Both the position numbers and the translations under genes were made by a program. Below are positions 1 to 64,000 of a DNA stretch of 64,000 nucleotides, piece by piece (position 1 is the stretch's first letter; each line of letters opens with the position of its first letter). The notes below the pieces were generated by a model. That model saw only the letters and a list, made by a program, of their open reading frames with translations, made no database searches and had not been told where the DNA came from. Origin of the DNA: Lachnospiraceae bacterium (GTDB lineage Bacteria; Bacillota; Clostridia; Lachnospirales; Lachnospiraceae); NCBI GenBank assembly GCA_900168235.1, contig FUZG01000004.1, forward strand, positions 248,001 to 312,000, read 5' to 3'.

Positions 1-413
1 CCCAAACCCAGGATCAGTGTAAATATCGGGCTTAAGAAAAGAAGTCCTAATGTAAATCCGATTCCATGACCAAATGCTTTTGAAAGTTTATGTACGTTAA
101 TAATGCCGATCACTGAACTTACCAAACTGAAAACAGCTCCCAGGATCGCAAGGATGCCTCCTTCTTCCCCAGCCATACTTGTCAAAACACTTCCTAACAC
201 AAGTGTTAACACCATGACCCAGAACATCCTTCCCTTCCACGAGATCTTGAAAAGCACATATGAATTAAGGAACGGTATCAGCGATTTCCAGCCCGCTTCA
301 CCAGCCTTTGTAAATATCCTCCAGTTGGCGACCGCCATTATTATGTACCAGCCGATAATGATCGACAGATAAACAGTTAACCCCGCCAATATGATCTGTA
401 ACAATGCCTCCAT
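1..413 (-). CDS. DUF5684 family membrane protein (3' end outside window)
   Basis: Read on the minus strand from an ATG at 413 that follows a GGAGGGA ribosome site; the frame is open to the window edge, so about 137 residues are seen and the C terminus is missing. It begins with a hydrophobic segment (roughly residues 3-23), followed by NWRIFTKAGEAGWKSLIPF, which is the hallmark of the DUF5684 family (aromatic, K/AG, GW, alanine or serine, LIP, then N-x-Y). Two or three more hydrophobic stretches follow. Family members are small integral membrane proteins of unknown role, sometimes fused to signal peptidase-like domains. The family call is good; no function can be given. Confidence 0.8.
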   Translation of the reverse strand, partial: MEALLQIILAGLTVYLSIIIGWYIIMAVANWRIFTKAGEAGWKSLIPFLNSYVLFKISWKGRMFWVMVLTLVLGSVLTSMAGEEGGILAILGAVFSLVSSVIGIINVHKLSKAFGHGIGFTLGLLFLSPIFTLILGL

Positions 414-498
414 AATCTACTCCCTCCATTTCTGAAAAACTTAAAGATACTGTTTTTTGTCCCTAAACATATATCGGCTGTTTTTCGCAAGTCTTCAA

Positions 499-1095
499 CT
501 ATGCTTTCTTTTGAACAAATTTCATCCCCTTATATACTCTCACAGGATTTCCTCGTATGATCCTGTTATGCTCCCTCCATGCATCGTTGACCTGTTTTGC
601 CTTATTTTCTGCCTCCTTTTCCTTGAGCATAGCGGCAAGTCTTTTCAGTGCCTTGTTCTTATTATGAAGCTGTGTACGTTCCTCCGTTGAGGTTATTATG
701 ATTCCGGTCGGGATGTGTATGAGCCGCATCCCGGTCTCGACCTTATTTACGTTCTGCCCGCCGTTTCCACCGCAGTGAAACCGTTCCCATCTGATATCCT
801 TTTCATCAAAAACAGGTACTTCATCTGCTTCAGGGATTATGCTTACATCTACAAACCAGTTCTTACGTTTATGGTGAGGTCTGAAAGGACTCTCACATAT
901 CCACTGAACAGTGCCTTCGAGTTCTGATAAATCTTCCTCCGTACTGAATGTTATAGATACACAGCATCCTGTTGTTCTCGCTTCATGCTTTGAAATTAGT
1001 TTTATCTTGTATTCTTTATTCAGGGCTTCATAGAGCTTTACTACCGCAAGCTCGCATTCTGCCGGTCCCTGTCCGGAACTTAACTGTACTATCAA
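499..1095 (-). CDS. prfH: Peptide chain release factor H
   Basis: A 198-residue class I release factor-like protein with the catalytic GGQ loop in the form HCGGNGGQNVNKVETGMRL, followed by the usual THxPTGI-like segment (IHIPTGIIITS) and ERTQLHNKNKAL. It lacks the codon-recognition domain of RF1/RF2, which is typical of PrfH. In known cases PrfH releases nascent chains from ribosomes whose 16S rRNA decoding centre has been cut, so that RtcB can repair the rRNA. The context supports this: its start overlaps the end of rtcB by four bases (ATGA), implying translational coupling. Length is normal for the family. The glycine-rich motif has N after GGQ where RF1/2 has H, as commonly seen in PrfH. 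Confidence 0.93.
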   Translation of the reverse strand: MIVQLSSGQGPAECELAVVKLYEALNKEYKIKLISKHEARTTGCCVSITFSTEEDLSELEGTVQWICESPFRPHHKRKNWFVDVSIIPEADEVPVFDEKDIRWERFHCGGNGGQNVNKVETGMRLIHIPTGIIITSTEERTQLHNKNKALKRLAAMLKEKEAENKAKQVNDAWREHNRIIRGNPVRVYKGMKFVQKKA

Positions 1096-2243
1096 TTCTT
1101 TTCACCTTTATCCTTGTAGTTATATACAGGTCGGATGACCTTATCAATTCTTACTGTTTCACCGATCACATCCGTGATCTCATTGATCGCTCTATACGCA
1201 AACGGTGCCTCATCCAGAGTCTCCTTGCATATACAGCTTGTGTAGATTCCCTTCATTTCTGACTTATAGGAAGACACGGTAAAATGCGACTTCACATCCT
1301 CACGCTTCATGATCCTGCCTGAACCGTGCGGCGCAGATGTATTCCAGTCAACATTTCCAAGCCCCGTTCCGAGAATGATTCCGTCACGCATATTAATCGG
1401 AATAATCACTTTCTCATCTTTTTTTGCTGAGATAGCGCCCTTTCTGAGCATTGGTGCATCGAAAAGATTCAGCGTTTCCTCCGAAGTATCCACATAGTTA
1501 TGAATGCATTCATAGGAATCGAGAGCCTTCCACTTCATTCCCTTCAGCAGTTCTGAAAGTATGATCTCTCTGTTAAGAGACGCATATTTTTGTACAATGA
1601 CAAGATCGTGAATATAGTCATGCATGAGTTCACCTTCAAGCCAGGTAATCTCATAAGGAATATCGACACCTTTGTTTTTCAGATATTTCTGACCTTCATT
1701 TAGGTAGTGCTCAGTAACTTCTTTTCCAAGATGACGGCTGCCGGAATGGATCACAACATACAACGATCCATCATCGTCCTTATCAGCCTCTATAAAATGG
1801 TTTCCACCTCCAAGTGTTCCAAGGCTCTGAACCGCTTTTTCCGTCCTAATATGAGATGCACATCTGAGCACAGAAAAATCGAAGGTCTCAGCCATGTGAT
1901 GAGCCTTGTTTCTGATATTGAATCCTGTGGGAACATTTTCCCTGATAACACTGTCAAGCTTCTGAAACTCAATCTTTTTACCCTTAATCTGTGCCAGAGT
2001 CATACCGCATCCTATATCAATCCCGATAAGATTTGGCATGATCTTATCACCGATTGTCATTGTGAGCCCGATGGTTCCCACTTTTCCCGGATGCACATCA
2101 GGCATAACTCTGATGCGGCATCCCTCAGACGCAGGCTGATCACATATCATATGAAGCTGCGCCTCAGCATACTGATCAATCCCGCTTTCTTTAGCTGTAT
2201 AAATCTGAGCCGTAGTATAGGCTCCTGTAATGACTTTATTCAT
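1092..2243 (-). CDS. rtcB: RNA-splicing ligase RtcB
   Basis: A 383-residue GTP- and Mn-dependent RNA ligase that joins 2',3'-cyclic phosphate (3'-phosphate) ends to 5'-OH ends. Visible family signatures: MPDVHPGKVGTIGLTM, LIGIDIGCGM (metal-binding cysteine), GTLGGGNHFIEA, VIHSGSRHLGKEV and the guanylylated histidine motif APHGSGRIMKRE near the C terminus. The short length matches the RtcB subgroup paired with PrfH. The ATG follows GGAAAGG. prfH overlaps its 3' end. Directly upstream, a promoter, a 26-codon leader and a terminator precede the gene, and I see no good separate promoter between that terminator and the rtcB start, so expression may depend on read-through. Confidence 0.95.
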   Translation of the reverse strand: MNKVITGAYTTAQIYTAKESGIDQYAEAQLHMICDQPASEGCRIRVMPDVHPGKVGTIGLTMTIGDKIMPNLIGIDIGCGMTLAQIKGKKIEFQKLDSVIRENVPTGFNIRNKAHHMAETFDFSVLRCASHIRTEKAVQSLGTLGGGNHFIEADKDDDGSLYVVIHSGSRHLGKEVTEHYLNEGQKYLKNKGVDIPYEITWLEGELMHDYIHDLVIVQKYASLNREIILSELLKGMKWKALDSYECIHNYVDTSEETLNLFDAPMLRKGAISAKKDEKVIIPINMRDGIILGTGLGNVDWNTSAPHGSGRIMKREDVKSHFTVSSYKSEMKGIYTSCICKETLDEAPFAYRAINEITDVIGETVRIDKVIRPVYNYKDKGEKN

Positions 2244-2331
2244 ATACCTTTCCTATCTTTCTGCACGCGAAATAAACGTATCCGTGCAGATACGATCAGG
2301 TATAGGTATCACTGTTAATCTACTCTGCAAA

Positions 2332-2350
2332 AAATGGACAGACCTGTCCC
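2332..2350 (-). terminator. Short terminator between leader peptide and rtcB
   Basis: On the minus strand, GGACAG-GT-CTGTCC (or a 5-bp stem with a 4-base loop) is followed at once by ATTTTTT. It starts two bases after the stop codon of the 26-residue ORF and lies about 90 bases before rtcB. The stem is short, so it may be leaky or conditional. Confidence 0.5.
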
Positions 2351-2351
2351 G

Positions 2352-2432
2352 TTAAACGACAGAGAAAAGGATAGCCATACCTCTGAATCCATTGCTATTG
2401 TTACTGAAGTTATTAAAATCATTATTCATCAT
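2352..2432 (-). CDS. 26-residue asparagine-rich peptide, possible leader of rtcB-prfH
   Basis: A micro-ORF: two ATGs in tandem after a near-perfect AAAGGAGGT site, then an N/F-rich stretch (MMNNDFNNFSNNSNGFRG) and a short hydrophobic tail (MAILFSVV) before TAA. It has its own sigma-A-like promoter upstream and a T-tailed hairpin right after its stop, so it looks like a real, strongly translated unit. I do not recognise the sequence. The short hydrophobic tail could be a signal or pheromone-like end, or the ORF could be a regulatory leader for the rtcB-prfH pair behind it. Both readings are inference. Confidence 0.5.
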   Translation of the reverse strand: MMNNDFNNFSNNSNGFRGMAILFSVV

Positions 2433-2480
2433 AGTTATGACCTCCTTTCCTCTGATAGAATCAAAAATTGTTACTTCAAG

Positions 2481-2509
2481 AAAATACCACCGTAAGCAAA
2501 TAATTGCAA
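2481..2509 (-). promoter_or_regulatory. Promoter of the 26-residue ORF (and perhaps rtcB-prfH)
   Basis: Minus strand: -35 TTGCAA (2509-2504), 17-base spacer, -10 TATTTT (2486-2481) with an extended TG element in front. The predicted start is about 40 bases before the micro-ORF's ATG. Confidence 0.55.
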
Positions 2510-2603
2510 GTCAGTTTCAAAACCTGTATCTCTTCTCGGAAAAAGCAAACCGTTCATTCGGCTATATATTTAACTCCGCATCCAAGGTTTCAATGATTAA
2601 GAC

Positions 2604-2631
2604 TTGAAAAATAGGTTTGAACTGCTATAAT
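2604..2631 (+). promoter_or_regulatory. Strong promoter for a candidate antisense RNA
   Basis: TTGAAA (2604-2609), 16-base spacer, TATAAT (2626-2631) preceded by TG-c (extended -10). No plausible ORF follows on this strand; the transcript would run into two hairpins and converge on a tiny membrane-peptide ORF. Confidence 0.6.
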
Positions 2632-2637
2632 TTAGAT

Positions 2638-2735
2638 AAAGAAAGAGCGGTTATCCCCGTGCTTTCAGTCAAGTTAATAGTTAAGAAATAAACCGCTCAA
2701 CTTGTCGAAGGTAGGGGCGGTTATTTCTTTATCTT
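2638..2735 (+). ncRNA. Candidate antitoxin-type antisense RNA
   Basis: The RNA expected from the promoter just upstream begins near 2638. It contains GAGCGGTT (2645-2652), which pairs perfectly with AACCGCTC (2691-2698); the latter can instead pair with GCGGTT (2717-2722) to form a terminator followed by ATTTCTTTATCTTT. Its 3' part is complementary to the end and 3' UTR of the convergent 20-codon ORF. This layout (short membrane peptide, converging RNA, shared terminator with an AACCGC...GCGGTT stem) resembles the type I holin-like toxin/RatA-type modules common in Firmicutes. The RNA itself is inferred from promoter and hairpins only. Confidence 0.45.
2691..2730 (+). terminator. Terminator with alternative stem
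   Basis: AACCGC (2691-2696) pairs with GCGGTT (2717-2722), followed by a T-rich tail. The left arm is also the right arm of an 8-bp stem with 2645-2652, so the two hairpins are mutually exclusive. Confidence 0.5.
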
Positions 2736-2783
2736 TAAAGCCAACGTTATAACTGCACATAACATGATTACAAAGGTAAACAT
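2721..2783 (-). pseudogene. Remnant of a holin-like type I toxin peptide
   Basis: A 20-codon ORF: one hydrophobic helix (MFTFVIMLCAVITLALK) ending in the basic tail KIKK, directly before the AACCGC/GCGGTT hairpin. The hydrophobic helix, lysine tail and downstream hairpin are the usual 3' end of Hol-Tox-type toxins, which are normally around 30 residues. Here a TAG sits immediately in front of the ATG and no ribosome site is seen, so the 5' part is probably lost. It could also be a chance ORF. Confidence 0.35.
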
Positions 2784-3052
2784 CTATATCTTGCGAAATT
2801 GATTTTTCTTTTATCGCTATATGTTGTTGTGTTTTGTGTTTTTGTCGCCGACTCTTTTGCTTTTTATAACTTTTTTTCTGAAAGTTTCTTACACTATTCC
2901 CCTGTATATATTGTCATTTACGATTTTCGTGATAACAACAAATATCCGGCTTTTCTCATTCAGCTGTCCTTTATTTACCGTTTTCATTTTAATATCAGCC
3001 ACCGTAATTCCTTTCCCATATTCATACATCTGACATGAAAATTATAAAAAAC
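2784..3052. other. AT-rich spacer without recognisable content
   Basis: Open frames of 70-79 codons exist on the plus strand, but they are phenylalanine- and serine-rich, lack ribosome sites and look like chance frames in AT-rich DNA. No RNA fold or known motif was recognised. Confidence 0.5.
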
Positions 3053-3077
3053 GGGAGCGACACAATATGTCACTCCC
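3053..3077 (-). terminator. Terminator of the nitroreductase-sfsA unit
   Basis: GGGAGTGACA and TGTCGCTCCC form a 10-bp stem (one G-T pair) around a 5-base loop; on the minus strand it is followed by GTTTTTTATAATTTT. Confidence 0.8.
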
Positions 3078-3134
3078 ATCAATATCGTCGATATTAACCG
3101 CGTCTATGCAATTATGAAATTACAATCTTTTAAC

Positions 3135-3785
3135 TCACGTTACAACCAACAGATCCGGTTCAACATGGCATTTTAGGAAAAGAACCTCAACGCCTGCGTT
3201 CTTTGCTTCTTCCAGAGCAGTACCAAATTCCGGATGGGTATCCACATTTGCCCTGACTTCTGAGACTCCGTCCACCTGGATCACAAACGCCAATATTGCT
3301 TTATAGCCTTTTTCAACAGCTGCTGTAAGCTCACGAAGGTGTTTTACTCCACGCTCTGTTGGTGCATCTGGGAAATAACCGACTCCATCAATTTCAAGCG
3401 TGCATCCCTTTACTTCCATAAGGTATTTTTCGCCGTCACATTCCATATAAAAGTCGATTCTGGAATCGCCGTATTTATACTCAGGAATAACCTTATCATA
3501 TCCCTGTGTATCCAGCCATTCTTTTGCAACTTTATTAGGAGCCTGACTATCAATATTGAAAAGAGCGCCTGTTGATTTTCTCACTGCCACCAGATCGTAT
3601 CTTGTCTTTCTTCCGGGAGTCCCGGGTTCCGTGAGCCACACCTCACATCCCGGTATCAGCAGTTCCCTGCATCTTCCGGTATTTTTGACATGTACTGTTT
3701 CTTTATGCCCGTCTATGTCCACTTCAGCAATAAAGCGGTTAGGACGCCGGAGAAATGCGGCGCGGGTTATATTTTCATATCTCAT
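3135..3785 (-). CDS. sfsA: SfsA family DNA/RNA-binding nuclease
   Basis: A 216-residue SfsA homologue. The N-terminal OB-like part carries RRPNRFIAEVDIDG and VHVKNTGRCRELLIPG; the C-terminal part has the restriction-endonuclease-like core DSRIDFYMECD...YLMEVKGCTLE and FPDAPTERGVKHLREL, all classical SfsA signatures. In E. coli the protein was first linked to maltose regulation; its nuclease-like fold is known but its cellular role is unsettled. It is the second gene of a two-gene unit, two bases after the nitroreductase gene, and is followed by a clear terminator. Length is normal. Confidence 0.93.
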   Translation of the reverse strand: MRYENITRAAFLRRPNRFIAEVDIDGHKETVHVKNTGRCRELLIPGCEVWLTEPGTPGRKTRYDLVAVRKSTGALFNIDSQAPNKVAKEWLDTQGYDKVIPEYKYGDSRIDFYMECDGEKYLMEVKGCTLEIDGVGYFPDAPTERGVKHLRELTAAVEKGYKAILAFVIQVDGVSEVRANVDTHPEFGTALEEAKNAGVEVLFLKCHVEPDLLVVT

Positions 3786-3787
3786 TA

Positions 3788-4315
3788 TTATTCAGCATAA
3801 TAAATGTAATTCGCTTTTCTCGGAGCTGCGTCTTTTGCGGGTTCTGCTGCGTATCCCAGTGCGCAGTGTCCGATACCTTCGTAATCACCTTCGATGCCGA
3901 GCTTCTTCAGGATCGATTTTCCAAAGTCAGACTCAAATTCTTCCTTTGCTCTGTGGATCCAGATGCTTGATACGCCAAGGCTCTCTGCTGCATTCATGAG
4001 ATTGCCCATTACAAGAGCGCCGTCGTATACATGTGTAGGAATATTCTTATCTGCAAGGACGATAAGGATCACCGGAGCTCCATAGAAAGGATCAAAGTCT
4101 CCATTCCAGCCGCCGATCTTTCTATTCTCCTCAGAAATCTCATCTCTGAGCTTTTTATCGGTAACTGCAATGATTATCGGGCTCTGCTTTCCCATTCCGG
4201 TAGCTGCATATGTACCTGCCTTGAGAATTGCATCCAGCTCCTCTTTCTTTACCATATCAGGCTTGAAATTTCTACAGCTTCTGCGGGTCTCCAATACTTT
4301 CAATGTGTCATTCAT
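3788..4315 (-). CDS. Nitroreductase family protein
   Basis: A 175-residue FMN-dependent oxidoreductase of the nitroreductase fold. The N terminus has the FMN-phosphate-binding signature ETRRSCRNFKPDMVKKEEL; further on come AATGMGKQSPIIIAVT, the dimer-interface/FMN segment YDGALVMGNLMNAAESLGVSSIWIHRA, and GHCALGYAAE. Such proteins reduce nitro compounds, quinones or enones with NAD(P)H; the substrate cannot be told from sequence. It starts after AAAGGAGAT, is driven by a good promoter about 35-60 bases upstream of its ATG, and is co-transcribed with sfsA. Confidence 0.9.
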   Translation of the reverse strand: MNDTLKVLETRRSCRNFKPDMVKKEELDAILKAGTYAATGMGKQSPIIIAVTDKKLRDEISEENRKIGGWNGDFDPFYGAPVILIVLADKNIPTHVYDGALVMGNLMNAAESLGVSSIWIHRAKEEFESDFGKSILKKLGIEGDYEGIGHCALGYAAEPAKDAAPRKANYIYYAE

Positions 4316-4349
4316 GCCTTAATATCTCCTTTCGAGTGTGTTTATTTAA

Positions 4350-4378
4350 ACTATAGCACCCACAAGTATTTATCACAA
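4350..4378 (-). promoter_or_regulatory. Promoter of the nitroreductase-sfsA unit
   Basis: Minus strand: TTGTGA (4378-4373), 17-base spacer, TATAGT (4355-4350) with an extended TG-c element. It lies just upstream of the ribosome site. Confidence 0.6.
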
Positions 4379-4433
4379 TCTCATTGTTTGCAATTTATAA
4401 ATCTTTTATTACTTAGTATACACAGAGTATTTC

Positions 4434-6059
4434 CTAACTGCTCAAAACCGTGATAACGATCGGCGAGAGTCCCGCCTGTACGATTTTCTCCAGTTCGACT
4501 TCCATAACAGCCTGTCCGGCAGTGACACTTTCTCCTTCTTTTACTAAAGGCTTGAGCCCCTTTCCGTTAAGTGTAAACGTATCGATCCCCACTAAAAGTA
4601 TTATCTCCGTACTGTCATCGATCCTGAACGTAATCGCATGTTTTGTATCAACGATTTCCGAGATCACTCCATCGCAAGGTGCAAAAATATGTCCATTCTC
4701 AGGCATGATCCCCACGCATCTGCCGATAACTCCTGACGAAAACATAATGTCGGGAATACAGTTCATCGGAACAGTCTCACCATCTGCCGCAGCCGCAATA
4801 GATAAATTGCTCTTGCCGCGACCGCCTGTTTCCATCAAAGCTTCACCTGCATGGACGACCCTAGATTTTTTTCTGCTGAGACGTGCAAAGGCAGTTGAGC
4901 GCCAAAATGCCACCTGCTCATCAGAAAGAGACGCTTCGATATTAAGTCCCTTATCACCATAGAAAATGTTGGTGATAACATATCCGCCTGCATAACTGAT
5001 CACCAGAGCTATCAGATAACACAATATGCTGATAACGCGGCCGCCCCGACCGGCTGTCATCATAAACGCACCCATGAGACCGGATGGACCCCAGCCTGTC
5101 GAAGCCACACCTGTAAGCATGATAAATGCACCTCCAAAGCCAGCCCCCAGTCCCGCTGTGAGGAAAGGCACTCCAAGCGGAAGTGTTACTCCGTAGATCA
5201 GCGGTTCACCTACGCCCATTATTCCCGCAGGAAGAGCGCCGGCGATCACAGAGCAGAAATCATTGTTGCCTGCCTTTCTTGCTTTTTTCCAAAGTGCCAG
5301 TGCCGCACCGACCTGTCCCGCGCCTGCCATTGCAAGTGCCGGATAGAGCGTGACATACCCAAATTCCTGCAGCTGAACACTATAAAGGGCAACCATACCA
5401 TGATGCATACCTGTAGCCACCAGCGGTAAAAAGAAGGCGGAAGCCAGATACCCTGAAATAGCTTTAATAAATATATTTCTGGAAAGGCACGCCCTACTGA
5501 ACATCCATACAATTCCCTCTGAAATATATCCATACAGAGGCATGATAAAAATGATATATGGAATGACACACACTATCATAGTGATGACCGGTGTAAAGAC
5601 TACATCGACAGAACGAGGCATTACAGATCGGATTGCTTTTTCCACACTGGCGATCAGCAGTGCACCAACGAGGACCGCCATGATCCCGCCTTTTCCGCTT
5701 CGAAGGACTGAATCCAGCGGAACCTCATTATTATAAAGACCAAGTATCTCCGCTATCACATTTATCCCATCCATAGATGTGATCATTCCAAGCATACCGC
5801 CGAGGATCGGTGTACCTCCAAACCTCTCACACGCACGATATCCAGCCCACGCCGTCAAAAATGTCATGACCGACGTATTTATAAGTGACAATATCTGGTA
5901 GATAAAGTTCCACACATCATGCTCTGCATAGTCCGGGATCATTTGAGCTATGAGCGACACAAAACCACCGCAAAGTCCCGCACAGATAATACCCGGCAGC
6001 AGAGGAATAAATATTTCTCCTATAGTTTTCAGGACATTCTTCAGCCTGTTCATTTTCAT
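4434..6059 (-). CDS. PTS EIIC protein with degenerate EIIA domain
   Basis: A membrane sugar permease of the glucose/beta-glucoside PTS superfamily, about 541 residues. I place the start at the ATG seven bases after CGGAGG. Residues 1-380 are an EIIC domain with about ten hydrophobic segments and the family motifs FIPLLPGIICAGLCGG and GVGEPLIYGVTLPL. A linker leads to a C-terminal EIIA-like domain (FAPCDGVISEIVDTKHAITF ... GIDTFTLNGKGL). No EIIB domain with its CxTRLR cysteine is present. In EIIA-Glc the phosphorylated histidine precedes GIDT as HxGIDT; here it reads LVGIDT, so that histidine is missing, while the supporting TKHA histidine remains. The protein thus probably cannot pass phosphate itself and may work with separate EIIA/EIIB proteins, or as a sensor. 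Confidence 0.85.
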   Translation of the reverse strand: MKMNRLKNVLKTIGEIFIPLLPGIICAGLCGGFVSLIAQMIPDYAEHDVWNFIYQILSLINTSVMTFLTAWAGYRACERFGGTPILGGMLGMITSMDGINVIAEILGLYNNEVPLDSVLRSGKGGIMAVLVGALLIASVEKAIRSVMPRSVDVVFTPVITMIVCVIPYIIFIMPLYGYISEGIVWMFSRACLSRNIFIKAISGYLASAFFLPLVATGMHHGMVALYSVQLQEFGYVTLYPALAMAGAGQVGAALALWKKARKAGNNDFCSVIAGALPAGIMGVGEPLIYGVTLPLGVPFLTAGLGAGFGGAFIMLTGVASTGWGPSGLMGAFMMTAGRGGRVISILCYLIALVISYAGGYVITNIFYGDKGLNIEASLSDEQVAFWRSTAFARLSRKKSRVVHAGEALMETGGRGKSNLSIAAAADGETVPMNCIPDIMFSSGVIGRCVGIMPENGHIFAPCDGVISEIVDTKHAITFRIDDSTEIILLVGIDTFTLNGKGLKPLVKEGESVTAGQAVMEVELEKIVQAGLSPIVITVLSS

Positions 6060-6089
6060 TATCAAACCTCCGGCAAGATGATAATTCTC

Positions 6090-7355
6090 TTACGCATTTA
6101 CTCCGTTATAACGTAAGCACAGCATGGTGATGTCATCGAACTGTTCCGCTCCATTTACAAAACCGTTTATGTCATTCATGACATTTGACAGTATCTTTTC
6201 CGGTAGCGCATCCGGTTCACTGTTAAGCGCTGCCAGCATGCGTTCAGTTCCATAAAGCTCCTGATCAGAATTAGTTGCTTCTGCAACACCATCCGTATAT
6301 ACGAAAAAGCTGTCTCCCGGCTCCATTTGAAATTCATGCTGTCTGAACTTTAGTCCTTCCATCGTTCCGATCGGCACCGAATGTTTGTATACTATCAGCT
6401 CATAGCGCCCATCCGCGCGACGGACTGCGGGATGCTCATGACCGGCATTTGCAACAGTTCCCTTACCTGTAGATATCTCAAGCACTGCAGCCCATAGCGT
6501 TACAAAAAATCCCTCTTCATTACTTTCGCAAAGCTGATTATTAACACTCTCAAGAGTTTCTGAAACACTATTACCGTTCTGAAGACCTGATTTTATAAGG
6601 ACACGGCTAACCATCATGAGTAAGGCTGCCGGAACTCCCTTTCCGGACACATCCGCCATTACAAGACCGATATGATCATCATCTATCATAAAGAAATCGT
6701 AAAAATCTCCTCCAACCTCTTTTGCAGGAGTCATGCTGGCATAAAGACAAAATTCTTCTCTATCCGGAAACGGCGGAAAAAGCCTCGGAAGCTGACTTGC
6801 CTGAATCTTACTAGCCATTTCCAGCTCTGCACCGATTCTCTCTTTTTCAGCCGTAACTCTCTTTATCTGATCGATGTAGAGCGAGGTACGTAACGACTGC
6901 TTTGCAAATGCTTCCGCAAGAACCTCTATCTCATCTCCGGTCCTATACACATTTTCCATTTTGAACTGCCGGTGCCTTAGTCCCTGAGATGCCACACGCC
7001 TCGTGATAGTATTCAGAGGATCGATGATTCTCCTGGAAATAGAATAGGCTGAGATCATACCTGTGACTACGATAAATACTACCAAGATAAGCAGGATATT
7101 TCTGGCATGGAACATCTTTTTCCTAAAAGAAGCCATCGCACTGCTCTGAATCTCCTCATACTTATCCTGTAGTCCGTTTTCCTCAAATACCTGCCTCTGC
7201 ATCTCATAGGTGTCATCGACTAACTTTTCTACTCTGCTGGTCTGGTAAAGAAAGACTGCTGTGTAAGCTGCTATGATCAATACGATCGTAGCCAGCATCA
7301 TACCGAATATTTTTTGCCGGATTCCACCCCTAAAAATACCAATCCTATCTCCCAT
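6090..7355 (-). CDS. HAMP-SpoIIE (PP2C-type) serine/threonine phosphatase
   Basis: A 421-residue membrane phosphatase of the RsbU/SpoIIE class. Order: transmembrane segment (about residues 15-35), short extracytoplasmic loop, second transmembrane segment (about 85-105), HAMP linker (about 107-165), short coiled coil, then a PP2C domain. Metal and catalytic motifs are intact: KEVGGDFYDFF, VMADVSGKGVPAALLM, NAGHEHP, VYTDGVAEA and FDDITMLCLRY. Such enzymes dephosphorylate anti-anti-sigma factor (STAS) proteins in partner-switching cascades. The start follows GGGAGGAG. It lies head-to-head with the chemoreceptor gene. This intact enzyme contrasts with the worn PP2C domain encoded at 11678-13681. 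Confidence 0.9.
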   Translation of the reverse strand: MGDRIGIFRGGIRQKIFGMMLATIVLIIAAYTAVFLYQTSRVEKLVDDTYEMQRQVFEENGLQDKYEEIQSSAMASFRKKMFHARNILLILVVFIVVTGMISAYSISRRIIDPLNTITRRVASQGLRHRQFKMENVYRTGDEIEVLAEAFAKQSLRTSLYIDQIKRVTAEKERIGAELEMASKIQASQLPRLFPPFPDREEFCLYASMTPAKEVGGDFYDFFMIDDDHIGLVMADVSGKGVPAALLMMVSRVLIKSGLQNGNSVSETLESVNNQLCESNEEGFFVTLWAAVLEISTGKGTVANAGHEHPAVRRADGRYELIVYKHSVPIGTMEGLKFRQHEFQMEPGDSFFVYTDGVAEATNSDQELYGTERMLAALNSEPDALPEKILSNVMNDINGFVNGAEQFDDITMLCLRYNGVNA

Positions 7356-7542
7356 CTATACTCCTCCCTATTAACACCCTTCTCACTGCAAATATTTCGA
7401 CATTTTAGTCCTATATATATTTCGTACAAAAAAATGTCTAATACAATCCATATTAATAATACTATGACATTTAATCTAATCAAAATTTTTTTCATCATTT
7501 TAAATTATTTCTTCAAATATATATCTGATTTTCTCTCTTATC

Positions 7543-7570
7543 TAATCGACATATTCTATTTTGTCGATAA
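7543..7570 (+). promoter_or_regulatory. Sigma-D-type promoter of the chemoreceptor
   Basis: TAAT (7543-7546), 16 bases, then GTCGATAA (7563-7570), close to the flagellar sigma consensus TAAA-N15-GCCGATAA, about 55 bases before the chemoreceptor's ATG. The -10 is good, the -35 weak. Confidence 0.5.
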
Positions 7571-7626
7571 TAACTTAGAAAGGGCTTCTGAGCGTAAATA
7601 CAGCATCTGCTGGAAAGAGAGGACAT

Positions 7627-9336
7627 ATGAAAGTTCGCAAAATAGGGATTAGTAAGCAAATGATCATTGCAATAATCGCTCTGTTTCTGATCGCTGATAT
7701 CATTCTCGGTTTTTTTATCTACAATAAAGCAAACAAAATACTTTTAGAGCAGATCAAGGACAAATCAGAAAGTATCGCTCAGGTCACTGCCTCCCTTGTA
7801 GACGGTAATGTCATTGCCTCTGTCCAACCGGGTGATGAAACAACTGATGACTATATAAAAGTCAGCCAGCTCATCTCCACGATAAAGGAAACATCAGGAG
7901 TGGAATTTGTCTATACAGGACGCAGTTCCGCAAACGGTTCTCTGGAATACGCAGTTGATGAACAGTTGGCTGATGCTTCCATGATCGGAGATCCACTTAC
8001 AAATGAAGATATCCGCCAGGCTCTGTCCGGTTCTGTTGTGTCCAGCAAAACTCCCTATACCGACGAATGGGGAAGACATATTTCTTCTTTCTGTCCAATA
8101 TACGTTGATCAAAAAGTTGTCGGCGCAGTAGGTGTCGATGTCAGCATGAGCTGGGTCGATCAGCAGACCTCTGAACTTATCGCAACAATAGTCCTGATCT
8201 GCACTATTGTTCTTTTTATATCTGCGTTCATACTGTTCTTCATCGGTCAGGCTCTGCGCCATAAATTTGTAATACTGAATGATAAGATCGTAGAACTCAC
8301 CGCAGGAGACGGTGACCTGACACGGCAGATTGAGATCACCTCCGGAGATGAATTTGAAGTGATCGGAAACAACATCAATGGTCTGATCTCATTTATCCGT
8401 GAAATCATGCTGAGTATTAAAAATGACTCTCACCAGCTGAATGATGCTTCAAATAATATCGCTGATAATGTCAAAAATGCTACTCAGGGTGCCCAGTCCA
8501 TTTCAGAGACCATGACCGATATGAGTTCGATGATGGAAAATACCTCTTCCTCTCTGAATGAGATGACCGGAGTAATGACGAGCATCACAGATTCCTTCAA
8601 GGATATCGTGGAAGAAATTGATTCAGGACGTGCTTTTTCGAAGGAAGTCCGTTCATCTGCATCAGAAACCGGTAAAGCCGCCGGTAAAGAGCGGAGCAAG
8701 ACCGAACATGAAGTTGCTGTTATCTCCGAATCTGTTTCAGAAAAAATTGAGCGCTCAAAGGGCGTAGCAAAAATTGATAGTCTTACCAAAAACATCATCG
8801 CTATTTCGAACCAGACAAATCTGCTGGCACTAAATGCCTCGATCGAGGCTGCACGTGCAGGAGATGCAGGCCGCGGTTTTGCCGTTGTTGCTACCGAGAT
8901 CGGAGAACTCGCGACCAATTCTCAATCCGCAGCAAGCGAAATACAAGCTGTATCTGCAGAAGTTATTTCTGCCGTAAACGAGCTGTCTTCCGAGGCCCAG
9001 TCACTGCTCGACTTTGTTGAACATACCACAATGTCCGGCTTCGATAAACTGGTAACGATCAGTGATGATTATCTGAAATCTGCAGAACGCATTGACGAAT
9101 TGATGGAGCACATCGCTGACTCTACCGATAAGCTTCAAAAAAATGTCACTCTGATCGAGGAGTCCACAGAAACTATAACCGCGGCTGTAGAAGACACGAC
9201 AAAGGGCATCCTGAATGTTACCGAGAAGTCCGTAGAAATGACCGATAACATGTCCGAGATAGACACCGATGCCGATGCAAGCCGTAACCTCTCTGATCAG
9301 CTTCAGGCAGAGGTCGGAAAATTCAAACTTGAATAA
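7627..9336 (+). CDS. Methyl-accepting chemotaxis protein
   Basis: A 569-residue chemoreceptor. Transmembrane segment 1 spans about residues 14-34; a single Cache-like sensor domain (about 35-187, including [10 protein letters not shown] and [11 protein letters not shown]) faces outside; segment 2 is about 192-214; HAMP follows; the signalling domain fills the rest, with the conserved hairpin tip [20 protein letters not shown] and [15 protein letters not shown]. It would bind a small ligand outside and control CheA/CheW. The ribosome site is AGAGAGG and a sigma-D-like promoter lies upstream, tying it to the motility regulon. The region just before the tip (about 330-385) diverges from typical receptors. 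A strong bidirectional terminator follows. Confidence 0.93.
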
Positions 9337-9372
9337 ACAAAGTTTTTCTGTATCTTGATCTACGATAAAAAA

Positions 9373-9407
9373 GGTCTTTCGGATAGTTTTCTCCGAAAGA
9401 CCTTTTT
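9373..9407. terminator. Bidirectional terminator between chemoreceptor and bcp
   Basis: Perfect 11-bp stem GGTCTTTCGGA / TCCGAAAGACC with an 8-base loop, flanked by A-run and T-run, so it can serve both converging genes. Confidence 0.9.
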
Positions 9408-9416
9408 CAAATTTAC

Positions 9417-9869
9417 CTATATTTCATTCAGCATCTTTTCGGCGTCATCTGCTGCCTTTACCTTATCATTTGCTCTTATGATAATTCCTTCTTCATCAAT
9501 GAGATACGTAGTTCGTACAACACCCATCGATACCTTTCCGTAATTTTTCTTTTCCTTCCAAACGTCATATGCTTCTATAACTTTCCGCTCAGTATCAGAA
9601 AGCAAAGTAAATGCCAGACCATGCTTTTCCTCGAATTTTTTATGAGAAGCGACTGAATCTTTACTCACGCCGAGCACAACCGCTCCTTTTTCGGTAAACT
9701 GCGGATAGCGGTCAGAAAATCCGCACGCCTGCTTCGTACAGCCCGGAGTATTATCTCTCGGATAGAAATACAGTATCACTTTCTTTCCCCTGTAATCTTC
9801 CAGTTTGTGCATGACCCCATTCTGGTCCGGCAGCTCAAATGCAGGTGCCTTTGTTCCAACTTCAAGCAT
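9417..9869 (-). CDS. bcp: Thioredoxin-dependent peroxiredoxin (BCP/PrxQ type)
   Basis: A 150-residue atypical 2-Cys peroxiredoxin. The motif YFYPRDNTPGCTKQACGFSD holds both the peroxidatic cysteine (PGC) and the resolving cysteine five residues on (QAC). APAFELPDQNG at the N terminus and VLGVSKDSVASHKKFEEKHG further on are typical. It reduces hydroperoxides in the cytoplasm using thioredoxin, and would help an anaerobe meet oxidative stress. The ATG follows AGGAGGG. It stands alone, ending at a terminator shared with the chemoreceptor. Confidence 0.95.
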   Translation of the reverse strand: MLEVGTKAPAFELPDQNGVMHKLEDYRGKKVILYFYPRDNTPGCTKQACGFSDRYPQFTEKGAVVLGVSKDSVASHKKFEEKHGLAFTLLSDTERKVIEAYDVWKEKKNYGKVSMGVVRTTYLIDEEGIIIRANDKVKAADDAEKMLNEI

Positions 9870-10046
9870 AACGATACCCTCCTTATCTGTTATAAAATAA
9901 CCCGCCTATCGTATTCCCTGTTAAAAAACTGCTTTTTATAGATTATTCCATCTTAAGTTATATGGATGTTCTTTTGCTGTATGGAAAATTCGAACCATCA
10001 AGCCAAATCTCATATTGATAATACGATTTGGCCCGATAGTTCATTA

Positions 10047-10558
10047 TCATTTTTCAAATAACTCGTCTAAGATGACCTGATTGCCTGCAATACCACTATA
10101 AATATTTTTTTAACTCCGTAAGTAGTTATAAAAGTAAGCTGTATAGATTTTTTGCAACCTGTGACATTCACAAATCGATCGATCTTATTTCGAAGTATTT
10201 TATCGTATGAATTATCAATCTCATATTCATCATATGAAAATTTGATTTCGCATAGATTTAATACCCTGTCGCGCCTACCAATAATCAGATCAATTTGTGC
10301 TCCCTGCTGCTCAGAACCATTTTCATCTCTGCCAGCTTTTACCGACCATATTGATTCTTCTGAAAGAACGCCTGATATTCCTAACGCCTTTTTGATCTGA
10401 GAAATATGGTTTTTACATAGTTGTTCGTAAGTAAGTCCTGCCCAAGCTCTTTTCGCCGGATGATCCAAATATATATTAAAACAGGTATACGGGCAAGAAC
10501 TGTTCGGCCAAATGTGTGTATTAAAATCACTTTTGGCAAGTCGGTTATAAAATTCCAC
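10047..10558 (-). pseudogene. Remnant of an archaeal-type ATPase with DUF234 C-terminal domain
   Basis: Only the C-terminal third of a protein of the ATPase_2/DUF234 group remains: KRAWAGLTYEQLCKNHISQIKKAL and GAQIDLIIGRRDRVLNLCEIKFSYDEYEID are family signatures for the nuclease-like C-terminal domain. The P-loop part is absent, the frame beginning directly after the stop of the neighbouring AAA gene without a proper start. Near the end a run of seven A breaks the frame: one extra A would restore VKKNIYSGIAGNQVILDELF up to a TGA at 10047-10049, the usual family ending; as it stands the frame ends at 10067. Truncated at one end and frameshifted at the other, it is very likely dead. Confidence 0.8.
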
Positions 10559-11359
10559 TCATTCATCCAAGAGCCTGCGCAGGATCTGTTCTCTGTTATT
10601 GATAAACATTTTTGTCAACTTATAGCTGTCTGTTTCCTCATAACTGCATGAATGAATCTGCCCATCATCAAATGAGAGAATTTCCGCATCAGGTATTCCC
10701 AACAAAATCGGGGAATGTGTCACAATGATAAACTGCGATTCTGCTTTGGCACATTCTGCGATCTCGAGAAGCAATGTAAGCTGTCTCTGCGGTGACAGTG
10801 CTGCCTCAGGCTCATCCAGAAGATAAACACCATTTGACTTGAAATTGCTCTGAGCCATTGCAAGGAAACTCTCACCATGGGACTTTTCGTGAAAATGTTC
10901 GGGCCTCCCACCCGGTCCGCGACTATACTCATCCTCAGCAGTTGCAACATTATAAAAGCTCTCTGCACGAAGAAAATATCCCCATCCCGGCTTATGTATC
11001 CCCTTTACCAGACGAACCGCATCACACAATTCCGAGTGAGAATCATACGTAGAGAAATTATAATTCTTTGTTCCACCTTCAGGATTAAATCCATAAGCTA
11101 CTGCAATAGCCTCCAACAGAGTAGACTTTCCGCTGCCGTTTTCTCCCACAAAAAATGTAATCGGTTTATGAAATTCAAGATGATCCAATCCTGCTATCGA
11201 TTCTATCCTTCGTAGATAACTTCGAGGCTCTATCTTATTCCAGTCAATATTAAGCCCCTTTACATGTAACTGTTCATCATTATCAAAATTACAATTTATT
11301 GTACTTTGTGCTTTTCCCCTTGCATTTCTCAACCGGATATTTCCTCTCATTCTTGTCAA
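10559..11359 (-). CDS. AAA family ATPase, ABC-like head domain
   Basis: A 266-residue ATPase of the AAA_15/AAA_21 (OLD/RecF-like) kind. Walker A is FFVGENGSGKSTLLEAIA (about residues 68-85); the signature-like HGESFLAM lies near 163; Walker B is GVYLLDEPEAALSPQRQL (about 173-190); the H-loop is FIIVTHSPILLGI. No coiled-coil arm or nuclease domain is present, so it is the single-head form often found beside mobile or defence genes, with unknown substrate. It adjoins the truncated DUF234-type ATPase gene, which suggests an insertion or deletion at the junction around 10558. Function beyond ATP hydrolysis is not readable. Confidence 0.85.
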   Translation of the reverse strand: MTRMRGNIRLRNARGKAQSTINCNFDNDEQLHVKGLNIDWNKIEPRSYLRRIESIAGLDHLEFHKPITFFVGENGSGKSTLLEAIAVAYGFNPEGGTKNYNFSTYDSHSELCDAVRLVKGIHKPGWGYFLRAESFYNVATAEDEYSRGPGGRPEHFHEKSHGESFLAMAQSNFKSNGVYLLDEPEAALSPQRQLTLLLEIAECAKAESQFIIVTHSPILLGIPDAEILSFDDGQIHSCSYEETDSYKLTKMFINNREQILRRLLDE

Positions 11360-11480
11360 TCTTATCTCTCATTCTAACCTCTTCACGTAATCAAGTTCAA
11401 TATCATATCCTAAGACTTACTATTTGCTGTCATATGACTTGCTCGTAGAAATGTAAATTTGATCAGCACAGCCATACGCA

Positions 11481-11620
11481 GCTCCCGCCCTGAGACATTA
11501 TCATACTTAGCGTCCACTTGGCAGGCGAGGCAGGAAGCGCGAGCATAGCTCAGGCGCGGAGAGCACTGTTTGAAGGCACTTTGAGCAACGCCCGAAGGGC
11601 AAATGTCCCAGGGCGGGAGC
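11481..11620. repeat. Long inverted-repeat element (type 1)
   Basis: GCTCCCGCCCTGaGACATT (11481-11499) pairs with 11602-11620, 19 positions with one mismatch, enclosing about 100 bases that themselves contain a GCCCGAAGGGC hairpin. The interior begins GACATTATCATAC, shared with the element at 47523-47584. The 80-codon frame across it is a shadow of the GC-rich repeat. It looks like a small interspersed, non-coding element or structured RNA; no family was recognised. Confidence 0.6.
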
Positions 11621-11640
11621 GTCACTATCTGCATAAAACC

Positions 11641-11667
11641 GCCCCGACTCAATACCCGAGCCGGGGC
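11641..11667 (-). terminator. Terminator at the end of the injection-system operon
   Basis: GCCCCGaCTC and GAGcCGGGGC form a GC-rich stem with one internal mismatch and a 7-base loop; on the minus strand GGTTTTATG follows. It lies 11 bases after the stop of the last operon gene. Confidence 0.7.
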
Positions 11668-11677
11668 AGTCAGAGCA

Positions 11678-13681
11678 TTATGCGTTTTTCACGATCACCG
11701 CTAAAATGCGGTTATCTGCAGTTGTAAGTTCAAAGGAATCCATCTTCTTTTTGATAAATTCCATTGCACTGGTCTCCTGAGAGGTAAAATCAGCATTATC
11801 CGAGCCGCCTTTGAAAGTCACGCTCATTTCCAGCTTAAACGCTCGCTCCTTGCTCACGGAGCATACGGACCGTATCCTGCCGCCCTTGGAATATCTGCAT
11901 AACAGCGCAAAAAGCTCCTCCGATGCCACCAGGATCTCTGCGTAGCTCTTTCCTTCGATATTATTCTGCTTCATCTGAAGCTTAAGGAATCCCTGTAGCT
12001 GAGAATAGTTGTTCATTACCGGTGTAAGGATCATCTCCGCAAGTTCCTTATTCGGACGCATGTACTTCATCGCAACGATCAGGATATCCTGCTCGATCTT
12101 ATCACCGCCGCTGAAGTTCACAATATCACTCTCTATGCGTCGGAGATTGTCCTCAACACTCTCACTCCGGCTCTCAAACTGTTCCATGATGCGGATCAGA
12201 TTATCCATGGGATAACCCGCTGCCGCACCGCCTGCAAGACTCGGATCCAGCTTTCTGTCAATGAGGTAGATCCTGTCATACTGCCTGAGCTCGATCCGCT
12301 CAGGAATATAGCTCACATTCTCTGTGATACCGAGAGATTCATAAACTCTTCCCGACAGATTAACGGCTCTGGCTCCCTTCCTCATGATATATGGAGGCGC
12401 ACTTCCGCAGTTAATATACGTAAACGACCCATTCTCCGGATCTATCATGCCGAGGAACAGCCTGATAGGATGATCAGGTCCCACGTTTCTGAATATCTGG
12501 GCATTGATCCTTGTCATGCTGTCCTTGAGGTCACTGTCTGTCATCAGGTAACTTCTGAGGACTGCATGAGTGATAACGAGATACGTCGCAGCAACCATCC
12601 CCACTTCATCGCTGGACGCTGTGATCATATATATCCGTCCAAGCGGATCCTCAAACCAGTCGTAAAAATCACCCGTAGAAGTCCTGAATTTCACAACACG
12701 TCCATCAATGTCCAGGTACAGCTCATTCTTTTTGTTAAAAGGTTCCGGCAGGATAGAAGCTCTCATCTCTGATGCCATCCTGTACTCTGTTAAACGCCTT
12801 TCCTCTTCCGCTGCCCGTTCTATCTGCTCAGTAGTATGTTTCCTGATATTATCTGACAGATGAACAAAAGAGTCATACAAAGTCTCGAGCTCATCATTAG
12901 TTTTGATCTTCTTGTCAAAAGCCGAACCTGAATAGCTTTCGGAATAATCCTCCACCTGCTTCGTCATGATCTGTATAGGTCTGACGACAATAAATTGTAC
13001 AATTATCAATAGCAGGGCGACCAGACAGATCATAACCATGCAGAACTGTCCGACCAGAAAATTTCTCAACCCCTTAGTACTCTCCGTCATTATGAACTCA
13101 TTATTCATGGGAAGTGTCACGTAGGAAATTCCGCACACTTTGTCATTGATAATGATAGGATGCATGACAGAAAGCAGTTTTAATCCTGTGCTTTTTTCGT
13201 ATTCTTCATCCATATACGAAACAGGAGTCTTGTCTCTGATGACGATTCCCGCATTCTCAATATCAATTTTTTCCAGCTCGATCCAGTCCCGGTATGTCAT
13301 TCTATCAAGATCGCCCCCGGTTCCGACAACCAGATATGTACTGTATCCGTCTTCCACTTCCTCAAAACCGATAACGGCGATCATACTCATACTCACAGAT
13401 TCCTTTATCGCTGCGATATCATCCTGAAGCTCTTTATAGTCATTAATATCAACATCTTCTTTATTCTCTGTCAAAAACTGCGGATAGTTATCCTCAACGA
13501 TATCCGAAATATACGATGCGATACCGCTTTCAAATCCCAGATTCTGGTTTAAGGCAGCGCTCATAAACATTCTATAACTGGATTTTCCGATCAAAAAGAT
13601 CAATATTCCGGAAAAAGTGAAGAGCAGCAGTAAAAGTTTCAAATTTAAACGTAATATTTTCTTTTTCTTATCTTTCTGCAT
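11678..13681 (-). CDS. Membrane HAMP protein with degenerate SpoIIE/PP2C domain
   Basis: A 667-residue protein: transmembrane segment (about 13-32), extracytoplasmic sensor part, second segment (about 220-242), HAMP-like linker, then an RsbU-like region. The PP2C signatures are worn: GGDFYD is present as STGDFYDWF, but the metal-binding DVSGKG is replaced by ASSDEVGMVAA, YTDGV by LIDRK, and the final DDIT by EQDI. The C-terminal 120 residues (VASEELFALLCRYSKGGR onward) resemble the fold of RsbW-type anti-sigma kinases without ATP-lid motifs. It is therefore likely a pseudophosphatase-type signalling protein. It is the last gene of the injection-system operon, 15 bases after the repeat-protein gene, so a regulatory role for the particle is inferred. 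Confidence 0.75.
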   Translation of the reverse strand: MQKDKKKKILRLNLKLLLLLFTFSGILIFLIGKSSYRMFMSAALNQNLGFESGIASYISDIVEDNYPQFLTENKEDVDINDYKELQDDIAAIKESVSMSMIAVIGFEEVEDGYSTYLVVGTGGDLDRMTYRDWIELEKIDIENAGIVIRDKTPVSYMDEEYEKSTGLKLLSVMHPIIINDKVCGISYVTLPMNNEFIMTESTKGLRNFLVGQFCMVMICLVALLLIIVQFIVVRPIQIMTKQVEDYSESYSGSAFDKKIKTNDELETLYDSFVHLSDNIRKHTTEQIERAAEEERRLTEYRMASEMRASILPEPFNKKNELYLDIDGRVVKFRTSTGDFYDWFEDPLGRIYMITASSDEVGMVAATYLVITHAVLRSYLMTDSDLKDSMTRINAQIFRNVGPDHPIRLFLGMIDPENGSFTYINCGSAPPYIMRKGARAVNLSGRVYESLGITENVSYIPERIELRQYDRIYLIDRKLDPSLAGGAAAGYPMDNLIRIMEQFESRSESVEDNLRRIESDIVNFSGGDKIEQDILIVAMKYMRPNKELAEMILTPVMNNYSQLQGFLKLQMKQNNIEGKSYAEILVASEELFALLCRYSKGGRIRSVCSVSKERAFKLEMSVTFKGGSDNADFTSQETSAMEFIKKKMDSFELTTADNRILAVIVKNA

Positions 13682-13695
13682 AATCCTGCCTCTGT

Positions 13696-15342
13696 TTATG
13701 CGGATTTATTCTTCGCCTTTTTACCTTTTTTAGGATCAGCTTCATCATCAAGATCGCTGAAGAGCGGTTTCAACCCTGACTTTTCTTCTTCATCATCAAG
13801 ATCGCTGAAGAGCGGTTTCAACCCTGACTTTTCTTCTTCATCATCAATATCACTGAAAAGCGGCTTCAACCCTGACTTTTCTTCTTCATCATCAATATCA
13901 CTGAAAAGCGGCTTCAACCCTGATTTTTCCTCTTCATCCTCAAGATGCGGAAAATCAGCCTCAGCTTTCTTGTTTACATCTTTAGCAGAACCTTTATCCA
14001 AAATTTCTGCTATATCTGACATATCGTCATCTTCAGATTTCTTTGCTATCGGCTCAATATCACTGAAAAGCGGTTTTAATCCCGACTCTTCAGTCTCTTC
14101 ATCCAGATCCTCAAGCTCAAGTCCATCCTCATCATCAATATCGCTGAAAAGCGGCATCAGTCCAGATTCCTCGATTTCTTCATCCTGTGCTTTTGATTCT
14201 GTATTACTCTGCTTTGTCGGATTTTTCTTCTCGGCTTTCTTTGCTTTTTCAGCTTCACGCCTTGCATCAGCTTTCTTATCCAGTTCGTCCTTTTCAAACT
14301 TCTCGCCCTTCATGGACGCTACACCTTCGCGAACCCTCTGCCCGGCTCTGCTGTGCTTTATCCTTCCGGCAAGATCTGTTCCCTCTTCCTTCCGTTTATT
14401 CCATTCCTCCTGTCCATGAATAAGTGTGCCCGCGCCGTTATAAACAGCTTTTGCACCCTTGCTCAAACCATTTCCGATAGCCTTTGCCGCTTTCTTTCCG
14501 TCATTCAGAAGCTTGGAAGGATCGTCTGCGTATTCCTCTATCTTCTTTCCAACCTTGTTTATAACTGTATCACCAAGCTTTTCCAGGCCGTTAGAGAAAA
14601 CATCGGTAAGTTTTCCAAAGAATCCCTTCTTTTCATCCGTCTTCTCTTCTTTCTTATCGTCGCTGTCAGCGTCTTTCCCATCATTCCCGTCCTTGCCGTC
14701 TTTTCCATCTTTACCGCCGCCATTAAAGAGACTTGACAAACCTTCAAGGCTGAACTTATTGGAGAAGATCTGGATCATAGGCTTTGCTTTTTCATCACTG
14801 TTAGCCTTTGCCTTCTTATCATCATCCTTCGCTTCGTCTGCACTTTCTCCGCCCTCAGCTTCCTTTATTTCCTTTTCTAAAACTTCAGCCGCAGTCTGCT
14901 TCTTTTCTTCAGATTCTTCTTTTTCTTCAGCTTTTTCCTCTTTCTTTTTTACCTCTGCATCTCCTGTTGCCTCTGCTTCCTGCTGGATTTCTATTCCTGT
15001 AGATGTTTCATCTTTTTTCGTTTCAGAGGTTTCTGAAGAATCCTTCTTCTTAGCTTCTGCATCACCTGTTTCTTCTGCCTGAGCCTGTATTCCCTCTTCA
15101 GTAGTTTTCGGCAGCTCATCTGTCTGAGTTTCCGCATCTTTTCTATCAGGCTCAGATGTCTGTGTCCCGGCAGAATCTGCTTCCGGTGCTGAAGTCTGTG
15201 TCGCAATATCACTCAGTGCAGAATTTGGGGCATTGTTGTCCTCTGCCTTTATCTCATTTCTTTGCGGCTTATTATTTATGTCCTCAGACTTTCCTTCCGT
15301 CTGCTCCTTTACAGCTTTTTTTAAAATATCCATAAACGGCAT
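13696..15342 (-). CDS. Acidic/lysine-rich protein with six SGLKPLFSDI repeats
   Basis: I do not recognise this 548-residue protein. The first 200 residues are a charged, low-complexity E/K/D/A/T stretch, with a repeated TQTS/AETQTDE flavour. Then come a short collagen-like run GKDGKDGKDGNDGKD (about 207-222), a middle region with amphipathic helices (GKLTDVFSNGLEKLGDTVINK ... is one), and a C-terminal tail with six copies of a ten-residue core, SG-L-K/M-PLFSD-I/L, separated by acidic linkers; the last four are near-perfect 16-residue tandem units. The spaced, identical short motif suggests multivalent docking of one partner, such as a component of the injection particle or the AAA+ ATPase. 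It belongs to the injection operon by spacing. Function unknown. Confidence 0.75.
   Translation of the reverse strand: MPFMDILKKAVKEQTEGKSEDINNKPQRNEIKAEDNNAPNSALSDIATQTSAPEADSAGTQTSEPDRKDAETQTDELPKTTEEGIQAQAEETGDAEAKKKDSSETSETKKDETSTGIEIQQEAEATGDAEVKKKEEKAEEKEESEEKKQTAAEVLEKEIKEAEGGESADEAKDDDKKAKANSDEKAKPMIQIFSNKFSLEGLSSLFNGGGKDGKDGKDGNDGKDADSDDKKEEKTDEKKGFFGKLTDVFSNGLEKLGDTVINKVGKKIEEYADDPSKLLNDGKKAAKAIGNGLSKGAKAVYNGAGTLIHGQEEWNKRKEEGTDLAGRIKHSRAGQRVREGVASMKGEKFEKDELDKKADARREAEKAKKAEKKNPTKQSNTESKAQDEEIEESGLMPLFSDIDDEDGLELEDLDEETEESGLKPLFSDIEPIAKKSEDDDMSDIAEILDKGSAKDVNKKAEADFPHLEDEEEKSGLKPLFSDIDDEEEKSGLKPLFSDIDDEEEKSGLKPLFSDLDDEEEKSGLKPLFSDLDDEADPKKGKKAKNKSA
13751..13942 (-). repeat. 48-bp tandem coding repeat, four copies
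   Basis: Four adjacent 48-base units, in two near-identical pairs, each encoding KSGLKPLFSD(I/L)DDEEE. The pairwise identity (first two units alike, next two alike) points to recent unequal crossing-over. Confidence 0.9.
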
Positions 15343-15366
15343 AACAAACCTCCATTATTCATCATC

Positions 15367-16224
15367 TCAAAGTTTACAAACAGCGCATAACTCTGTTTCC
15401 TTTGAAATCAGCGACTTCCTCGGGAGAAGCTTTTCACATAATCTTATAGCCCCCTTTGATATCGCATCTATGGTAAGTAAAGTATCCTTTGGATACTGCT
15501 TCTGTGCTTCAGTAAGAGCGAGGCTCAGCAGCCTTATTGACGGTCCCTTGCCTCTGTATTCAGGCGGAGAATAAAGTCCTGCAAGCCGGAGACCCGAAGC
15601 ATTCTCCTCACCGATCAGAACGCCCGCAATTTTTTTACCATCTGCAATGAGGAAAGAAATGTCTTTAAGCGGTTTCCTCACATTTAATACATTCACATAT
15701 GCAGGCAGTTCATTCCTGCTGCACATCCCCCTGTAGGTTTCCATGAGGTCAGACGGAGCATCATTAAAGGTATAGTCCTTAAAAGGTATATCAGGATTCG
15801 GTATCTCTGGAATATCACCGACCGCAATGGTAAATCCGTCTGCCGATGCCTTCGGTTCTCCGAATCCGGATCTCGTAAGGATACTCTCATGGTTACTGAG
15901 AGTCTTCCGTGTATAGTGCGCATATATCTCAGTCACACCTTCTTTACGGGCAGTGTTTATGAGTCCTTTCAGGATATAGACCGCGAGACCTATATTCCTG
16001 AATTCAGAATCCACATAAATACTCCTAAGCTCAATAGCATCACCATAGCGCTCTGCCACGGCTGTCCCGCAGATCGTATTCCTCCATACAGCAGAAACTG
16101 CCAGAGTATCCCTGTCCTTCAGGAGATATATTAAATTTTCCGGGATATATGAATAGTAATTTGTCATATCATCCCGCACACGCACGAGGTGCAGAGAATT
16201 TCCCATATCAATATCCTTATTCAT
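15367..16224 (-). CDS. Double GNAT-domain acetyltransferase-like protein
   Basis: A 285-residue protein made of two GNAT folds. The first (about 10-135) has LRSIYVDSEFRNIGLAVYIL, matching the acetyl-CoA loop R-x-x-G-x-A in weaker form; the second (about 140-285) has LAGLYSPPEYRGKGPSIRLL, a clear R-G-x-G-x acetyl-CoA pyrophosphate loop. It would transfer an acyl group to an amine of a small molecule or protein. It overlaps the AAA+ ATPase gene by eight bases, so it is part of the injection operon. Substrate is unknown; acetylation of a particle protein or of cargo is possible. Confidence 0.8.
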   Translation of the reverse strand: MNKDIDMGNSLHLVRVRDDMTNYYSYIPENLIYLLKDRDTLAVSAVWRNTICGTAVAERYGDAIELRSIYVDSEFRNIGLAVYILKGLINTARKEGVTEIYAHYTRKTLSNHESILTRSGFGEPKASADGFTIAVGDIPEIPNPDIPFKDYTFNDAPSDLMETYRGMCSRNELPAYVNVLNVRKPLKDISFLIADGKKIAGVLIGEENASGLRLAGLYSPPEYRGKGPSIRLLSLALTEAQKQYPKDTLLTIDAISKGAIRLCEKLLPRKSLISKETELCAVCKL

Positions 16225-18361
16225 CCAGCAGGTCTGCGTACTCCGCCAGAGTTTCGCGGACTACAACGATACCGTTCTTTCGCATCTCATCAACCGCCGC
16301 ATTTATCATGTGGCGCATTGATACAATGGTTCCTTCCTCTGCTGCGAGGAACGATGCAGAGAGGACGATATTTTTGATATAACCGCCGGACAGCTCAAAT
16401 TTTCCGGCGATGAACTTCCAGTCAATGTCATCAGATAAAGGCATGCCCTTAGGAAATGTCCTGTGGAAGATTTCCTCTCTGGACACTTTGTCCGGGAACG
16501 GGAAATGGACCACAAACGTTATACGCCTGAGGAACGCTTCATCGATATTCTGTAAAAGATTTGTCGCAAGGACGCAGACACCGTCGTATTCCTCTATCTG
16601 CTGTAAGAGGTACGCAGTCTCCACATTCGCATTACGGTCATTAGAATCCTTTACTTCCGAGCTTCTCTTTCCAAAAAGCGAATCACACTCATCGAAAAAC
16701 AGGATACAGTTCGAATTTCTTGCTTCTGAAAAGACCGCCTGAAGATTTTTTTCTGTCTCACCAATATACTTACTAACTATCTGTGACAGGTTTACCTTGT
16801 ACATCTCCATGTTCAGTTCACGTGCGATTATCTGGGCGCACATGGTCTTACCTGTTCCCGGAACACCTGCAAAGAGGATAGATACGCCTGTTCCGTATGT
16901 GAGCTTTTGGCCAAAACCCCACTCACTGTAGATCTTGTGGTGGTATTTCACATGGGCTATAGCCTGTTTCACGAGACGCTTTATTTCATTCGGGATAACG
17001 ATGTCATCCCATGTGTATTTTCCTCTGACACGCCGTGCCAGCTGATCGAGTTTTGTGACTACTTCTCCGTAGCAGCATTCACTGATAGTCTGCGGATCGA
17101 GGGGTGTCCTGTCTACTTCATAGATGCCCAGGGCTCTCCTGCACGCATCACGTACCTGCATGGGTGTAAAGTGAAATTTCACCGCTATCTCATCAACCGC
17201 CGTGTCTTTACTTAGTTCCACATCCTTAAATCCGTACTCAAAAAGCACTATCCTTTCATCAACCGTGGTATCTTCAAGCTCGATACTTATCGCTGAAAGT
17301 GATAAGTGCAGATGAAGTATCTTTTCCGACAAGAGGAAAAGCGGTGATTTCCTTGGCTTAAGCTTTTCAAGCGCAGCTCTTAGCTCATTTACAGGCGGTA
17401 CAGGATTCCCGTCTTCGTACTCTTCCATGCCTTTTATCACGAGAACCGCGTCAAAGAGCCGGCTCAGCATGTCTGCTTCATGAAGAGCTGCGGTTTTATT
17501 ATCAGAAAACTCGAGATCCGCCACCAGTGCTGATGAGCCATTACGCATCGCTGCACTGACTGCCTGATATTCCCGCCCGATACCTTTTCTGCCGGATATC
17601 ATCACCGCACTGTCCGTTATATTAAAAACAGTATCCAGTCTTTTTCCTGTCTCACGCCTTATGAGAAGAGGCATCTCCTTCCCTGCCTTATGGAGAGAAA
17701 ATCCATCAGGCATAAGCTCACTTCCAAAAAGAAATCCGATGACTTCCTTTTTAAGAGCCAGAAGTCCTTTTTTCAGCAGGCTGTCATCAAAAAGTGATAA
17801 AAAAGGTGACGGCTCTATAAACTTCCTCTTCATTTCAGGAATCGGGATCTCATCACCGAAAAGATCTGATACGAAGGATACTTCCGGATTTTTCCGCGCT
17901 ACATCGTCCTGCAGGTAAGCATCTATCTTTCGGTATTTATCCGCATTTTCTGAAAAAAAGCTTAGGAGTACTGTACATTTTTCTGCATAGGAAAGCTCAA
18001 ACCTGCTGAATAAACGCACGAATGGAAACGCATCAGGGTCAGTCGCCCTTAATCGGCTCTCTACCACATCCCTTGCGGCTTTCATGTCCCGCCGCTCATT
18101 TTCGTCGCACTTATCCAGGAGCCGTGCTTCCGAAGCCTTCGACAGATTATGCTCAAACTCATGGCGGGTCACCACGAGTCCCAGCATATTTTTCATATCA
18201 TTTTCAGGTCCGACCCACTGATGGTACTTGTAGTAGAGAAAGAGCCTGTGATCTATCTCTGCTGAAGCGTCATGGAGAAATTCCTCCTGAGTCCCGTAAG
18301 GCTCATTCATCCGGTCCATGCGGATATCTTCATCGTCTATTTCAAGTTCCAGGAGATCCAT
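16217..18361 (-). CDS. AAA+ ATPase of the injection system (Afp15/Pvc15-like)
   Basis: A 714-residue ATPase. The N-terminal 200 residues are helical and specific to this group; a degenerate P-loop domain follows (SGRKGIGRE near 254, arginine in place of the catalytic lysine); the C-terminal AAA+ domain is intact, with Walker A FAGVPGTGKTMCAQ (about 494), NLSQIVSKYIGETEKNL, Walker B ILFFDECDSLFGKR (about 552), and sensor/arginine finger LATNLLQNIDEAFLRR. The same two-AAA layout is found in the ATPase of PVC, Afp and related contractile systems, where it is needed for assembly or release of the particle, though its exact work is unsettled. Its neighbours, the PAAR-like and DUF4255 genes, support the call. 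Confidence 0.9.
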   Translation of the reverse strand: MDLLELEIDDEDIRMDRMNEPYGTQEEFLHDASAEIDHRLFLYYKYHQWVGPENDMKNMLGLVVTRHEFEHNLSKASEARLLDKCDENERRDMKAARDVVESRLRATDPDAFPFVRLFSRFELSYAEKCTVLLSFFSENADKYRKIDAYLQDDVARKNPEVSFVSDLFGDEIPIPEMKRKFIEPSPFLSLFDDSLLKKGLLALKKEVIGFLFGSELMPDGFSLHKAGKEMPLLIRRETGKRLDTVFNITDSAVMISGRKGIGREYQAVSAAMRNGSSALVADLEFSDNKTAALHEADMLSRLFDAVLVIKGMEEYEDGNPVPPVNELRAALEKLKPRKSPLFLLSEKILHLHLSLSAISIELEDTTVDERIVLFEYGFKDVELSKDTAVDEIAVKFHFTPMQVRDACRRALGIYEVDRTPLDPQTISECCYGEVVTKLDQLARRVRGKYTWDDIVIPNEIKRLVKQAIAHVKYHHKIYSEWGFGQKLTYGTGVSILFAGVPGTGKTMCAQIIARELNMEMYKVNLSQIVSKYIGETEKNLQAVFSEARNSNCILFFDECDSLFGKRSSEVKDSNDRNANVETAYLLQQIEEYDGVCVLATNLLQNIDEAFLRRITFVVHFPFPDKVSREEIFHRTFPKGMPLSDDIDWKFIAGKFELSGGYIKNIVLSASFLAAEEGTIVSMRHMINAAVDEMRKNGIVVVRETLAEYADLLDE

Positions 18362-18365
18362 AAGC

Positions 18366-18728
18366 TCACCCTATCTTTACGTTCATAGCCGGTGCCATGT
18401 TTACGGTGATCACTCCGCCCATGTTACAGAAAAGCTTTGCATTTTTATTAACTGCAGGCTTTCCTCCGATCTTTACCGTCATAGAAGCAGGTGTCCACGG
18501 TGCTGTGATCTGCGCTGCGGCAAGACACGGTCCCGGAACTCCCGTTGCCATGGATGGCTGCATAGGACTGATACATGTGCCGAACATGAAGGGTTTATTG
18601 TCATTTAGAACCGCTGCCGACATGCAGCAGAATTTAACGTTCGGAACCGAAGTCATTGCTATCGGAAACGGAACCGAACCAAAAGAACACTTACATACAC
18701 ATCCTTGTGTGACAGGATTTGCCCCCAT
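18366..18728 (-). CDS. DUF4280 PAAR-like spike-tip protein
   Basis: A 120-residue DUF4280 protein: the opening ANPVTQGCVCKCSFGS, the middle FCCMSAAVLNDNKPFMFGTC, PWTPASMTVKIGGKPA and the end FCNMGGVITV match this PAAR-like family. In contractile systems such proteins cap the spike and may carry effectors. Seven or eight cysteines are visible, many paired (CVCKC, CCM), which suits a metal-bound or disulfide-stabilised tip. It lies between the ATPase gene and the unknown 226-residue gene. No toxin domain is fused to it. Confidence 0.88.
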   Translation of the reverse strand: MGANPVTQGCVCKCSFGSVPFPIAMTSVPNVKFCCMSAAVLNDNKPFMFGTCISPMQPSMATGVPGPCLAAAQITAPWTPASMTVKIGGKPAVNKNAKLFCNMGGVITVNMAPAMNVKIG

Positions 18729-18756
18729 ATACTTTCCTCCCCAGATTTATGATCAT

Positions 18757-19437
18757 TTATTCAGCATGGATCTCTACAGGCACTTTTCCATCATCCTTAA
18801 AAACCTGTATTGTATCTGCTTTACGGAATACTGCCTCTGCCTTTCCGCCTTCTGCCCTGAAGTGCTGCGCCGGTATAAATCTCGTCCCACGCTTATGAGC
18901 ATACTTTAACGGCATAGTGAAATTTGCTTTTCCTTCGTCAAGCATCTCTATACACACGATCTCTGACTTTTTCCCGTCCAGTATCAGGAAGTTATCAGGA
19001 TATCCGTGTGTTGAAAAAGCAGCAGATGCAAAAACATTTGCTTCTGTCACTCCTTCATCCGCTTTATCCTCAGCGACTTTGAGTTCCATACCCTCTATAT
19101 CCGATGCAGCCCAGACAGAATCAATATCGCACTCTATCTCATAGTGCCGGGCATCCACCCCGTATCTGTAATGTTCTCCGGGTTTTAAGGTCACGACCTG
19201 AACTGCCGGATGCTCCGACGAGTTAAACATTATTAACTCATCCTGATAAAGATAGCCATATATCCTCAATGTATGTTCTCCACTTTCAAGATTCAGGAAT
19301 ACAAAGTATCCATCTCCCTTGGATAAAGGTTTTACAGGAAGCCCGTCTATTTCTGCCTTAAAGGCGCCCATTGGAACAGGCTTTCCGGTAAAACCGTCCG
19401 TGATCCTGAAAACTGCACTTACCCTGATATTTATCAT
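18757..19437 (-). CDS. Unknown injection-system protein with carboxypeptidase-regulatory-like start
   Basis: A 226-residue protein, not recognised as a named family. The first 80 residues (VSAVFRITDGFTGKPVPMG ... GYFVFLNLESGEHTLRIYG) read like a small beta-sandwich of the carboxypeptidase-regulatory/transthyretin type, often found in surface and tail proteins. The rest is mixed alpha/beta with no motif. Its gene sits between the DUF4255 cap gene (four-base overlap) and the DUF4280 tip gene, so it is very likely a structural or accessory part of the particle. Confidence 0.6.
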   Translation of the reverse strand: MINIRVSAVFRITDGFTGKPVPMGAFKAEIDGLPVKPLSKGDGYFVFLNLESGEHTLRIYGYLYQDELIMFNSSEHPAVQVVTLKPGEHYRYGVDARHYEIECDIDSVWAASDIEGMELKVAEDKADEGVTEANVFASAAFSTHGYPDNFLILDGKKSEIVCIEMLDEGKANFTMPLKYAHKRGTRFIPAQHFRAEGGKAEAVFRKADTIQVFKDDGKVPVEIHAE

Positions 19438-20021
19438 ATGCTGGCCTGCGCTTTCTGATCCAATGTAAGAGTCGCATCCGTAACACGGCTGATCTTCTTT
19501 GTACGCTTGGAGCTTATTGCGATTCCCGTAGCTTTCACCACAAAGGACGCCTTGTATGGTGTCTGGGTGTTGTTCCAGATCTTCATCATTTTTTCAAAGT
19601 CATTATTTTCTATCTCCAGATGAATGTTTGACTGATCCGACACAAGTGACCCGTTCAGATAATTGTCAGTTATTGTCGGCATGTCAGCTATCGCCTGTAT
19701 AGCCGCCCCAAGTATCCTGTAGGTATCAGCTTCTTTTAACTGGACCGGTGCCTTGGAATGAGCTGTTATGAGATAGTAGGCATTTACTATGGACGGAGCC
19801 ATTTCCATCTTGGTGGGACCCACGGTCCTGTACTTAGGCGTGTCAAACTGGGTATCCATTTCCACATGATACAGATGGACCGTGAGCTGGTTATTATCTT
19901 CCTCATATGGCGTACAGAGAGATATCATTTCCCTCTTACTCACAGGTTCAGGAGTAAGAGCGTCCCTTAATATCTCAGTGATCGCATTTCCTGTTTCATA
20001 GATTGCCGTATAATCCGCCAT
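19434..20021 (-). CDS. DUF4255 (Pvc16 N-terminal) tail-terminator/cap protein
   Basis: A 195-residue member of the DUF4255 family found in eCIS loci (Afp16/Pvc16). Visible family features: AITEILRDAL near the N terminus, NQLTVHLYHVEMDTQF, SIVNAYYLITAHS, and ADTYRILGAAIQAIADMPTI. In Afp the protein caps the end of tube and sheath and sets particle length. The length fits the core domain only. It follows the MORN-protein gene by 12 bases and overlaps the next gene by four. Confidence 0.88.
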   Translation of the reverse strand: MADYTAIYETGNAITEILRDALTPEPVSKREMISLCTPYEEDNNQLTVHLYHVEMDTQFDTPKYRTVGPTKMEMAPSIVNAYYLITAHSKAPVQLKEADTYRILGAAIQAIADMPTITDNYLNGSLVSDQSNIHLEIENNDFEKMMKIWNNTQTPYKASFVVKATGIAISSKRTKKISRVTDATLTLDQKAQASI

Positions 20022-20033
20022 AAACTCTCCTAA

Positions 20034-23000
20034 TTACATACCTGCTGCAGCTGCAGCGGCGGCTTCTTCATCCGGGAAACATTCAGGAAGCCAGTTGTAG
20101 GTTCTGGAAATATATCCGTCTGTCATATCATTCAGATCTGCCGCAACTTCCGCAAAGGAAATGATGTTGTTATTAAGAGCAGTCACGGTTTTCACTACAT
20201 CTACCTTTGCATCTGAAAGATCACTTTCCTGTGCTTCGCCTACATAGTACTTTTTCTTTATGCGCTCCAAATGCTTTTGGGCATCCTCATAGTCTGCGAC
20301 AGCATCTTTTATATTAAGCTCAGCTAACTGAAGCTGTATCAGCTCATCCTGCATAAGCTTATAAAGCCCCTGCTCATCTATCTCTCCCGGAACCGGCGCT
20401 GCATCATCCTGCATTGACTTCATGGACTGGACTATCATGTAAAGGAGACGGTCCGACTGTTCCTCGGCGTAACCGTAAGCATCATCGCTGTAGCCCCACT
20501 GGGTGGTGTCTTCCGAGCCATCAGTCACTTCCTGGTAATCGTCATCATCTTCCTCATCATCTTCGTCGTATATCTCATCAAAAATATGATATCCCTTTTC
20601 TTCTGCCAGTTTCTGAAAGTTCTCGATGGTGCTCTGAACTCTCTTTTTATACTTTTCCATATCTGATGCATACTGTTCGCCGGACTTTTTAAGTGCCGCA
20701 TCAAGACCTGCCTTTGCGAGGGCTTCTTTGTCCACTTTGGATGCATCAAAATAAACAGCAAGCGAGGATAGATCTGCCCCCGCTGCATTTCCTCCATATG
20801 TAAGTCCGTTTATATCGTTAAAAATTTTGGACATTTCTGTTTCAGCATTAACTGTGTCAAGCTTCAGCTTACGTTCTGTTTTTTTCAGCTCTCTTATACG
20901 GTCGTAGCTGTCTTCTCCCATGGCATTATCGGAAACAGCTTTTTCAAGAGATTCTTCCACCGTGGATTTCTGCTCTGCATTTGCTGATGCATGCTCTGCA
21001 GCTTTGTAATAGGCGATGAGTTTACGCACCACAGTATGCCTGTCTTTTGGGACTGCCTTACTGATAAGGTCATCCACAGGCGCTGCGCCATAGTACGGGT
21101 TCTGCGGAACATCTGATGCCGCCGCTGACGCTGTCACCGCTGCCGGGGTTGTTGCTCCTGCCGCCGCTGCGGCTGTTGCTCCTCCTGCTGCACTGTCTGC
21201 GCCTGCCGTTGCTGCCGGTGCCGCGCCTCCTGCGTCTGTGGGTGCTGCTCCTCCTGCCGCTGCCGGCACTGCTCCTCCTGCGTCCGCGCCACCTGCATCT
21301 GCACCACTTGCATCCGCGCCACCTGCATCTGCACCACCGGCGTCTGCGCCGCCTCCATCTGCTCCCGTATCCACATCAAATCCAAGCTTTGCGAGGACTT
21401 TCTCGACTCTCGCTTCAGAACCGTTTGCATCTCCTGCTTCCTCGTCATCCGCAAGAGATGCACCGTTCGTATTTTCTACCCACTGATAAAAAACAATCTT
21501 GTCAGAAGCATCATCAAACCAGAATCTCAGGATGCTGTCTTCACCCACATACGGCACGTAGTAATCAACTGTGCTGTATTTCGCAGGAACTTCCTTTATA
21601 CCAAGTGCATCTGACTTGATACGGGCTTTACGGATGATCGTTTTTTCGTCCATATCTTCCGCGAAGATTTTCTCGTATTCTGATGCAGTACCCCAGTACT
21701 TCAGATTCCGCTCTTTTGAGACCACCGGATCATAAATAAAAACTTCCTTCACCATCGGCGGATCATCATCCGTCGCAAGTGAAAAGCGAACTGTCGCCCC
21801 GATCTTTGAGAAAGTCAGCATAAAGCCGTCTTCCAGAAGAGTTCTCTTTCCCGCATTCTGAAATGCAGCCTGGATATCATCTACCCCGAGTCCCAAAAGC
21901 GCACCGCCGTCAACGGTTCCGCCCTTTACAGGTCCCTCGTAAATTAGATTTCCCTCGCTGTAGAGCTTTCCCTTTCCATCCGGTACATAGTTCTTTAAGC
22001 TTCCTTCGTAATAAAGCTTGTCATCCTTAAAGCATCTCGCATCTCCGATCACGCTTCCGCCGTCAAAGTCGCCTTTAACAACTTCTCCGTTTACAAGAGT
22101 AAGAGTTCCGGATCCCGAATATTTTCCGTCAACAAAGTCACCCTTAAATAAAAGAGAACCGTCGGAATTGTAAGCTACTCCAGTACCGTTATAGAGATCA
22201 TTTTCAAAATCGCCCTTATAGACTATGTGCCCTTTTTTGTAGGCAACACCGCGTCCGGACCTTACTCCTGCAGAAAATGATCCGTCATACACCACATCTC
22301 CGTCTTCATAGAGCTTTCCATTACCCTCGAATTCGCCCGCGGAAAAATAGCCTTTATAGCGCAAAACGCCCCGCTCTTTAAGAGTTCCTTTTCCTTCGTA
22401 AAGGCCTTTTGAAAACTCACCTTCATACACAGGCTCTCCCAGCTCAAAGGCTTCGCCCATTCCTTCATATTCACCATTGGAAAAAGTTCCCTTGTATTTC
22501 GGAAGACCTCTCTCATCATTTTCTTCGCCTTCGCCGTCGTACTTGCCTCCTGCGAAGTTTCCCCTGTAAATGACAACTCCTTCCTCTGAGATCTCACCGT
22601 AACCACTGTAAACACCATCTTCATAATGACCGTTATAGGTCACTCTGGCATTCTTGTCATATTCCGTACCTTCTTTGACCTTTATACCGTTTTTAAGCCT
22701 GCCCTTGAATTCCGGCATCTTCTTTTTTTCATCGTAGTAAAGCATCACACGTCCGGAATAGGTTTTGATATTCTTGTCCTGATCCCACATGTGTTTTGTG
22801 AGGAAAGTACGCACGATAAAAGGCCAGCCGACAGTTACCATAAACACCGTTCCTACAACGATGACCAGAAGGACCGTTATGAGAAATGACTTTGCGATGA
22901 GAAGATTACCTGTTTCTATGTAATCTTCCTTCCTAGTGGGTTTTTTTCCTGTCGAAGCGGCTGCATCAAGTACCTTTGGTCCGATCTTTGAAGCATGACG

Positions 23001-23126
23001 GGTGATACTGGTCATACTCCTTATGCGGGCCCCGATGCTTATCAGGAACCGCATAAAGAACGCACGCATAGTACGGAATACTACCCCTATGCTCTGCATA
23101 AGTTGTCTAAAAAGATTCTCAAACAT
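20034..23126 (-). CDS. Membrane-anchored MORN-repeat protein with Ala/Gly linker and coiled coil
   Basis: A 1030-residue protein with an unusual build. An amphipathic basic N terminus (1-70) precedes one transmembrane helix (about 80-104). Then come about eleven MORN-like repeats (roughly 120-400; pattern YxGxFxxGxxxGxG, e.g. YRGNFAGGKYDGEGE), a 190-residue globular part, an A/G/D-rich linker (about 588-680), and a long charged helical C-terminal region that reads like the TolC-type or phage-tail-like coiled coil. MORN repeats usually bind lipids or proteins and shape membranes. One membrane helix and a long coiled coil within an injection-system operon suggest a docking or scaffold protein for the particle. 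This role is inferred; no homologue with known function is recalled. Confidence 0.75.
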   Translation of the reverse strand: MFENLFRQLMQSIGVVFRTMRAFFMRFLISIGARIRSMTSITRHASKIGPKVLDAAASTGKKPTRKEDYIETGNLLIAKSFLITVLLVIVVGTVFMVTVGWPFIVRTFLTKHMWDQDKNIKTYSGRVMLYYDEKKKMPEFKGRLKNGIKVKEGTEYDKNARVTYNGHYEDGVYSGYGEISEEGVVIYRGNFAGGKYDGEGEENDERGLPKYKGTFSNGEYEGMGEAFELGEPVYEGEFSKGLYEGKGTLKERGVLRYKGYFSAGEFEGNGKLYEDGDVVYDGSFSAGVRSGRGVAYKKGHIVYKGDFENDLYNGTGVAYNSDGSLLFKGDFVDGKYSGSGTLTLVNGEVVKGDFDGGSVIGDARCFKDDKLYYEGSLKNYVPDGKGKLYSEGNLIYEGPVKGGTVDGGALLGLGVDDIQAAFQNAGKRTLLEDGFMLTFSKIGATVRFSLATDDDPPMVKEVFIYDPVVSKERNLKYWGTASEYEKIFAEDMDEKTIIRKARIKSDALGIKEVPAKYSTVDYYVPYVGEDSILRFWFDDASDKIVFYQWVENTNGASLADDEEAGDANGSEARVEKVLAKLGFDVDTGADGGGADAGGADAGGADASGADAGGADAGGAVPAAAGGAAPTDAGGAAPAATAGADSAAGGATAAAAAGATTPAAVTASAAASDVPQNPYYGAAPVDDLISKAVPKDRHTVVRKLIAYYKAAEHASANAEQKSTVEESLEKAVSDNAMGEDSYDRIRELKKTERKLKLDTVNAETEMSKIFNDINGLTYGGNAAGADLSSLAVYFDASKVDKEALAKAGLDAALKKSGEQYASDMEKYKKRVQSTIENFQKLAEEKGYHIFDEIYDEDDEEDDDDYQEVTDGSEDTTQWGYSDDAYGYAEEQSDRLLYMIVQSMKSMQDDAAPVPGEIDEQGLYKLMQDELIQLQLAELNIKDAVADYEDAQKHLERIKKKYYVGEAQESDLSDAKVDVVKTVTALNNNIISFAEVAADLNDMTDGYISRTYNWLPECFPDEEAAAAAAAGM

Positions 23127-23167
23127 ACAGCCTCTCTCCCTCAGATTGCTGCGATGATAACGTATTT

Positions 23168-25693
23168 TTAGATATTAAGATATGTTTCCTTTGGAGGTGC
23201 TTCCTCATATTTGTCAGCAAGATAGAGATAATACTTTGCCGGCCCGTCGAAAGAGTCCTCTCTCACGATCTCCAGGAATCCTGCACGCGCAGTCCTGTAG
23301 TCACCCATATAAAATGCATAGATGGCTTCCGCAAACTTTCCCTCTGACTCCTTCTTCTTTCTGCTGACTTCAGGCATATCACCTTCAAATATCTCGTAGA
23401 TACGCACTTCTCTGTCCTGAACACGTATCTTTCCTATGTATCTCGAGTCATATTTTTTTATGAGCTCTGATGCACTCTCTGTGCAAAGGATACCGGCTTC
23501 AAATCTGTCAAAAAGGTCCAACAGGCTTCCATTAGTCGAGAAACTCGGTGAAATGGATATAGGCTGGTACTTTTCGTTTGTTCCGACGATTCCCGTCATT
23601 ACCATGCTCGTATCTATAGTGATATGAACCTTTATATCCTTTTCCTTCTGAAATTCCTGACTGATCTCGATCGCAGCCTTTACGGAATCAGAATTTTTAT
23701 CATGGAAAAGTGCGGTAAATCCGTCGTGTCTGTAATCAAGAACCATTCCTTCGTGAGAATTAAGAATCTCTCCCGCGCGCTCGATGACACGGTTCAGTCT
23801 GTCATAGATTTCTTTCCTCTGTTCCTCATAGCTGAAATTTGCAAACTTGAAAGACACAGTCATCATGATGAGCCTGTCTTCCGCACAGGTTTCACGAGTG
23901 ATCTCAAAGACTGACCGGACTTTCAGGAGCTTCAGCATGCTCTTTGGAAGGAATCTCTCGTACGCATCGTTATGTTCCTGAACTTCCCGTATCCTGGAAC
24001 GAAGTTCAAATGCCGTATCATCAAGTGCATCATTCATGGCACTTATCTCATCACCGACCACATCACGGACAGGACGTGTTTCATTAACAAGTACTCTTAT
24101 CCTCCATGTGGTCTTGCTTATCCTCCTTCTGAAAGCAAAAAGCATGAACATGATAATGATCCACAGGATCACGAGCAGTATCCTGACTGTCATCAGCTGC
24201 AGCAGGAGGTGGGCATATGCCTCCGATTCATCCTCTCTCACGTGTACGCTCATGGCTCTTACCGTATTTTCTCCGGTCTTTACCACCGATACGTAGTAAT
24301 ACTTTCCGCACATGATGTAACGCGTGGAATAAACAGCACCTATCTTGTCCAGATTTACTGCATCCTCAAGACTTTGCTTATACTTACTTCCATAGTACAG
24401 GCTGTCCACGATCTTCTTTTTTCCGTCAGAAAGATAAAAGAATTTTCCCTTGTTGTCTTTTACGAACTCATATCTCCTGGCATCCGTACGTATCGTCTTC
24501 ATCTTTTCAAAATTTTCTATGTTCTCACTTCCCACATTTATAGCATTGACCAGTGTAGTGGTATGCAGATTCTGCTGCAGGAAAACATCTTTATAGAAAA
24601 ATGCATCGAGAAGACTGCTTATGATGAAGAAATAAACAGCGAGTATCACACCCCAGCGGATAAGGAAGGAAATATGCATCTTCCAGACTTCCGCAGGGAA
24701 ATACCAGATAATGAGTGCAAGGAACATGAGCAGGAATTCATAAACCACAAGTATACTGATCGAGATATAGAGTGGTCTGCCCTTGGATTTGGTTATATCA
24801 TGCAGTGAACCATTCCTCAGGAATTTCAGGCTGTCTGCATCATCTATCATCCATAGCTGTCCATCGATATCAACGGAGAGCGCGGTTATACCTTTAGCCC
24901 AGGTATCAACCCTGAAAACACGGTTCACGCTTCCATTTTCCAGATTAACACTGCATACGGTTGCATCCTTCATGTTGTAAATATATGCACCGTCTCCGAC
25001 TCTCCAGACTTCACCGATAACAAAATCATCTGCAAGTTTGATATGTTCTTCACCAAACCAGAAAACATTTCCTTCACTTCTGATCTGCGTCCCATCAGCA
25101 AGAACATAGTACAGTTCTTCATCTTTCTTAAGTTTTGCAATACTTATTTCATCAATCTTTTTTGAGCTGCGTTTCTTTTCATCAAATACATAAACCTGTA
25201 TTTTTGAATCATCTTTTACAAGATATGTTGTCTTGTCCTTGTCTTCTACCAGACCATAGATCTTTACATCATCATCTTTTGTCGTGGTATAGCAGAGCAC
25301 AGCCTTTTTTGCATTTGGTTCAATATAGTACAGCTGTTTAATACCATCGACCGTCTCTATCATGAGATACAGATGACCGTCTCCGTCAGTATAAGTGTCC
25401 CTGAAACTCCTGATATCATCTATTCCGAGCTGTCTGAAATTTCTGGTACTCTTGTACTGACCTGTACTGTCCAGGGTCACCAGCAAAAAAGCATCCGGTT
25501 TATACTTTTGGATTTTTGCCTCTACAACATATGCATAATTACCGCCGTGAGAAATACGGACAGGGTCAGCCTCATACCCGTAGAGCACGTTATCAATGGT
25601 ATTACCGATGAAATTGTAGTAGACTCCTCTGCCCATGATATTCAGAATCAGAAGGATCACTAAATATAAACCGAATTTTGAAAGTCGCTTCAC
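23168..25693 (-). CDS. Membrane protein with beta-propeller-like sensor, degenerate class III cyclase domain and TPR
   Basis: An 841-residue sensor-like protein. Transmembrane helices lie at about 7-25, 311-330, 341-363 and 501-523. Residues 25-310 form an outside-facing, repetitive beta-rich region, propeller-like; 365-500 form a second extracytoplasmic domain. After a HAMP-like segment (VRDVVGDEISAMNDALDD) comes RFLPKSMLKLLKV and a fold matching class III nucleotide cyclases (about 600-770), but the metal-binding FxD of the first strand reads MTVSFKFANFS, and only weak equivalents of the second aspartate are seen. A TPR-like pair ends the protein (about 785-830). It overlaps the next upstream gene by four bases. 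It may be an inactive or altered cyclase acting as a receptor for the particle. Confidence 0.75.
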   Translation of the reverse strand: MKRLSKFGLYLVILLILNIMGRGVYYNFIGNTIDNVLYGYEADPVRISHGGNYAYVVEAKIQKYKPDAFLLVTLDSTGQYKSTRNFRQLGIDDIRSFRDTYTDGDGHLYLMIETVDGIKQLYYIEPNAKKAVLCYTTTKDDDVKIYGLVEDKDKTTYLVKDDSKIQVYVFDEKKRSSKKIDEISIAKLKKDEELYYVLADGTQIRSEGNVFWFGEEHIKLADDFVIGEVWRVGDGAYIYNMKDATVCSVNLENGSVNRVFRVDTWAKGITALSVDIDGQLWMIDDADSLKFLRNGSLHDITKSKGRPLYISISILVVYEFLLMFLALIIWYFPAEVWKMHISFLIRWGVILAVYFFIISSLLDAFFYKDVFLQQNLHTTTLVNAINVGSENIENFEKMKTIRTDARRYEFVKDNKGKFFYLSDGKKKIVDSLYYGSKYKQSLEDAVNLDKIGAVYSTRYIMCGKYYYVSVVKTGENTVRAMSVHVREDESEAYAHLLLQLMTVRILLVILWIIIMFMLFAFRRRISKTTWRIRVLVNETRPVRDVVGDEISAMNDALDDTAFELRSRIREVQEHNDAYERFLPKSMLKLLKVRSVFEITRETCAEDRLIMMTVSFKFANFSYEEQRKEIYDRLNRVIERAGEILNSHEGMVLDYRHDGFTALFHDKNSDSVKAAIEISQEFQKEKDIKVHITIDTSMVMTGIVGTNEKYQPISISPSFSTNGSLLDLFDRFEAGILCTESASELIKKYDSRYIGKIRVQDREVRIYEIFEGDMPEVSRKKKESEGKFAEAIYAFYMGDYRTARAGFLEIVREDSFDGPAKYYLYLADKYEEAPPKETYLNI

Positions 25694-26433
25694 CTGCGTC
25701 TCCTCACCTTTCTGAAGTAATACTTAAAGAACCAGCGGATATTCATGAAAATAAGACTGAAAAATCTCTCAATACTGGCTTTTTTCTGAATAGCTGCCCA
25801 GGCTTCGCTTATTGGTGTCTTAGCTTCTCTCCACCGCTCAAAAAGCTCTTTTCCGTCCTTCGGAGGACACTCCTCAAGATTCATAAAAAACTCTCTCTGA
25901 ACAATAGGTACCCTAAATCCCTTTGGAAGTATCTTCCGTACTTCTTTTTCTATGACCACTGCCACCGGATCATTCTTCTCGCCGGGATCTATGAGGAAAT
26001 TCAGGACTATCTGCTCTGAAGCATGTTTTACCCTGAAATTATCTTCGATAAGCACGCATTTTCTTATTTCCTCAGGATACGAATCAACCAGCAGTCCTAT
26101 GTGGAACATCTGATCCGAAGACTTAATTCGGTACTCTATATCAAGATCTGCCTTTTTCTTAAAAATATGCGAAAAGGGTTCACCTGTATTCCAGGCAAAT
26201 ACAGAGGCAACCTTATTCTCATATAGGAACATACTTTTATAATCCCTGCAGTTTCCGAGATCATGAAAGACTTTTACAAATTCTTTCACATACCTGCCGC
26301 TGTAGACATTGAGGATCACGGATTTTTTCTCCCTGTCCTCAATATCTACGGCGCGGTATGCCACATAATCCTCGGATTCTTTGAGAGTACATTCGATTTT
26401 GTATTTACTCTGTATCAGCTCTGCTCCACTCAT
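25690..26433 (-). CDS. Kinase N-lobe-like protein, probably inactive, with basic tail
   Basis: A 247-residue protein. Its first 85 residues resemble the N-lobe of a Ser/Thr kinase: KYKIECTLKESEDYVAYRAVD (glycine-rich-loop region without the glycines), then SVILNVYSG where VAIKVL is expected, so the ATP-binding lysine is asparagine, and SVFAWNTGEPFSHIF resembling the hinge. The HRD and DFG motifs of a C-lobe are absent; the rest is unlike a kinase and ends in a hydrophobic/aromatic stretch and the tail KVRRRR. I infer a pseudokinase-type adaptor, possibly at the membrane with the cyclase-like protein whose gene overlaps it. The kinase resemblance is moderate. Confidence 0.5.
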   Translation of the reverse strand: MSGAELIQSKYKIECTLKESEDYVAYRAVDIEDREKKSVILNVYSGRYVKEFVKVFHDLGNCRDYKSMFLYENKVASVFAWNTGEPFSHIFKKKADLDIEYRIKSSDQMFHIGLLVDSYPEEIRKCVLIEDNFRVKHASEQIVLNFLIDPGEKNDPVAVVIEKEVRKILPKGFRVPIVQREFFMNLEECPPKDGKELFERWREAKTPISEAWAAIQKKASIERFFSLIFMNIRWFFKYYFRKVRRRR

Positions 26434-26449
26434 ATACTCTGTCCTAGTG

Positions 26450-28213
26450 TTACTCTATGATCACATATGCAGATGCCTTTACCTCAGGATCTGCGGTAGA
26501 CTGTGCCAGAATCTCATAAGTTCCGGGTTTCTCCGGTGCTTTGTAAACACCGTTCTGATCGATAACTCCGCCGTTTTCATCCACAACAGAGAACTCAACT
26601 GTCTTGTCATCCGTTCCTTCAACTATTGCTCTGAAATGCAGTCTGTCTCCGGCAGATATCCTTGTAACTTCCGGCATGAGCTTTATCTCAGGCTTTGATC
26701 TGTTAATGATCCTGTCTGTATCACGCTCAGGCTTCTGTGCAAAATAATGTACCTTTAATCTGTTTCCATCCACTGTATCATGGAGCCATACACCGATCTT
26801 CATTGTTCCGCGCTCAGGATAAACTATGACGCCTGTCTCAACCCAAGGCGGATCTACAGTGGAATTTTTGGACTTAAACACTTCCTTATTTCCGATGAGA
26901 AGCGCTTTATTACCGTTGTCATCAAATTCCACGGAAAGCCTAACATCCACTGCTCCGGGCCCTAAGCCATGAGGGATCTCATCCGAGAAAAATCTGGAAT
27001 TTACCTTTATTCCCCCCGGCATCTCCAGATCCACAACGCCGTGGCTTATCGCGTAATCATACTGTTCGGGAGACGGGATTCCGAAGTCAAAATTCAGCTT
27101 CCCTGTTCCCGGATTGTAGGATGCTCTCACATCAGGTTTCTGCCAGTAGTCAAGCTGCCGGACACTGGTCTTTACTTCCATCTGCTGGCCGGAAGCCCCT
27201 GCTTTTACGGCCTCTTTCCGTATCTTCTGTCCGAAAGGCAGGTCTGTCAGCGTATTGATAAAAACATTTCCCGTAGAATGGATGAGCTCTATCTTTGAAA
27301 GATAGATAGGGATCTCTTTTTCTCTTATATGCTCTGCTAAGTTATCCCTCTTTCTCCTCACTTCCTCCAGCTCATTCACTGTATTTACGACCATGAGCAA
27401 TGCCGGGATCTCTATATAGTTCTTGTAGTGCCGCATACCTATCTCCAGATTCAGCTCCACATTTCCGCTGAAGAGGTTATCCGAGAGAGTCGTTACACCA
27501 CGGACCGCTATCGGGAAATCCGACATAAGGCACTGTCTCTTTTCTGATGAATCCTGTGAATACTCGAGGACGATCTTTCCATCCTCCGTAAATTCACTTT
27601 CACCTGCCAGGGTGAAATGAATGGGAGGAGTGTTGTAATCCTTTATTATCAGGAAATGAGCGCTTATCTCATCTCCCGCAACCGCCAGATCATCAACTGC
27701 AAAAAGGATAGTCAAATGTTTTTCGTTATAGATCGTATGTACATTTTTATACCCTTCTGACTTAAGGATCTCTGCATAATCAGGAGTCTCCGCCGTAAGG
27801 AAAAGCTTATAGGTTTCCTTCGTCATATTGAACTGGCTGTTTTCCTGATTTCCCGTATTAACTGCATTAACAGGCTTTGTCTCTTTCTCTGCATAGCTGA
27901 TGCAGAGCCACGCATCATCAGAGTCCTTTAAGCCTTTTGATCCTTCGATCATGTCAAGCTTTCTTATCAGAGCTTCTTCCACAATGATCTCACGCCCGCT
28001 GTAATCAAGAGCAAGTCCGCTCTCGATAAGTAGTGTGGAATCATCACTCGCGCTGACCCCCAGTCCGAATACGATACCGGAGCCGTTCATGGCAAGGTTT
28101 ATAAGACGATGCTTATTTCTGGAATAATTCTGTTCTGCCTCAAAATCACGGACAGTCAGAAGCTTGCCATAAAAATATCTGTTTCTCTCAATAGGAAAAA
28201 AATCATTAGCCAT
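26450..28213 (-). CDS. Large tail/baseplate-associated protein with Ig-like end
   Basis: A 587-residue protein. Its start, RNRYFYGKLLTVRDFEAEQ, followed by RNKHRLINLAMNGSGIVFGLGV, is a signature I know from baseplate-region proteins of eCIS-type loci in many bacteria; the middle is beta-rich, and the last 85 residues look like an Ig-like/BIG2 domain (FRAIVEGTDDKTVEFSVVD ... GTYEILAQSTADPEVKA). Such proteins probably decorate the baseplate. It could play the part of the missing fibre, but has no coiled fibre repeats. The gene overlaps the P2-I-like gene by eight bases. Confidence 0.7.
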   Translation of the reverse strand: MANDFFPIERNRYFYGKLLTVRDFEAEQNYSRNKHRLINLAMNGSGIVFGLGVSASDDSTLLIESGLALDYSGREIIVEEALIRKLDMIEGSKGLKDSDDAWLCISYAEKETKPVNAVNTGNQENSQFNMTKETYKLFLTAETPDYAEILKSEGYKNVHTIYNEKHLTILFAVDDLAVAGDEISAHFLIIKDYNTPPIHFTLAGESEFTEDGKIVLEYSQDSSEKRQCLMSDFPIAVRGVTTLSDNLFSGNVELNLEIGMRHYKNYIEIPALLMVVNTVNELEEVRRKRDNLAEHIREKEIPIYLSKIELIHSTGNVFINTLTDLPFGQKIRKEAVKAGASGQQMEVKTSVRQLDYWQKPDVRASYNPGTGKLNFDFGIPSPEQYDYAISHGVVDLEMPGGIKVNSRFFSDEIPHGLGPGAVDVRLSVEFDDNGNKALLIGNKEVFKSKNSTVDPPWVETGVIVYPERGTMKIGVWLHDTVDGNRLKVHYFAQKPERDTDRIINRSKPEIKLMPEVTRISAGDRLHFRAIVEGTDDKTVEFSVVDENGGVIDQNGVYKAPEKPGTYEILAQSTADPEVKASAYVIIE

Positions 28214-29306
28214 CGCTGCCGTCTCCTCCGATCACGTTATCAAACTGAATCGCTGTATTTTCGTCTATCCTTACTGCTGTGTAGTCGCCTACCATGGAAT
28301 TAACTCCGAGGTAGGAGTGCCAGTCGAGCTGTATTCCTTTTTTCAAAACTACGAGTTCCATCTTTCGCCCCGCAGGGATGAGATTTTTCATATTCCTGAT
28401 AAAGTATTCCTTGTCATCCCGGCTCTCAAAAGTGTCCTCCGGAAGCAGAATGAAAAACCTGTAGGGATCATCTCCGTAAAGAGCTTCATAGACTTCCGAG
28501 TCAGGACAATCCGGTGCTTTTGGATCTACATCAAAGTGCTCAATTAAAAGCGCATCCTTTCCGGTCAGTCTCTTTACCGAATTCAGTATTCCTTCCCGCG
28601 TGTACATTTTTTCGTAATTATTAAACGCGTTTCTGATCCAGTCCCTTATCCTGTCATCTGTGTAGCGGTTACCCGTGATGCAAAGCCACTCTGAAAGCAT
28701 CATGAGGTTATCCATGTCACCGGTATTTACATCAAACTGGCACGGCAGTTCATTTATGGTCTTTTCCAGATCAAGGAACATGCTGTTATAAACCGATAAA
28801 AATCTCTTCGTGAACCCGCTCTTACGGTAAATCGCCGGGAGATAATCCGTCATATGATCACCGTCTGTGCTGAGCGCCAGTTCATAGAGCACAGGTGCCG
28901 CAGTTCCGCCTGCCGAAAATTCAAACCCGAGCTTCAGGTATCTTCCGCTTTTTCCGAGCAGACAGTCCGTAGCTCTTGGTATCGGAAGACCTGCCATTTC
29001 ATAAAGCTTCCGCCTGATCCTCTCATCAGTGTCCTTCATGTCGAAGTCGATTTCTTCTTTATCCCCGTCCCAGGCAAAAGCATAAACACTGACTGCCGTG
29101 TTGTCGGTAAATTCTCCTTTTAATACCAGCCTGTCCCAGACAAATCCGGTCTCACCGCTGTCTATCACAGGAAGTACGAGAAACGCTGATCTTGTTTCAC
29201 GGATATTCAGTTTCAAAGAGTCTCCTTTTTCCAGAAACCCTTTTGATCCACAGCATTTCCAGTCTTCTGCCCGACAGAAATGCAGCTGTTTCTGTTTTCC
29301 GCCCAT
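28206..29306 (-). CDS. P2 gpI-like phage tail/baseplate protein
   Basis: A 366-residue protein of the tail protein I (TIGR02242-like) group. The first 130 residues form a beta domain; from about 150, HMTDYLPAIYRKSGFTKRFLSVYNSMFLDLEKTINELP and the following WLCITGNRYTDDRIRDWIRNAF are the family core found in baseplate wedge proteins of contractile systems (Afp/Pvc12-13 region). It connects baseplate J proteins to the periphery. It follows the second baseplate J gene, the same order as in phage P2 (J then I). Confidence 0.85.
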   Translation of the reverse strand: MGGKQKQLHFCRAEDWKCCGSKGFLEKGDSLKLNIRETRSAFLVLPVIDSGETGFVWDRLVLKGEFTDNTAVSVYAFAWDGDKEEIDFDMKDTDERIRRKLYEMAGLPIPRATDCLLGKSGRYLKLGFEFSAGGTAAPVLYELALSTDGDHMTDYLPAIYRKSGFTKRFLSVYNSMFLDLEKTINELPCQFDVNTGDMDNLMMLSEWLCITGNRYTDDRIRDWIRNAFNNYEKMYTREGILNSVKRLTGKDALLIEHFDVDPKAPDCPDSEVYEALYGDDPYRFFILLPEDTFESRDDKEYFIRNMKNLIPAGRKMELVVLKKGIQLDWHSYLGVNSMVGDYTAVRIDENTAIQFDNVIGGDGSDG

Positions 29307-29313
29307 TTGCTAT

Positions 29314-31347
29314 CTATCTCCCTGTAACCCTTAGTTTCCTTAAATAAGCGATCGCATCCTTCGGAATGACCAGATCTCCGTAAGCGTTCCGCGCACATTC
29401 CGGAGAAGGTGAAGAGATATAGATATGTCTTGCATTCATGACTCCCCTTATCTCCGTTACTGCGCTTTCGATATCCATAAGTGCTATCAGATCACCTATG
29501 CTCCTGCGTCCTCCGGTGCGAAGGACTTCCTGTATACGGTTCCTTACTTCTTTATCCGTTATATCCTCATCAGCCATGATCTCCAGGCTGATATCCACGG
29601 GTATATATAAAGGTCCCGTAACCCTTACCATAGTTCCCACGGTCCTTCTGTCATCTATGTTTTTCTTTACCGCATTTAAGAACCGCTTGTCAGGCTGCGG
29701 CCTCTGTACATCCGAATCAGGAACTACGACCACCGTCACTACAGGATATCTGCTGTTCCTCGTGGGTTCCATTCTGTCAAAGCCCGGAACCGCATGGGCA
29801 TCAGCAACCCTGAGTCCGGGTGTTTCCTTAGCCGCCCTTTCATAATCTTCAACAGTTGTACATTTTTTTGTATGATTCATGCGATACCTGAACCGCATCA
29901 TGGCATCCTCTATCGTCTCTCTGTTCCGTCCGCCGGATGCCTCATCGTTATCTACCTGCTGGAGGTTTTCACTGAAATACAGTCCTGCATTCTTCGGAAC
30001 ATTTCCTCCCGCACACTCTGAAAGTGCGATTTCTGCGACAAATATCGCATTTTCTCCTGCAGGTACTATAGCTCCCCTTTCGCCGTCACCAAATATGATC
30101 CGTTCATGATCCCTGTCATAGATAAATACCCTTGAACGGCTGTCGCAGGAATGGAAATCATTTACTTCACGCCATTCCTCCTGCGCAACAGAGCCATCAG
30201 GCTCCCGTGTGTCGCATATCAGAATAAAATGATCACGAACGGGCATTTTTCCATTTAATTCGAGCTGCAGTTCCTGTCCCGGCATCCCTGTTGAATCAAA
30301 AAACAGGTCGTGAAAATGTATGGGATCAGTCATGCATACCATGAGATTTTCACCATCGTCCTGTACTGCGTCCGATGTATTGACAATCAATTCCCGAAGC
30401 CACTCGTTGCCGCTGTCATGGTTTGTTGCCTCTATCTGCTTCCATCCAACCTCCGTCCGTATAAATACCGTGGGTTCACCTACAAGAGCCAGTGCATCAT
30501 CAAACACCACTTTGTACTCTGTGTCGTTAGGTGCCACAAATTTACGGATGTCAGACATTGTTTCTTTCTGAACAGCCTTGTAGTGACCAACCTCGATCTT
30601 TCTGATTATGACTTCTTCTTCACAACCGGGGTCCTTAAGCGTCCCGATTATGTGCTTACCGTCAAGCTTGAATGCTATCCGTCCGCTTTTTGAAAGCGAA
30701 TTTGTTTCATCATAGATCACAGGATTATCTGCCATGCTTTCCGAGTACCATTCGATGATCCTCGGAGGCTCTGTCCCATTTTCCAACGGATTTCTCGGAG
30801 TCCTGCTGTGTTCGGATATTTCAAACCAGACAGAAACAACATCATCCTGTGTATTAAACTGCATTACGAGCTCTGTCTCATTTTTCCCTTCAAACCTGAA
30901 AGGACTGATTCCCGCGCCTTCGTTTAAGAGTGGTCTCACATCTACAGCCCGTCGTCCGTCTATGATATGGATACCTGTGATCTCCGGTATTTCGTCAGGT
31001 ATCTTTTCCGCAAGTTCAAAGACTATTCCTTCCTTTGTCTCAAGCTTTGTAAGCGCCGGATAATCTCTCTCCGGATCCTCTGTGATGAGGAGCATACACT
31101 CGGCAGCTTTTTCCGGTAACAGATAGGTTCCTGTAAGAGCCAGCAGTCTCTCTGCGATCTCATCACTAAAGAAATTCAGATGATACTGCTGCATTTCCTT
31201 ATACCATGCAAAGAGATCCACAAGCGTGATGCCGGGATCGGACAAGTTAAAATTTGTCCAGTTTCCGGACAGCCCGGGGATTCTTGATACAGCATGCGCC
31301 GTAATCTCTTCAAATGTCTGATTATCCAGATTTTTTGACTGAATCAT
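29314..31347 (-). CDS. Baseplate J-like protein 2
   Basis: A 677-residue baseplate wedge protein of the eCIS 'putative baseplate assembly' group. The N terminus DNQTFEEITAHAVSRIPGLSGNWTNFNLSDPGITLVDLF and the segment WYKEMQQYHLNFFSDEI are typical (Afp12/Pvc12-like); the core has IIFGDGERGAIVPAGEN and, later, the gpJ-like RRSIGDLIALMDIESAVTEIRGV. (Sequences here are quoted in short pieces.) It would pair with the larger J-like protein encoded just before it to form the wedges that open on contraction. Spacing of 12 bases on one side, seven on the other. Confidence 0.88.
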   Translation of the reverse strand: MIQSKNLDNQTFEEITAHAVSRIPGLSGNWTNFNLSDPGITLVDLFAWYKEMQQYHLNFFSDEIAERLLALTGTYLLPEKAAECMLLITEDPERDYPALTKLETKEGIVFELAEKIPDEIPEITGIHIIDGRRAVDVRPLLNEGAGISPFRFEGKNETELVMQFNTQDDVVSVWFEISEHSRTPRNPLENGTEPPRIIEWYSESMADNPVIYDETNSLSKSGRIAFKLDGKHIIGTLKDPGCEEEVIIRKIEVGHYKAVQKETMSDIRKFVAPNDTEYKVVFDDALALVGEPTVFIRTEVGWKQIEATNHDSGNEWLRELIVNTSDAVQDDGENLMVCMTDPIHFHDLFFDSTGMPGQELQLELNGKMPVRDHFILICDTREPDGSVAQEEWREVNDFHSCDSRSRVFIYDRDHERIIFGDGERGAIVPAGENAIFVAEIALSECAGGNVPKNAGLYFSENLQQVDNDEASGGRNRETIEDAMMRFRYRMNHTKKCTTVEDYERAAKETPGLRVADAHAVPGFDRMEPTRNSRYPVVTVVVVPDSDVQRPQPDKRFLNAVKKNIDDRRTVGTMVRVTGPLYIPVDISLEIMADEDITDKEVRNRIQEVLRTGGRRSIGDLIALMDIESAVTEIRGVMNARHIYISSPSPECARNAYGDLVIPKDAIAYLRKLRVTGR

Positions 31348-31359
31348 GGCTCTTACCTT

Positions 31360-34287
31360 TTACATCAAATCTATGATCACCCTGTGCTCACCGCTTTTCA
31401 CAGTGACAAAAGGAAATTCAGTATCAGAATCAACAGGTGTCAGTATCTTTCTTCCATTTTCATACAGAACACCTTCCAGTATCACTTTCCTCACGGACCT
31501 GATACCAGGAATACTCTTTAATACCGTATAAACTTCACTGATCTTTATCTGATCGCCGATCTCACGTGAAGCCCACCTGTCATTGATAAGGCTCCGGACT
31601 GCGTTCTGTATCTCCTGCTGGGCTGCTGCCGCTGCGTCAGGTGATGACAGAAGTACTTCGATATCCGCAGTGACTTCCATTTCAGATGACGGGCGCACAC
31701 TCAGCAATCCTGAAGTTAAAAGCGTGCAGTCACATCGTTTTTCCAGAAACTTCTTTACATGAACACAGAGTTCTTTATCCGTACGCTCATTTCCGCCCGT
31801 CCTGCCGGTTATTACTACGGTTATATGCCCCGCTGCCGCATGGCCTGATTCATCCAGGCCGTCAAAACTCTTTACGTGCGCAACATTTCCGAAGTTCTCG
31901 TATATGAGCTGGTCGAAATCCGTGATGCCGATAGCCCTGTTCTGATGCCTTATCCTGTACCTGCCAAAACGCTCTATCCGTTCCCTTCCGATCCTTCCTG
32001 TACCGCCATTCATAGCAGTAATGTTTTTTACATCAGCTATACGTGCAACAGGGATCAGAAAGTCCTGAATGGCACCGGCATCGGCATTTCCGTCATCTCC
32101 ACCGCCGTAGGTATATGAAACTCTTATATTTTCAAAACCTTCCGGAACTATCTTTCCATACCGCCCATCCCCAAAAGTAATGACTCCGGTATAGGGATCC
32201 AGATAATAAACCCTGTCTTCGCTGTCAGCCGTATCACTTTCCCTTATCCGCTTCCAGCGTATCCAGTAAAGTATCTCTCCGTCCTCATTTTCTTCTGTAT
32301 GGATATCTTCTGGACATTCCTTCTCAAGCTGGCTTATGGTCTCGGATTTTATGCCCTTTGTTTCATTTATCCATACATCCGTATGAATTACCGGTGTGTT
32401 AAGCAGCTGTATCTTCCGCTTTTCAGCGTAGGACTCAGCCGTAAAAAATTCATCCTCCGCGTGCTGCCTCTGAACTGCCTTCGTCACATTAAACGAGATA
32501 GATCTCATATACGGCGCCGGGATATTTTCCTTTATCGGATTAAAGCCTGCGCTGATCCTGAGCCAGTACCCTTCCTTTCCGAAAAATCTTCCTATCTTGG
32601 AAGTACGGTTAAAGAAGAGAAATACCGGGCCCGAATGAAGGAGATTCGCCGTGTCATCCACAACGTGAACAGGATCAAACCTCTTCCCGGTCCAGAGCTC
32701 AAACTTTATTTTTCCCTTTGCACCTGAATGGCTGTCCATGTCAAACATCATTGAAAAGGGCATGCCTGACAAGGGTCTGTTAAATCTCATGTACATCGCA
32801 GGAATTTCATCCTGCATATCCTTATAGACCGTAAATGCAAGCTGGCTCACACCGTCCCATTCCCGTGTCTCGCTCTCTTCTGCATTGTTCACGGCTTCCA
32901 GTCTGGATACTGTCCGCTCTCCGGAATATGCCCATTCAAGATCTACGTTTTTTACAAAAGGAAGGAGCCACCGCGGCATGGTACTGTAGGCATTTTCCAC
33001 GCTCACGACTCTTGCACGGATAAAGAATCCGCTAACCGCATTGACTTCTGTTTCCACAATGTCTTCCGGCACTTTGAAATTTAGTATCAGCGCTTCGTCC
33101 GACTGTCCGGAAAAGGGATTTACCGATCCTTTTGTATTGAGCACATGCCATCCGATTCCGTTGTAATACTCCCAGATGACTTCGCTTACATACACATCAT
33201 CAGGTTCCGGCCTGACCACGGCTTTTTTATCAATGACATTTTCACCGTAGGTATACTGCGGAGTACTCTGGTCATAGTCGGAATAAGTAATGATGGACAG
33301 GTCAAAACTCACTGCAACTTCTGCGCCGCGCTTAGTGAGCACATCATCCGACCTGATGTAAAACTCTTCATAAGGCGCCGGGATACGTCCGAAGCAGTAC
33401 CCGCCTTTTTCTCTGTTAATGCTGAATTCTCCGGCATAAAGACCGTCTGCGTGGATCCTTTCTGTTGAGTGCCCGCTTATCATGAGACCCCGTATACGGA
33501 GCTCCGTATCATGATCCAGAAACTCACACTCCACATATCTGTCCCCGTTTTCATCAGGAACCAGCTCACCTTTGTCTTTATGAAGGATTATCCGTCCTAA
33601 ACCCACTGATACATTCTTAAATTCGTGAGTTCCGTCTGTACCCTGCCAGCTCCAGCGGACTTTTTCAGCGTCGCTCATCCTCTGCAGAATGTCATTTTTT
33701 AAAAACTCCGATTCTGCCAGCGGATTGATCTCTATATCAGCTTTTCCTTTTAACTGTAAAAGACTGTTTTCTGATATTCTGAATAAATGTTTCTGGAGAT
33801 TTTCATGACTCCCCTTTGAAAGAAATCTTTCAGGCTTCTCAAAATCCAGTTTTTCTATACGCTGTTCACCGGGATCTACGTAGTAGATATCCTCTGCTTC
33901 ATTTGATGCGGCGTCTATCGGCTGGACAGTTTCATAAACGATATTCTGCTCACCCCGTGAGACATACAACAGAGAATTTTCAGGAACCCGGACCATATCA
34001 GTTATACTCTTATCTACAGAAAATTGTACCAGTCCTTCTGCGGCAGCGGGTTCTGCCTCCTCAACCCCGAGGATATTCAGGAATTCATCATAAAAGCGTT
34101 CCGGCGTCTCATTTAAGCGCTCGATGATGCCTGCATACATTTCCGCAAATATCTCTGACAGAACAGCAGCCGGATCATCCGGATCCCCTTCCTCATATCT
34201 CCACTCCGGAACATAGGATGCCGCCAGATCCTTCACCTGCTTCAGAACATCTTCTTTTTTTCTTTCATCCACAAGCACATGCTTCAT
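31360..34287 (-). CDS. Baseplate J-like protein 1 (large)
   Basis: A 975-residue baseplate wedge protein (Afp11/Pvc11-like). The start holds YVPEWRYEEGDPDDPAAVLSEIF, typical for the eCIS J-like group; VITFGDGRYGKIVPEG and, near the C terminus, the gpJ core INDRWASREIGDQIKISEVYTVLKS are seen. The length is large, as in other eCIS loci, because of inserted beta domains in the middle. It overlaps the gp25 gene by four bases (ATGA), and the gp25-J-J-I order is the classical baseplate module. Confidence 0.9.
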   Translation of the reverse strand: MKHVLVDERKKEDVLKQVKDLAASYVPEWRYEEGDPDDPAAVLSEIFAEMYAGIIERLNETPERFYDEFLNILGVEEAEPAAAEGLVQFSVDKSITDMVRVPENSLLYVSRGEQNIVYETVQPIDAASNEAEDIYYVDPGEQRIEKLDFEKPERFLSKGSHENLQKHLFRISENSLLQLKGKADIEINPLAESEFLKNDILQRMSDAEKVRWSWQGTDGTHEFKNVSVGLGRIILHKDKGELVPDENGDRYVECEFLDHDTELRIRGLMISGHSTERIHADGLYAGEFSINREKGGYCFGRIPAPYEEFYIRSDDVLTKRGAEVAVSFDLSIITYSDYDQSTPQYTYGENVIDKKAVVRPEPDDVYVSEVIWEYYNGIGWHVLNTKGSVNPFSGQSDEALILNFKVPEDIVETEVNAVSGFFIRARVVSVENAYSTMPRWLLPFVKNVDLEWAYSGERTVSRLEAVNNAEESETREWDGVSQLAFTVYKDMQDEIPAMYMRFNRPLSGMPFSMMFDMDSHSGAKGKIKFELWTGKRFDPVHVVDDTANLLHSGPVFLFFNRTSKIGRFFGKEGYWLRISAGFNPIKENIPAPYMRSISFNVTKAVQRQHAEDEFFTAESYAEKRKIQLLNTPVIHTDVWINETKGIKSETISQLEKECPEDIHTEENEDGEILYWIRWKRIRESDTADSEDRVYYLDPYTGVITFGDGRYGKIVPEGFENIRVSYTYGGGDDGNADAGAIQDFLIPVARIADVKNITAMNGGTGRIGRERIERFGRYRIRHQNRAIGITDFDQLIYENFGNVAHVKSFDGLDESGHAAAGHITVVITGRTGGNERTDKELCVHVKKFLEKRCDCTLLTSGLLSVRPSSEMEVTADIEVLLSSPDAAAAAQQEIQNAVRSLINDRWASREIGDQIKISEVYTVLKSIPGIRSVRKVILEGVLYENGRKILTPVDSDTEFPFVTVKSGEHRVIIDLM

Positions 34288-34685
34288 GTCATTTCCTCAT
34301 CGAGATAGAAAGGATAAACCTGGTTATATCTGTTATTCGTACTACGTACGGTATAGCTCACGCTTATTTTCAGAGCACCCTCTATTCCTGTTTCCGTGCA
34401 GTCCACCGTAACATCGGTAATTCGGGGTTCATCAAGTAAAAGCTGCCTTGAAAGCTCGTATGAAATAGTTTCTTTTTCGGTATAGCTTGTCGGAGTAAAT
34501 ACAAAATCCGCAGTGGTCGCTCCGAAATCAGGACGCATCACTCTTTCTCCGCGATAGGTGGACAAAATGATACCGATAGATTCTCTGATATTGTCTTCCA
34601 TATCCGAAACAGCCATTTTTCCCGTTCTCGGGTCGATCTGAAGCGGAAATTTCCATCCGCTTCCCAAAAAATCCCGTGCGCCCAT
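34284..34685 (-). CDS. GPW/gp25 family baseplate protein
   Basis: A 133-residue T4 gp25-like protein (Afp9/Pvc9). The core NIRESIGIILSTYRGERVMRPDFGA contains the EPR/ERVMRP motif that starts sheath assembly in T4; the remainder (YELSRQLLLDEPRITDVTVDC) is normal. It sits at the junction of baseplate and sheath and acts as the seed for sheath polymerisation. The gene lies eight bases after the spike gene and overlaps baseplate J. Confidence 0.92.
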   Translation of the reverse strand: MGARDFLGSGWKFPLQIDPRTGKMAVSDMEDNIRESIGIILSTYRGERVMRPDFGATTADFVFTPTSYTEKETISYELSRQLLLDEPRITDVTVDCTETGIEGALKISVSYTVRSTNNRYNQVYPFYLDEEMT

Positions 34686-34693
34686 TTGTCACC

Positions 34694-35482
34694 TCAATTA
34701 ATATTAACTCCCGCCGGACCTTTGAGATCCGCGCTGGCACCCTTCAAGGTAAGCTTTCCGCTTGCCTTTACCGTGGCTGATGCACCATTAAGCTCCAGGT
34801 CACCTGTCGCTTTACCCTTTATACTTCCGCCTTTTACGGAAACGTCACCCTTTGCTTCAAGGGATGCCTTTCCGCCGGATTCCAGAGTGAACTTTGTATT
34901 TCCCGCTGCCATGGTGAGCTTTTTCTCAGCCTTTATCTCGATCTCACCTTCTTTTAACTTCAGGGTGATCGTGTTCTTCTTTTTCTTATCCTGAACGACA
35001 ACCTGCTCTTTCTCATCATCTATCTCAAGGCTGGTGCCCTTCGGAGTTTTTACTTCTACCTTTTGCTTCTCTTTTTCTTCGTGAATATGTATTTCCGTGC
35101 CGGTTGGTGTCTTGAAACTGTACTCTGTATTTTTTCCATCCTTAATGGTGTAAGGAGCCGGAGTCTTCTGATCCCACACACCGCCTATCACATAGGGACA
35201 GTGCATGTCACCGTCAAGGTAGCCTATCAGCACCAGGTCATCCACGCAGGGAAATAGAAACGTTCCCGCGCTTTTTCCGGACAGGGGCTGTATCACATCA
35301 CACCACTCTGTTTCGAGCACCGTCTTGTCATCATCAGCGGCCACAGGTTTACAAAGGACTCTGTTTTTGTTTTCAGGATCCTTTATATTCGTCACTCTGG
35401 CGAGAGTGAGGCCCAGGCGCTGTGTCCGTCTCTGTATATCATCAAACTGGCTTAGTTCGCTGTCGTAAAAATCAAATGGCAC
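34694..35482 (-). CDS. gp5/VgrG-type spike protein (OB fold plus beta-helix)
   Basis: A 262-residue central spike. After a short helix comes a gp5-like OB domain (LGLTLARVTNIKDPENKNRVLCK ... FPCVDDLVLIGYLDGDMHCPYVIG, with the conserved GD/P-Y-VIGG element), then a repetitive valine/lysine/glutamate tail of short alternating strands (VEVKTPKGTSLEIDDEKEQV, SLEAKGDVSVKGGSIKGK) that would wind into a triple beta-helix needle. In Afp8 and VgrG this is fused to the gp27 part; here the two are separate genes five bases apart. The tip is expected to be closed by the DUF4280 PAAR-like protein. Confidence 0.9.
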   Translation of the reverse strand: MPFDFYDSELSQFDDIQRRTQRLGLTLARVTNIKDPENKNRVLCKPVAADDDKTVLETEWCDVIQPLSGKSAGTFLFPCVDDLVLIGYLDGDMHCPYVIGGVWDQKTPAPYTIKDGKNTEYSFKTPTGTEIHIHEEKEKQKVEVKTPKGTSLEIDDEKEQVVVQDKKKKNTITLKLKEGEIEIKAEKKLTMAAGNTKFTLESGGKASLEAKGDVSVKGGSIKGKATGDLELNGASATVKASGKLTLKGASADLKGPAGVNIN

Positions 35483-35486
35483 GGTT

Positions 35487-36608
35487 TTATCCCCTTAATC
35501 CGCAGACTTCAAACTCTGTATAATATCCGTCCTCCGACAATGTCTGTGTGACATCGCTGACAAAATATGAACCGTTGGACTTTTTATCTACTCCCTTTAT
35601 CTTTATAAATCTGCCCGGTATCAGGTCCGGGAGTCCGAGGCATCTGCCTCCTCCGCCCGAGAAACCGAGGTTCATGTAATCCAGCACATTTTGTGCCATG
35701 TCCTTACATTCTTTTTCTGACTGAAGGAAATTCATCCTTATAACCCGCGAGGTCTTCGATAATCCTTTTACTTTTTTTGCTGCAGTGTCTCCGCTTCCTC
35801 CAAACTTTCCCGGAGTCTCTGCTTTTCCGCGTACCTCTTTTTTGTCCTTTGTTCCGTTACTTATCACCACTACAGAACCAACGGAATTTCTCGTCATGGA
35901 GACTGAACGGGTAAATTCCAGCAGACACTGCCCCATGGTCAGCTCTACAAGTGAAGAGGTATTTTTCATGAGATTTGAAAAAAGCATCTCTCCGTTTATC
36001 ACACAAAAATTTACAAAACACATTTCCGCGAGCTGACTTAAGAAATCATAGTTACTGCAGTTTGTCTCTTTCCTTATCTGCGACTGAAATTTCGGGAGAG
36101 TGTCTATCGTAACCGAACTTATAAGACCTGCGCTCTTGCACTCTTTTGTAAGCTCTGTCACGACTTCATTCGTAGTCTTTTTACCAAAGTCCTGTCTCTC
36201 TCCGCCGCTCATGAGTAACCCCATTCCGTCAAGGGCAGAAACTGTGATATTGGGCTGATGACCGCTGCCATAAGTCACTTCATAGGAATCCACATATCCA
36301 AAGAAAACCTGCTTTTTTGACTTCATGTATCCCATTTTTATCGTGACCTTTGCACCTACGTCGATACTGTCCAGCAGGTTTTCAAGCCATTTACCCTTTT
36401 CATAGTCATACATACCGGAGACCTGAAACTCCGCAGAACCTGACCTGTTTCTCACGGTCTGCTGAACCCTCAGATAAGTGATCGGTATCTTCATTCCATC
36501 GATCTTTGCAGAACCAACCTGTATCTCCGCTGCCGGCGACATGAAAGAATCATATTTTTTTTCGAGACTTGTTATGTCATAACTTCCGCTCTTGTCAAAT
36601 CCACCCAT
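35487..36608 (-). CDS. gp27/gpD-type hub protein
   Basis: A 373-residue late-control-D-like hub. It has PITYLRVQQTVRNRSGSAEFQVS, VTIKMGYMKSKKQVFFGYVDSYEV, NITVSALDGMGLLMSGG, and CSNYDFLSQLAEMCFVNFCV, matching the tube-initiator hub fold of phage gpD and the N-terminal half of VgrG/Afp8. It connects the six-fold tube to the three-fold spike. The gene precedes the spike gene by a few bases; together they equal the fused Afp8. Confidence 0.88.
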   Translation of the reverse strand: MGGFDKSGSYDITSLEKKYDSFMSPAAEIQVGSAKIDGMKIPITYLRVQQTVRNRSGSAEFQVSGMYDYEKGKWLENLLDSIDVGAKVTIKMGYMKSKKQVFFGYVDSYEVTYGSGHQPNITVSALDGMGLLMSGGERQDFGKKTTNEVVTELTKECKSAGLISSVTIDTLPKFQSQIRKETNCSNYDFLSQLAEMCFVNFCVINGEMLFSNLMKNTSSLVELTMGQCLLEFTRSVSMTRNSVGSVVVISNGTKDKKEVRGKAETPGKFGGSGDTAAKKVKGLSKTSRVIRMNFLQSEKECKDMAQNVLDYMNLGFSGGGGRCLGLPDLIPGRFIKIKGVDKKSNGSYFVSDVTQTLSEDGYYTEFEVCGLRG

Positions 36609-36630
36609 ATCGCTTCCTTATCAATAACGT

Positions 36631-37365
36631 CTATTCGATAGCAGGAACACGTATCAGTTCACCGCTCCGAAGTGTCCTCGGATTACTGATCTTATTTGCT
36701 CCCGCTATGGCTCTCCACTGATCCGGATCTCCGTATTCCGATGCTGCGAATGACCATAAAGACTGTCCTTCCTCCACTGTACGGAATTTTGCAGTATCCG
36801 GTGAACCGAAGGGATTTGTTTTTACCTTTGCATTCACCTTCATGAAGCGGAAAAATACGCAGTCCATGGTTGCGCGGACAGGTATGCCGAGATCACTGAA
36901 CTTTGTGAGATTCACGTTGCAGCTCTTTAGGAATCCTTCAAACTGCAGGCTCGACCACTCGATCTTTACGAGAGGCGGTATATGAGCACTAGGCTCTATC
37001 TGCATCAGGTTATAGACTTTATCAGTCATCTTTCTCACATCAAAGAACTTCGCAACAGAGTTTATCCGCTTATTTGCTTCCAGCTCAACTCCTTCTGATA
37101 CTGAAGGAGCATTTTTTACTCCTGTGGAAAAGGTGTCAAAGAAAAGCTGCATGGAGAGCGTTTCCACAGTTCCATATGTGAACTGCACTGCCGGCGCATC
37201 GGAATCTAATGCAGGATCCATACCAAACTCAGCATTTTTTGTGAGCTGGTAAGTTGTAGGATTATACTCCACATAGAAATTCTTCTTTGTGATCATGTTT
37301 GTGATCTTCATTTTTTTGACCGGAGTATTCATGTTTAAATTACCGGAACCTACAAACACAGGCAC
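36631..37365 (-). CDS. LysM-domain tube-baseplate protein (Afp7/Pvc7-like)
   Basis: A 244-residue protein of the eCIS tube-protein group. The N-terminal domain (NFYVEYNPTTYQLTKNAEFG ... TLSMQLFFDTFSTG) is the typical start of Afp7-type and phage gp53-like proteins; the last 50 residues form a LysM module (FRTVEEGQSLWSFAASEYGD ... LRSGELIRVPAIE). In T4 the gp53-like LysM protein binds the hub and holds the wedges. It lies between the 1421-residue gene and the hub gene. Confidence 0.9.
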   Translation of the reverse strand: MPVFVGSGNLNMNTPVKKMKITNMITKKNFYVEYNPTTYQLTKNAEFGMDPALDSDAPAVQFTYGTVETLSMQLFFDTFSTGVKNAPSVSEGVELEANKRINSVAKFFDVRKMTDKVYNLMQIEPSAHIPPLVKIEWSSLQFEGFLKSCNVNLTKFSDLGIPVRATMDCVFFRFMKVNAKVKTNPFGSPDTAKFRTVEEGQSLWSFAASEYGDPDQWRAIAGANKISNPRTLRSGELIRVPAIE

Positions 37366-37370
37366 CTCCT

Positions 37371-40300
37371 TTAGATCCTTCCGATCCTACGTCTCTCTTT
37401 TCTGATGCGTTCCTCAACCATCTTGAAGACACGGTCAGCAGTCCTTCTGACCTCTGCTTCGCTGATCTTTACTTCTGTCCGGCGACGTCCTGACTGCTGA
37501 TCATCATCGGGTCTTCCGGGCTGCTTATATTCCAGACTTTCCGGCATTCCGTATCCTGTAAATGCAGGATTTATCCAGTTCATCTGATTTCCCTGTGACA
37601 TCTGGCGCACTGCCTCATCCGCATGCATGGTATTCATGCCCTGTCTCTGCATATGCGGCACGCCATTTATCATGGGATTCTGCACCGGACTAAATGGTGA
37701 GCTTATATTTGCTGTGCCCTGCATGGGATTAACCCATGACTGCATTGCAGGTGTATCATCAACAGTCACTTCCTCTACTTCGCCCCGCATGAATTTTTCC
37801 GCAGGTGTGAGAGCTTTTCTCTCCTGTACTGTGCCTGACAGCGGCGCCAGGTTTCCAGCCTCGATTTCACGACTTATCACGGTTTTCAGGATTTCAGGAT
37901 AGGATGTCCCGTAATCCATGGAGATTGGGATATACTGCTCTGTACTCATAATCCGTGATTCAGGTGCAGTTCTTGATGGAAATCCCGGCTGGGATGCCAA
38001 AACTATTTTTGAAAACTGCTCTGACTGCGGTATAAGTCCACTTTGTGGTACGAGTCCGTTTTGCGGTGCGAGTCCCTGTATTGATGAGAGCGCTTTTTGT
38101 GAAGAACGTCCTGCCTGTGGTGACAGTGCAGTTTGTAATGCATGTCCCGATTGTGATAAAGATGCAGTCTGTGCTGCACTTGCCTGCTGAGATGTACGTC
38201 CTGTCTGTGATGCATTCACCTGCTGTGATGTACGTCCTGCCTGTGATGCACTTACCTGCTGTGATGTACGTCCTGCCTGTGATGCATTCACCTGCTGTGA
38301 TGTACGTCCTGCCTGTGATGCACTCACCTGCTGTGATGTCGAATGTACATTTTTTTGAGCTATGTTTTCATCACTTATGCTCTGAGTTCCTCTTTTCTGA
38401 GAATCACTGCTCCGGCGATTTTGACCTGTAGTCCTGTGAGGCTCGTTCGCTCCCGTCCTTGTCTCAGCACTTCTCGTTTCGCTTCTTGACGCTCCCTGTA
38501 CTGAGTGAGCCTGCTCATCATCACTATGGATCTGAAGATTACTGAGTTCCTCAGGTGCATATGCCATCTGATTGGACAAAATATTGTCCATGCCGTGGCT
38601 TTCACTATCATCCGAGAACCCTGATGTTATCTTCTTTCCGGTCAACAGCTCATACTGCTTCTGAGCTTCAAGGATCGTGATATCACGGATAGATGTAGGC
38701 ATTTCCTCATTGATCCGTGACTTCGTGGTTTTATTTAGTTTATTGCTGTCGGTAACAGTCCTGTTATGAGCGGATGTTTCTGCGCTGTATGCATTTGACG
38801 TATTTCTGTTATCATCTCCGCTTTCTGAAATATTTCCTGCAGGAGATGCGCTTTTTGCAGCCTCATCTGCACTTAAGGAACTGTCTTTCCGAGATGCAGT
38901 TTTTTGAACATCGAGAACCGCTTTTTTTGCCTGCTCCGCAGATTCCTCAGCTTTCTTTACTGTGTCGTCTGCCTTTTTAGAAATCTGCTCAGCGTTCCTG
39001 AGTTTGTCTTCCGCCTGCTTTGAGATCTGCTCAGCATGTTTTAATTTATCTTCTGCCTGCCTTGCAGTTTTCTTAGCTTCCTTATCAGTTCTCTCTGCCT
39101 GCTTTACAACCTGTTCAGCGTTTTCTAATGCACTTTCTGTCTGCTTTGCAGCTTTTCCGATATCTCCTGAGTTAATGTCAATGTATCCCGCATCACTTCT
39201 ACGTATTTCATGATGCTGATTACTTCTGTCGTCACTGTCTGCCTGATGAGAACCTGACTTCTTTATATTCCTTCCGTCTGTTTCCTCTCCGTTATTAAGT
39301 TCAAGGTCATCCAGCTCTATGACACCGTAATCACCTGTTTCACGGAGATAATCTGCCTTACTTTCCGCATCAGCCGTATCCAAAACTCCGGTGATTCGCT
39401 TTCCTGTCAGCATCTCATACTGCTTCTGGGCTTCAAGGATCGTGATATCGCGGACAGACGATTCTATCAGTCCTCTGTGGACTCTGTCGATTTCATTAAT
39501 ACGTTCTGTATTAATGCTCTGACCTACTGCGTTATTACCATCTGTATCAATGCTCTTATTTGAAGTTATTTCATTCTCTGTATAAGAGCTCTGGTTTTCA
39601 GGTTTGTTATTCTCTGCTCCGGTGTTCTGATTTACAGGGTTGCTATTCACTGCACCGATACTCTGATTTACAAGTCTGTTATTCTCTGCATCAGCGCTCT
39701 GATTTACAGTTTTGCTGTTATCTGTAACAGCGTTCTGATTTACAGATTTATAACTCTCAGTATCAAGCCCGTGATATTCAGAATGTTTTCGTTCTGCGTC
39801 AGAACTCAGCCCTGCATCTCCGATTCGATCTAAAGTCCGCACATTCGCTGAAGCCTTTGAATACCCGTTTTCCCCAACCGTACTCATACCACTCCCTACG
39901 GCTGTTTCCTTACGGAGTTTATTCATCAGCTCAGTTATTGTAGATGCAGCTTTTCTGGTGAAACTGTGCTGTGACCTGTCGCTTGTAACCGAAGAACTTC
40001 TGCCTTTCGCAAATTCACTGCTGTCAGCATTATTTCTGTTCTGCGGATTGTCAATGACCTTCGCAGTGCTCCGGTTCTGTATATTCTCTCTGGAGCTTAC
40101 AGAATATCCGCTTTGCGCGTTCTCTCTAGAGCTTACGGAGTTTCTGCTCTGTACATTCTCTCCTGCGTTTGCAGAATTTCTGTTTTGATCATGGATCTGG
40201 TCATTACTCAGATCATTCAGGTTACCCTGTCTTCTCTGATAACTTATGTCACGTGCCTTTGCGTCAGAACCTATACGATCATTTTTTTGACGACTGCTAC

Positions 40301-41636
40301 GAACATTTTTTTGCTCATCATCATTCGTCAGCACCAGATCTGTTAATTCCGCAGGCTCATATCCCGAAAGATACGGGTTTGCACCATGCTCTGCTGATGA
40401 CTCTCCGTTTAGTTCACTATTTTTCAGGATATCGTGGTCAACAGAGATTCCTTCCGGGCTCTCCATTGCTTCTGTAACAGCTATATTTCTTGCGGTGAGA
40501 TTCAGTATGTTCTTATCACTTACAGGATGCTCTTCGTTCTGACTCTTCCCATGAACAGATAAATTTTCTTTATCATTATTTCTGTCCTGTGAAGAAGCTT
40601 TATCAGAAAGACCGTATCCATCCTGCCGGATCATACTTATATTTTCTGATTCCCTTTTGCTTCCTGTCTCTCTACTGTCCTCTATACCGCTTCTGTTTTC
40701 TGCCTCTGTTCTGCTTTCTGCCCCTCTTGAGCTTTCTGTCTCTCTTCTGTATTCTGCCTTTTTACTGCTTTCTGTCCCTCTTCTGTTTTGTACCGCTCTT
40801 GAGCTTTCTGACTCTGTTCTGCTTTCTGCCTCTCCAGAGCTTTCTGTCGCTCCTCTGTTTTCTCTCCCTTTACCTTTTTCCGGCTCTCTTCTATGCTCTG
40901 ACTCGTTTCTGCTTTCCAGCTCTCTTTTACTGCCAACTCCTCTTTTTCTGTCTTCCAATCTGACATGTTCAGGACTTCTGCCAACTTCATAAACCCGCTC
41001 ATTATCAGATTCTCTGCCGATGACTACGGTATTTTTATACTCCGTGAGCCTGTCCTTACCGGGAACTCCGCTCTGAAGCTTTGTGAGTTCCTGTGCTTCT
41101 TTCATCTTTAATTCACGGATACGCTTCACCGTAGGCGATACTCCGTATCTGGAATTGCTTTCCAGATTTGTTCGGCTCCGTTCCAGTATCCGCTTCTCAG
41201 TCTCTATGAGCTTCTGCTTTTCATGTATCACCCGAAGCCGTTCTCTGGTCACTATGTCGAGATCTGACTTCTCAGCCTGCTTTTCTTTTTCTCTGTCTTT
41301 TATGATTCTGTCCGCTTTATCCAGTATCGCCAGCTCTTCCGCCTTGAGCGCGGACGTCTCTCTCTCCAGCGCATGGAGATGGGCGATCACCATCTCAAAA
41401 GTCAGGTCATAGTTCAGATTTATCTGCGTCGGAGAAAACTTCTTTTCTTCGCTTTCCTGACCTTCCTGCAGGTAATCAAGCTCAGCATATGGCACAAAAG
41501 CCTGCTCTCCCATGTTTCTGTCGATTATCTGCTGGGTGAAGCTTTCTACCAGAAGCGCCTCAGGACTGATGAGATTCGCCGGGTCTATCACAGACATATT
41601 TAATTTTGTCAGTGCAATAGAACCATCTTCCCTCAA
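37371..41636 (-). CDS. Very long disordered/coiled-coil protein in tape-measure position
   Basis: A 1421-residue protein without a recognised family. Residues 1-75 form a small folded start (LNMSVIDPANLISPEALLVE ... INLNYDLTFEMV), followed by a coiled coil (about 80-190). The long middle is S/N/Q/E/R-rich and repetitive: RETESSRGAE-like, VNQNA/VNQSA-like and SQAGRTSQQVNA tandem units. A lysine/glutamate coiled coil sits near 880-970. The module RDITILEAQKQYE-M/L-LTGK occurs twice, each time followed by an acidic patch ending DDEQ or NGEE. The last 40 residues are strongly basic and helical. By position between tube and LysM/hub genes it could be the tape measure; by composition it could be a cargo carrier inside the tube. 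Its start overlaps the tube gene by four bases. Confidence 0.7.
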   Translation of the reverse strand: MREDGSIALTKLNMSVIDPANLISPEALLVESFTQQIIDRNMGEQAFVPYAELDYLQEGQESEEKKFSPTQINLNYDLTFEMVIAHLHALERETSALKAEELAILDKADRIIKDREKEKQAEKSDLDIVTRERLRVIHEKQKLIETEKRILERSRTNLESNSRYGVSPTVKRIRELKMKEAQELTKLQSGVPGKDRLTEYKNTVVIGRESDNERVYEVGRSPEHVRLEDRKRGVGSKRELESRNESEHRREPEKGKGRENRGATESSGEAESRTESESSRAVQNRRGTESSKKAEYRRETESSRGAESRTEAENRSGIEDSRETGSKRESENISMIRQDGYGLSDKASSQDRNNDKENLSVHGKSQNEEHPVSDKNILNLTARNIAVTEAMESPEGISVDHDILKNSELNGESSAEHGANPYLSGYEPAELTDLVLTNDDEQKNVRSSRQKNDRIGSDAKARDISYQRRQGNLNDLSNDQIHDQNRNSANAGENVQSRNSVSSRENAQSGYSVSSRENIQNRSTAKVIDNPQNRNNADSSEFAKGRSSSVTSDRSQHSFTRKAASTITELMNKLRKETAVGSGMSTVGENGYSKASANVRTLDRIGDAGLSSDAERKHSEYHGLDTESYKSVNQNAVTDNSKTVNQSADAENNRLVNQSIGAVNSNPVNQNTGAENNKPENQSSYTENEITSNKSIDTDGNNAVGQSINTERINEIDRVHRGLIESSVRDITILEAQKQYEMLTGKRITGVLDTADAESKADYLRETGDYGVIELDDLELNNGEETDGRNIKKSGSHQADSDDRSNQHHEIRRSDAGYIDINSGDIGKAAKQTESALENAEQVVKQAERTDKEAKKTARQAEDKLKHAEQISKQAEDKLRNAEQISKKADDTVKKAEESAEQAKKAVLDVQKTASRKDSSLSADEAAKSASPAGNISESGDDNRNTSNAYSAETSAHNRTVTDSNKLNKTTKSRINEEMPTSIRDITILEAQKQYELLTGKKITSGFSDDSESHGMDNILSNQMAYAPEELSNLQIHSDDEQAHSVQGASRSETRSAETRTGANEPHRTTGQNRRSSDSQKRGTQSISDENIAQKNVHSTSQQVSASQAGRTSQQVNASQAGRTSQQVSASQAGRTSQQVNASQTGRTSQQASAAQTASLSQSGHALQTALSPQAGRSSQKALSSIQGLAPQNGLVPQSGLIPQSEQFSKIVLASQPGFPSRTAPESRIMSTEQYIPISMDYGTSYPEILKTVISREIEAGNLAPLSGTVQERKALTPAEKFMRGEVEEVTVDDTPAMQSWVNPMQGTANISSPFSPVQNPMINGVPHMQRQGMNTMHADEAVRQMSQGNQMNWINPAFTGYGMPESLEYKQPGRPDDDQQSGRRRTEVKISEAEVRRTADRVFKMVEERIRKERRRIGRI
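38191..38334 (-). repeat. 36-bp tandem coding repeat, four copies
   Basis: GATGTACGTCCTG recurs at 38191, 38227, 38263 and 38299, marking four 36-base units that each encode a 12-residue SQ(A/T)GRTSQQV(S/N)A block in the 1421-residue protein. Two unit types alternate, so copy number probably changes by slippage of pairs. Confidence 0.9.
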
Positions 41637-42070
41637 GTGCAGCCTCCATACATGATCACTATCCTGCTTATAGCAAGCGACGGCGCGTTACTGTTAAGCG
41701 TCGGTCCGCTGTAGCTCACCAGAACCGCATCATTTATCTTCCATGTCCGGACTTTTTTCCCTGTAGCATCCTTCAGTGTGATCTCACCGTCAGTCGGGAC
41801 GCTGATTCCTGAATTGACCGATTTTATCCAGTCTGCAAACGCATCTGTATCGGTCACTGTTCCCTGCTCCAGAACGAGCTGCTGGGGAATGCCGTTATCC
41901 AGCAGAAAATGCGGTGCCATTGAACCACCCTCATAATAAGTCTGGTAGTTCACCGCCATTCCAAGTCCGCTTACGGAAGTAAATTTTCCGCTCAAACCGG
42001 ACACTCCTCCAATCGAAACCTCGAAATAGGCGCCGGAAACATATTTATTCATATCTATCTGTTCCTGCAT
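41633..42070 (-). CDS. Tube protein, T4 gp19-like (third tube-family gene)
   Basis: A 145-residue gp19/Hcp-like tube protein. FEVSIGGVSGLSGKFTSVSGLGMAV is the usual strand pair, and the C-terminal SLAISRIVIMYGGCT completes the barrel. In PVC/Afp, three tube-type genes exist: one for the main tube and others for the layers next to the hub. As the last of the three here, it is probably a tube-initiation layer (Afp5/6-like). It is followed with overlap by the 1421-residue gene. Confidence 0.88.
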   Translation of the reverse strand: MQEQIDMNKYVSGAYFEVSIGGVSGLSGKFTSVSGLGMAVNYQTYYEGGSMAPHFLLDNGIPQQLVLEQGTVTDTDAFADWIKSVNSGISVPTDGEITLKDATGKKVRTWKINDAVLVSYSGPTLNSNAPSLAISRIVIMYGGCT

Positions 42071-42082
42071 TTCCTACCTCTT

Positions 42083-42607
42083 TTATTTCTTGTTATTTGC
42101 ATTATCCTCTGCTTCTTTACCGGGAGCCCGTCTTTCAAAGCCGGAATATGCAAATTCCACGGATTCCATGAGGACTTCACTGTTTAAGGCACTCATGTTT
42201 CCGAGTGTATATGCCACGGGATACGCACCGTAAAGATCCCATGCGACCCCCTCTTTTCCTTCATCCGTCATCACCACTATGTGGATGGTCTTACGTACTG
42301 CCTTTTTTTCATCAGGTCCTTTTTCAAAAGACGGAAAACACCCAAGAACCCAGTCGAGGAACCTGTTTCCAAAGGTCACTCCGCGGGTCAGCACCAGATT
42401 ACTGTACTCAACGGTAGCAGGTACTACGCCCTGCGCACCGCGATCGTCCGCACCGCTTCTCATCCGGAGTACATGGTTCACGACCTTGATACCCGAACAC
42501 TGCGCAAAAGCTGCATCCTCCGGTTCGCTTTCACCATCCTTTGTATATCCTTCGCCGCTCAGAGTCACCCTGAACCGAAAGGAACGTAAAAGTTCATCAT
42601 CCGCCAT
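42083..42607 (-). CDS. Tube-family protein (second gp19-like gene)
   Basis: A 174-residue gp19-like protein: SFRFRVTLSGEGYTKDGE, FAQCSGIKVVNHVLRMRSGAD, NLVLTRGVTFGNRFLDWVLG and NSEVLMESVEFAYSGFERR follow the tube-fold pattern, with an insertion and a charged tail. It is probably one of the adapter tube layers between main tube and hub. It follows the DUF6760 gene by about ten bases and precedes the third tube gene. Confidence 0.82.
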   Translation of the reverse strand: MADDELLRSFRFRVTLSGEGYTKDGESEPEDAAFAQCSGIKVVNHVLRMRSGADDRGAQGVVPATVEYSNLVLTRGVTFGNRFLDWVLGCFPSFEKGPDEKKAVRKTIHIVVMTDEGKEGVAWDLYGAYPVAYTLGNMSALNSEVLMESVEFAYSGFERRAPGKEAEDNANNKK

Positions 42608-42616
42608 AGTTCACCT

Positions 42617-42811
42617 TTATTTCAGTTCAAACTTATTATTTTCATCTCCGCTGAGTTTCCTGTTGATGACAGAAATCTCTCTGCACCACCTTCGACGCTC
42701 CCGATGATCCATATTCATGAGATCATCCTGATTCCAGTGCAGATAGTAGGCAAGGAACGCCATCTCCTCGTAGAGCCTGTCCGGTGGATAGCTTACAAGC
42801 CCTGATTCAAT
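42617..42811 (-). CDS. DUF6760 family small eCIS protein
   Basis: A small protein of about 60 residues with the DUF6760 core SYPPDRLYEEMAFLAYYLHW followed by the helix DHRERRRWCREISVINRKL. DUF6760 proteins occur almost only between tube genes of eCIS loci; their role is unknown. No ATG, GTG or TTG exists in frame before the conserved core: the frame opens after a TGA and the only usual bacterial option is ATT at 42811-42809, or initiation by coupling at the end of the overlapping upstream gene. The start is therefore uncertain, and a rare start codon may keep expression low. Confidence 0.8.
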   Translation of the reverse strand: MESGLVSYPPDRLYEEMAFLAYYLHWNQDDLMNMDHRERRRWCREISVINRKLSGDENNKFELK

Positions 42812-43161
42812 AAAAAATCCAGCGGAACTTCAAATTCTTTTCCGCATTCGGGACATGTCACCTTGTATGAGGGCATCTCCTTCATGTTTATTCTCTGGTA
42901 AAAATCCTGCAGATACGCGAGATCCATGGTAAACAGATTCTCTATCACCTGATTTGTGACTTTCTGCAGTGTTCCAAGCTCTGTTATCACTCTGGACAGC
43001 AGAACTATAGTCAGATACGACGAATTGGCCTGCACTCTCGGATCTCTAAGCGGAAGTATCTCATCCGCAGCTGTTGCAAGCCTCATTTTTCCGGTTTTAT
43101 GAACCGCTCCTGAGGCATCTACATAGCCCTTCGGAAGTTCAAATTCAAATTCTGTCTGCAT
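42793..43161 (-). CDS. T4-baseplate/tail-assembly-type protein with zinc ribbon
   Basis: A 122-residue protein seen in eCIS loci after the main tube gene (Pvc6-type region, T4 baseplate family). The N terminus is FEFELPKGYVDASGAVHKTG, then MRLATAADEILPLRDPRV, typical for phage tail-assembly-chaperone-like proteins; the end has CPECGKEFEVPLDF, half of a zinc ribbon. It probably helps assemble tube or baseplate. Its end overlaps DUF6760, hinting at coupled translation. Confidence 0.8.
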   Translation of the reverse strand: MQTEFEFELPKGYVDASGAVHKTGKMRLATAADEILPLRDPRVQANSSYLTIVLLSRVITELGTLQKVTNQVIENLFTMDLAYLQDFYQRINMKEMPSYKVTCPECGKEFEVPLDFLLNQGL

Positions 43162-43217
43162 TAGTACTCCCCCTTTTCCTAATCCTGACAGGTATACTGT
43201 TAACTCGCTTACAGAAC

Positions 43218-43243
43218 AGGGCGCAGATAAAACTGCGCCCTGC
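43218..43243. other. Perfect intercistronic hairpin after the main tube gene
   Basis: CAGGGCGCAG and CTGCGCCCTG pair over 10 bp with a 6-base loop, located 20 bases after the stop of the main tube gene. No T-run follows on the minus strand, so it is more likely an RNA-stability or partial-termination element than a full terminator. Confidence 0.65.
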
Positions 43244-43262
43244 TTTTAAGCAGCAATCGTCA

Positions 43263-43748
43263 TCAGATAGGTGACGGTGTTCCTGCTTCTGCACCTGCAT
43301 TTGTTCTCCAGAGACCCTCATGGCAGATCTCAAGAGACTGGATAGCTACTTCATTTCCGAGACCGGAAAGATCCGGAACATTGTAACTAACCGGCCATGC
43401 ATTGATGAGAGTCCACTCAGGACCGTTTGCATCACCTGCATCATCAAAAAGCGTAATGACAATGTCATGACGCACAATTCCAGAAGGGCCAGCCTCATTA
43501 TTCGGAGCAACAGAATGGATCCAGTCAAGGAAGTCCATATCTGTAGTAACACCCCAGCGAAGAGTAATATTTCCGAATGTTGTGAGTCCGGGAAGCTTAC
43601 GCGGTGTATTTCTAAGATCATCACCTTCGCGGTATTCAACGGCTGCGGTCGCCATATTCATTCCGGAAACTTCAGAGAAGCTTGCACGGGCGATACCATC
43701 GATCGTTACCTGATACCGAAACACTCTATACGGATAATTAATAGCCAT
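43263..43748 (-). CDS. Main inner-tube protein, gp19-like (Afp1-like)
   Basis: A 161-residue tube protein. FRYQVTIDGIARASFSEVSGM, YREGDDLRNTPRKLPGLTTFGNITLRWGVT and NEVAIQSLEICHEGLWR are the standard pattern of the first tube gene in eCIS. It stacks in hexameric rings to make the tube that the sheath drives out. It is directly after the sheath gene and is separated from later genes by a hairpin, which would favour high expression. Confidence 0.92.
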   Translation of the reverse strand: MAINYPYRVFRYQVTIDGIARASFSEVSGMNMATAAVEYREGDDLRNTPRKLPGLTTFGNITLRWGVTTDMDFLDWIHSVAPNNEAGPSGIVRHDIVITLFDDAGDANGPEWTLINAWPVSYNVPDLSGLGNEVAIQSLEICHEGLWRTNAGAEAGTPSPI

Positions 43749-43781
43749 TGTCTAATCCCTCATTTCCTTTCCGTGTTTTTA

Positions 43782-45560
43782 TCATTCAGATGCTGTCTTC
43801 TGAGTAATCCTGAAGATTACAAATTCAGCAGGTTTAACAGGAGCAATTCCTATGTTGCAGATCAGTCTTCCGTTATCGATATCATCCTGAGTCATTGTTG
43901 TAGGTCCGCACTCTACGTAATAAGCCTGCTCAGGTGCCGTGCCTGCAAGAGCTCCGTCTCTCCAGCAGGTTGCCAGGAAGGACTGGATGGTTCTTGTAAC
44001 TCTCGACCAGAGAACTTCTGAATTAGGCTCAAATACAACCCAGTTTGTATTGTTCTTGATAGACTGCTCTACATAGATGAAGAGTCTTCTTACGTTGACA
44101 TACTTCCAGAGACCATTGGAACTCAATGTCCTTGCGCCCCATACACGGATTCCTCGTCCTGTAAATGCACGGATCAGGTTTACGCCGATCGGATTCAGGA
44201 TATCCTGCTCAGCATCGTTATAGCTGCAAGAGAGTCCTGTGCATCCGGATACGATCTCATTTGCCGGAGCCTTATGTACGCCGCGGTCGGTATCAACTCT
44301 TGCGTAGATACCTGCCATTGCGCCGGACGGCGGGAAGAAAGCTGTGCGCTTGAGAAGCGGATCCAGCATTTCAAGCCACGGGTGATAGATAGCAGCATAA
44401 GTGCTGTCATACATATCACGGAAAGCAGAGATCTCATCCACCTTCTTCTTATCAATAGGAATATCCAAAATTGCGAAGCAGCTGGTCTTGTTCTCGCAGA
44501 AAGCGATCAGTGTAGACTGAACCGTAGGATCTGTGACACCTGGGATCGCCATGATGGATACATTGTTGTTTTCGATAAATGCCTGGAGTCCTGTACGCTT
44601 TCCGGGACCATTATCAGCACCGATGTAAACATCAGGTGTGATCTTTCCGGTTGCGCCGTCAGAACCGCCTGCAAGTGTTACAGAAACTTCTGCATCAGCT
44701 CCGCCGAGCTGTGCGATAGGTGAAGGATTGGACGCATTTGCAGGAGCCGGTGCGGGCTTATTATCCTTTCCGTCCTTTCCATCCTTGCCCTTTTCGGCTG
44801 CGGGTGCTGCCGGGGCTGCAGATGCCTTTACGCTGAAATTAACGATCTCGGACTTCTCAGCACGGATACCGATGTAATTTGTAGCGAAAGGATTCAGAGA
44901 AACATCAGCAAATGTTTCCTCTGTCTCATCAACCTTTACGGTCACTGTTACTTCACATGTACGGATGTACTTCTGAGTAACGATAGCCTTGTCAGCTACA
45001 TCGATGCCCGGTGCAGCTTCCAGTGTGACAGTCTTATCCATAACTGACTTAACTGTCGCATACGCTTTTTTAGAGCCATCATAAAGCTCGACAACATCAC
45101 CTGCATTAAATCCATCCGGATTCTTTACAGTGAGATCTGCACCTGTTGCAGAATAAACCTGAGTCTTCGCCTTGGATGACGGAACAGCAGTGATCTTTAT
45201 GCGATTTCCCCATTCACCGGGATTAGCTGCCTCTGCATGAAGCACGCCGAGATCTCCGGATGAAGCTTTTGCATCATCAGGAGCAACTCTCATGATGTAT
45301 GCACGGGAACCGCCATTAAGGAAAAACTGCTCTACAGCGTATGGCAGAAATCTTGCGTCACCGTATCTGGCATCGCTTAAATAACCGCCATAAATTCGCT
45401 TGTAATCAGCAAAGCTGGTTACAAACTGTGGAGCTCCAACTACTGCACCGCGTTCTGCAAGTCCGATGAATCCTGCTGTGCTTGTGCTGACGCCCTGCAT
45501 CGGCACTGCGCCGGAGTCGTATTCTTCCACATATACGCCCGGATGTAAATACTCTGCCAT
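43782..45560 (-). CDS. Contractile sheath protein
   Basis: A sheath protein of about 592 residues. MAEYLHPGVYVEEYDSG, TSTAGFIGLAERG and GGYLSDARYGD at the start and DDIDNGRLICNIGIAPVKPAEFV at the end are the hallmarks of eCIS/T4-like sheaths; only one sheath gene is present, against three in Afp. A stretch rich in A, P and GKDGKDGKD (about residues 245-280) is inserted, likely as a surface loop. I chose the ATG that gives the family N terminus; a TTG at 45590, eight or nine bases after AGGAGG, would add ten residues and may be the true start. The frame stays open further up, overlapping the preceding gene, which is not believable as coding. Confidence 0.93.
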   Translation of the reverse strand: MAEYLHPGVYVEEYDSGAVPMQGVSTSTAGFIGLAERGAVVGAPQFVTSFADYKRIYGGYLSDARYGDARFLPYAVEQFFLNGGSRAYIMRVAPDDAKASSGDLGVLHAEAANPGEWGNRIKITAVPSSKAKTQVYSATGADLTVKNPDGFNAGDVVELYDGSKKAYATVKSVMDKTVTLEAAPGIDVADKAIVTQKYIRTCEVTVTVKVDETEETFADVSLNPFATNYIGIRAEKSEIVNFSVKASAAPAAPAAEKGKDGKDGKDNKPAPAPANASNPSPIAQLGGADAEVSVTLAGGSDGATGKITPDVYIGADNGPGKRTGLQAFIENNNVSIMAIPGVTDPTVQSTLIAFCENKTSCFAILDIPIDKKKVDEISAFRDMYDSTYAAIYHPWLEMLDPLLKRTAFFPPSGAMAGIYARVDTDRGVHKAPANEIVSGCTGLSCSYNDAEQDILNPIGVNLIRAFTGRGIRVWGARTLSSNGLWKYVNVRRLFIYVEQSIKNNTNWVVFEPNSEVLWSRVTRTIQSFLATCWRDGALAGTAPEQAYYVECGPTTMTQDDIDNGRLICNIGIAPVKPAEFVIFRITQKTASE

Positions 45561-45627
45561 TCTCTTTCTGTCCCCCATAAGCTGACGCAAAGGGACAATC
45601 CTCCTTCCCTTATGGATAAAGTAAAGT

Positions 45628-46062
45628 TTATCTGCAATTTGATGCTTTCGACGCCCTGTCCCAGAAATGCACCACTGCGTTTGCGTTGTATTCGATCGCA
45701 CGCGCAAGGCATTCTGTAGAACTAAAAGCATCAAAAAGATCTGCAGAAGTTCTATATGTCAAATGAGCTTTGTACATCACAAAAGCTCCCATGACCGTTT
45801 GCAGGTTCACGGAATTACAGAATTCATTTCCGCGAGCTTCATTCATACAGGAAAACGGGTACATCCCCCAGATCATTACCCGGTCCCCTATCACCTGAAA
45901 TTCAGTGTTCCACACCAGTCCGTGATCCCTGAACTGTAAACTGTAATGACCACCCGAACCCTCATAGGTGAATGAATTGTAATCAAGAAGATATTTCAGT
46001 TCTTTATCCGCATCATTGCTCTGAAAGTTCGATGAGCTCGGGTGCTTCAGTTGAAATATCAT
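45628..46062 (-). CDS. YbjN/type III chaperone-like small protein
   Basis: A 144-residue protein whose middle and end (RVMIWGMYPFSCMNEARGNE, NSVNLQTVMGAFVMYKAHLTYRTS, then a helix ending in VHFWD) follow the pattern of YbjN/CesT-like proteins, an alpha/beta fold shared with type III secretion chaperones. It begins after GAGGAG with a 50-base overlap into the preceding gene. Lying just ahead of the sheath gene, it may be a chaperone for cargo or for sheath. The fold call is moderate. Confidence 0.6.
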   Translation of the reverse strand: MIFQLKHPSSSNFQSNDADKELKYLLDYNSFTYEGSGGHYSLQFRDHGLVWNTEFQVIGDRVMIWGMYPFSCMNEARGNEFCNSVNLQTVMGAFVMYKAHLTYRTSADLFDAFSSTECLARAIEYNANAVVHFWDRASKASNCR

Positions 46063-46363
46063 TTACGCTTTTCTCCTCGTTTCCGATATCAAGATCCGGA
46101 CAGATGAGTTCTAAGTTTCCTTTTCCGCCTCCCGATAAAAATTCCTGAAGGCGCTGATTTCCAATATATCCCGCAAGTTCACGTACCTGATCAGGAGGAA
46201 GGTGCTGCACTGCTTCAGGCGATTTCTGCAGCAGATCCAGTATTTCCTGCAGATTAGTCCCATGACCGCTCAGTATATTTTTTTGCGCGGCATCTTTCTT
46301 TTGCTGCGAAGCCTTTTCATGACCTCTGACTGCCCGTGAATCTGATTCAGAATCTGTTTTCAT
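46013..46363 (-). CDS. Unknown small hydrophilic protein
   Basis: A 116-residue protein not recognised. The first 35 residues are disordered (S, D, K, Q, rich); a helical part follows (NLQEILDLLQKSPEAVQHL, VRELAGYIGNQRLQEFL); the tail is acidic (EKSVNDISTEAPELIELSEQ). No signal peptide or membrane segment. It is the second gene of the injection operon and overlaps the chaperone-like gene, so a cargo or an adapter is possible. Confidence 0.5.
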   Translation of the reverse strand: MKTDSESDSRAVRGHEKASQQKKDAAQKNILSGHGTNLQEILDLLQKSPEAVQHLPPDQVRELAGYIGNQRLQEFLSGGGKGNLELICPDLDIGNEEKSVNDISTEAPELIELSEQ

Positions 46364-46392
46364 CCCTGTTCTTCATCCCAGGCATTCCTGCC

Positions 46393-47379
46393 TTATAAAT
46401 CTATATCTCCGTTCTCTGCGCCGCCATTCGGTGCATCTTCTCCATCCGGCGGTGTATCATCAGCAGATACTTCCCCGCTTTTTTCCATGATCTCTGACAG
46501 AAAGTCTTCTGATGCAAACATTTTCTCTGTTTCTCTTGCATTATCCTGAAGCTTTCTTAAATGCTCCAGAAACTGCTTCTTCATCTGTGCTTTCTTTTCG
46601 ATCACATGCTGAAGCTTTAAAATGCCGGAATTAAGGGCATTCTTTTCTTCTTCGGAATCTGTTTTCTGATAACGATCCTTATATTCCTGAAGAAGTGCCC
46701 TTTCTCTGTTATCTGTCAGGAATGGATACTGTTTCCGCATGGTCTCCATTCCGTCCGGACCCATTTTTCCTTCCGCCACATCCTGCATATATTTCATGGT
46801 GTTGCGGGCATCACGAATGCTGTCGACTACTATACCCACTGCACTCTGCGCAAATCCCGGGTTCGTAACGATCTTTCCCCTTGCGGTTCCGGGAATGTTC
46901 CGATGTTTTGAACTCTGCTGAAACAGCATACGCTCCCTCATCATTTTCACATCAGGAGTATCTACTGATCGGTTCAGACAGGAAAAAAACATGGATTTCC
47001 CCGTTCCATTTATGACTGCCGAAGAGAGTCCCCCCCTTTGAAAAGCCGTTTCTGAAAATTTTTTCAGCTCCGGTTCTTCAGGATTGCCTTCTCTTGGCAC
47101 GTATTTATCTGAAAAGTCTGTGTTTTGGTGATTTTCTTTACCGGAATCGGTCTTAAGAACTGATTCCCCCTTATAAGCATCTTCCTGTTCTTCAGCTCTT
47201 TTCTGTCCCGTCAGATCAAAGGTCTGACGGAACTCTTCATTGAGCTGCCATACAGGATCGCGTTTCGAGAACTCCCCAGTTTCCGAAACACGTGCGACCT
47301 GCTGCTTTATTTCATCCGCCTTTCGGCTTTCCCCGTGCGCAGCATCCGCTTGTTTCTCCCTGATTTTACTGGTTTTAAT
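46393..47379 (-). CDS. Unknown first protein of the injection operon (probable ATT start)
   Basis: The open frame runs from a TGA at 47394 to 46393. No ATG or TTG occurs in its first 95 codons; an ATT at 47379-47377 lies eight bases behind AGGGG, which gives 328 residues. A GTG at 47100 would give 235 but has no ribosome site and cuts into continuous coding sequence. The N-terminal 95 residues are charged and helical (EKQAD..., KADEIKQQVARVSE); the middle has QSAVGIVVDSIRDARNTMKYMQDVAEG and a coiled coil (LNSGILKLQHVIEKKAQMK); the tail is acidic and G/N-rich. I do not recognise it. Position suggests cargo, adapter or regulator. Confidence 0.55.
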   Translation of the reverse strand: MKTSKIREKQADAAHGESRKADEIKQQVARVSETGEFSKRDPVWQLNEEFRQTFDLTGQKRAEEQEDAYKGESVLKTDSGKENHQNTDFSDKYVPREGNPEEPELKKFSETAFQRGGLSSAVINGTGKSMFFSCLNRSVDTPDVKMMRERMLFQQSSKHRNIPGTARGKIVTNPGFAQSAVGIVVDSIRDARNTMKYMQDVAEGKMGPDGMETMRKQYPFLTDNRERALLQEYKDRYQKTDSEEEKNALNSGILKLQHVIEKKAQMKKQFLEHLRKLQDNARETEKMFASEDFLSEIMEKSGEVSADDTPPDGEDAPNGGAENGDIDL

Positions 47380-47398
47380 TGTATCATCCCCTCATAAA

Positions 47399-47435
47399 TG
47401 TACAATTATTTGTATACACCCGAGGTTATTGTACA
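47399..47435 (-). promoter_or_regulatory. Dyad TGTACAAT / ATTGTACA in the operon leader
   Basis: TGTACAAT (47399-47406) and ATTGTACA (47428-47435) are an exact 8-bp inverted repeat with a small GTATAC palindrome between. The right half covers the -10 box of the operon promoter, so it is a candidate operator. Confidence 0.5.
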
Positions 47436-47456
47436 TTCACTCCCTATACTGTGCAA
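47428..47456 (-). promoter_or_regulatory. Promoter of the injection-system operon
   Basis: Minus strand: TTGCAC (47456-47451), 17-base spacer, TACAAT (47433-47428). The start would be about 45 bases before the ATT of the first gene. Confidence 0.55.
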
Positions 47457-47522
47457 TAAAATTATGCCAAGTATACAGCACTTTTTTACAAACATAGTGC
47501 AGTCCGCAGCCGTTTTATTCAT

Positions 47523-49623
<2,101 letters not shown>

Positions 49624-49639
49624 TTAAGCCATTATAAAT

Positions 49640-50371
49640 TTACTGCTGTATGCCTGCTGCATCACGAAGTGCCTGAACTTCCGCATCTGAGAGCACTCTG
49701 TACTTTCCGGGTTCAAGCCCTTCCAGTGTGATGGTCATGAAGCGGATCCTTTTCAGCTTTGTAACAGTATATCCAAAATATTCTGCCATTCGGCGGATCT
49801 CGCGGTTCATGCCTTCCGTAAGGATACAGTTATAGGTGTTTTTTCCTGTACGTGTGATCTTGCAGGGGCGTGATTTACGGTCTTCCAGAAGCTGAAGTCC
49901 GCCTTTTCTCATTTTCTCGAGCACATCATCAGGTATCGGGCGGTCTACTGTCACTTCGTACTCTTTTTCATGACCGTAACGTGCCCTTAAAAGTCCGTTT
50001 ACCATGCTTCCGTCATTAGTGAGCAGTATCAGTCCTTCCGAATCTTTATCCAGCCTTCCTATAGGATATACACGTTCAGGGTAACCCACCGCATCAACGA
50101 TATTGTTGTGCTCTTTTCCCTGATCTACAGTGGATGTGACAGTTCCGACCTCTTTATAAAAGGCGAGTATCACCTGTTTCACATCATCAGGATTTGCCTT
50201 GATCTCCTGACCGTCAAGACAAATTTTTTCACATCCCGTAATGCGGTCCCCGGGTGACGCGACCTTACCGTCAACAGTGATCCTTCCTGCAGAAAGATAC
50301 CTGTCCGCCTCACGTCTGGAGCATACTCCTGAAGCCGACAGGTATTTATTGATTCGTATAGCTTCTTCCAT
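49640..50371 (-). CDS. rluF: Pseudouridine synthase, RluF/RsuA family
   Basis: About 243 residues from the ATG at 50371. An S4 domain (RINKYLSASGVCSRREADRY) is followed by the RsuA/RluF catalytic domain, with the catalytic aspartate in PIGRLDKDSEGLILLTND and the closing segment MNREIRRMAEYFGYTVTKLKR. It converts a uridine of 23S rRNA (position 2604 in E. coli for RluF) or a related site; RluB-type use cannot be ruled out. An upstream extension of the frame runs through a terminator hairpin and is not coding. Confidence 0.88.
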   Translation of the reverse strand: MEEAIRINKYLSASGVCSRREADRYLSAGRITVDGKVASPGDRITGCEKICLDGQEIKANPDDVKQVILAFYKEVGTVTSTVDQGKEHNNIVDAVGYPERVYPIGRLDKDSEGLILLTNDGSMVNGLLRARYGHEKEYEVTVDRPIPDDVLEKMRKGGLQLLEDRKSRPCKITRTGKNTYNCILTEGMNREIRRMAEYFGYTVTKLKRIRFMTITLEGLEPGKYRVLSDAEVQALRDAAGIQQ

Positions 50372-50387
50372 AAAAACCCTAAAAACA

Positions 50388-50421
50388 CAGGAACCGGCAT
50401 CAGATAACTGTGCCGGTCCTG
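50388..50421 (-). terminator. Terminator of the response-regulator gene
   Basis: CAGGACCGGCA pairs with TGCCGGTTCCTG (one bulge) around an 11-base loop, followed on the minus strand by TGTTTTTAGGG; its T-run lies just before the rluF start. Confidence 0.65.
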
Positions 50422-50501
50422 TTTGAAACAATGGGATTTTTCTTACAAATCCCACATCAACATTCCTTTTTTACCCCTTAAATTCTTTGAGAAAACAAAT
50501 C

Positions 50502-50903
50502 TTACAGATCGAACTTCCAACCGATCTCAGAAAGCTTCAGGTGCATATCGACCTTACGGAATACATTCATCGGAATGAACGGCTTCTGGATGGAATCAGC
50601 AGCACCATGATCGTATGCTCTTGCCTTTGTGATAACAGATACATCATTCATTGTAATGATGATAGGCAGATCTTCATATCCGTCCATTGCATGAATCGCC
50701 TCCATACAGCTGATGCCATTCATTTCAGGCATATGCATGTCCATGAGAACGATCTCCGGATTGAAGTTCTTAACCTTTTCGATTGCTTCAGCTCCCGATG
50801 AAGCAGTGAAAAGATCATAACGATCTGACATGACGTCTTTTGCTTCCTGAAGAATGGACGGCATATCATCGACAACAAGAACCCTCTTTCCCGTTTTGCT
50901 CAT
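50502..50903 (-). CDS. CheY-like response regulator (receiver only)
   Basis: 133 residues from the ATG that follows ACGGAGG by ten bases. A stand-alone receiver: acidic pair VLVVDDMPS, phospho-acceptor in IVLMDMHMPEMNG, and KPF at the end (SIQKPFIPMN); the usual Thr/Ser position reads IIITMND. No output domain is attached, so it works by protein contact, like CheY or Spo0F. No kinase is encoded beside it. It is divergent from metF. Confidence 0.9.
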   Translation of the reverse strand: MSKTGKRVLVVDDMPSILQEAKDVMSDRYDLFTASSGAEAIEKVKNFNPEIVLMDMHMPEMNGISCMEAIHAMDGYEDLPIIITMNDVSVITKARAYDHGAADSIQKPFIPMNVFRKVDMHLKLSEIGWKFDL

Positions 50904-50996
50904 TTGAATTATACCTCCGTTTTTTTCGAGCAGCACCTACTACTCGTTTCTCAAAAAATACTCTCTCCGGATCCCCCTCACTCCGCTTGCCGGAGA

Positions 50997-51026
50997 TTGA
51001 CGCAAATCCTAGCATTATGTTACGAT
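50997..51026 (+). promoter_or_regulatory. Probable metF promoter
   Basis: TTGACG (50997-51002), 18-base spacer, TACGAT (51021-51026), about 65 bases before the metF ribosome site. The -35 is good, the -10 fair. Confidence 0.4.
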
Positions 51027-51098
51027 ATTTTGCGAATTAAAGCAAGAGCGAAAGATGGATACTGTATACATCGTTATGCTTGCTTCAGGAGGAATAAC

Positions 51099-51968
51099 AT
51101 GATAAAAGAAGAACTCGACAGCCGCGACTGCATGCTTTCATGCGAAGTTTTCCCGCCCAAAAAAGAAGATGCCTTCACAAAGGTATTTAACGTTTTAGAT
51201 TCTATTGCTGAGTGCGATCCTGCATTTATCAGTGTCACTTATGGAGCCGGCGGATCCAATGCCGGTAAGCATCTTGAGATTTCATCCTATATCCAGAATA
51301 AACTTAAGATCGAGACCATCGCTCATGTGACAAGTGTCGGATTTAATAAAAAGGATCTTGATGACGAGCTTGATGCTCTGGAAAAAGAAGGTGTTTACAA
51401 TATCCTTGCACTCCGCGGAGACCGTCCTGCTGACATGACAGACGAGAAATACAATTCCCGCGAATTTGAGCACGCAGTAGACATGGTAAAGTACATCCGC
51501 GAAACAGGCCGTAAATACTGTATCGCAGGTGCCTGCTATCCTGAAAAGCATTTTGAAGCACCCGATAAGCTCACAGATATGTTCCACCTGAAGCAGAAGG
51601 TCGATGCAGGATGCGATTTCCTTATCAGCCAGCTTTTCTTCGACAATACATTCTTCTACAGATTCCTTGAGCTCGCTGCCCGAAATGATATCGAAGTACC
51701 TGTTCACGCAGGAATCATGCCGATCACTTCCGCTCAGCAGCTGGGTCACACTGTTTCCCTTTCCGGTACCAGTGTTCCGAAGAAGCTGTCCGACCTCATT
51801 GCAAGATACGGCGACGATCCGGAAGACATGAAGAAGGCCGGAATCGAATTTGCAGTCGATCAGGCTCTGGACCTCGCTTCCCACGGCGTTCACGGCATCC
51901 ACGTCTACGCCATGAACAAGCCCGAGCTCTGCCGCGAGATCTTCACCGCAGTACGCCAGAATATCTGA
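51099..51968 (+). CDS. metF: 5,10-Methylenetetrahydrofolate reductase
   Basis: 289 residues from the ATG placed seven bases after AGGAGG; the longer frame upstream is not coding. A TIM-barrel MTHFR: LSCEVFPPKKEDAF (catalytic glutamate region), FISVTYGAGGSNAG, YNILALRGDRPAD, YCIAGACYPEKHFEA, ISQLFFDNTFFYRFL and VPVHAGIMPI are all family motifs. It uses FAD to reduce methylene- to methyl-tetrahydrofolate for methionine synthesis or, in acetogens, the methyl branch. No metH or acsE lies nearby. Monocistronic by appearance. Confidence 0.94.
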   Translation: MIKEELDSRDCMLSCEVFPPKKEDAFTKVFNVLDSIAECDPAFISVTYGAGGSNAGKHLEISSYIQNKLKIETIAHVTSVGFNKKDLDDELDALEKEGVYNILALRGDRPADMTDEKYNSREFEHAVDMVKYIRETGRKYCIAGACYPEKHFEAPDKLTDMFHLKQKVDAGCDFLISQLFFDNTFFYRFLELAARNDIEVPVHAGIMPITSAQQLGHTVSLSGTSVPKKLSDLIARYGDDPEDMKKAGIEFAVDQALDLASHGVHGIHVYAMNKPELCREIFTAVRQNI

Positions 51969-51981
51969 AAAACATCTTAAA

Positions 51982-51990
51982 TGCTATAAT
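51982..51990 (+). promoter_or_regulatory. Extended -10 promoter of the small orphan gene
   Basis: TG-c-TATAAT right after metF, 43 bases before the small gene's ATG; no clear -35, as allowed for extended -10 promoters. Confidence 0.5.
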
Positions 51991-52033
51991 AGAATAAACC
52001 ATTAATTTTAACTGAAAAGAGGTGCAAACTACT

Positions 52034-52234
52034 ATGGATGAGGTTGAAATTATGCAGTCACAAGTAGATTATAGACAGTTTTACATGAGGGTTATACTTG
52101 ATTTATATAAAGTCCAAAAGGCAGGCGATAAAAATCCTTATTTAGCTTCACAGATACACGAGTATGAAAATTGTTATCTTGAAGCTAATGGCAATATGTC
52201 TTATTTAGAGCCTTTTAGGCCTACTGATTTATAG
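52034..52234 (+). CDS. Small hypothetical protein
   Basis: 66 residues from an ATG ten bases after AGAGGTG; an in-frame GTG at 52022 overlaps that site and is less likely. Sequence: MDEVEIMQSQVDYRQFYMR and a tail with EYENCYLEANGNMSYLE. It looks helical and soluble; no family recognised. It has its own extended -10 promoter and is followed by a long hairpin, so it appears to be an independent unit. AT-richer than metF. Confidence 0.5.
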   Translation: MDEVEIMQSQVDYRQFYMRVILDLYKVQKAGDKNPYLASQIHEYENCYLEANGNMSYLEPFRPTDL

Positions 52235-52303
52235 ATTGAATCAATCTCATTAAGCAGGACTTTGGTACTCACATACAAAAGTATCAAAGCCCCTTATGAT
52301 GCG

Positions 52304-52347
52304 CTAATTATTGCCCCGGTCGTTACAAACACCGGGGCAATAATTAG
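52304..52347. terminator. 17-bp perfect hairpin
   Basis: CTAATTATTGCCCCGGT and its exact complement enclose a 10-base loop. It lies between the convergent orphan gene and mazF. T-runs are weak on both sides, so termination is likely but unproven. Confidence 0.55.
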
Positions 52348-52366
52348 TATAAAAATCCTTCATTTT

Positions 52367-52678
52367 TCAATCGTACTCAAATATTCCCTGTACTGCATCA
52401 GAAACATTCATGATATCTTCATATCCAAGAAGGTCTACCCTAGTGCACCCTCTGGCTTTCGGATCTATCGCTTTTATTTGCTCACAAATAACAGTTCCCG
52501 ACTCTCCATTTTTACCTTTAACCGGAATATGTATTGGTCCCGCTAAAATTCCCGAAATCATTGGACACACATGAAAAATACCTGTCGCCCTTATAAAAGC
52601 ATTTTTACTGACTATTATAAACAGCTTCTTTTTGAAACCACTTATCTTGATAATATCTCCCTGAGAAAAGTCATTCAT
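52367..52678 (-). CDS. mazF: MazF/PemK-type endoribonuclease toxin
   Basis: 103 residues from the ATG that overlaps the antitoxin stop (ATGA). The PemK/MazF fold is seen in FSQGDIIKISGFKKKLFIIVSK, HVCPMISGILAGPIHIPVKG, SGTVICEQIKAIDPKARG and the closing helix. MazF toxins cut mRNA at short sequences when the labile antitoxin is lost. The upstream in-frame extension lies within the antitoxin gene and is not used. The pairing with an AbrB-type antitoxin is the standard order. Confidence 0.9.
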   Translation of the reverse strand: MNDFSQGDIIKISGFKKKLFIIVSKNAFIRATGIFHVCPMISGILAGPIHIPVKGKNGESGTVICEQIKAIDPKARGCTRVDLLGYEDIMNVSDAVQGIFEYD

Positions 52679-52917
52679 AAAATCTCTCTTCCTACCGGTT
52701 CCCCCCAATTAAAATCGCAAACCGTTATTTCTCCATTATATTCTGCCAATCTCTCCTCGAAAGTTTTATGAACAAACTGTTTTCTAAGAACAATCGTGTC
52801 ATTTTCTATTTCTATGTCGAGAACATCAGAAATATTTAATCCCATTCTCTCTAATATATCCTTTGGAATCCTTATTCCCTGGCTATTTCCCCAAGCTCTA
52901 ATTGCAACCTGTTCCAT
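52675..52917 (-). CDS. mazE: MazE-type (AbrB/SpoVT fold) antitoxin
   Basis: 80 residues from the ATG seven bases after AAAGGAGGT. The swapped-hairpin DNA-binding domain is clear: VAIRAWGNSQGIRIPKDILE (positions 3-22), then LNISDVLDIEIENDTIVLRK. The C-terminal part (FEERLAEYNGEI...GREIL) is the toxin-binding tail. It should bind MazF and repress the pair. Translation is coupled to mazF by a four-base overlap. Confidence 0.92.
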   Translation of the reverse strand: MEQVAIRAWGNSQGIRIPKDILERMGLNISDVLDIEIENDTIVLRKQFVHKTFEERLAEYNGEITVCDFNWGEPVGREIL

Positions 52918-53057
52918 GAGAGCACCTCCTTTATGTATATACATTATACTGTTTAATTCGTATTATAACTACTTAAAAGTATATAAAGTACATATTGTGC
53001 CTCAAACTTGGTTACTGTTCAGACGTATTTCTATACCGAACAACATAATCAGGAGGT

Positions 53058-53209
53058 GGAGAACGTTAATTTCCATAAGCTTCCCGTAAAGGACCGCACA
53101 GGAAAGATCCACTGCATACGTAGACTTGGCACGCAGGACAAGAGTGATGCCGAAAACGAATGTCCTGCGTGCTGTAGTCCCTCGGGATGCGTTGGAAACA
53201 ACGCTCTCC
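53058..53209. repeat. Nested inverted-repeat element upstream of flagellin
   Basis: Outer arms GGAGAACGTT (53058-53067) and AACGCTCTCC (53200-53209), inner perfect 12-bp stem GCACGCAGGACA (53129-53140) / TGTCCTGCGTGC (53161-53172), and two small hairpins (TCCC-TC-GGGA; GCGTTG-GAAA-CAACGC). Frames across it are shadows. Either a small interspersed element or a structured RNA; not recognised. Confidence 0.55.
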
Positions 53210-53246
53210 ACTTCCGTCAATTCAGTGTATGAACCAAACTTGTACT

Positions 53247-53272
53247 TAAAAAAAAATGAACATGACCGATAT
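53247..53272 (+). promoter_or_regulatory. Sigma-D (FliA-type) promoter of flagellin
   Basis: TAAA (53247-53250), 14 bases, ACCGATAT (53265-53272), near the consensus TAAA-N15-GCCGATAA, 24 bases before the flagellin ATG. Confidence 0.65.
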
Positions 53273-53295
53273 TCATTTAAGAGAGGTGTCCGATC

Positions 53296-55263
53296 ATGAG
53301 TAGCAATATTTTAGCTCACAACTTAGCAGCCATAAACGCACAACGGCAAATTGGATTAAATAATAAGAAGCGAAATACTGCAATGGAGCGATTATCCTCA
53401 GGTTTTAAGATCAATCGTGCTGCAGATGACGCTTCCGGACTTGCGATTTCAGAAAAAATGCGCCGTCAGATCCGCGGTCTTACTCAGGGCGCCCACAACA
53501 TAGAGGAAGGCATTTCCTACTGCAAAATTGCAGATGGAGCATTAAATGAAATCCACGATATGCTGAACCGCATGGAAGAACTGGCTGTCAAATCAGCTAA
53601 TGGAACAAATTCCGAAAATGACAGAAAAGCTATTGATGAAGAAATACAGCAGATCAAGGCCGAAACAGAAAAAATACTCGGTACTACAAAATATAATGAA
53701 ATTTATATCTGGAAAGGCGGCAACCCAATATCAACAACCGTCCAAACCGGAACAAAAGAAGTACCAGCTGTTGAATTTCCGTTGAATATTCTAGATGAAT
53801 GTTGGACGGAACTTGATCCTACAAATGATAATGCAGCATCATATCCCAAAGACGGAATGATTAATATAGATATTGATAAAACAAACGGCATACGTTTCTA
53901 TTGGACAGGTTTCAACGGAAAAGCCTACTATTCGAACTGGAAAGAATGGCCGCCTGATGAAGAAGCACAAATAAATGATCCATCTGATCCAAATAAAATG
54001 ATCACAAGAACACATCCTGGCGCTATGAATGTTAAAATTTCTGACTTAATGGATTATACCTTATATCCTGAGGCAAAAGGTATTGACGCAAGGCTCGCCT
54101 ATATAACCAATGCCTACTCTACGCAAGATGATCTCCTATCAGCACTAGCTGATACTTACTGCGAAGCCGGTGCAGGCACTAGAGAATGGTTTCATACATA
54201 CAAAAGCGATGGTTCTCTTTTTGATTATTTATACAGAGAATATAATATTGTCTCTATCACTTTTCCAGCTATAATAAAATCGCAACGTGACCTTGATAAT
54301 ACTTCGGATACATCATTTGCAAGAGCTATACCATCAAATAGTACCAACCTTATAAAAAAACCTTCCGGTTCTGACGGCAATTACAGCGGAACATGGGAAT
54401 TTCAATTTGAATTTGATAATATCGGATTGGTTACAGCGTCTTTATCAGAAATCACCTACCGTTCTGACAATGAACATTACTTTCATGTCGCTCCAAACAA
54501 AGACGTTTCCGGAGTAGTTTATTCAATTTCAAAAATTCTCCAATCCAATACAGGTGAAATAAGCCTACATTTTAATCTCACTGCTGAAACACCGTTCAAA
54601 ATTGGGACTGATTCTCAGAGCTACACTACAGTAGGGAAACTTGAAATTACTATTGGTATTGGCGGTACTCTTGATTCAGCAATGTCAAAAATTCTGGAAA
54701 TATCAGGATGCGATATTTTCGCATCAAGTGATAAAAATAATAATAGTGACTCCGGAGCAGCAGGCAAAAACGTTGGAGAATCCGTTGTATTTTCTCCGAA
54801 TTATGATTATTCAATAATTATTCCCACCTATGATTCAGTTTTGCAGGAAGATCCTAATGGCTATAAAACCATACCAATACATACTGCTCCGGAATCAACA
54901 GAAAATGTTAGAGTCCTGATCACCTATCCGATTCTCAATCTGGAAACTCTCGGTCTGTCAGATACTAATGTACTGACTGCAGATAACGCATTACAGGCCC
55001 TGGATGACATACAATATGCTGCAGAAATGATCAGCGACTCACGTGTTCTCTTTGGTTCATACCAGAACAGACTGGAGCACGCATATAACGGCACAATGAA
55101 TACAGTTGAAAACACCACAGCATCCGAATCCAGAATACGAGACGCAGATATAGCAGAGCTTACGTATTGGTATTCATTGAATCAGATTTTGGTAAATGCA
55201 GGTGAAAGTATTCTCGCACAAGCTGTAAAAAATTCGGAAACAGTTCTAAACCTTATAAAATAA
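53296..55263 (+). CDS. Flagellin with large central domain
   Basis: A 655-residue flagellin. The N-terminal D0/D1 region is classical (AHNLAAINAQRQIGLNNKK, RLSSGFKINRAADDASGLAI, MRRQIRGLTQGAHNIEEGIS). The C-terminal D1/D0 is present but unusual: YNGTMNTVENTTASESRIRD is normal, yet the next helix reads DIAELTYWYSLNQILVNAGE where AxEMxxYxxxxILxQA is expected. The central 400 residues are unique, N/S/T/D-rich and likely form a large surface domain. A sigma-D-type promoter and AGAGGTG site drive it. It may be a secondary flagellin; usual flagellins of this group are shorter. No glycosylation or chaperone gene is adjacent. Confidence 0.93.
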   Translation: MSSNILAHNLAAINAQRQIGLNNKKRNTAMERLSSGFKINRAADDASGLAISEKMRRQIRGLTQGAHNIEEGISYCKIADGALNEIHDMLNRMEELAVKSANGTNSENDRKAIDEEIQQIKAETEKILGTTKYNEIYIWKGGNPISTTVQTGTKEVPAVEFPLNILDECWTELDPTNDNAASYPKDGMINIDIDKTNGIRFYWTGFNGKAYYSNWKEWPPDEEAQINDPSDPNKMITRTHPGAMNVKISDLMDYTLYPEAKGIDARLAYITNAYSTQDDLLSALADTYCEAGAGTREWFHTYKSDGSLFDYLYREYNIVSITFPAIIKSQRDLDNTSDTSFARAIPSNSTNLIKKPSGSDGNYSGTWEFQFEFDNIGLVTASLSEITYRSDNEHYFHVAPNKDVSGVVYSISKILQSNTGEISLHFNLTAETPFKIGTDSQSYTTVGKLEITIGIGGTLDSAMSKILEISGCDIFASSDKNNNSDSGAAGKNVGESVVFSPNYDYSIIIPTYDSVLQEDPNGYKTIPIHTAPESTENVRVLITYPILNLETLGLSDTNVLTADNALQALDDIQYAAEMISDSRVLFGSYQNRLEHAYNGTMNTVENTTASESRIRDADIAELTYWYSLNQILVNAGESILAQAVKNSETVLNLIK

Positions 55264-55353
55264 TGATTTACTTAATCATTTAGTTACTTCTTTTTGAAAC
55301 TTTATCTTTAAGCTGTTGTTCAGAGCCATCTTCATTCCGAGCGTTGTAAACAC

Positions 55354-55390
55354 GAAGCGGATAACGTTGATTTCCAACGTTATCCGCTTC
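55354..55390. terminator. 16-bp perfect hairpin between flagellin and gpsA
   Basis: GAAGCGGATAACGTTG and its exact complement around a 5-base loop, between two convergent genes. TGTCAAGTAAG follows on the plus strand, so the T-tail is poor; bidirectional termination is the likely role. Confidence 0.6.
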
Positions 55391-55409
55391 TGTCAAGTAA
55401 GTGTCTATT

Positions 55410-56399
55410 TTACTCCTGCTTACGGTCACGAAGCATGAGGTCACGGATTCCGTCCTTCGGATCCTTTCCTGCAAAAAGGACGTCGTTGATCTGCTGGATG
55501 ATAGGTATCTCAACGTTGTATTTATTAGCGAGCTGCATTGCTGCCTTTGCACAGAATACACCCTCTACGACCTGATGAACTTCCTTCATTGCTTCATCAG
55601 CACTCTTTCCCTGTCCGATGAGGATTCCGGCTCTTCTGTTTCTGGAGTGCATGGATGCGCATGTAACGATGAGATCACCGATACCTGTGAGACCTGAGAA
55701 AGTACGCTCTTTTCCGCCTGCTGCGATACCGAGACGTGTGATCTCTGCGATACCTCTTGTGATAAGCGCAGCCTTTGTGTTATCACCGTACTTCAGACCA
55801 TCAGCGATTCCTGCTGCAAGAGCGATGACATTTTTGCAGGCAGCGCTGATCTGCATACCAAACGGATCATCTGATGTATAAACACGGAAAACTTCGCTCA
55901 TAAATACATCTGCAACATAGTCAGCGTCATCAAGATTCTTACTTCCTGCAACGATAAGAGTCGGCATGCCTCTTCCAACTTCCTCTGCATGAGTCGGTCC
56001 GCAAAGTACGACTGTTCTGCACTGGGGTATCTCCTGCTCGATGATATCTGTAAGAGTCATAAGGGTATCCTCTTCAAGCCCCTTCGCAACACTCACGATG
56101 ATCTGACCCTCGCTCACATACGGAGCCATTGACTTTGCTGTGCTTCTGGTAAAGGATGAAGGCACTGCAAGTACCAGCAGGTCCTTACCTTCGCATGCCT
56201 CCTTGATATCAGTTGTATACTTTGTGCTGTCTGAAAGAACGCTTCCCGGAAGCTTCTCAGTCTGCTCATGCTTTTCCTTAAGGAGCGCGATTTCCTGTTC
56301 AATAGCTGACCACATGGTAACTTCATGTCCGTTATTTCCAAGAAGCCATGTAAGTGCTGTTCCCCAGCTTCCTGCTCCGATCATTCCGATTTTTTTCAT
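55410..56399 (-). CDS. gpsA: Glycerol-3-phosphate dehydrogenase [NAD(P)+]
   Basis: 329 residues from the ATG ten bases after TAGGAGG. The Rossmann motif KKIGMIGAGSWGTALTWLLG, LLVLAVPSSFTRS, VVLCGPTHAEEVGRGMPT, the catalytic lysine region SAACKNVIALAAGIADG, and GLTGIGDLIVTC/HSRNRRAG are all present. It makes sn-glycerol-3-phosphate from dihydroxyacetone phosphate for phospholipids, the substrate of the acyltransferase encoded just upstream (plsY), with which it is likely co-regulated. Confidence 0.96.
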   Translation of the reverse strand: MKKIGMIGAGSWGTALTWLLGNNGHEVTMWSAIEQEIALLKEKHEQTEKLPGSVLSDSTKYTTDIKEACEGKDLLVLAVPSSFTRSTAKSMAPYVSEGQIIVSVAKGLEEDTLMTLTDIIEQEIPQCRTVVLCGPTHAEEVGRGMPTLIVAGSKNLDDADYVADVFMSEVFRVYTSDDPFGMQISAACKNVIALAAGIADGLKYGDNTKAALITRGIAEITRLGIAAGGKERTFSGLTGIGDLIVTCASMHSRNRRAGILIGQGKSADEAMKEVHQVVEGVFCAKAAMQLANKYNVEIPIIQQINDVLFAGKDPKDGIRDLMLRDRKQE

Positions 56400-56427
56400 A
56401 TTATACAATCCTCCTACATACAAACAA

Positions 56428-56589
56428 GGCTGCGGAAATGTGCCGCAGCCCTTATTATTGATTATATCAAGACTCGCTCGCGAGTCTTGCGCGCCGGATT
56501 TGATTCAGCGATAGCTGAAATAATCCTATTCAAATCCGTGCGCATCCTCGCGGAGCATAACTCAGTTGGATTTTGAATCCAACTGAGTT
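56428..56589. repeat. Cluster of hairpins between plsY and gpsA
   Basis: Four separate palindromes: GGCTGCGG...CCGCAGCC (56428-56449), AAGACTCGC-TC-GCGAGTCTT (56469-56488), CGGATTTGA...TCAAATCCG with an inner TTCAGC-GATA-GCTGAA (56495-56538), and a 14-bp stem with 3-base loop (56559-56589) that includes the plsY stop codon. The last may end plsY transcription; the first precedes gpsA and has a T-rich tail on the minus strand. Confidence 0.6.
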
Positions 56590-57275
56590 AACTTTTTGAA
56601 GCGCTCTGCTTCTTCCTGGTTCTTTTCGTGGTTCAGATAAGTATGACGCTCTTTACCCTGAAGCAGACGCTGGATATTTGTCCTATGCTGCCAAAATGCA
56701 AGTGCACCAAGCAGGAACATAATTATGTACATCTCGATAAGATGCGCCTGATCCATGACAGCGAACTCTCTCCATCCGGTCTGTCCCATCACGATAAACT
56801 CGATAACGAGACCGACCCACACCATGAGTGATCCAAGGGATACATAGTGTGTTGTAAAAAAGATTCCGAAAAATGTGACAAATCCAAGGATGAACAGCAG
56901 CGGATCAAAAAATCCGATAACAAGTCCTGCTGTTGCCGCAATTCCCTTTCCGCCCTTAAAGTGCATAAAGAAAGGAAAATCATGTCCAAGGATCGCGCCC
57001 GCTGCCGCATAAACCTTTAACAGCGGAACGATCTCAGGATTTCTGCTTCCAAAAAGAAATACTGCGATCTGGATAGCAACGATAGTCTTTAACGCATCGC
57101 AAAGAAGTGTCACAACTCCCGCTTTCACGCCAAAAGTCCTGAGCATATTTGTTGTACCGGCATTACCGCTTCCAACTGTGCGGATATCCATTCCGCGAAG
57201 CTTACCGTACAGATAACCTGTCTGTACGAGTCCACAGCAATAACCGATGAGTATACAGATGAGTCTCTCCACCAT
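56562..57275 (-). CDS. plsY: Acyl-phosphate glycerol-3-phosphate acyltransferase
   Basis: A 237-residue integral membrane enzyme with five to seven hydrophobic helices. The PlsY signatures are RTVGSGNAGTTNMLRTFG, HDFPFFMHFKGGKGIAAT and FWQHRTNIQRLLQGKE. It acylates G3P with acyl-phosphate at the inner membrane face, the first step of phospholipid synthesis. It has a charged C-terminal extension of about 25 residues beyond the common end (EKNQEEAERFKKLTQ). The operon der-plsY-gpsA is the usual Firmicute order. Confidence 0.95.
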   Translation of the reverse strand: MVERLICILIGYCCGLVQTGYLYGKLRGMDIRTVGSGNAGTTNMLRTFGVKAGVVTLLCDALKTIVAIQIAVFLFGSRNPEIVPLLKVYAAAGAILGHDFPFFMHFKGGKGIAATAGLVIGFFDPLLFILGFVTFFGIFFTTHYVSLGSLMVWVGLVIEFIVMGQTGWREFAVMDQAHLIEMYIIMFLLGALAFWQHRTNIQRLLQGKERHTYLNHEKNQEEAERFKKLTQLDSKSN

Positions 57276-57330
57276 CTCTACAATTCAGCAGGTCACAACC
57301 TTATGACCCGCTTTTCCTCCTTTTTCCGAA

Positions 57331-58668
57331 TCAGGAAAGTCCTGAATCTTTTTCACTTCGTCCGCGGATAATGAAACGAAGCGGTGTACCTATAAAGCCA
57401 AATGCCTCACGGATCTTATTTTCGATATATCGTGTATATGAGAAGTGCATAAGCTCTACATCATTTACAAAGATAACGAATGTCGGCGGCTTGATACTTG
57501 CCTGTGTGATATAGAACAGACGAAGTCTCTTACCCTTATCTGAAGGTGGCTGCTGAAGCGCTACAGCCTCAGTCATGATCTCATTGAGCACACCTGTCTG
57601 GATTCTGAGGCTGTGGCTCTGGATCACGCGGTCGATCTCTTCAAAAAGCTTCGGCAGACGCTGTCCTGTTTCTGCAGAAATAAAGATCATATCTGCATAA
57701 GGCATGAACGAAAGCGTATCTGCGATCTTTCTCTTAAACTCATTCATGGTCTTATCATTCTTTTCGATAAGATCCCACTTATTAACCGCAATGATACAGC
57801 CCTTGCCTCTGTCGTGAGCGATACCTGCGATCTTTGCATCCTGCTCGGTAACACCCTCTTTTGCATCGATAACGATGACAACCACATCAGCTCTCTCAAC
57901 CGCACCGACAGTTCTGACGATCATGTAATGCTCAAGAGATTCCTTGATCTTGTTCTTTCTGCGGATTCCGGCTGTATCGATAAATACATATTCTTTACCG
58001 TCATGAACAACAGGCGTATCAACAGCATCTCTTGTGGTTCCTGCGATATCAGAAACGATAACTCTCTTTTTACCGAGAAGCTTATTGATGATAGAGGACT
58101 TACCTACGTTCGGCTTACCAACGATTGCGATCTTCGGTCTGTCATCCTCTTCTTCCCCTTCTTCACGATCCGGGAAGTACTTTACAACTTCATCGAGAAG
58201 ATCACCGATACCTGTCATCTGACCTGCAGAGATCGGCACGGGATCACCCATTCCGAGATTGTAGAACTCGTATACATCGAGCTGCATCTTCTGATAGTTG
58301 TCAACCTTATTTACAGCGAGGATAACAGGCTTTCCGGAACGACGGAGCATATCCGCAACCTTGTCATCAGCATCAGAAAGTCCCATCTGGATATCTGTGA
58401 TAAAAACGATGACATCTGCTGTATTGATAGCGATCTCAGCCTGCTCACGCATCTGTGAGAGGATGATATCCTTCGAATCCGGCTCGATACCGCCTGTATC
58501 GATAAGTGTAAAATTTCTGCCATTCCAATCTACATCAGCATAAATACGGTCTCTTGTAACACCCGGTTTATCCTGAACGATAGAAATACGTTCCCCCGCA
58601 AGGACGTTAAAGAGTGTTGATTTACCAACATTCGGTCGTCCTACAAGTGCAACGATCGGTCTACTCAT
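57331..58668 (-). CDS. der: Ribosome-assembly GTPase Der (EngA)
   Basis: 445 residues with the two tandem G domains that define Der: first GRPNVGKSTLFN, DTGGIEP and NKVD; second GKPNVGKSSIINKL, DTAGIRRK and NKWDL; a C-terminal KH-like domain (PPTFVIFVNDVELMHFSYTR) follows. It is essential for 50S subunit maturation. An acidic linker EEGEEEDDRP joins the domains. Normal length. It stands first in a run with plsY and gpsA. Confidence 0.97.
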   Translation of the reverse strand: MSRPIVALVGRPNVGKSTLFNVLAGERISIVQDKPGVTRDRIYADVDWNGRNFTLIDTGGIEPDSKDIILSQMREQAEIAINTADVIVFITDIQMGLSDADDKVADMLRRSGKPVILAVNKVDNYQKMQLDVYEFYNLGMGDPVPISAGQMTGIGDLLDEVVKYFPDREEGEEEDDRPKIAIVGKPNVGKSSIINKLLGKKRVIVSDIAGTTRDAVDTPVVHDGKEYVFIDTAGIRRKNKIKESLEHYMIVRTVGAVERADVVVIVIDAKEGVTEQDAKIAGIAHDRGKGCIIAVNKWDLIEKNDKTMNEFKRKIADTLSFMPYADMIFISAETGQRLPKLFEEIDRVIQSHSLRIQTGVLNEIMTEAVALQQPPSDKGKRLRLFYITQASIKPPTFVIFVNDVELMHFSYTRYIENKIREAFGFIGTPLRFIIRGRSEKDSGLS

Positions 58669-58734
58669 ATTTTCCTAACCTTAATTCCTTTCCTGCCCAA
58701 TCTGTACAAACGTAAAAATAAAGATACGCGGTCC

Positions 58735-60090
58735 TTATTTATCACGTGCGTCCCGCATGGGCTCTCCGCCCTGTACCACAGCGCGGATAAAATCATTTCC
58801 ATCCGATTTTATAATATCAACTGGTACTTGTAAAGCACGCGAAATATCCTCAAGTGTCATGTCGTCCAGCAGAACTTCCGTATTTGCCCTCAAAATATTC
58901 TGAGGAAGATACAGCACTTCGCCAAGAGGCTTGCCCTTTAACTGCGCCACTATGTCCTGTCCTGTGATGAGTCCGCTGACTGTGATCCTCGGTCCGAAGA
59001 AATCATTTCGGATAGGATAATTGTGGACTGTGATACCAGGAAAAAGTTCATGCAGTTTATCAATCATCTGCATTTTTTCCCTGTTCATAAGGACTCCGCC
59101 CGCCATTGAGATCTCACGCCTGAGATTCGGATCAGGCTTTAATTCCGCAAGTCCTTCCTCAAATTCATCCACGAATGAACGGATCATTCCCACACCGTTT
59201 TCATACTGGATATATCCATCGTAGCTGTCAGCAGACGGAATCGGCTGCTCTGCAAGGATATAAAATTCATCTCCTGCATGGATAAAATGTGTATGATGCT
59301 CAGCGTAGATCTTTTCCTGCCAGCTGTGAATAAGCTTCAGCGTTTCGATAGCATCTTCCTTTGTAAAAGGTTCCAGCGGATAAAGCCCGTCACGGTATTT
59401 ACTAAGTCCGACAGGAACTACGGAAACACTCTCAAGATACGGAATGTACTTTGTCAGATCCCTTATGGAGCGATCAAGTTCCTCGCCGTCGTTTATTCCC
59501 TTACAGAGCACGATCTGACCATTCATACGGATTCCCGCCTCAGCCAGCCGGTCTACCTTTTTCAGAGCTTCACCTGCAAAGCGGTTATGAAGCATCTTGC
59601 ACCGAAGTTCAGGATTTGTCGTCTGAAAAGAAACATTGATCGGATCCAGATGATAATGGATGATACGCTCTATGTCATGATCGGACATATTCGTCAAAGT
59701 GACATAGTTACCCTGCAGGAACGACAGTCTGGAATCGTCATCTTTAAAATAAAGAGTTTCTCTCATTCCCTTCGGCATCTGGTCGATAAAGCAGAAAATG
59801 CAGTTATTATGGCATGATCTGTAATCGTCCATGAGACCGTTTTCAAATTCGATACCAAGATCCTCGTCCTCATCCTTGTCGATCTCAAGCTCCCATTCCT
59901 CGCCGTCAGGCTTTCTCACGAGAACCACTATATATGTATCTTCTATTAAAAACTGATAATCGAAAATATCCTCGATAGGCTTTTCATTTATGGAAATAAG
60001 CTCATCGCCGGGTTCGATCTCCATTTCTTCCGCAATGCTTCCGGGAAGAACACTTTTTACTATATGTCTGTTTTTCTTTTCTTCACCCAT
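58735..60090 (-). CDS. DUF512/PDZ protein with radical SAM-like cysteines
   Basis: A 451-residue protein of the conserved DUF512 group. An N-terminal PDZ-like part (SVLPGSIAEEMEIEPGDELI) is followed by CHNNCIFCFIDQMPKGM, where C-x3-C-x2-C matches a radical SAM cluster motif, then a barrel region (FQGN... PINVSFQTTNPELRCKML, GQIVLCKGINDGEEL) and the DUF512 C-terminal part (VHNYPIRNDFFGPRITVSGL, ITGQDIV). Function is unknown; it is commonly next to der in Firmicutes, as here, suggesting a link with ribosome or tRNA maturation by association. Confidence 0.9.
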   Translation of the reverse strand: MGEEKKNRHIVKSVLPGSIAEEMEIEPGDELISINEKPIEDIFDYQFLIEDTYIVVLVRKPDGEEWELEIDKDEDEDLGIEFENGLMDDYRSCHNNCIFCFIDQMPKGMRETLYFKDDDSRLSFLQGNYVTLTNMSDHDIERIIHYHLDPINVSFQTTNPELRCKMLHNRFAGEALKKVDRLAEAGIRMNGQIVLCKGINDGEELDRSIRDLTKYIPYLESVSVVPVGLSKYRDGLYPLEPFTKEDAIETLKLIHSWQEKIYAEHHTHFIHAGDEFYILAEQPIPSADSYDGYIQYENGVGMIRSFVDEFEEGLAELKPDPNLRREISMAGGVLMNREKMQMIDKLHELFPGITVHNYPIRNDFFGPRITVSGLITGQDIVAQLKGKPLGEVLYLPQNILRANTEVLLDDMTLEDISRALQVPVDIIKSDGNDFIRAVVQGGEPMRDARDK

Positions 60091-60235
60091 GTATTTTTAA
60101 ATCCTCCGGACAATTAGGCAACAATTCAACTGTCAGCCTGACTATCATCCTAGTTGTATCGCATGTTTAACAAAAATAAACCTCACCATTATATAGGCTT
60201 GCCTATCAACTGTCAAAATGTTACGATATCAATGT

Positions 60236-60264
60236 TTGTCAATCGGACGAAAACCATCTATACT
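60236..60264 (+). promoter_or_regulatory. Promoter of prs
   Basis: TTGTCA (60236-60241), 17-base spacer, TATACT (60259-60264); start near 60271, about 54 bases before the ATG. Confidence 0.65.
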
Positions 60265-60284
60265 TATCTCGAATGTCGTCCGAT
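60242..60284 (+). promoter_or_regulatory. Dyad ATCGGACGA / TCGTCCGAT over the prs promoter
   Basis: Exact 9-bp inverted repeat: the left arm lies in the promoter spacer directly after the -35, the right arm just after the expected transcription start. It fits an operator, or a 5'-UTR hairpin if transcription starts earlier. Confidence 0.5.
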
Positions 60285-60324
60285 AATTTCCTTCATCATA
60301 TTTAATGGAAGAATGTGAGGCTTT

Positions 60325-61512
60325 ATGATCAACAAGTATCTTGAGAACACTATGCCGGCAGCCCCCCTTAAAATCATCGTTCTGCCCAGCATCAGTGGAT
60401 TCGGCAACAAAGTCAATGATTATCTCGTAGAGTTCCGCAGAGCTGTGAACCAGCCCTACCACGACAGCCCGGCTTTCGAAGGCTATCGTATGGATAACTA
60501 CATGATAAACTTCGATGTTCCCCGTTTTGGTTCCGGCGAGGGAAAAGCTGTCCTTAACGAAACTATCCGCGGTAAGGACGTTTACATCATGACTGATGTG
60601 CTCAACTACTCACTTACTTACAAGATGCACGGTTATCAGAACCACTACTCACCTGATGATCACTATCAGGATCTGAAGCGTGTCATCGCGTCCATCGCAG
60701 GAAAAGCTCATCGTATCACTGTTATCATGCCTTTCATGTACGAGAGCCGTCAGCACAAGAGAAGCGGTCGTGAATCTCTTGACTGTGCTCTGATGCTTGA
60801 AGAGCTTGCAAACATGGGCATTTCCCGTCTCATCACTTTTGATGCTCACGATCCGTCCATCGCAAATGCAGCACCGCTCTGCGGATTTGATAATTTCACA
60901 CCTTTCTATCAGTTCATGCAGGCTCTGCTCCACAATGTAGGCGATATGCAGATCGACCGTGATCATATGCTCATCATCAGCCCGGACGAAGGTGCTCTTC
61001 ACCGTGCTGTATACTTTGCAAACGTTATGGGCGTTGACACAGGTATGTTCTACAAGAGAAGAGACTACACTAAGGTTGTTGACGGAAAGAACCCTATCGT
61101 TGCTCACGAGTTCCTCGGTGACAATGTAGAGGGCAAGGACGTTATCGTTGTTGACGATATGATCTCCTCCGGCGGAAGTATGATCGATACAGCCCGCCAG
61201 CTCAAGAAGATGAAAGCTAAGCGCGTATTCGTATGCTGTACTTTCGGTATCTTTACTGACGGCGTAGAGTCTTTCGACGAAGCATATAAGAACGGTATCA
61301 TCGATAAGGTTGTTACAACAAACCTTTCCTACCGTCGTCCTGAGCTTCTCGAGCGTCCTTGGTATCTGGAAGCTGATATGACTAAGTTCATGGCATCCAT
61401 CATCGATTTCTCAAATCACGATGTGACCATGGGACATGTTATCACTCCTACCGAGAAGATCCGCAAGATCCTCAATAACTACAACAACACCGACGGTGTT
61501 CTGAAGGACTAA
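60325..61512 (+). CDS. prs: Ribose-phosphate pyrophosphokinase (long form)
   Basis: A 395-residue PRPP synthetase, which makes PRPP from ribose-5-phosphate and ATP for nucleotides, histidine and tryptophan. The PRPP-binding loop is VIVVDDMISSGGSM; the catalytic flap region has PFMYESRQHKRSGRESLDCA, and DAHDPSIANAA equals the divalent-metal/substrate segment. It is about 80 residues longer than the E. coli type, with extra sequence at the N terminus (before FEGYRMDNYM) and near the end, as in a Clostridia subgroup. ATG follows GTGAGG. It has its own promoter with a dyad and a strong terminator. Confidence 0.94.
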   Translation: MINKYLENTMPAAPLKIIVLPSISGFGNKVNDYLVEFRRAVNQPYHDSPAFEGYRMDNYMINFDVPRFGSGEGKAVLNETIRGKDVYIMTDVLNYSLTYKMHGYQNHYSPDDHYQDLKRVIASIAGKAHRITVIMPFMYESRQHKRSGRESLDCALMLEELANMGISRLITFDAHDPSIANAAPLCGFDNFTPFYQFMQALLHNVGDMQIDRDHMLIISPDEGALHRAVYFANVMGVDTGMFYKRRDYTKVVDGKNPIVAHEFLGDNVEGKDVIVVDDMISSGGSMIDTARQLKKMKAKRVFVCCTFGIFTDGVESFDEAYKNGIIDKVVTTNLSYRRPELLERPWYLEADMTKFMASIIDFSNHDVTMGHVITPTEKIRKILNNYNNTDGVLKD

Positions 61513-61545
61513 AACATAAGCCTTTTGGTATAAAATACGTTTTTA

Positions 61546-61587
61546 ACAGAGATGAAACACGCTGAATGTTTCATCTCTGTTTTTTTA
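61546..61587 (+). terminator. Terminator of prs
   Basis: Perfect 14-bp stem ACAGAGATGAAACA / TGTTTCATCTCTGT, 7-base loop, then eight T. The T-run touches the yraN stop codon from the other side. Confidence 0.93.
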
Positions 61588-62010
61588 TCGCCTCGGTACA
61601 TATGAAAAAGCGTTTCTTATCCAGCGGATATCGTCTGCTTTTCCATTGCGCTCCGTCACAGCTATCACATCAAACCTGTATGCCATATCTTCTGTAAGTC
61701 CGTTCTGCGCCATAAAATGATCCGCTACGCGGCTTATGGTCCGCTGTTTTGCCTTATTCACAGCCTGTTCGGGGCGTCCGTACTCTTCCGATTTTCTGTA
61801 TTTTACTTCGCAAAATACTATCGTATCAGACGGCGGTATGCTGAAATCCCTGCTCTCGCCTGCGGGATCCACTGTAATGATATCTATCTCACCTGACTTC
61901 ACCCTGAAATTCCGTGAAATAATGCGGCATCCCTGTTTTTCCAGAAACGCCGCAGCTTCATTTTCACCTTGTGTTCCAACTTTTCTGTTATTCTGTACTT
62001 CTTTTGCCAG
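61585..62010 (-). CDS. yraN: UPF0102 (YraN) nuclease-like protein, probable CTG start
   Basis: The family start region VGTQGENEAAAFLEKQGCRI lies upstream of the first GTG (61902), and in this stretch there is no ATG, GTG or TTG. A CTG at 62010-62008 sits seven bases after GGAGG, giving 141 residues, near the usual 120-130. The nuclease-like core is visible: GEIDIITVD, IVFCEVKYRKS and FDVIAVT, with the E-x-K of the Holliday-junction-resolvase fold. Function is unknown in most bacteria. It follows flhX by 16 bases. Confidence 0.88.
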   Translation of the reverse strand: MAKEVQNNRKVGTQGENEAAAFLEKQGCRIISRNFRVKSGEIDIITVDPAGESRDFSIPPSDTIVFCEVKYRKSEEYGRPEQAVNKAKQRTISRVADHFMAQNGLTEDMAYRFDVIAVTERNGKADDIRWIRNAFSYVPRR

Positions 62011-62026
62011 AGCCTTTCCTCCTGTC

Positions 62027-62359
62027 TTACCTTCGATTTGTGCTCTTTCCGTGCTCTCTATTGTAAATATCCATCTTCTGCTTCAGTTTATCCATACGAT
62101 CAACAAAAACCAGCACTTCAGCAACTACTTCATAAAGTTCCGGCGGGATCGCATCACCGATATCCAGGGATGACAGCGTATTTGCAAGTTTGCTGTCCTC
62201 ATGCACCGGTACGTCGTTTTCCTTCGCCTTCTCGATGATACGCTCAGCAACAACGCCCCTTCCGGATGCTACGACAGTAGGTGCTACGGTAGCCGGATCA
62301 TATGCCAGCGCTACGGCTGTTTTCTGTTTATACTTTTTATCTTTATCCTGATCCGCCAT
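62027..62359 (-). CDS. FlhB C-terminal-like protein (FlhX/EscU type)
   Basis: A 110-residue protein equal to the cytoplasmic C-terminal domain of FlhB. The autocleavage loop NPTH of FlhB has become DPATVAPT here (AVALAYDPATVAPTVVASGRG), followed by AERIIEKAKENDVPVHEDSKLA and IPPELYEVVAEVLVFVDRMD. Such stand-alone proteins (FlhX, YlqH) are found next to fliK-like and yraN genes in Clostridia, as here, and can replace part of FlhB in flagellar export switching. Confidence 0.9.
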   Translation of the reverse strand: MADQDKDKKYKQKTAVALAYDPATVAPTVVASGRGVVAERIIEKAKENDVPVHEDSKLANTLSSLDIGDAIPPELYEVVAEVLVFVDRMDKLKQKMDIYNREHGKSTNRR

Positions 62360-62369
62360 AGTCTCACCC

Positions 62370-64000
62370 TTATGCCCGCACGTCGAATCCTGTTACCTGT
62401 ATGAGCTTCTCATTAACGCCTCTGTTAAACATTATATCCGGCACGCTCTTCGCTTCTTTATTGAGCGACACGTCCGAATGGATCTTGTACCCTCTCCTGC
62501 GCAGTGCTTCATCCAGCTCCGGCAGATGCTCCCCTATAAAATCAAGCATAGACTCATCCTGAAGAATAAAATGAGTCTGAACTTTTTCTGCCTGATTCAT
62601 AGAGACATGGATATCCATCTGTCCCAGGTGCTCCATATCCAGATGCAGGAGCGCCGAGATATTTCCGTCTTTCCTCGCAAGATTCCGCTTATTTGTATAA
62701 ACATACAGATCCCCATGCGCTTTTGAATTGTTCATCTTGAGCGGGAGCTGTATGTAGGTCATGACCTGATTCATCTGTTCCATGAAGTTCAGATTAGAGC
62801 TCAGACTCTTCATTCCCTGAGCAAGCGGAGTATCACTCTTTCCGAGATCATTCAGCATCTGCGTTGCCTGCTCCGCTTCACCTGCGATCTTTCTGAAATA
62901 CTGACGCACAGTTTCCTTATCAGAAACATCCGTAGGCTTTAAGAGGAACTGATCCATTATCCCATTCTTTAATAAAAACTGATATGGCTTACTCTGGATC
63001 ACTTCTCTTGCAGCTGCCTGAATATCTTCACCGTATTTTCCTGACATGGCTTCACTGACCATTGCCCGTGTTAAATGCAATGTTTCAGAAGAGCTTAATT
63101 CACCCTGCAAAATTTTGTCAGTGAGTTCCGGCGGAACTCCCATCTTTGAGAGAGAATTTGTTAATGCCTGAAGATTTTCCCGGCTCAGGAGCTCAGTAAT
63201 ATTATTTGTCACATGCCCTGTAATGTCCTGCGCCAGTGCAGTATCTTCCTTACCCACTTCTGCGTTTCTGACACCACCCTCAGGAGTCTTGTCATCCGTA
63301 TGACTGCGGTCAGTAAGGCTTATATTTGCCTTCATATTGTCCTGATCCTGTCTGGAGTTATCTTCTGACCCTGTCTCATCCCCTTCCGCAGAATCAGGAT
63401 GAACAGACGGATCCACCGCCTGAACGGGCTGGTTCACTTCAGGTGTGACCACCGCAGCAGTTTCTATTCCAAAAGCCGACAAAAGGGCTGTGGGATCACC
63501 CTGTACCGCCTGAGCTGCTGCGGAAGCTACAGCTACATTCTGCGCGCCAAAGAAAATGTTCGTAACATTTTCATGCATACCAACATTTTCTCCCGCAAGC
63601 TCCGCAAAGCCCTTTGACAGACCGTCAACGCTCTCTGCAATCTGATACTGGCTGGACTTATACATCTCAAATTCAGCTATGTTTTCCTCTGTAAGAGGGA
63701 TTCCAAGCTGTGTCATCTGCACCACCGTCGTTGCAGATGCCGAAGGGTGTGCCGCCACCATATCTGCCATTCCGTTCAGGGAAAGAGCATTTATAGGAAG
63801 TCCCCGCCCCATCATGGAACTTACCATCTCACCGTTTCTGTCCGTGAGAGGTAATCCTGCCTGAGCCAAAGCCCTGCCTATCTCACTATTACCGTCCAGA
63901 TTTGCATAGAGCGGCGTTATTGTAATTTTGGAACTTGATGCACCGCTCACCTGAAAGGAAAGGGTCTGCCCCATTGAAAGGGGTATGTTCTGATTCAGCT
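62370..64000 (-). CDS. FliK-like hook-length control protein (5' end outside window)
   Basis: At least 543 residues are seen, and the frame is open through the window edge, so the methionine at 63974 need not be the start. The first part is Q/S/A/E-rich with repeated short helices and a disordered acidic stretch (EGDETGSEDNSRQDQDN); the C-terminal 120 residues (YIQLPLKMNNSKAHGDLYVY ... LLHLDMEHLGQMDIHVSM ... LPELDEALRRRGYKI) match the FliK C-terminal (Flg_hook) domain that acts on FlhB. The neighbour flhX fits. Whether it controls hook length or is a FliK-like partner of FlhX (YlqG type) is open. Confidence 0.82.
   Translation of the reverse strand, partial: LNQNIPLSMGQTLSFQVSGASSSKITITPLYANLDGNSEIGRALAQAGLPLTDRNGEMVSSMMGRGLPINALSLNGMADMVAAHPSASATTVVQMTQLGIPLTEENIAEFEMYKSSQYQIAESVDGLSKGFAELAGENVGMHENVTNIFFGAQNVAVASAAAQAVQGDPTALLSAFGIETAAVVTPEVNQPVQAVDPSVHPDSAEGDETGSEDNSRQDQDNMKANISLTDRSHTDDKTPEGGVRNAEVGKEDTALAQDITGHVTNNITELLSRENLQALTNSLSKMGVPPELTDKILQGELSSSETLHLTRAMVSEAMSGKYGEDIQAAAREVIQSKPYQFLLKNGIMDQFLLKPTDVSDKETVRQYFRKIAGEAEQATQMLNDLGKSDTPLAQGMKSLSSNLNFMEQMNQVMTYIQLPLKMNNSKAHGDLYVYTNKRNLARKDGNISALLHLDMEHLGQMDIHVSMNQAEKVQTHFILQDESMLDFIGEHLPELDEALRRRGYKIHSDVSLNKEAKSVPDIMFNRGVNEKLIQVTGFDVRA

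Follow-up and report, generated by a model that had tools for sequence, protein, structure and literature searches.

Three membrane-dependent contractile injection systems (CIS) have been described. The haloarchaeal CIS (the 'archaeal T6SS', e.g., of Halogeometricum) is membrane-bound; one subgroup of its loci invariably carries an extra membrane gene that another subgroup lacks (PMC11566945). The thylakoid-anchored CIS (tCIS) of Anabaena is anchored via Cis12 and Cis13, the latter a fibre that has a transmembrane helix (PMC8894136), and CisA of Streptomyces is a single bitopic protein outside the particle that is required for firing (PMC12237407).

Here we analyse a CIS locus in a 64,000-nt stretch (the window) of a Lachnospiraceae bacterium (GCA_900168235.1, contig FUZG01000004.1, positions 248,001-312,000, forward strand). 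Like the haloarchaeal loci, it combines the core with accompanying membrane protein genes that are kept in one subgroup of loci and missing from another; however, theirs is one six-helix protein, whereas several proteins with kinase-, cyclase-, MORN- and TolC-like parts are involved here, and the block here belongs to Gram-positive-type Clostridia. The tCIS shares core parts with our locus, but no Cis13-like protein was recognised here by Pfam and there are no thylakoids. Streptomyces CIS share a Gram-positive producer and the presence of separate membrane proteins, required for firing there and putatively here, although the domain content of CisA, as described, is unlike that of the block. 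Finally, the sheath, tubes, spike, gp25, J proteins, DUF4255 cap and AAA+ ATPase are as in the released eCIS of the Afp/PVC type, but no tail-fibre family was seen in our operon, which has an extra membrane/sensor block within. No TssJLM-type membrane complex family (T6SS i-iii) was found by Pfam among the operon proteins either.

A CIS core and additional genes in one operon

The CIS core in the window is real. A single minus-strand operon of 27 genes (positions 11678-47100; Table 1) holds, in one cluster by Pfam and PHROG, the core set together with the additional genes, and Pfam bore out the sheath, three tubes, spike, gp25, two J proteins, PAAR-like protein, DUF4255 protein and AAA+ ATPase named in the initial annotation. 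The tight or overlapping spacing noted there holds as well: 24 of the 26 gaps span -50 to +67 bases, the remaining two being 185 and 101 bases. There are 480 bases upstream of the first gene, and promoter/terminator scans gave counts close to chance upstream of the operon and slightly above chance downstream.

The sheath probably starts at MAEYLHPG (45560) rather than at a TTG at 45734. The initial annotation passes over the GNAT gene at 15367, the small gene at 45628-46062, the TolC-like C-terminal part of the MORN protein and the significance of gene 26450. The 1421-aa protein, without a match in Pfam or PHROG, is a candidate tape-measure protein from its position only. The small zinc-ribbon gene was found in many family CIS loci and the gene at 18757..19437 in 14/17 family and 51/57 named loci, while for the small genes at 46013 and 46393 the only matches among the family loci are in the window itself.

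Table 1. Genes of the operon (positions within the window)
Feature	Position	Strand	Evidence
Three small genes, operon start	45628-46062, 46013-46363, 46393-47100	-	Pfam none
Contractile sheath	43782..45560	-	Phage_sheath_1 (PF04984) E 2e-21, sheath_1C (PF17482) E 7e-19
Tube protein 1	43263..43748	-	Phage_T4_gp19 E 6e-39
Small zinc-ribbon tail assembly protein	42793..43161	-	phrog_508 tail assembly chaperone E 2e-8
Tube protein 2	42083..42607	-	Phage_T4_gp19 E 8e-25
Tube protein 3	41633..42070	-	Phage_T4_gp19 E 1e-19
1421-aa low-complexity protein	37371..41636	-	between tube and hub genes
CIS_tube/LysM hub-tube adaptor	36631..37365	-	CIS_tube PF19266 E 1e-25; LysM sub-cutoff
Spike hub, first half of split spike	35487..36608	-	YQBQ E 2e-5, GPD E 0.002, both sub-cutoff
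gpV-type spike, second half	34694..35482	-	Phage_base_V E 3e-16
gp25 baseplate wedge	34284..34685	-	GPW_gp25 E 5e-20
J protein, Cis11/Afp11-like position	31360..34287	-	Baseplate_J E 8e-5; phrog_219 baseplate wedge E 3e-14
Second J protein	29314..31347	-	Baseplate_J E 2e-14
I-type baseplate periphery protein	28206..29306	-	phrog_521 tail protein E 4e-6; Pfam none
Crown candidate (26450)	26450..28213	-	conserved N-terminal domain + Ig-like C-terminal domain (family alignments A6/A8)
KIN, kinase-like, basic C-terminal tail	25690..26433	-	family profile vs serine/threonine kinases
CYC, membrane sensor, degenerate-looking class III cyclase domain + C-terminal TPR-like region	23168..25693	-	family profile
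MORN protein, MORN repeats + TolC-like helical C-terminal part	20034..23126	-	MORN E 9e-13
DUF4255/Pvc16 cap	19434..20021	-	Pvc16_N E 3e-22
Conserved protein adjoining DUF4255 and PAAR-like genes	18757..19437	-	Pfam none
PAAR-like spike tip	18366..18728	-	DUF4280 E 2e-14
AAA+ ATPase with winged-helix domain	16217..18361	-	AAA E 2e-30, WHD E 6e-12
GNAT-type protein	15367..16224	-	Acetyltransf_1 E 3e-12
SGLK, disordered lysine/glutamate-rich protein	13696..15342	-	six SGLKPLF-type repeats, one = SGLMPLF
SpoIIE/PP2C-type membrane protein	11678..13681	-	SpoIIE E 2e-14; two hydrophobic segments

Degenerate-looking enzymes and membrane proteins between candidate crown and cap genes

The KIN family matches the protein kinase fold at the level of profiles: its profile aligned with serine/threonine kinases over 132 columns, from the N-lobe to the catalytic loop region (hhalign 92%, E 5e-7), and of the 60 PDB matches listed, the best at E 4e-4, 58 were kinases, alone or in fusions. 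Only profiles detect this likeness; the window KIN alone had no Pfam match and none of 18 members run singly matched a kinase in Pfam. A pattern scan of 94 KIN hits recovered H[RG]D in one, D[FLWI]G in six and GxGxxG in none, i.e., the HRD/DFG catalytic motifs are not a feature of these hits, and the DLG of the window KIN is in the first half of the protein and so not where DFG would be expected. KIN looks catalytically degenerate. Its kinase-like character stands as first annotated. It is not a clear membrane protein, the window copy being without a clear transmembrane helix by hydrophobicity, as are 72 of 97 other KIN hits (one a fragment). KIN is reminiscent of EssB/YukC of type VII secretion, with a kinase-like domain followed, in some relatives, by a transmembrane helix; membership of the EssB family (PF10140) was rejected, hhalign aligning the transmembrane stretch only (probability 1.9%) and Pfam finding none in 18 members.

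For CYC, annotated as a cyclase-like membrane protein, both parts held: the family profile matched class III cyclases of the PDB (E 2e-11), and the window protein, which alone had no Pfam match, has four hydrophobic segments. HAMP was found in 6/12 and Guanylate_cyc in 5/12 relatives, and a hydrophobic segment in 93/94 family hits. In an alignment read by eye, the first metal-binding aspartate is missing in 11/12 members including the window, where the second aspartate position is retained (HDG). CYC, too, looks catalytically degenerate.

The MORN protein was likewise correctly described as a membrane protein, with one hydrophobic segment near residue 90 in the window and such a segment in 92/93 family hits. 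The profile of its C-terminal part matched a TolC-like family (hhalign 92%, E 7e-7); OEP was matched in 8/11 relatives but not by the window C-terminus by itself. Upstream of KIN, the N-terminus of 26450 faintly resembles Cis19 (All3314), crown protein of the Anabaena tCIS, the alignments being colinear but below significance (E 0.013 and 0.14). In three block-less distant Bacillota loci the 26450-like protein carries a fibre-like or collagen-like tail.

Among the distal genes, the GNAT gene lies at the same place in L264-L266. The annotated SGLKPLF-repeat protein has its six copies in the window but is not widely conserved: homologues occur in 5/17 genomes, close kin only, and the repeat in 0/5 of them. 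SGLK is a candidate cargo. The PP2C-type membrane protein proved sound, and in 9 of the 10 downstream stretches read the gene after the ATPase is of SpoIIE type; some relatives have a STAS protein and another SpoIIE-type gene alongside. Counts from the PP2C models are not used, since shared sensor and HAMP parts led the CYC, PP2C and PP2Cup models to converge. The additional genes were also considered as a defence system, which was rejected, since the PADLOC matches were confined to the general ATPase domain and to two genes that lie beyond the operon on its downstream side.

Conservation of the KIN-CYC-MORN block

The sheath was found in 27 of 299 family genomes, 24 of which also have 26450. 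KIN is present in 23 of these 24, the exception (G006) being a sequence that ends 136 bases past 26450, and there was no comparably strong match elsewhere; ten more family genomes gave weak and for the most part incomplete matches (E 7e-9 to 8e-6, frames of 273-618 aa), which were taken as ordinary kinases and left uncounted. A blind KIN model, built without the window's clade (KIN detection at E 6e-7), gave 72 significant ORFs among 12,339, in 72 of 81 loci, all chosen for having 26450, and each at most 400 bases from it. When counts were limited to loci extending 9.5 kb or more beyond 26450 (dropping 8/25 family and 23/80 named loci), KIN, CYC and MORN were found in 17/17, 14/17 and 17/17 Lachnospiraceae-family loci (MORN in 16 by HMM, in the window by Pfam) and in 53/57, 57/57 and 57/57 named loci, respectively. 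Of the four named loci without KIN on the expected strand, two have it inverted, and it is missing from L181 and L186. The KIN-CYC-MORN order is kept in most named loci, across many genera; in most loci the three genes sit inside the structural operon, between the crown and cap genes; and core and block recur together in Lachnospiraceae, Oscillospiraceae and Heliorestis.

Exceptions exist. Three distant Bacillota (G401, G479, G592) have the core without KIN, CYC and MORN, and in G415 and G589 only KIN of the three is missing. In G163, among the eight dropped family loci, the ATPase comes next to a shortened 26450, and none of KIN, CYC and MORN lies in the following 6 kb. On the tree, labels for any block gene need three changes, a single change sufficing in 0/200 bootstrap trees, in part because the G388 contig ends inside 26450 and G415 is without KIN; G592 and G311 are long branches. 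Conserved synteny of all five additional genes had been set beforehand as the test of a single system: KIN, CYC and MORN pass and the SpoIIE-type gene recurs, whereas SGLK was found in close kin only. Cores without the additional genes at random were to count against it; block-less cores do exist but form a separate, distant set rather than being scattered among close kin. The association of KIN, CYC and MORN with the core is not random.

A proposed model of docking at the producer's own envelope, and its alternatives

The particle and the conserved membrane-sensor genes travel together, a hint that docking and firing take place at the producer's own envelope and that the particle is not released; MORN and CYC are conserved membrane proteins accompanying the core, as in membrane-anchored CIS. 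Docking, arming or firing by the block at the producing cell is our best reading of its domain content and of the three membrane-dependent CIS above. The close tracking of the core by KIN, the want of lysis and tail-fibre families by Pfam among the scanned operon proteins, and the fibre-like or collagen-like tail of the 26450-like protein where the block is missing speak for it as well; the many KIN hits without a clear transmembrane helix, the sub-significant Cis19 match, the window MORN C-terminus without an OEP match and the loci with an incomplete block speak against it. On balance, we lean towards a CIS assembled in the cytoplasm and then docked at a station in the producer's cytoplasmic membrane. 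From the genes, the conservation of the block, the domain resemblances and the predicted hydrophobic segments, we propose docking, sensing, a sleeve, firing and its outward direction as follows. The cytoplasmically assembled particle would dock with 26450 as a crown around the baseplate that contacts KIN, a putative kinase-like adaptor on the inner side of the membrane, where the transmembrane helix would hold it in some relatives and perhaps the basic tail in the window. CYC would sense an external cue and pass it through its membrane segments to the degenerate cyclase domain and TPR-like region by the baseplate, releasing firing. MORN would extend outside the membrane, its TolC-like helical part forming a sleeve to guide or brace the tube on its way across the thick cell wall. 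Threshold or timing would probably be determined by the SpoIIE-type protein.

Alternatively, the docking might be the same but the particle would fire into the producer's own membrane, i.e., stress-triggered cell death with CYC as the stress checkpoint. Self-killing has been proposed for CisA; the CIS of Streptomyces lie in the cytoplasm and depend on a bitopic membrane protein whose sensor-like domain is on the outside (PMC12237407). The sensor architecture of CYC and the operon's want of a fibre family are consistent with this possibility; however, the TolC-like, putatively extracellular part more easily fits an outward path. Further, Streptomyces is multicellular, whereas the carriers of the block are mostly unicellular gut bacteria. 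We regard self-killing as unlikely.

It is similarly improbable, in our view, that the system is an ordinary released eCIS whose block is a signalling module for production or release only. Degenerate domains of the kinase, cyclase and SpoIIE types are of a regulatory sort, the STAS and second SpoIIE-type genes near some relatives point the same way, regulators are common near eCIS (PMC8213781), and conserved gene order by itself also fits a purely regulatory block. Nonetheless, in most loci KIN, CYC and MORN lie within the structural operon, MORN with its TolC-like part looks structural, and Pfam recognised no lysis or tail-fibre families among the scanned operon proteins, although a fibre of an undescribed kind is possible. 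Finally, it is very improbable that the locus is the decaying remains of a prophage or tailocin next to unrelated genes: the core genes are phage-tail-like, but all core frames are open, Pfam recognised neither capsid nor packaging families among the scanned operon proteins, and gene order is preserved across many genera.

Returning to docking at the producer's envelope, what appears new here is the degenerate-looking KIN and CYC, the TolC-like end of MORN and the faint 26450-Cis19 resemblance; we found no description of the KIN-CYC-MORN block in the open-licence literature searched. It is possible, though we hold this only tentatively, that the locus represents the first described kind of Gram-positive envelope-anchored CIS, crown-docked on a transmembrane station of degenerate enzymes and firing outward through a TolC-like sleeve. 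A metagenome survey reported that human-gut CIS are predominantly from Bacteroidota, only one case being from Proteobacteria (PMC12210884). Our findings would extend CIS to Clostridia common in the gut, among them Anaerotruncus colihominis, Flavonifractor, Oscillibacter and Agathobaculum, and, if the envelope-anchored reading is true, such machines would be carried by many gut Clostridia absent from the CIS lists of earlier gut surveys. The conserved block would then offer a short list of testable station parts for mounting a contractile machine in a thick Gram-positive wall.

Organization of the operon and its proteins

The window lies on contig C13 of a 3.79-Mb genome (G000), and all 27 genes across 11678-47100 are on the minus strand, with 24 of the 26 intergenic gaps ranging from -50 to +67 bases (the exceptions being 185 and 101) and 480 bases ahead of the operon's first gene. 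The core of a contractile injection system (CIS) recognized in the initial annotation was borne out by Pfam, with the I gene, the hub gene and the LysM domain supported by weaker or sub-cutoff matches. The nearest named records to gene 26450, the crown candidate, are from Lachnospiraceae bacterium MC2017 and NK4A144 (87% identity).

Table. Positions of the genes and neighboring features discussed in the text (window coordinates unless a locus is named)
Position	Feature	Observation
6090-9336	Second SpoIIE-type membrane phosphatase (E 2e-49)	Adjoins a divergent methyl-accepting-chemotaxis-like protein
10067-11359	RecF/AAA-type ATPase and nuclease-like fragment	Just downstream of the operon
11678	SpoIIE-type (PP2C) membrane gene	
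13696	SGLK, gene with SGLKPLF repeats	
15367	GNAT gene	
18757	Conserved gene	Beside the DUF4255 and PAAR-like genes
20034	MORN gene	
23168	CYC, degenerate cyclase	
25690	KIN, kinase-like	
26450	Crown candidate	Next to KIN
37371-41636	1421-aa low-complexity protein	Occupies the tape-measure position; recognizable in a few close relatives only
45628-46062	144-aa frame	Overlaps its neighbor by 50 bases; no Pfam match; looks like a genuine small protein
53296-55263	655-aa flagellin-like protein	Long middle insert
L270, 2358-4424	STAS-domain protein and MATE-like transporter	Flavonifractor sp. An306

The KIN profile aligned with that of serine/threonine kinases of relatives (hhalign 92%, E 5e-7, 132 columns), and kinases made up 58 of the 60 PDB matches listed (best E 4e-4); among 94 KIN matches, the catalytic motif H[RG]D was found in one and GxGxxG in none. 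A clear hydrophobic segment occurs in 25, and an IGT tail in 22, of 98 KIN matches, the window type having a basic C-terminal tail instead (e.g., RKVRRRR). CYC (cyclase match at E 2e-11) has four hydrophobic segments in its window copy; read by eye, the first of what we take to be its metal aspartates is absent in 11 of 12 members, and the second is kept in the window. In the MORN protein, MORN repeats are combined with a single hydrophobic segment and a C-terminal part that aligned with the TolC-like gene standing separately in other loci (hhalign 92%, E 7e-7). OEP was matched by 8/11 MORN-type C-termini, the window's giving no OEP match, and by 9/15 of a mixed set (ten TolC-like and five neighboring proteins). 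Finally, 26450 has a conserved N-terminal domain and an Ig-like C-terminus; its best PDB match was All3314 (Cis19) of the Anabaena tCIS (E 0.013), and this possible likeness is only a lead because, with a broader alignment, All3314 drops to second place (E 0.14).

Gene order after 26450

At least 9.5 kb after 26450 was required for counting gene order, which left 17 of 25 family loci and 57 of 80 named loci (selected for holding 26450). The family loci carry KIN (17), CYC, DUF4255 and the 18757 gene (14 each), MORN (16 plus, by Pfam, the window's own copy) and a TolC-like gene (10, counting the fused MORN protein of the window). The corresponding counts for named loci are KIN 53, CYC 57, MORN 57, DUF4255 56, ATPase 47 (within 14 kb) and TolC-like gene 5. 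Four named loci lack KIN on the expected strand: in two from Heliorestis (L203, L208) it is inverted at its usual place between 26450 and CYC, and in L181 and L186 it was not found.

Since the KIN family had initially been assembled partly by position, adjacency was also tested blind, with a model of 17 relatives (the window's clade left out) run on 12,339 frames from the window and the 80 named loci. This yielded 72 significant frames in 72 loci, each <400 bases from 26450, and recovered the window's KIN at E 6e-7. The reverse model (15 window-type sequences) recovered ten KIN frames of the family at E<1e-3, missing others. Because all these loci were selected for 26450, the test speaks to adjacency, not to cores without the extra genes.

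Co-occurrence in the family and beyond

Among 299 family genomes, each searched for sheath, 26450 and KIN, the sheath is present in 27 (E<=1e-40), 26450 in 26 (E<=1e-10) and KIN matches in 33 (E<=1e-5; 23 strong, E<1e-20, and ten weak). All 23 strong-KIN genomes fall within the 24 having both sheath and 26450; the remaining one, G006, is an assembly of 67% completeness in which the contig stops 136 bases past 26450. No full core without KIN was seen in this sample. The sheath occurs without 26450 in G046 (no other core genes found within about 16-18 kb on each side), G253 (with one tube gene) and G233 (usual neighbors present, on a contig of 3.8 kb), and 26450 without sheath in G146 (contig end) and G163. 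The last, a 13 kb contig with a shortened 26450 followed by ATPase and PAAR-like genes and without KIN, CYC or MORN, is a reduced locus pointing the opposite way. Separately, relatives of the CIS ATPase occur in stretches without nearby CIS genes (G079, G149, G054, G146 and other loci), and some CIS loci have two ATPases.

In the phylum sample (308 genomes), sheath (E<=1e-30) and 26450 (E<=1e-6; three by the C-terminal domain only) were each matched in 12 genomes. The core in G401, G479 and G592 includes a 26450-like N-terminus, DUF4255 and ATPase, and the stretches read from these genomes gave no KIN, CYC, MORN or TolC-like matches; their 26450-like protein is extended by PTIRPTI-type repeats (G401, G479) or fibre-like repeats (G592). 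KIN and MORN are present in G499, CYC and MORN without KIN in G415 and G589; more distant or partial cores (G311, G582, G494, G461) gave no block matches, and the G388 locus breaks off at 26450. A tree built from one of the J proteins (45 rows) places all KIN-bearing loci, together with G388 and L186, to the same side of a branch supported at 96/88; labelling by any block gene needs three changes, and G592 and G311 have long branches.

In this tree the J protein of the window clusters with those of MC2017, MA2020 and loci of the Oscillospiraceae type, and the 17 family loci included fall into a different, well-supported set (98/96) that also contains Heliorestis and G388. In the window's genus, 26450 was matched in 27 of 39 genomes, never twice per genome (five in the window's score class, E<=1e-215; 21 close to 1e-160; one partial). 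That one type may have replaced the other can reasonably be inferred.

Outer genes

Of the five extra genes proposed to travel with the core, KIN, CYC and MORN were borne out by conserved synteny. A SpoIIE-type gene follows the ATPase in 9 of 10 downstream stretches read (often accompanied by a second), and SGLK is present in 5 of 17 genomes searched. In L270, STAS and transporter genes intervene between ATPase and SpoIIE-type gene, an arrangement suggestive of a partner-switching module next to the CIS. SGLK lies between the GNAT and SpoIIE-type genes in the three loci read; its five homologues share lysine-rich amphipathic stretches, and the SGLKPLF repeat was not found in them. That SGLK is cargo is a guess, which its place near the operon's 3' end suits, as effectors are usually encoded there (PMC8213781). 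The nuclease-like fragment beyond the operon matches the C-terminus of PADLOC PDC-S27 (E 2e-41), and the pair is possibly a reduced defence element.

A proposed station at the producer's membrane

The closest parallels found are CISs that depend on membrane proteins, namely that of Streptomyces with CisA (PMC12237407), the tCIS (PMC8894136) and the haloarchaeal CIS, in which the membrane gene always goes with one subgroup of loci (PMC11566945). It is improbable that the block merely controls a released particle, and we similarly doubt that the locus represents a self-killing variant of a membrane-docked system. With some reserve, we favor the hypothesis, drawn from domain content and these analogies, that the block may be a station for docking and firing the particle at the membrane of the producing cell.
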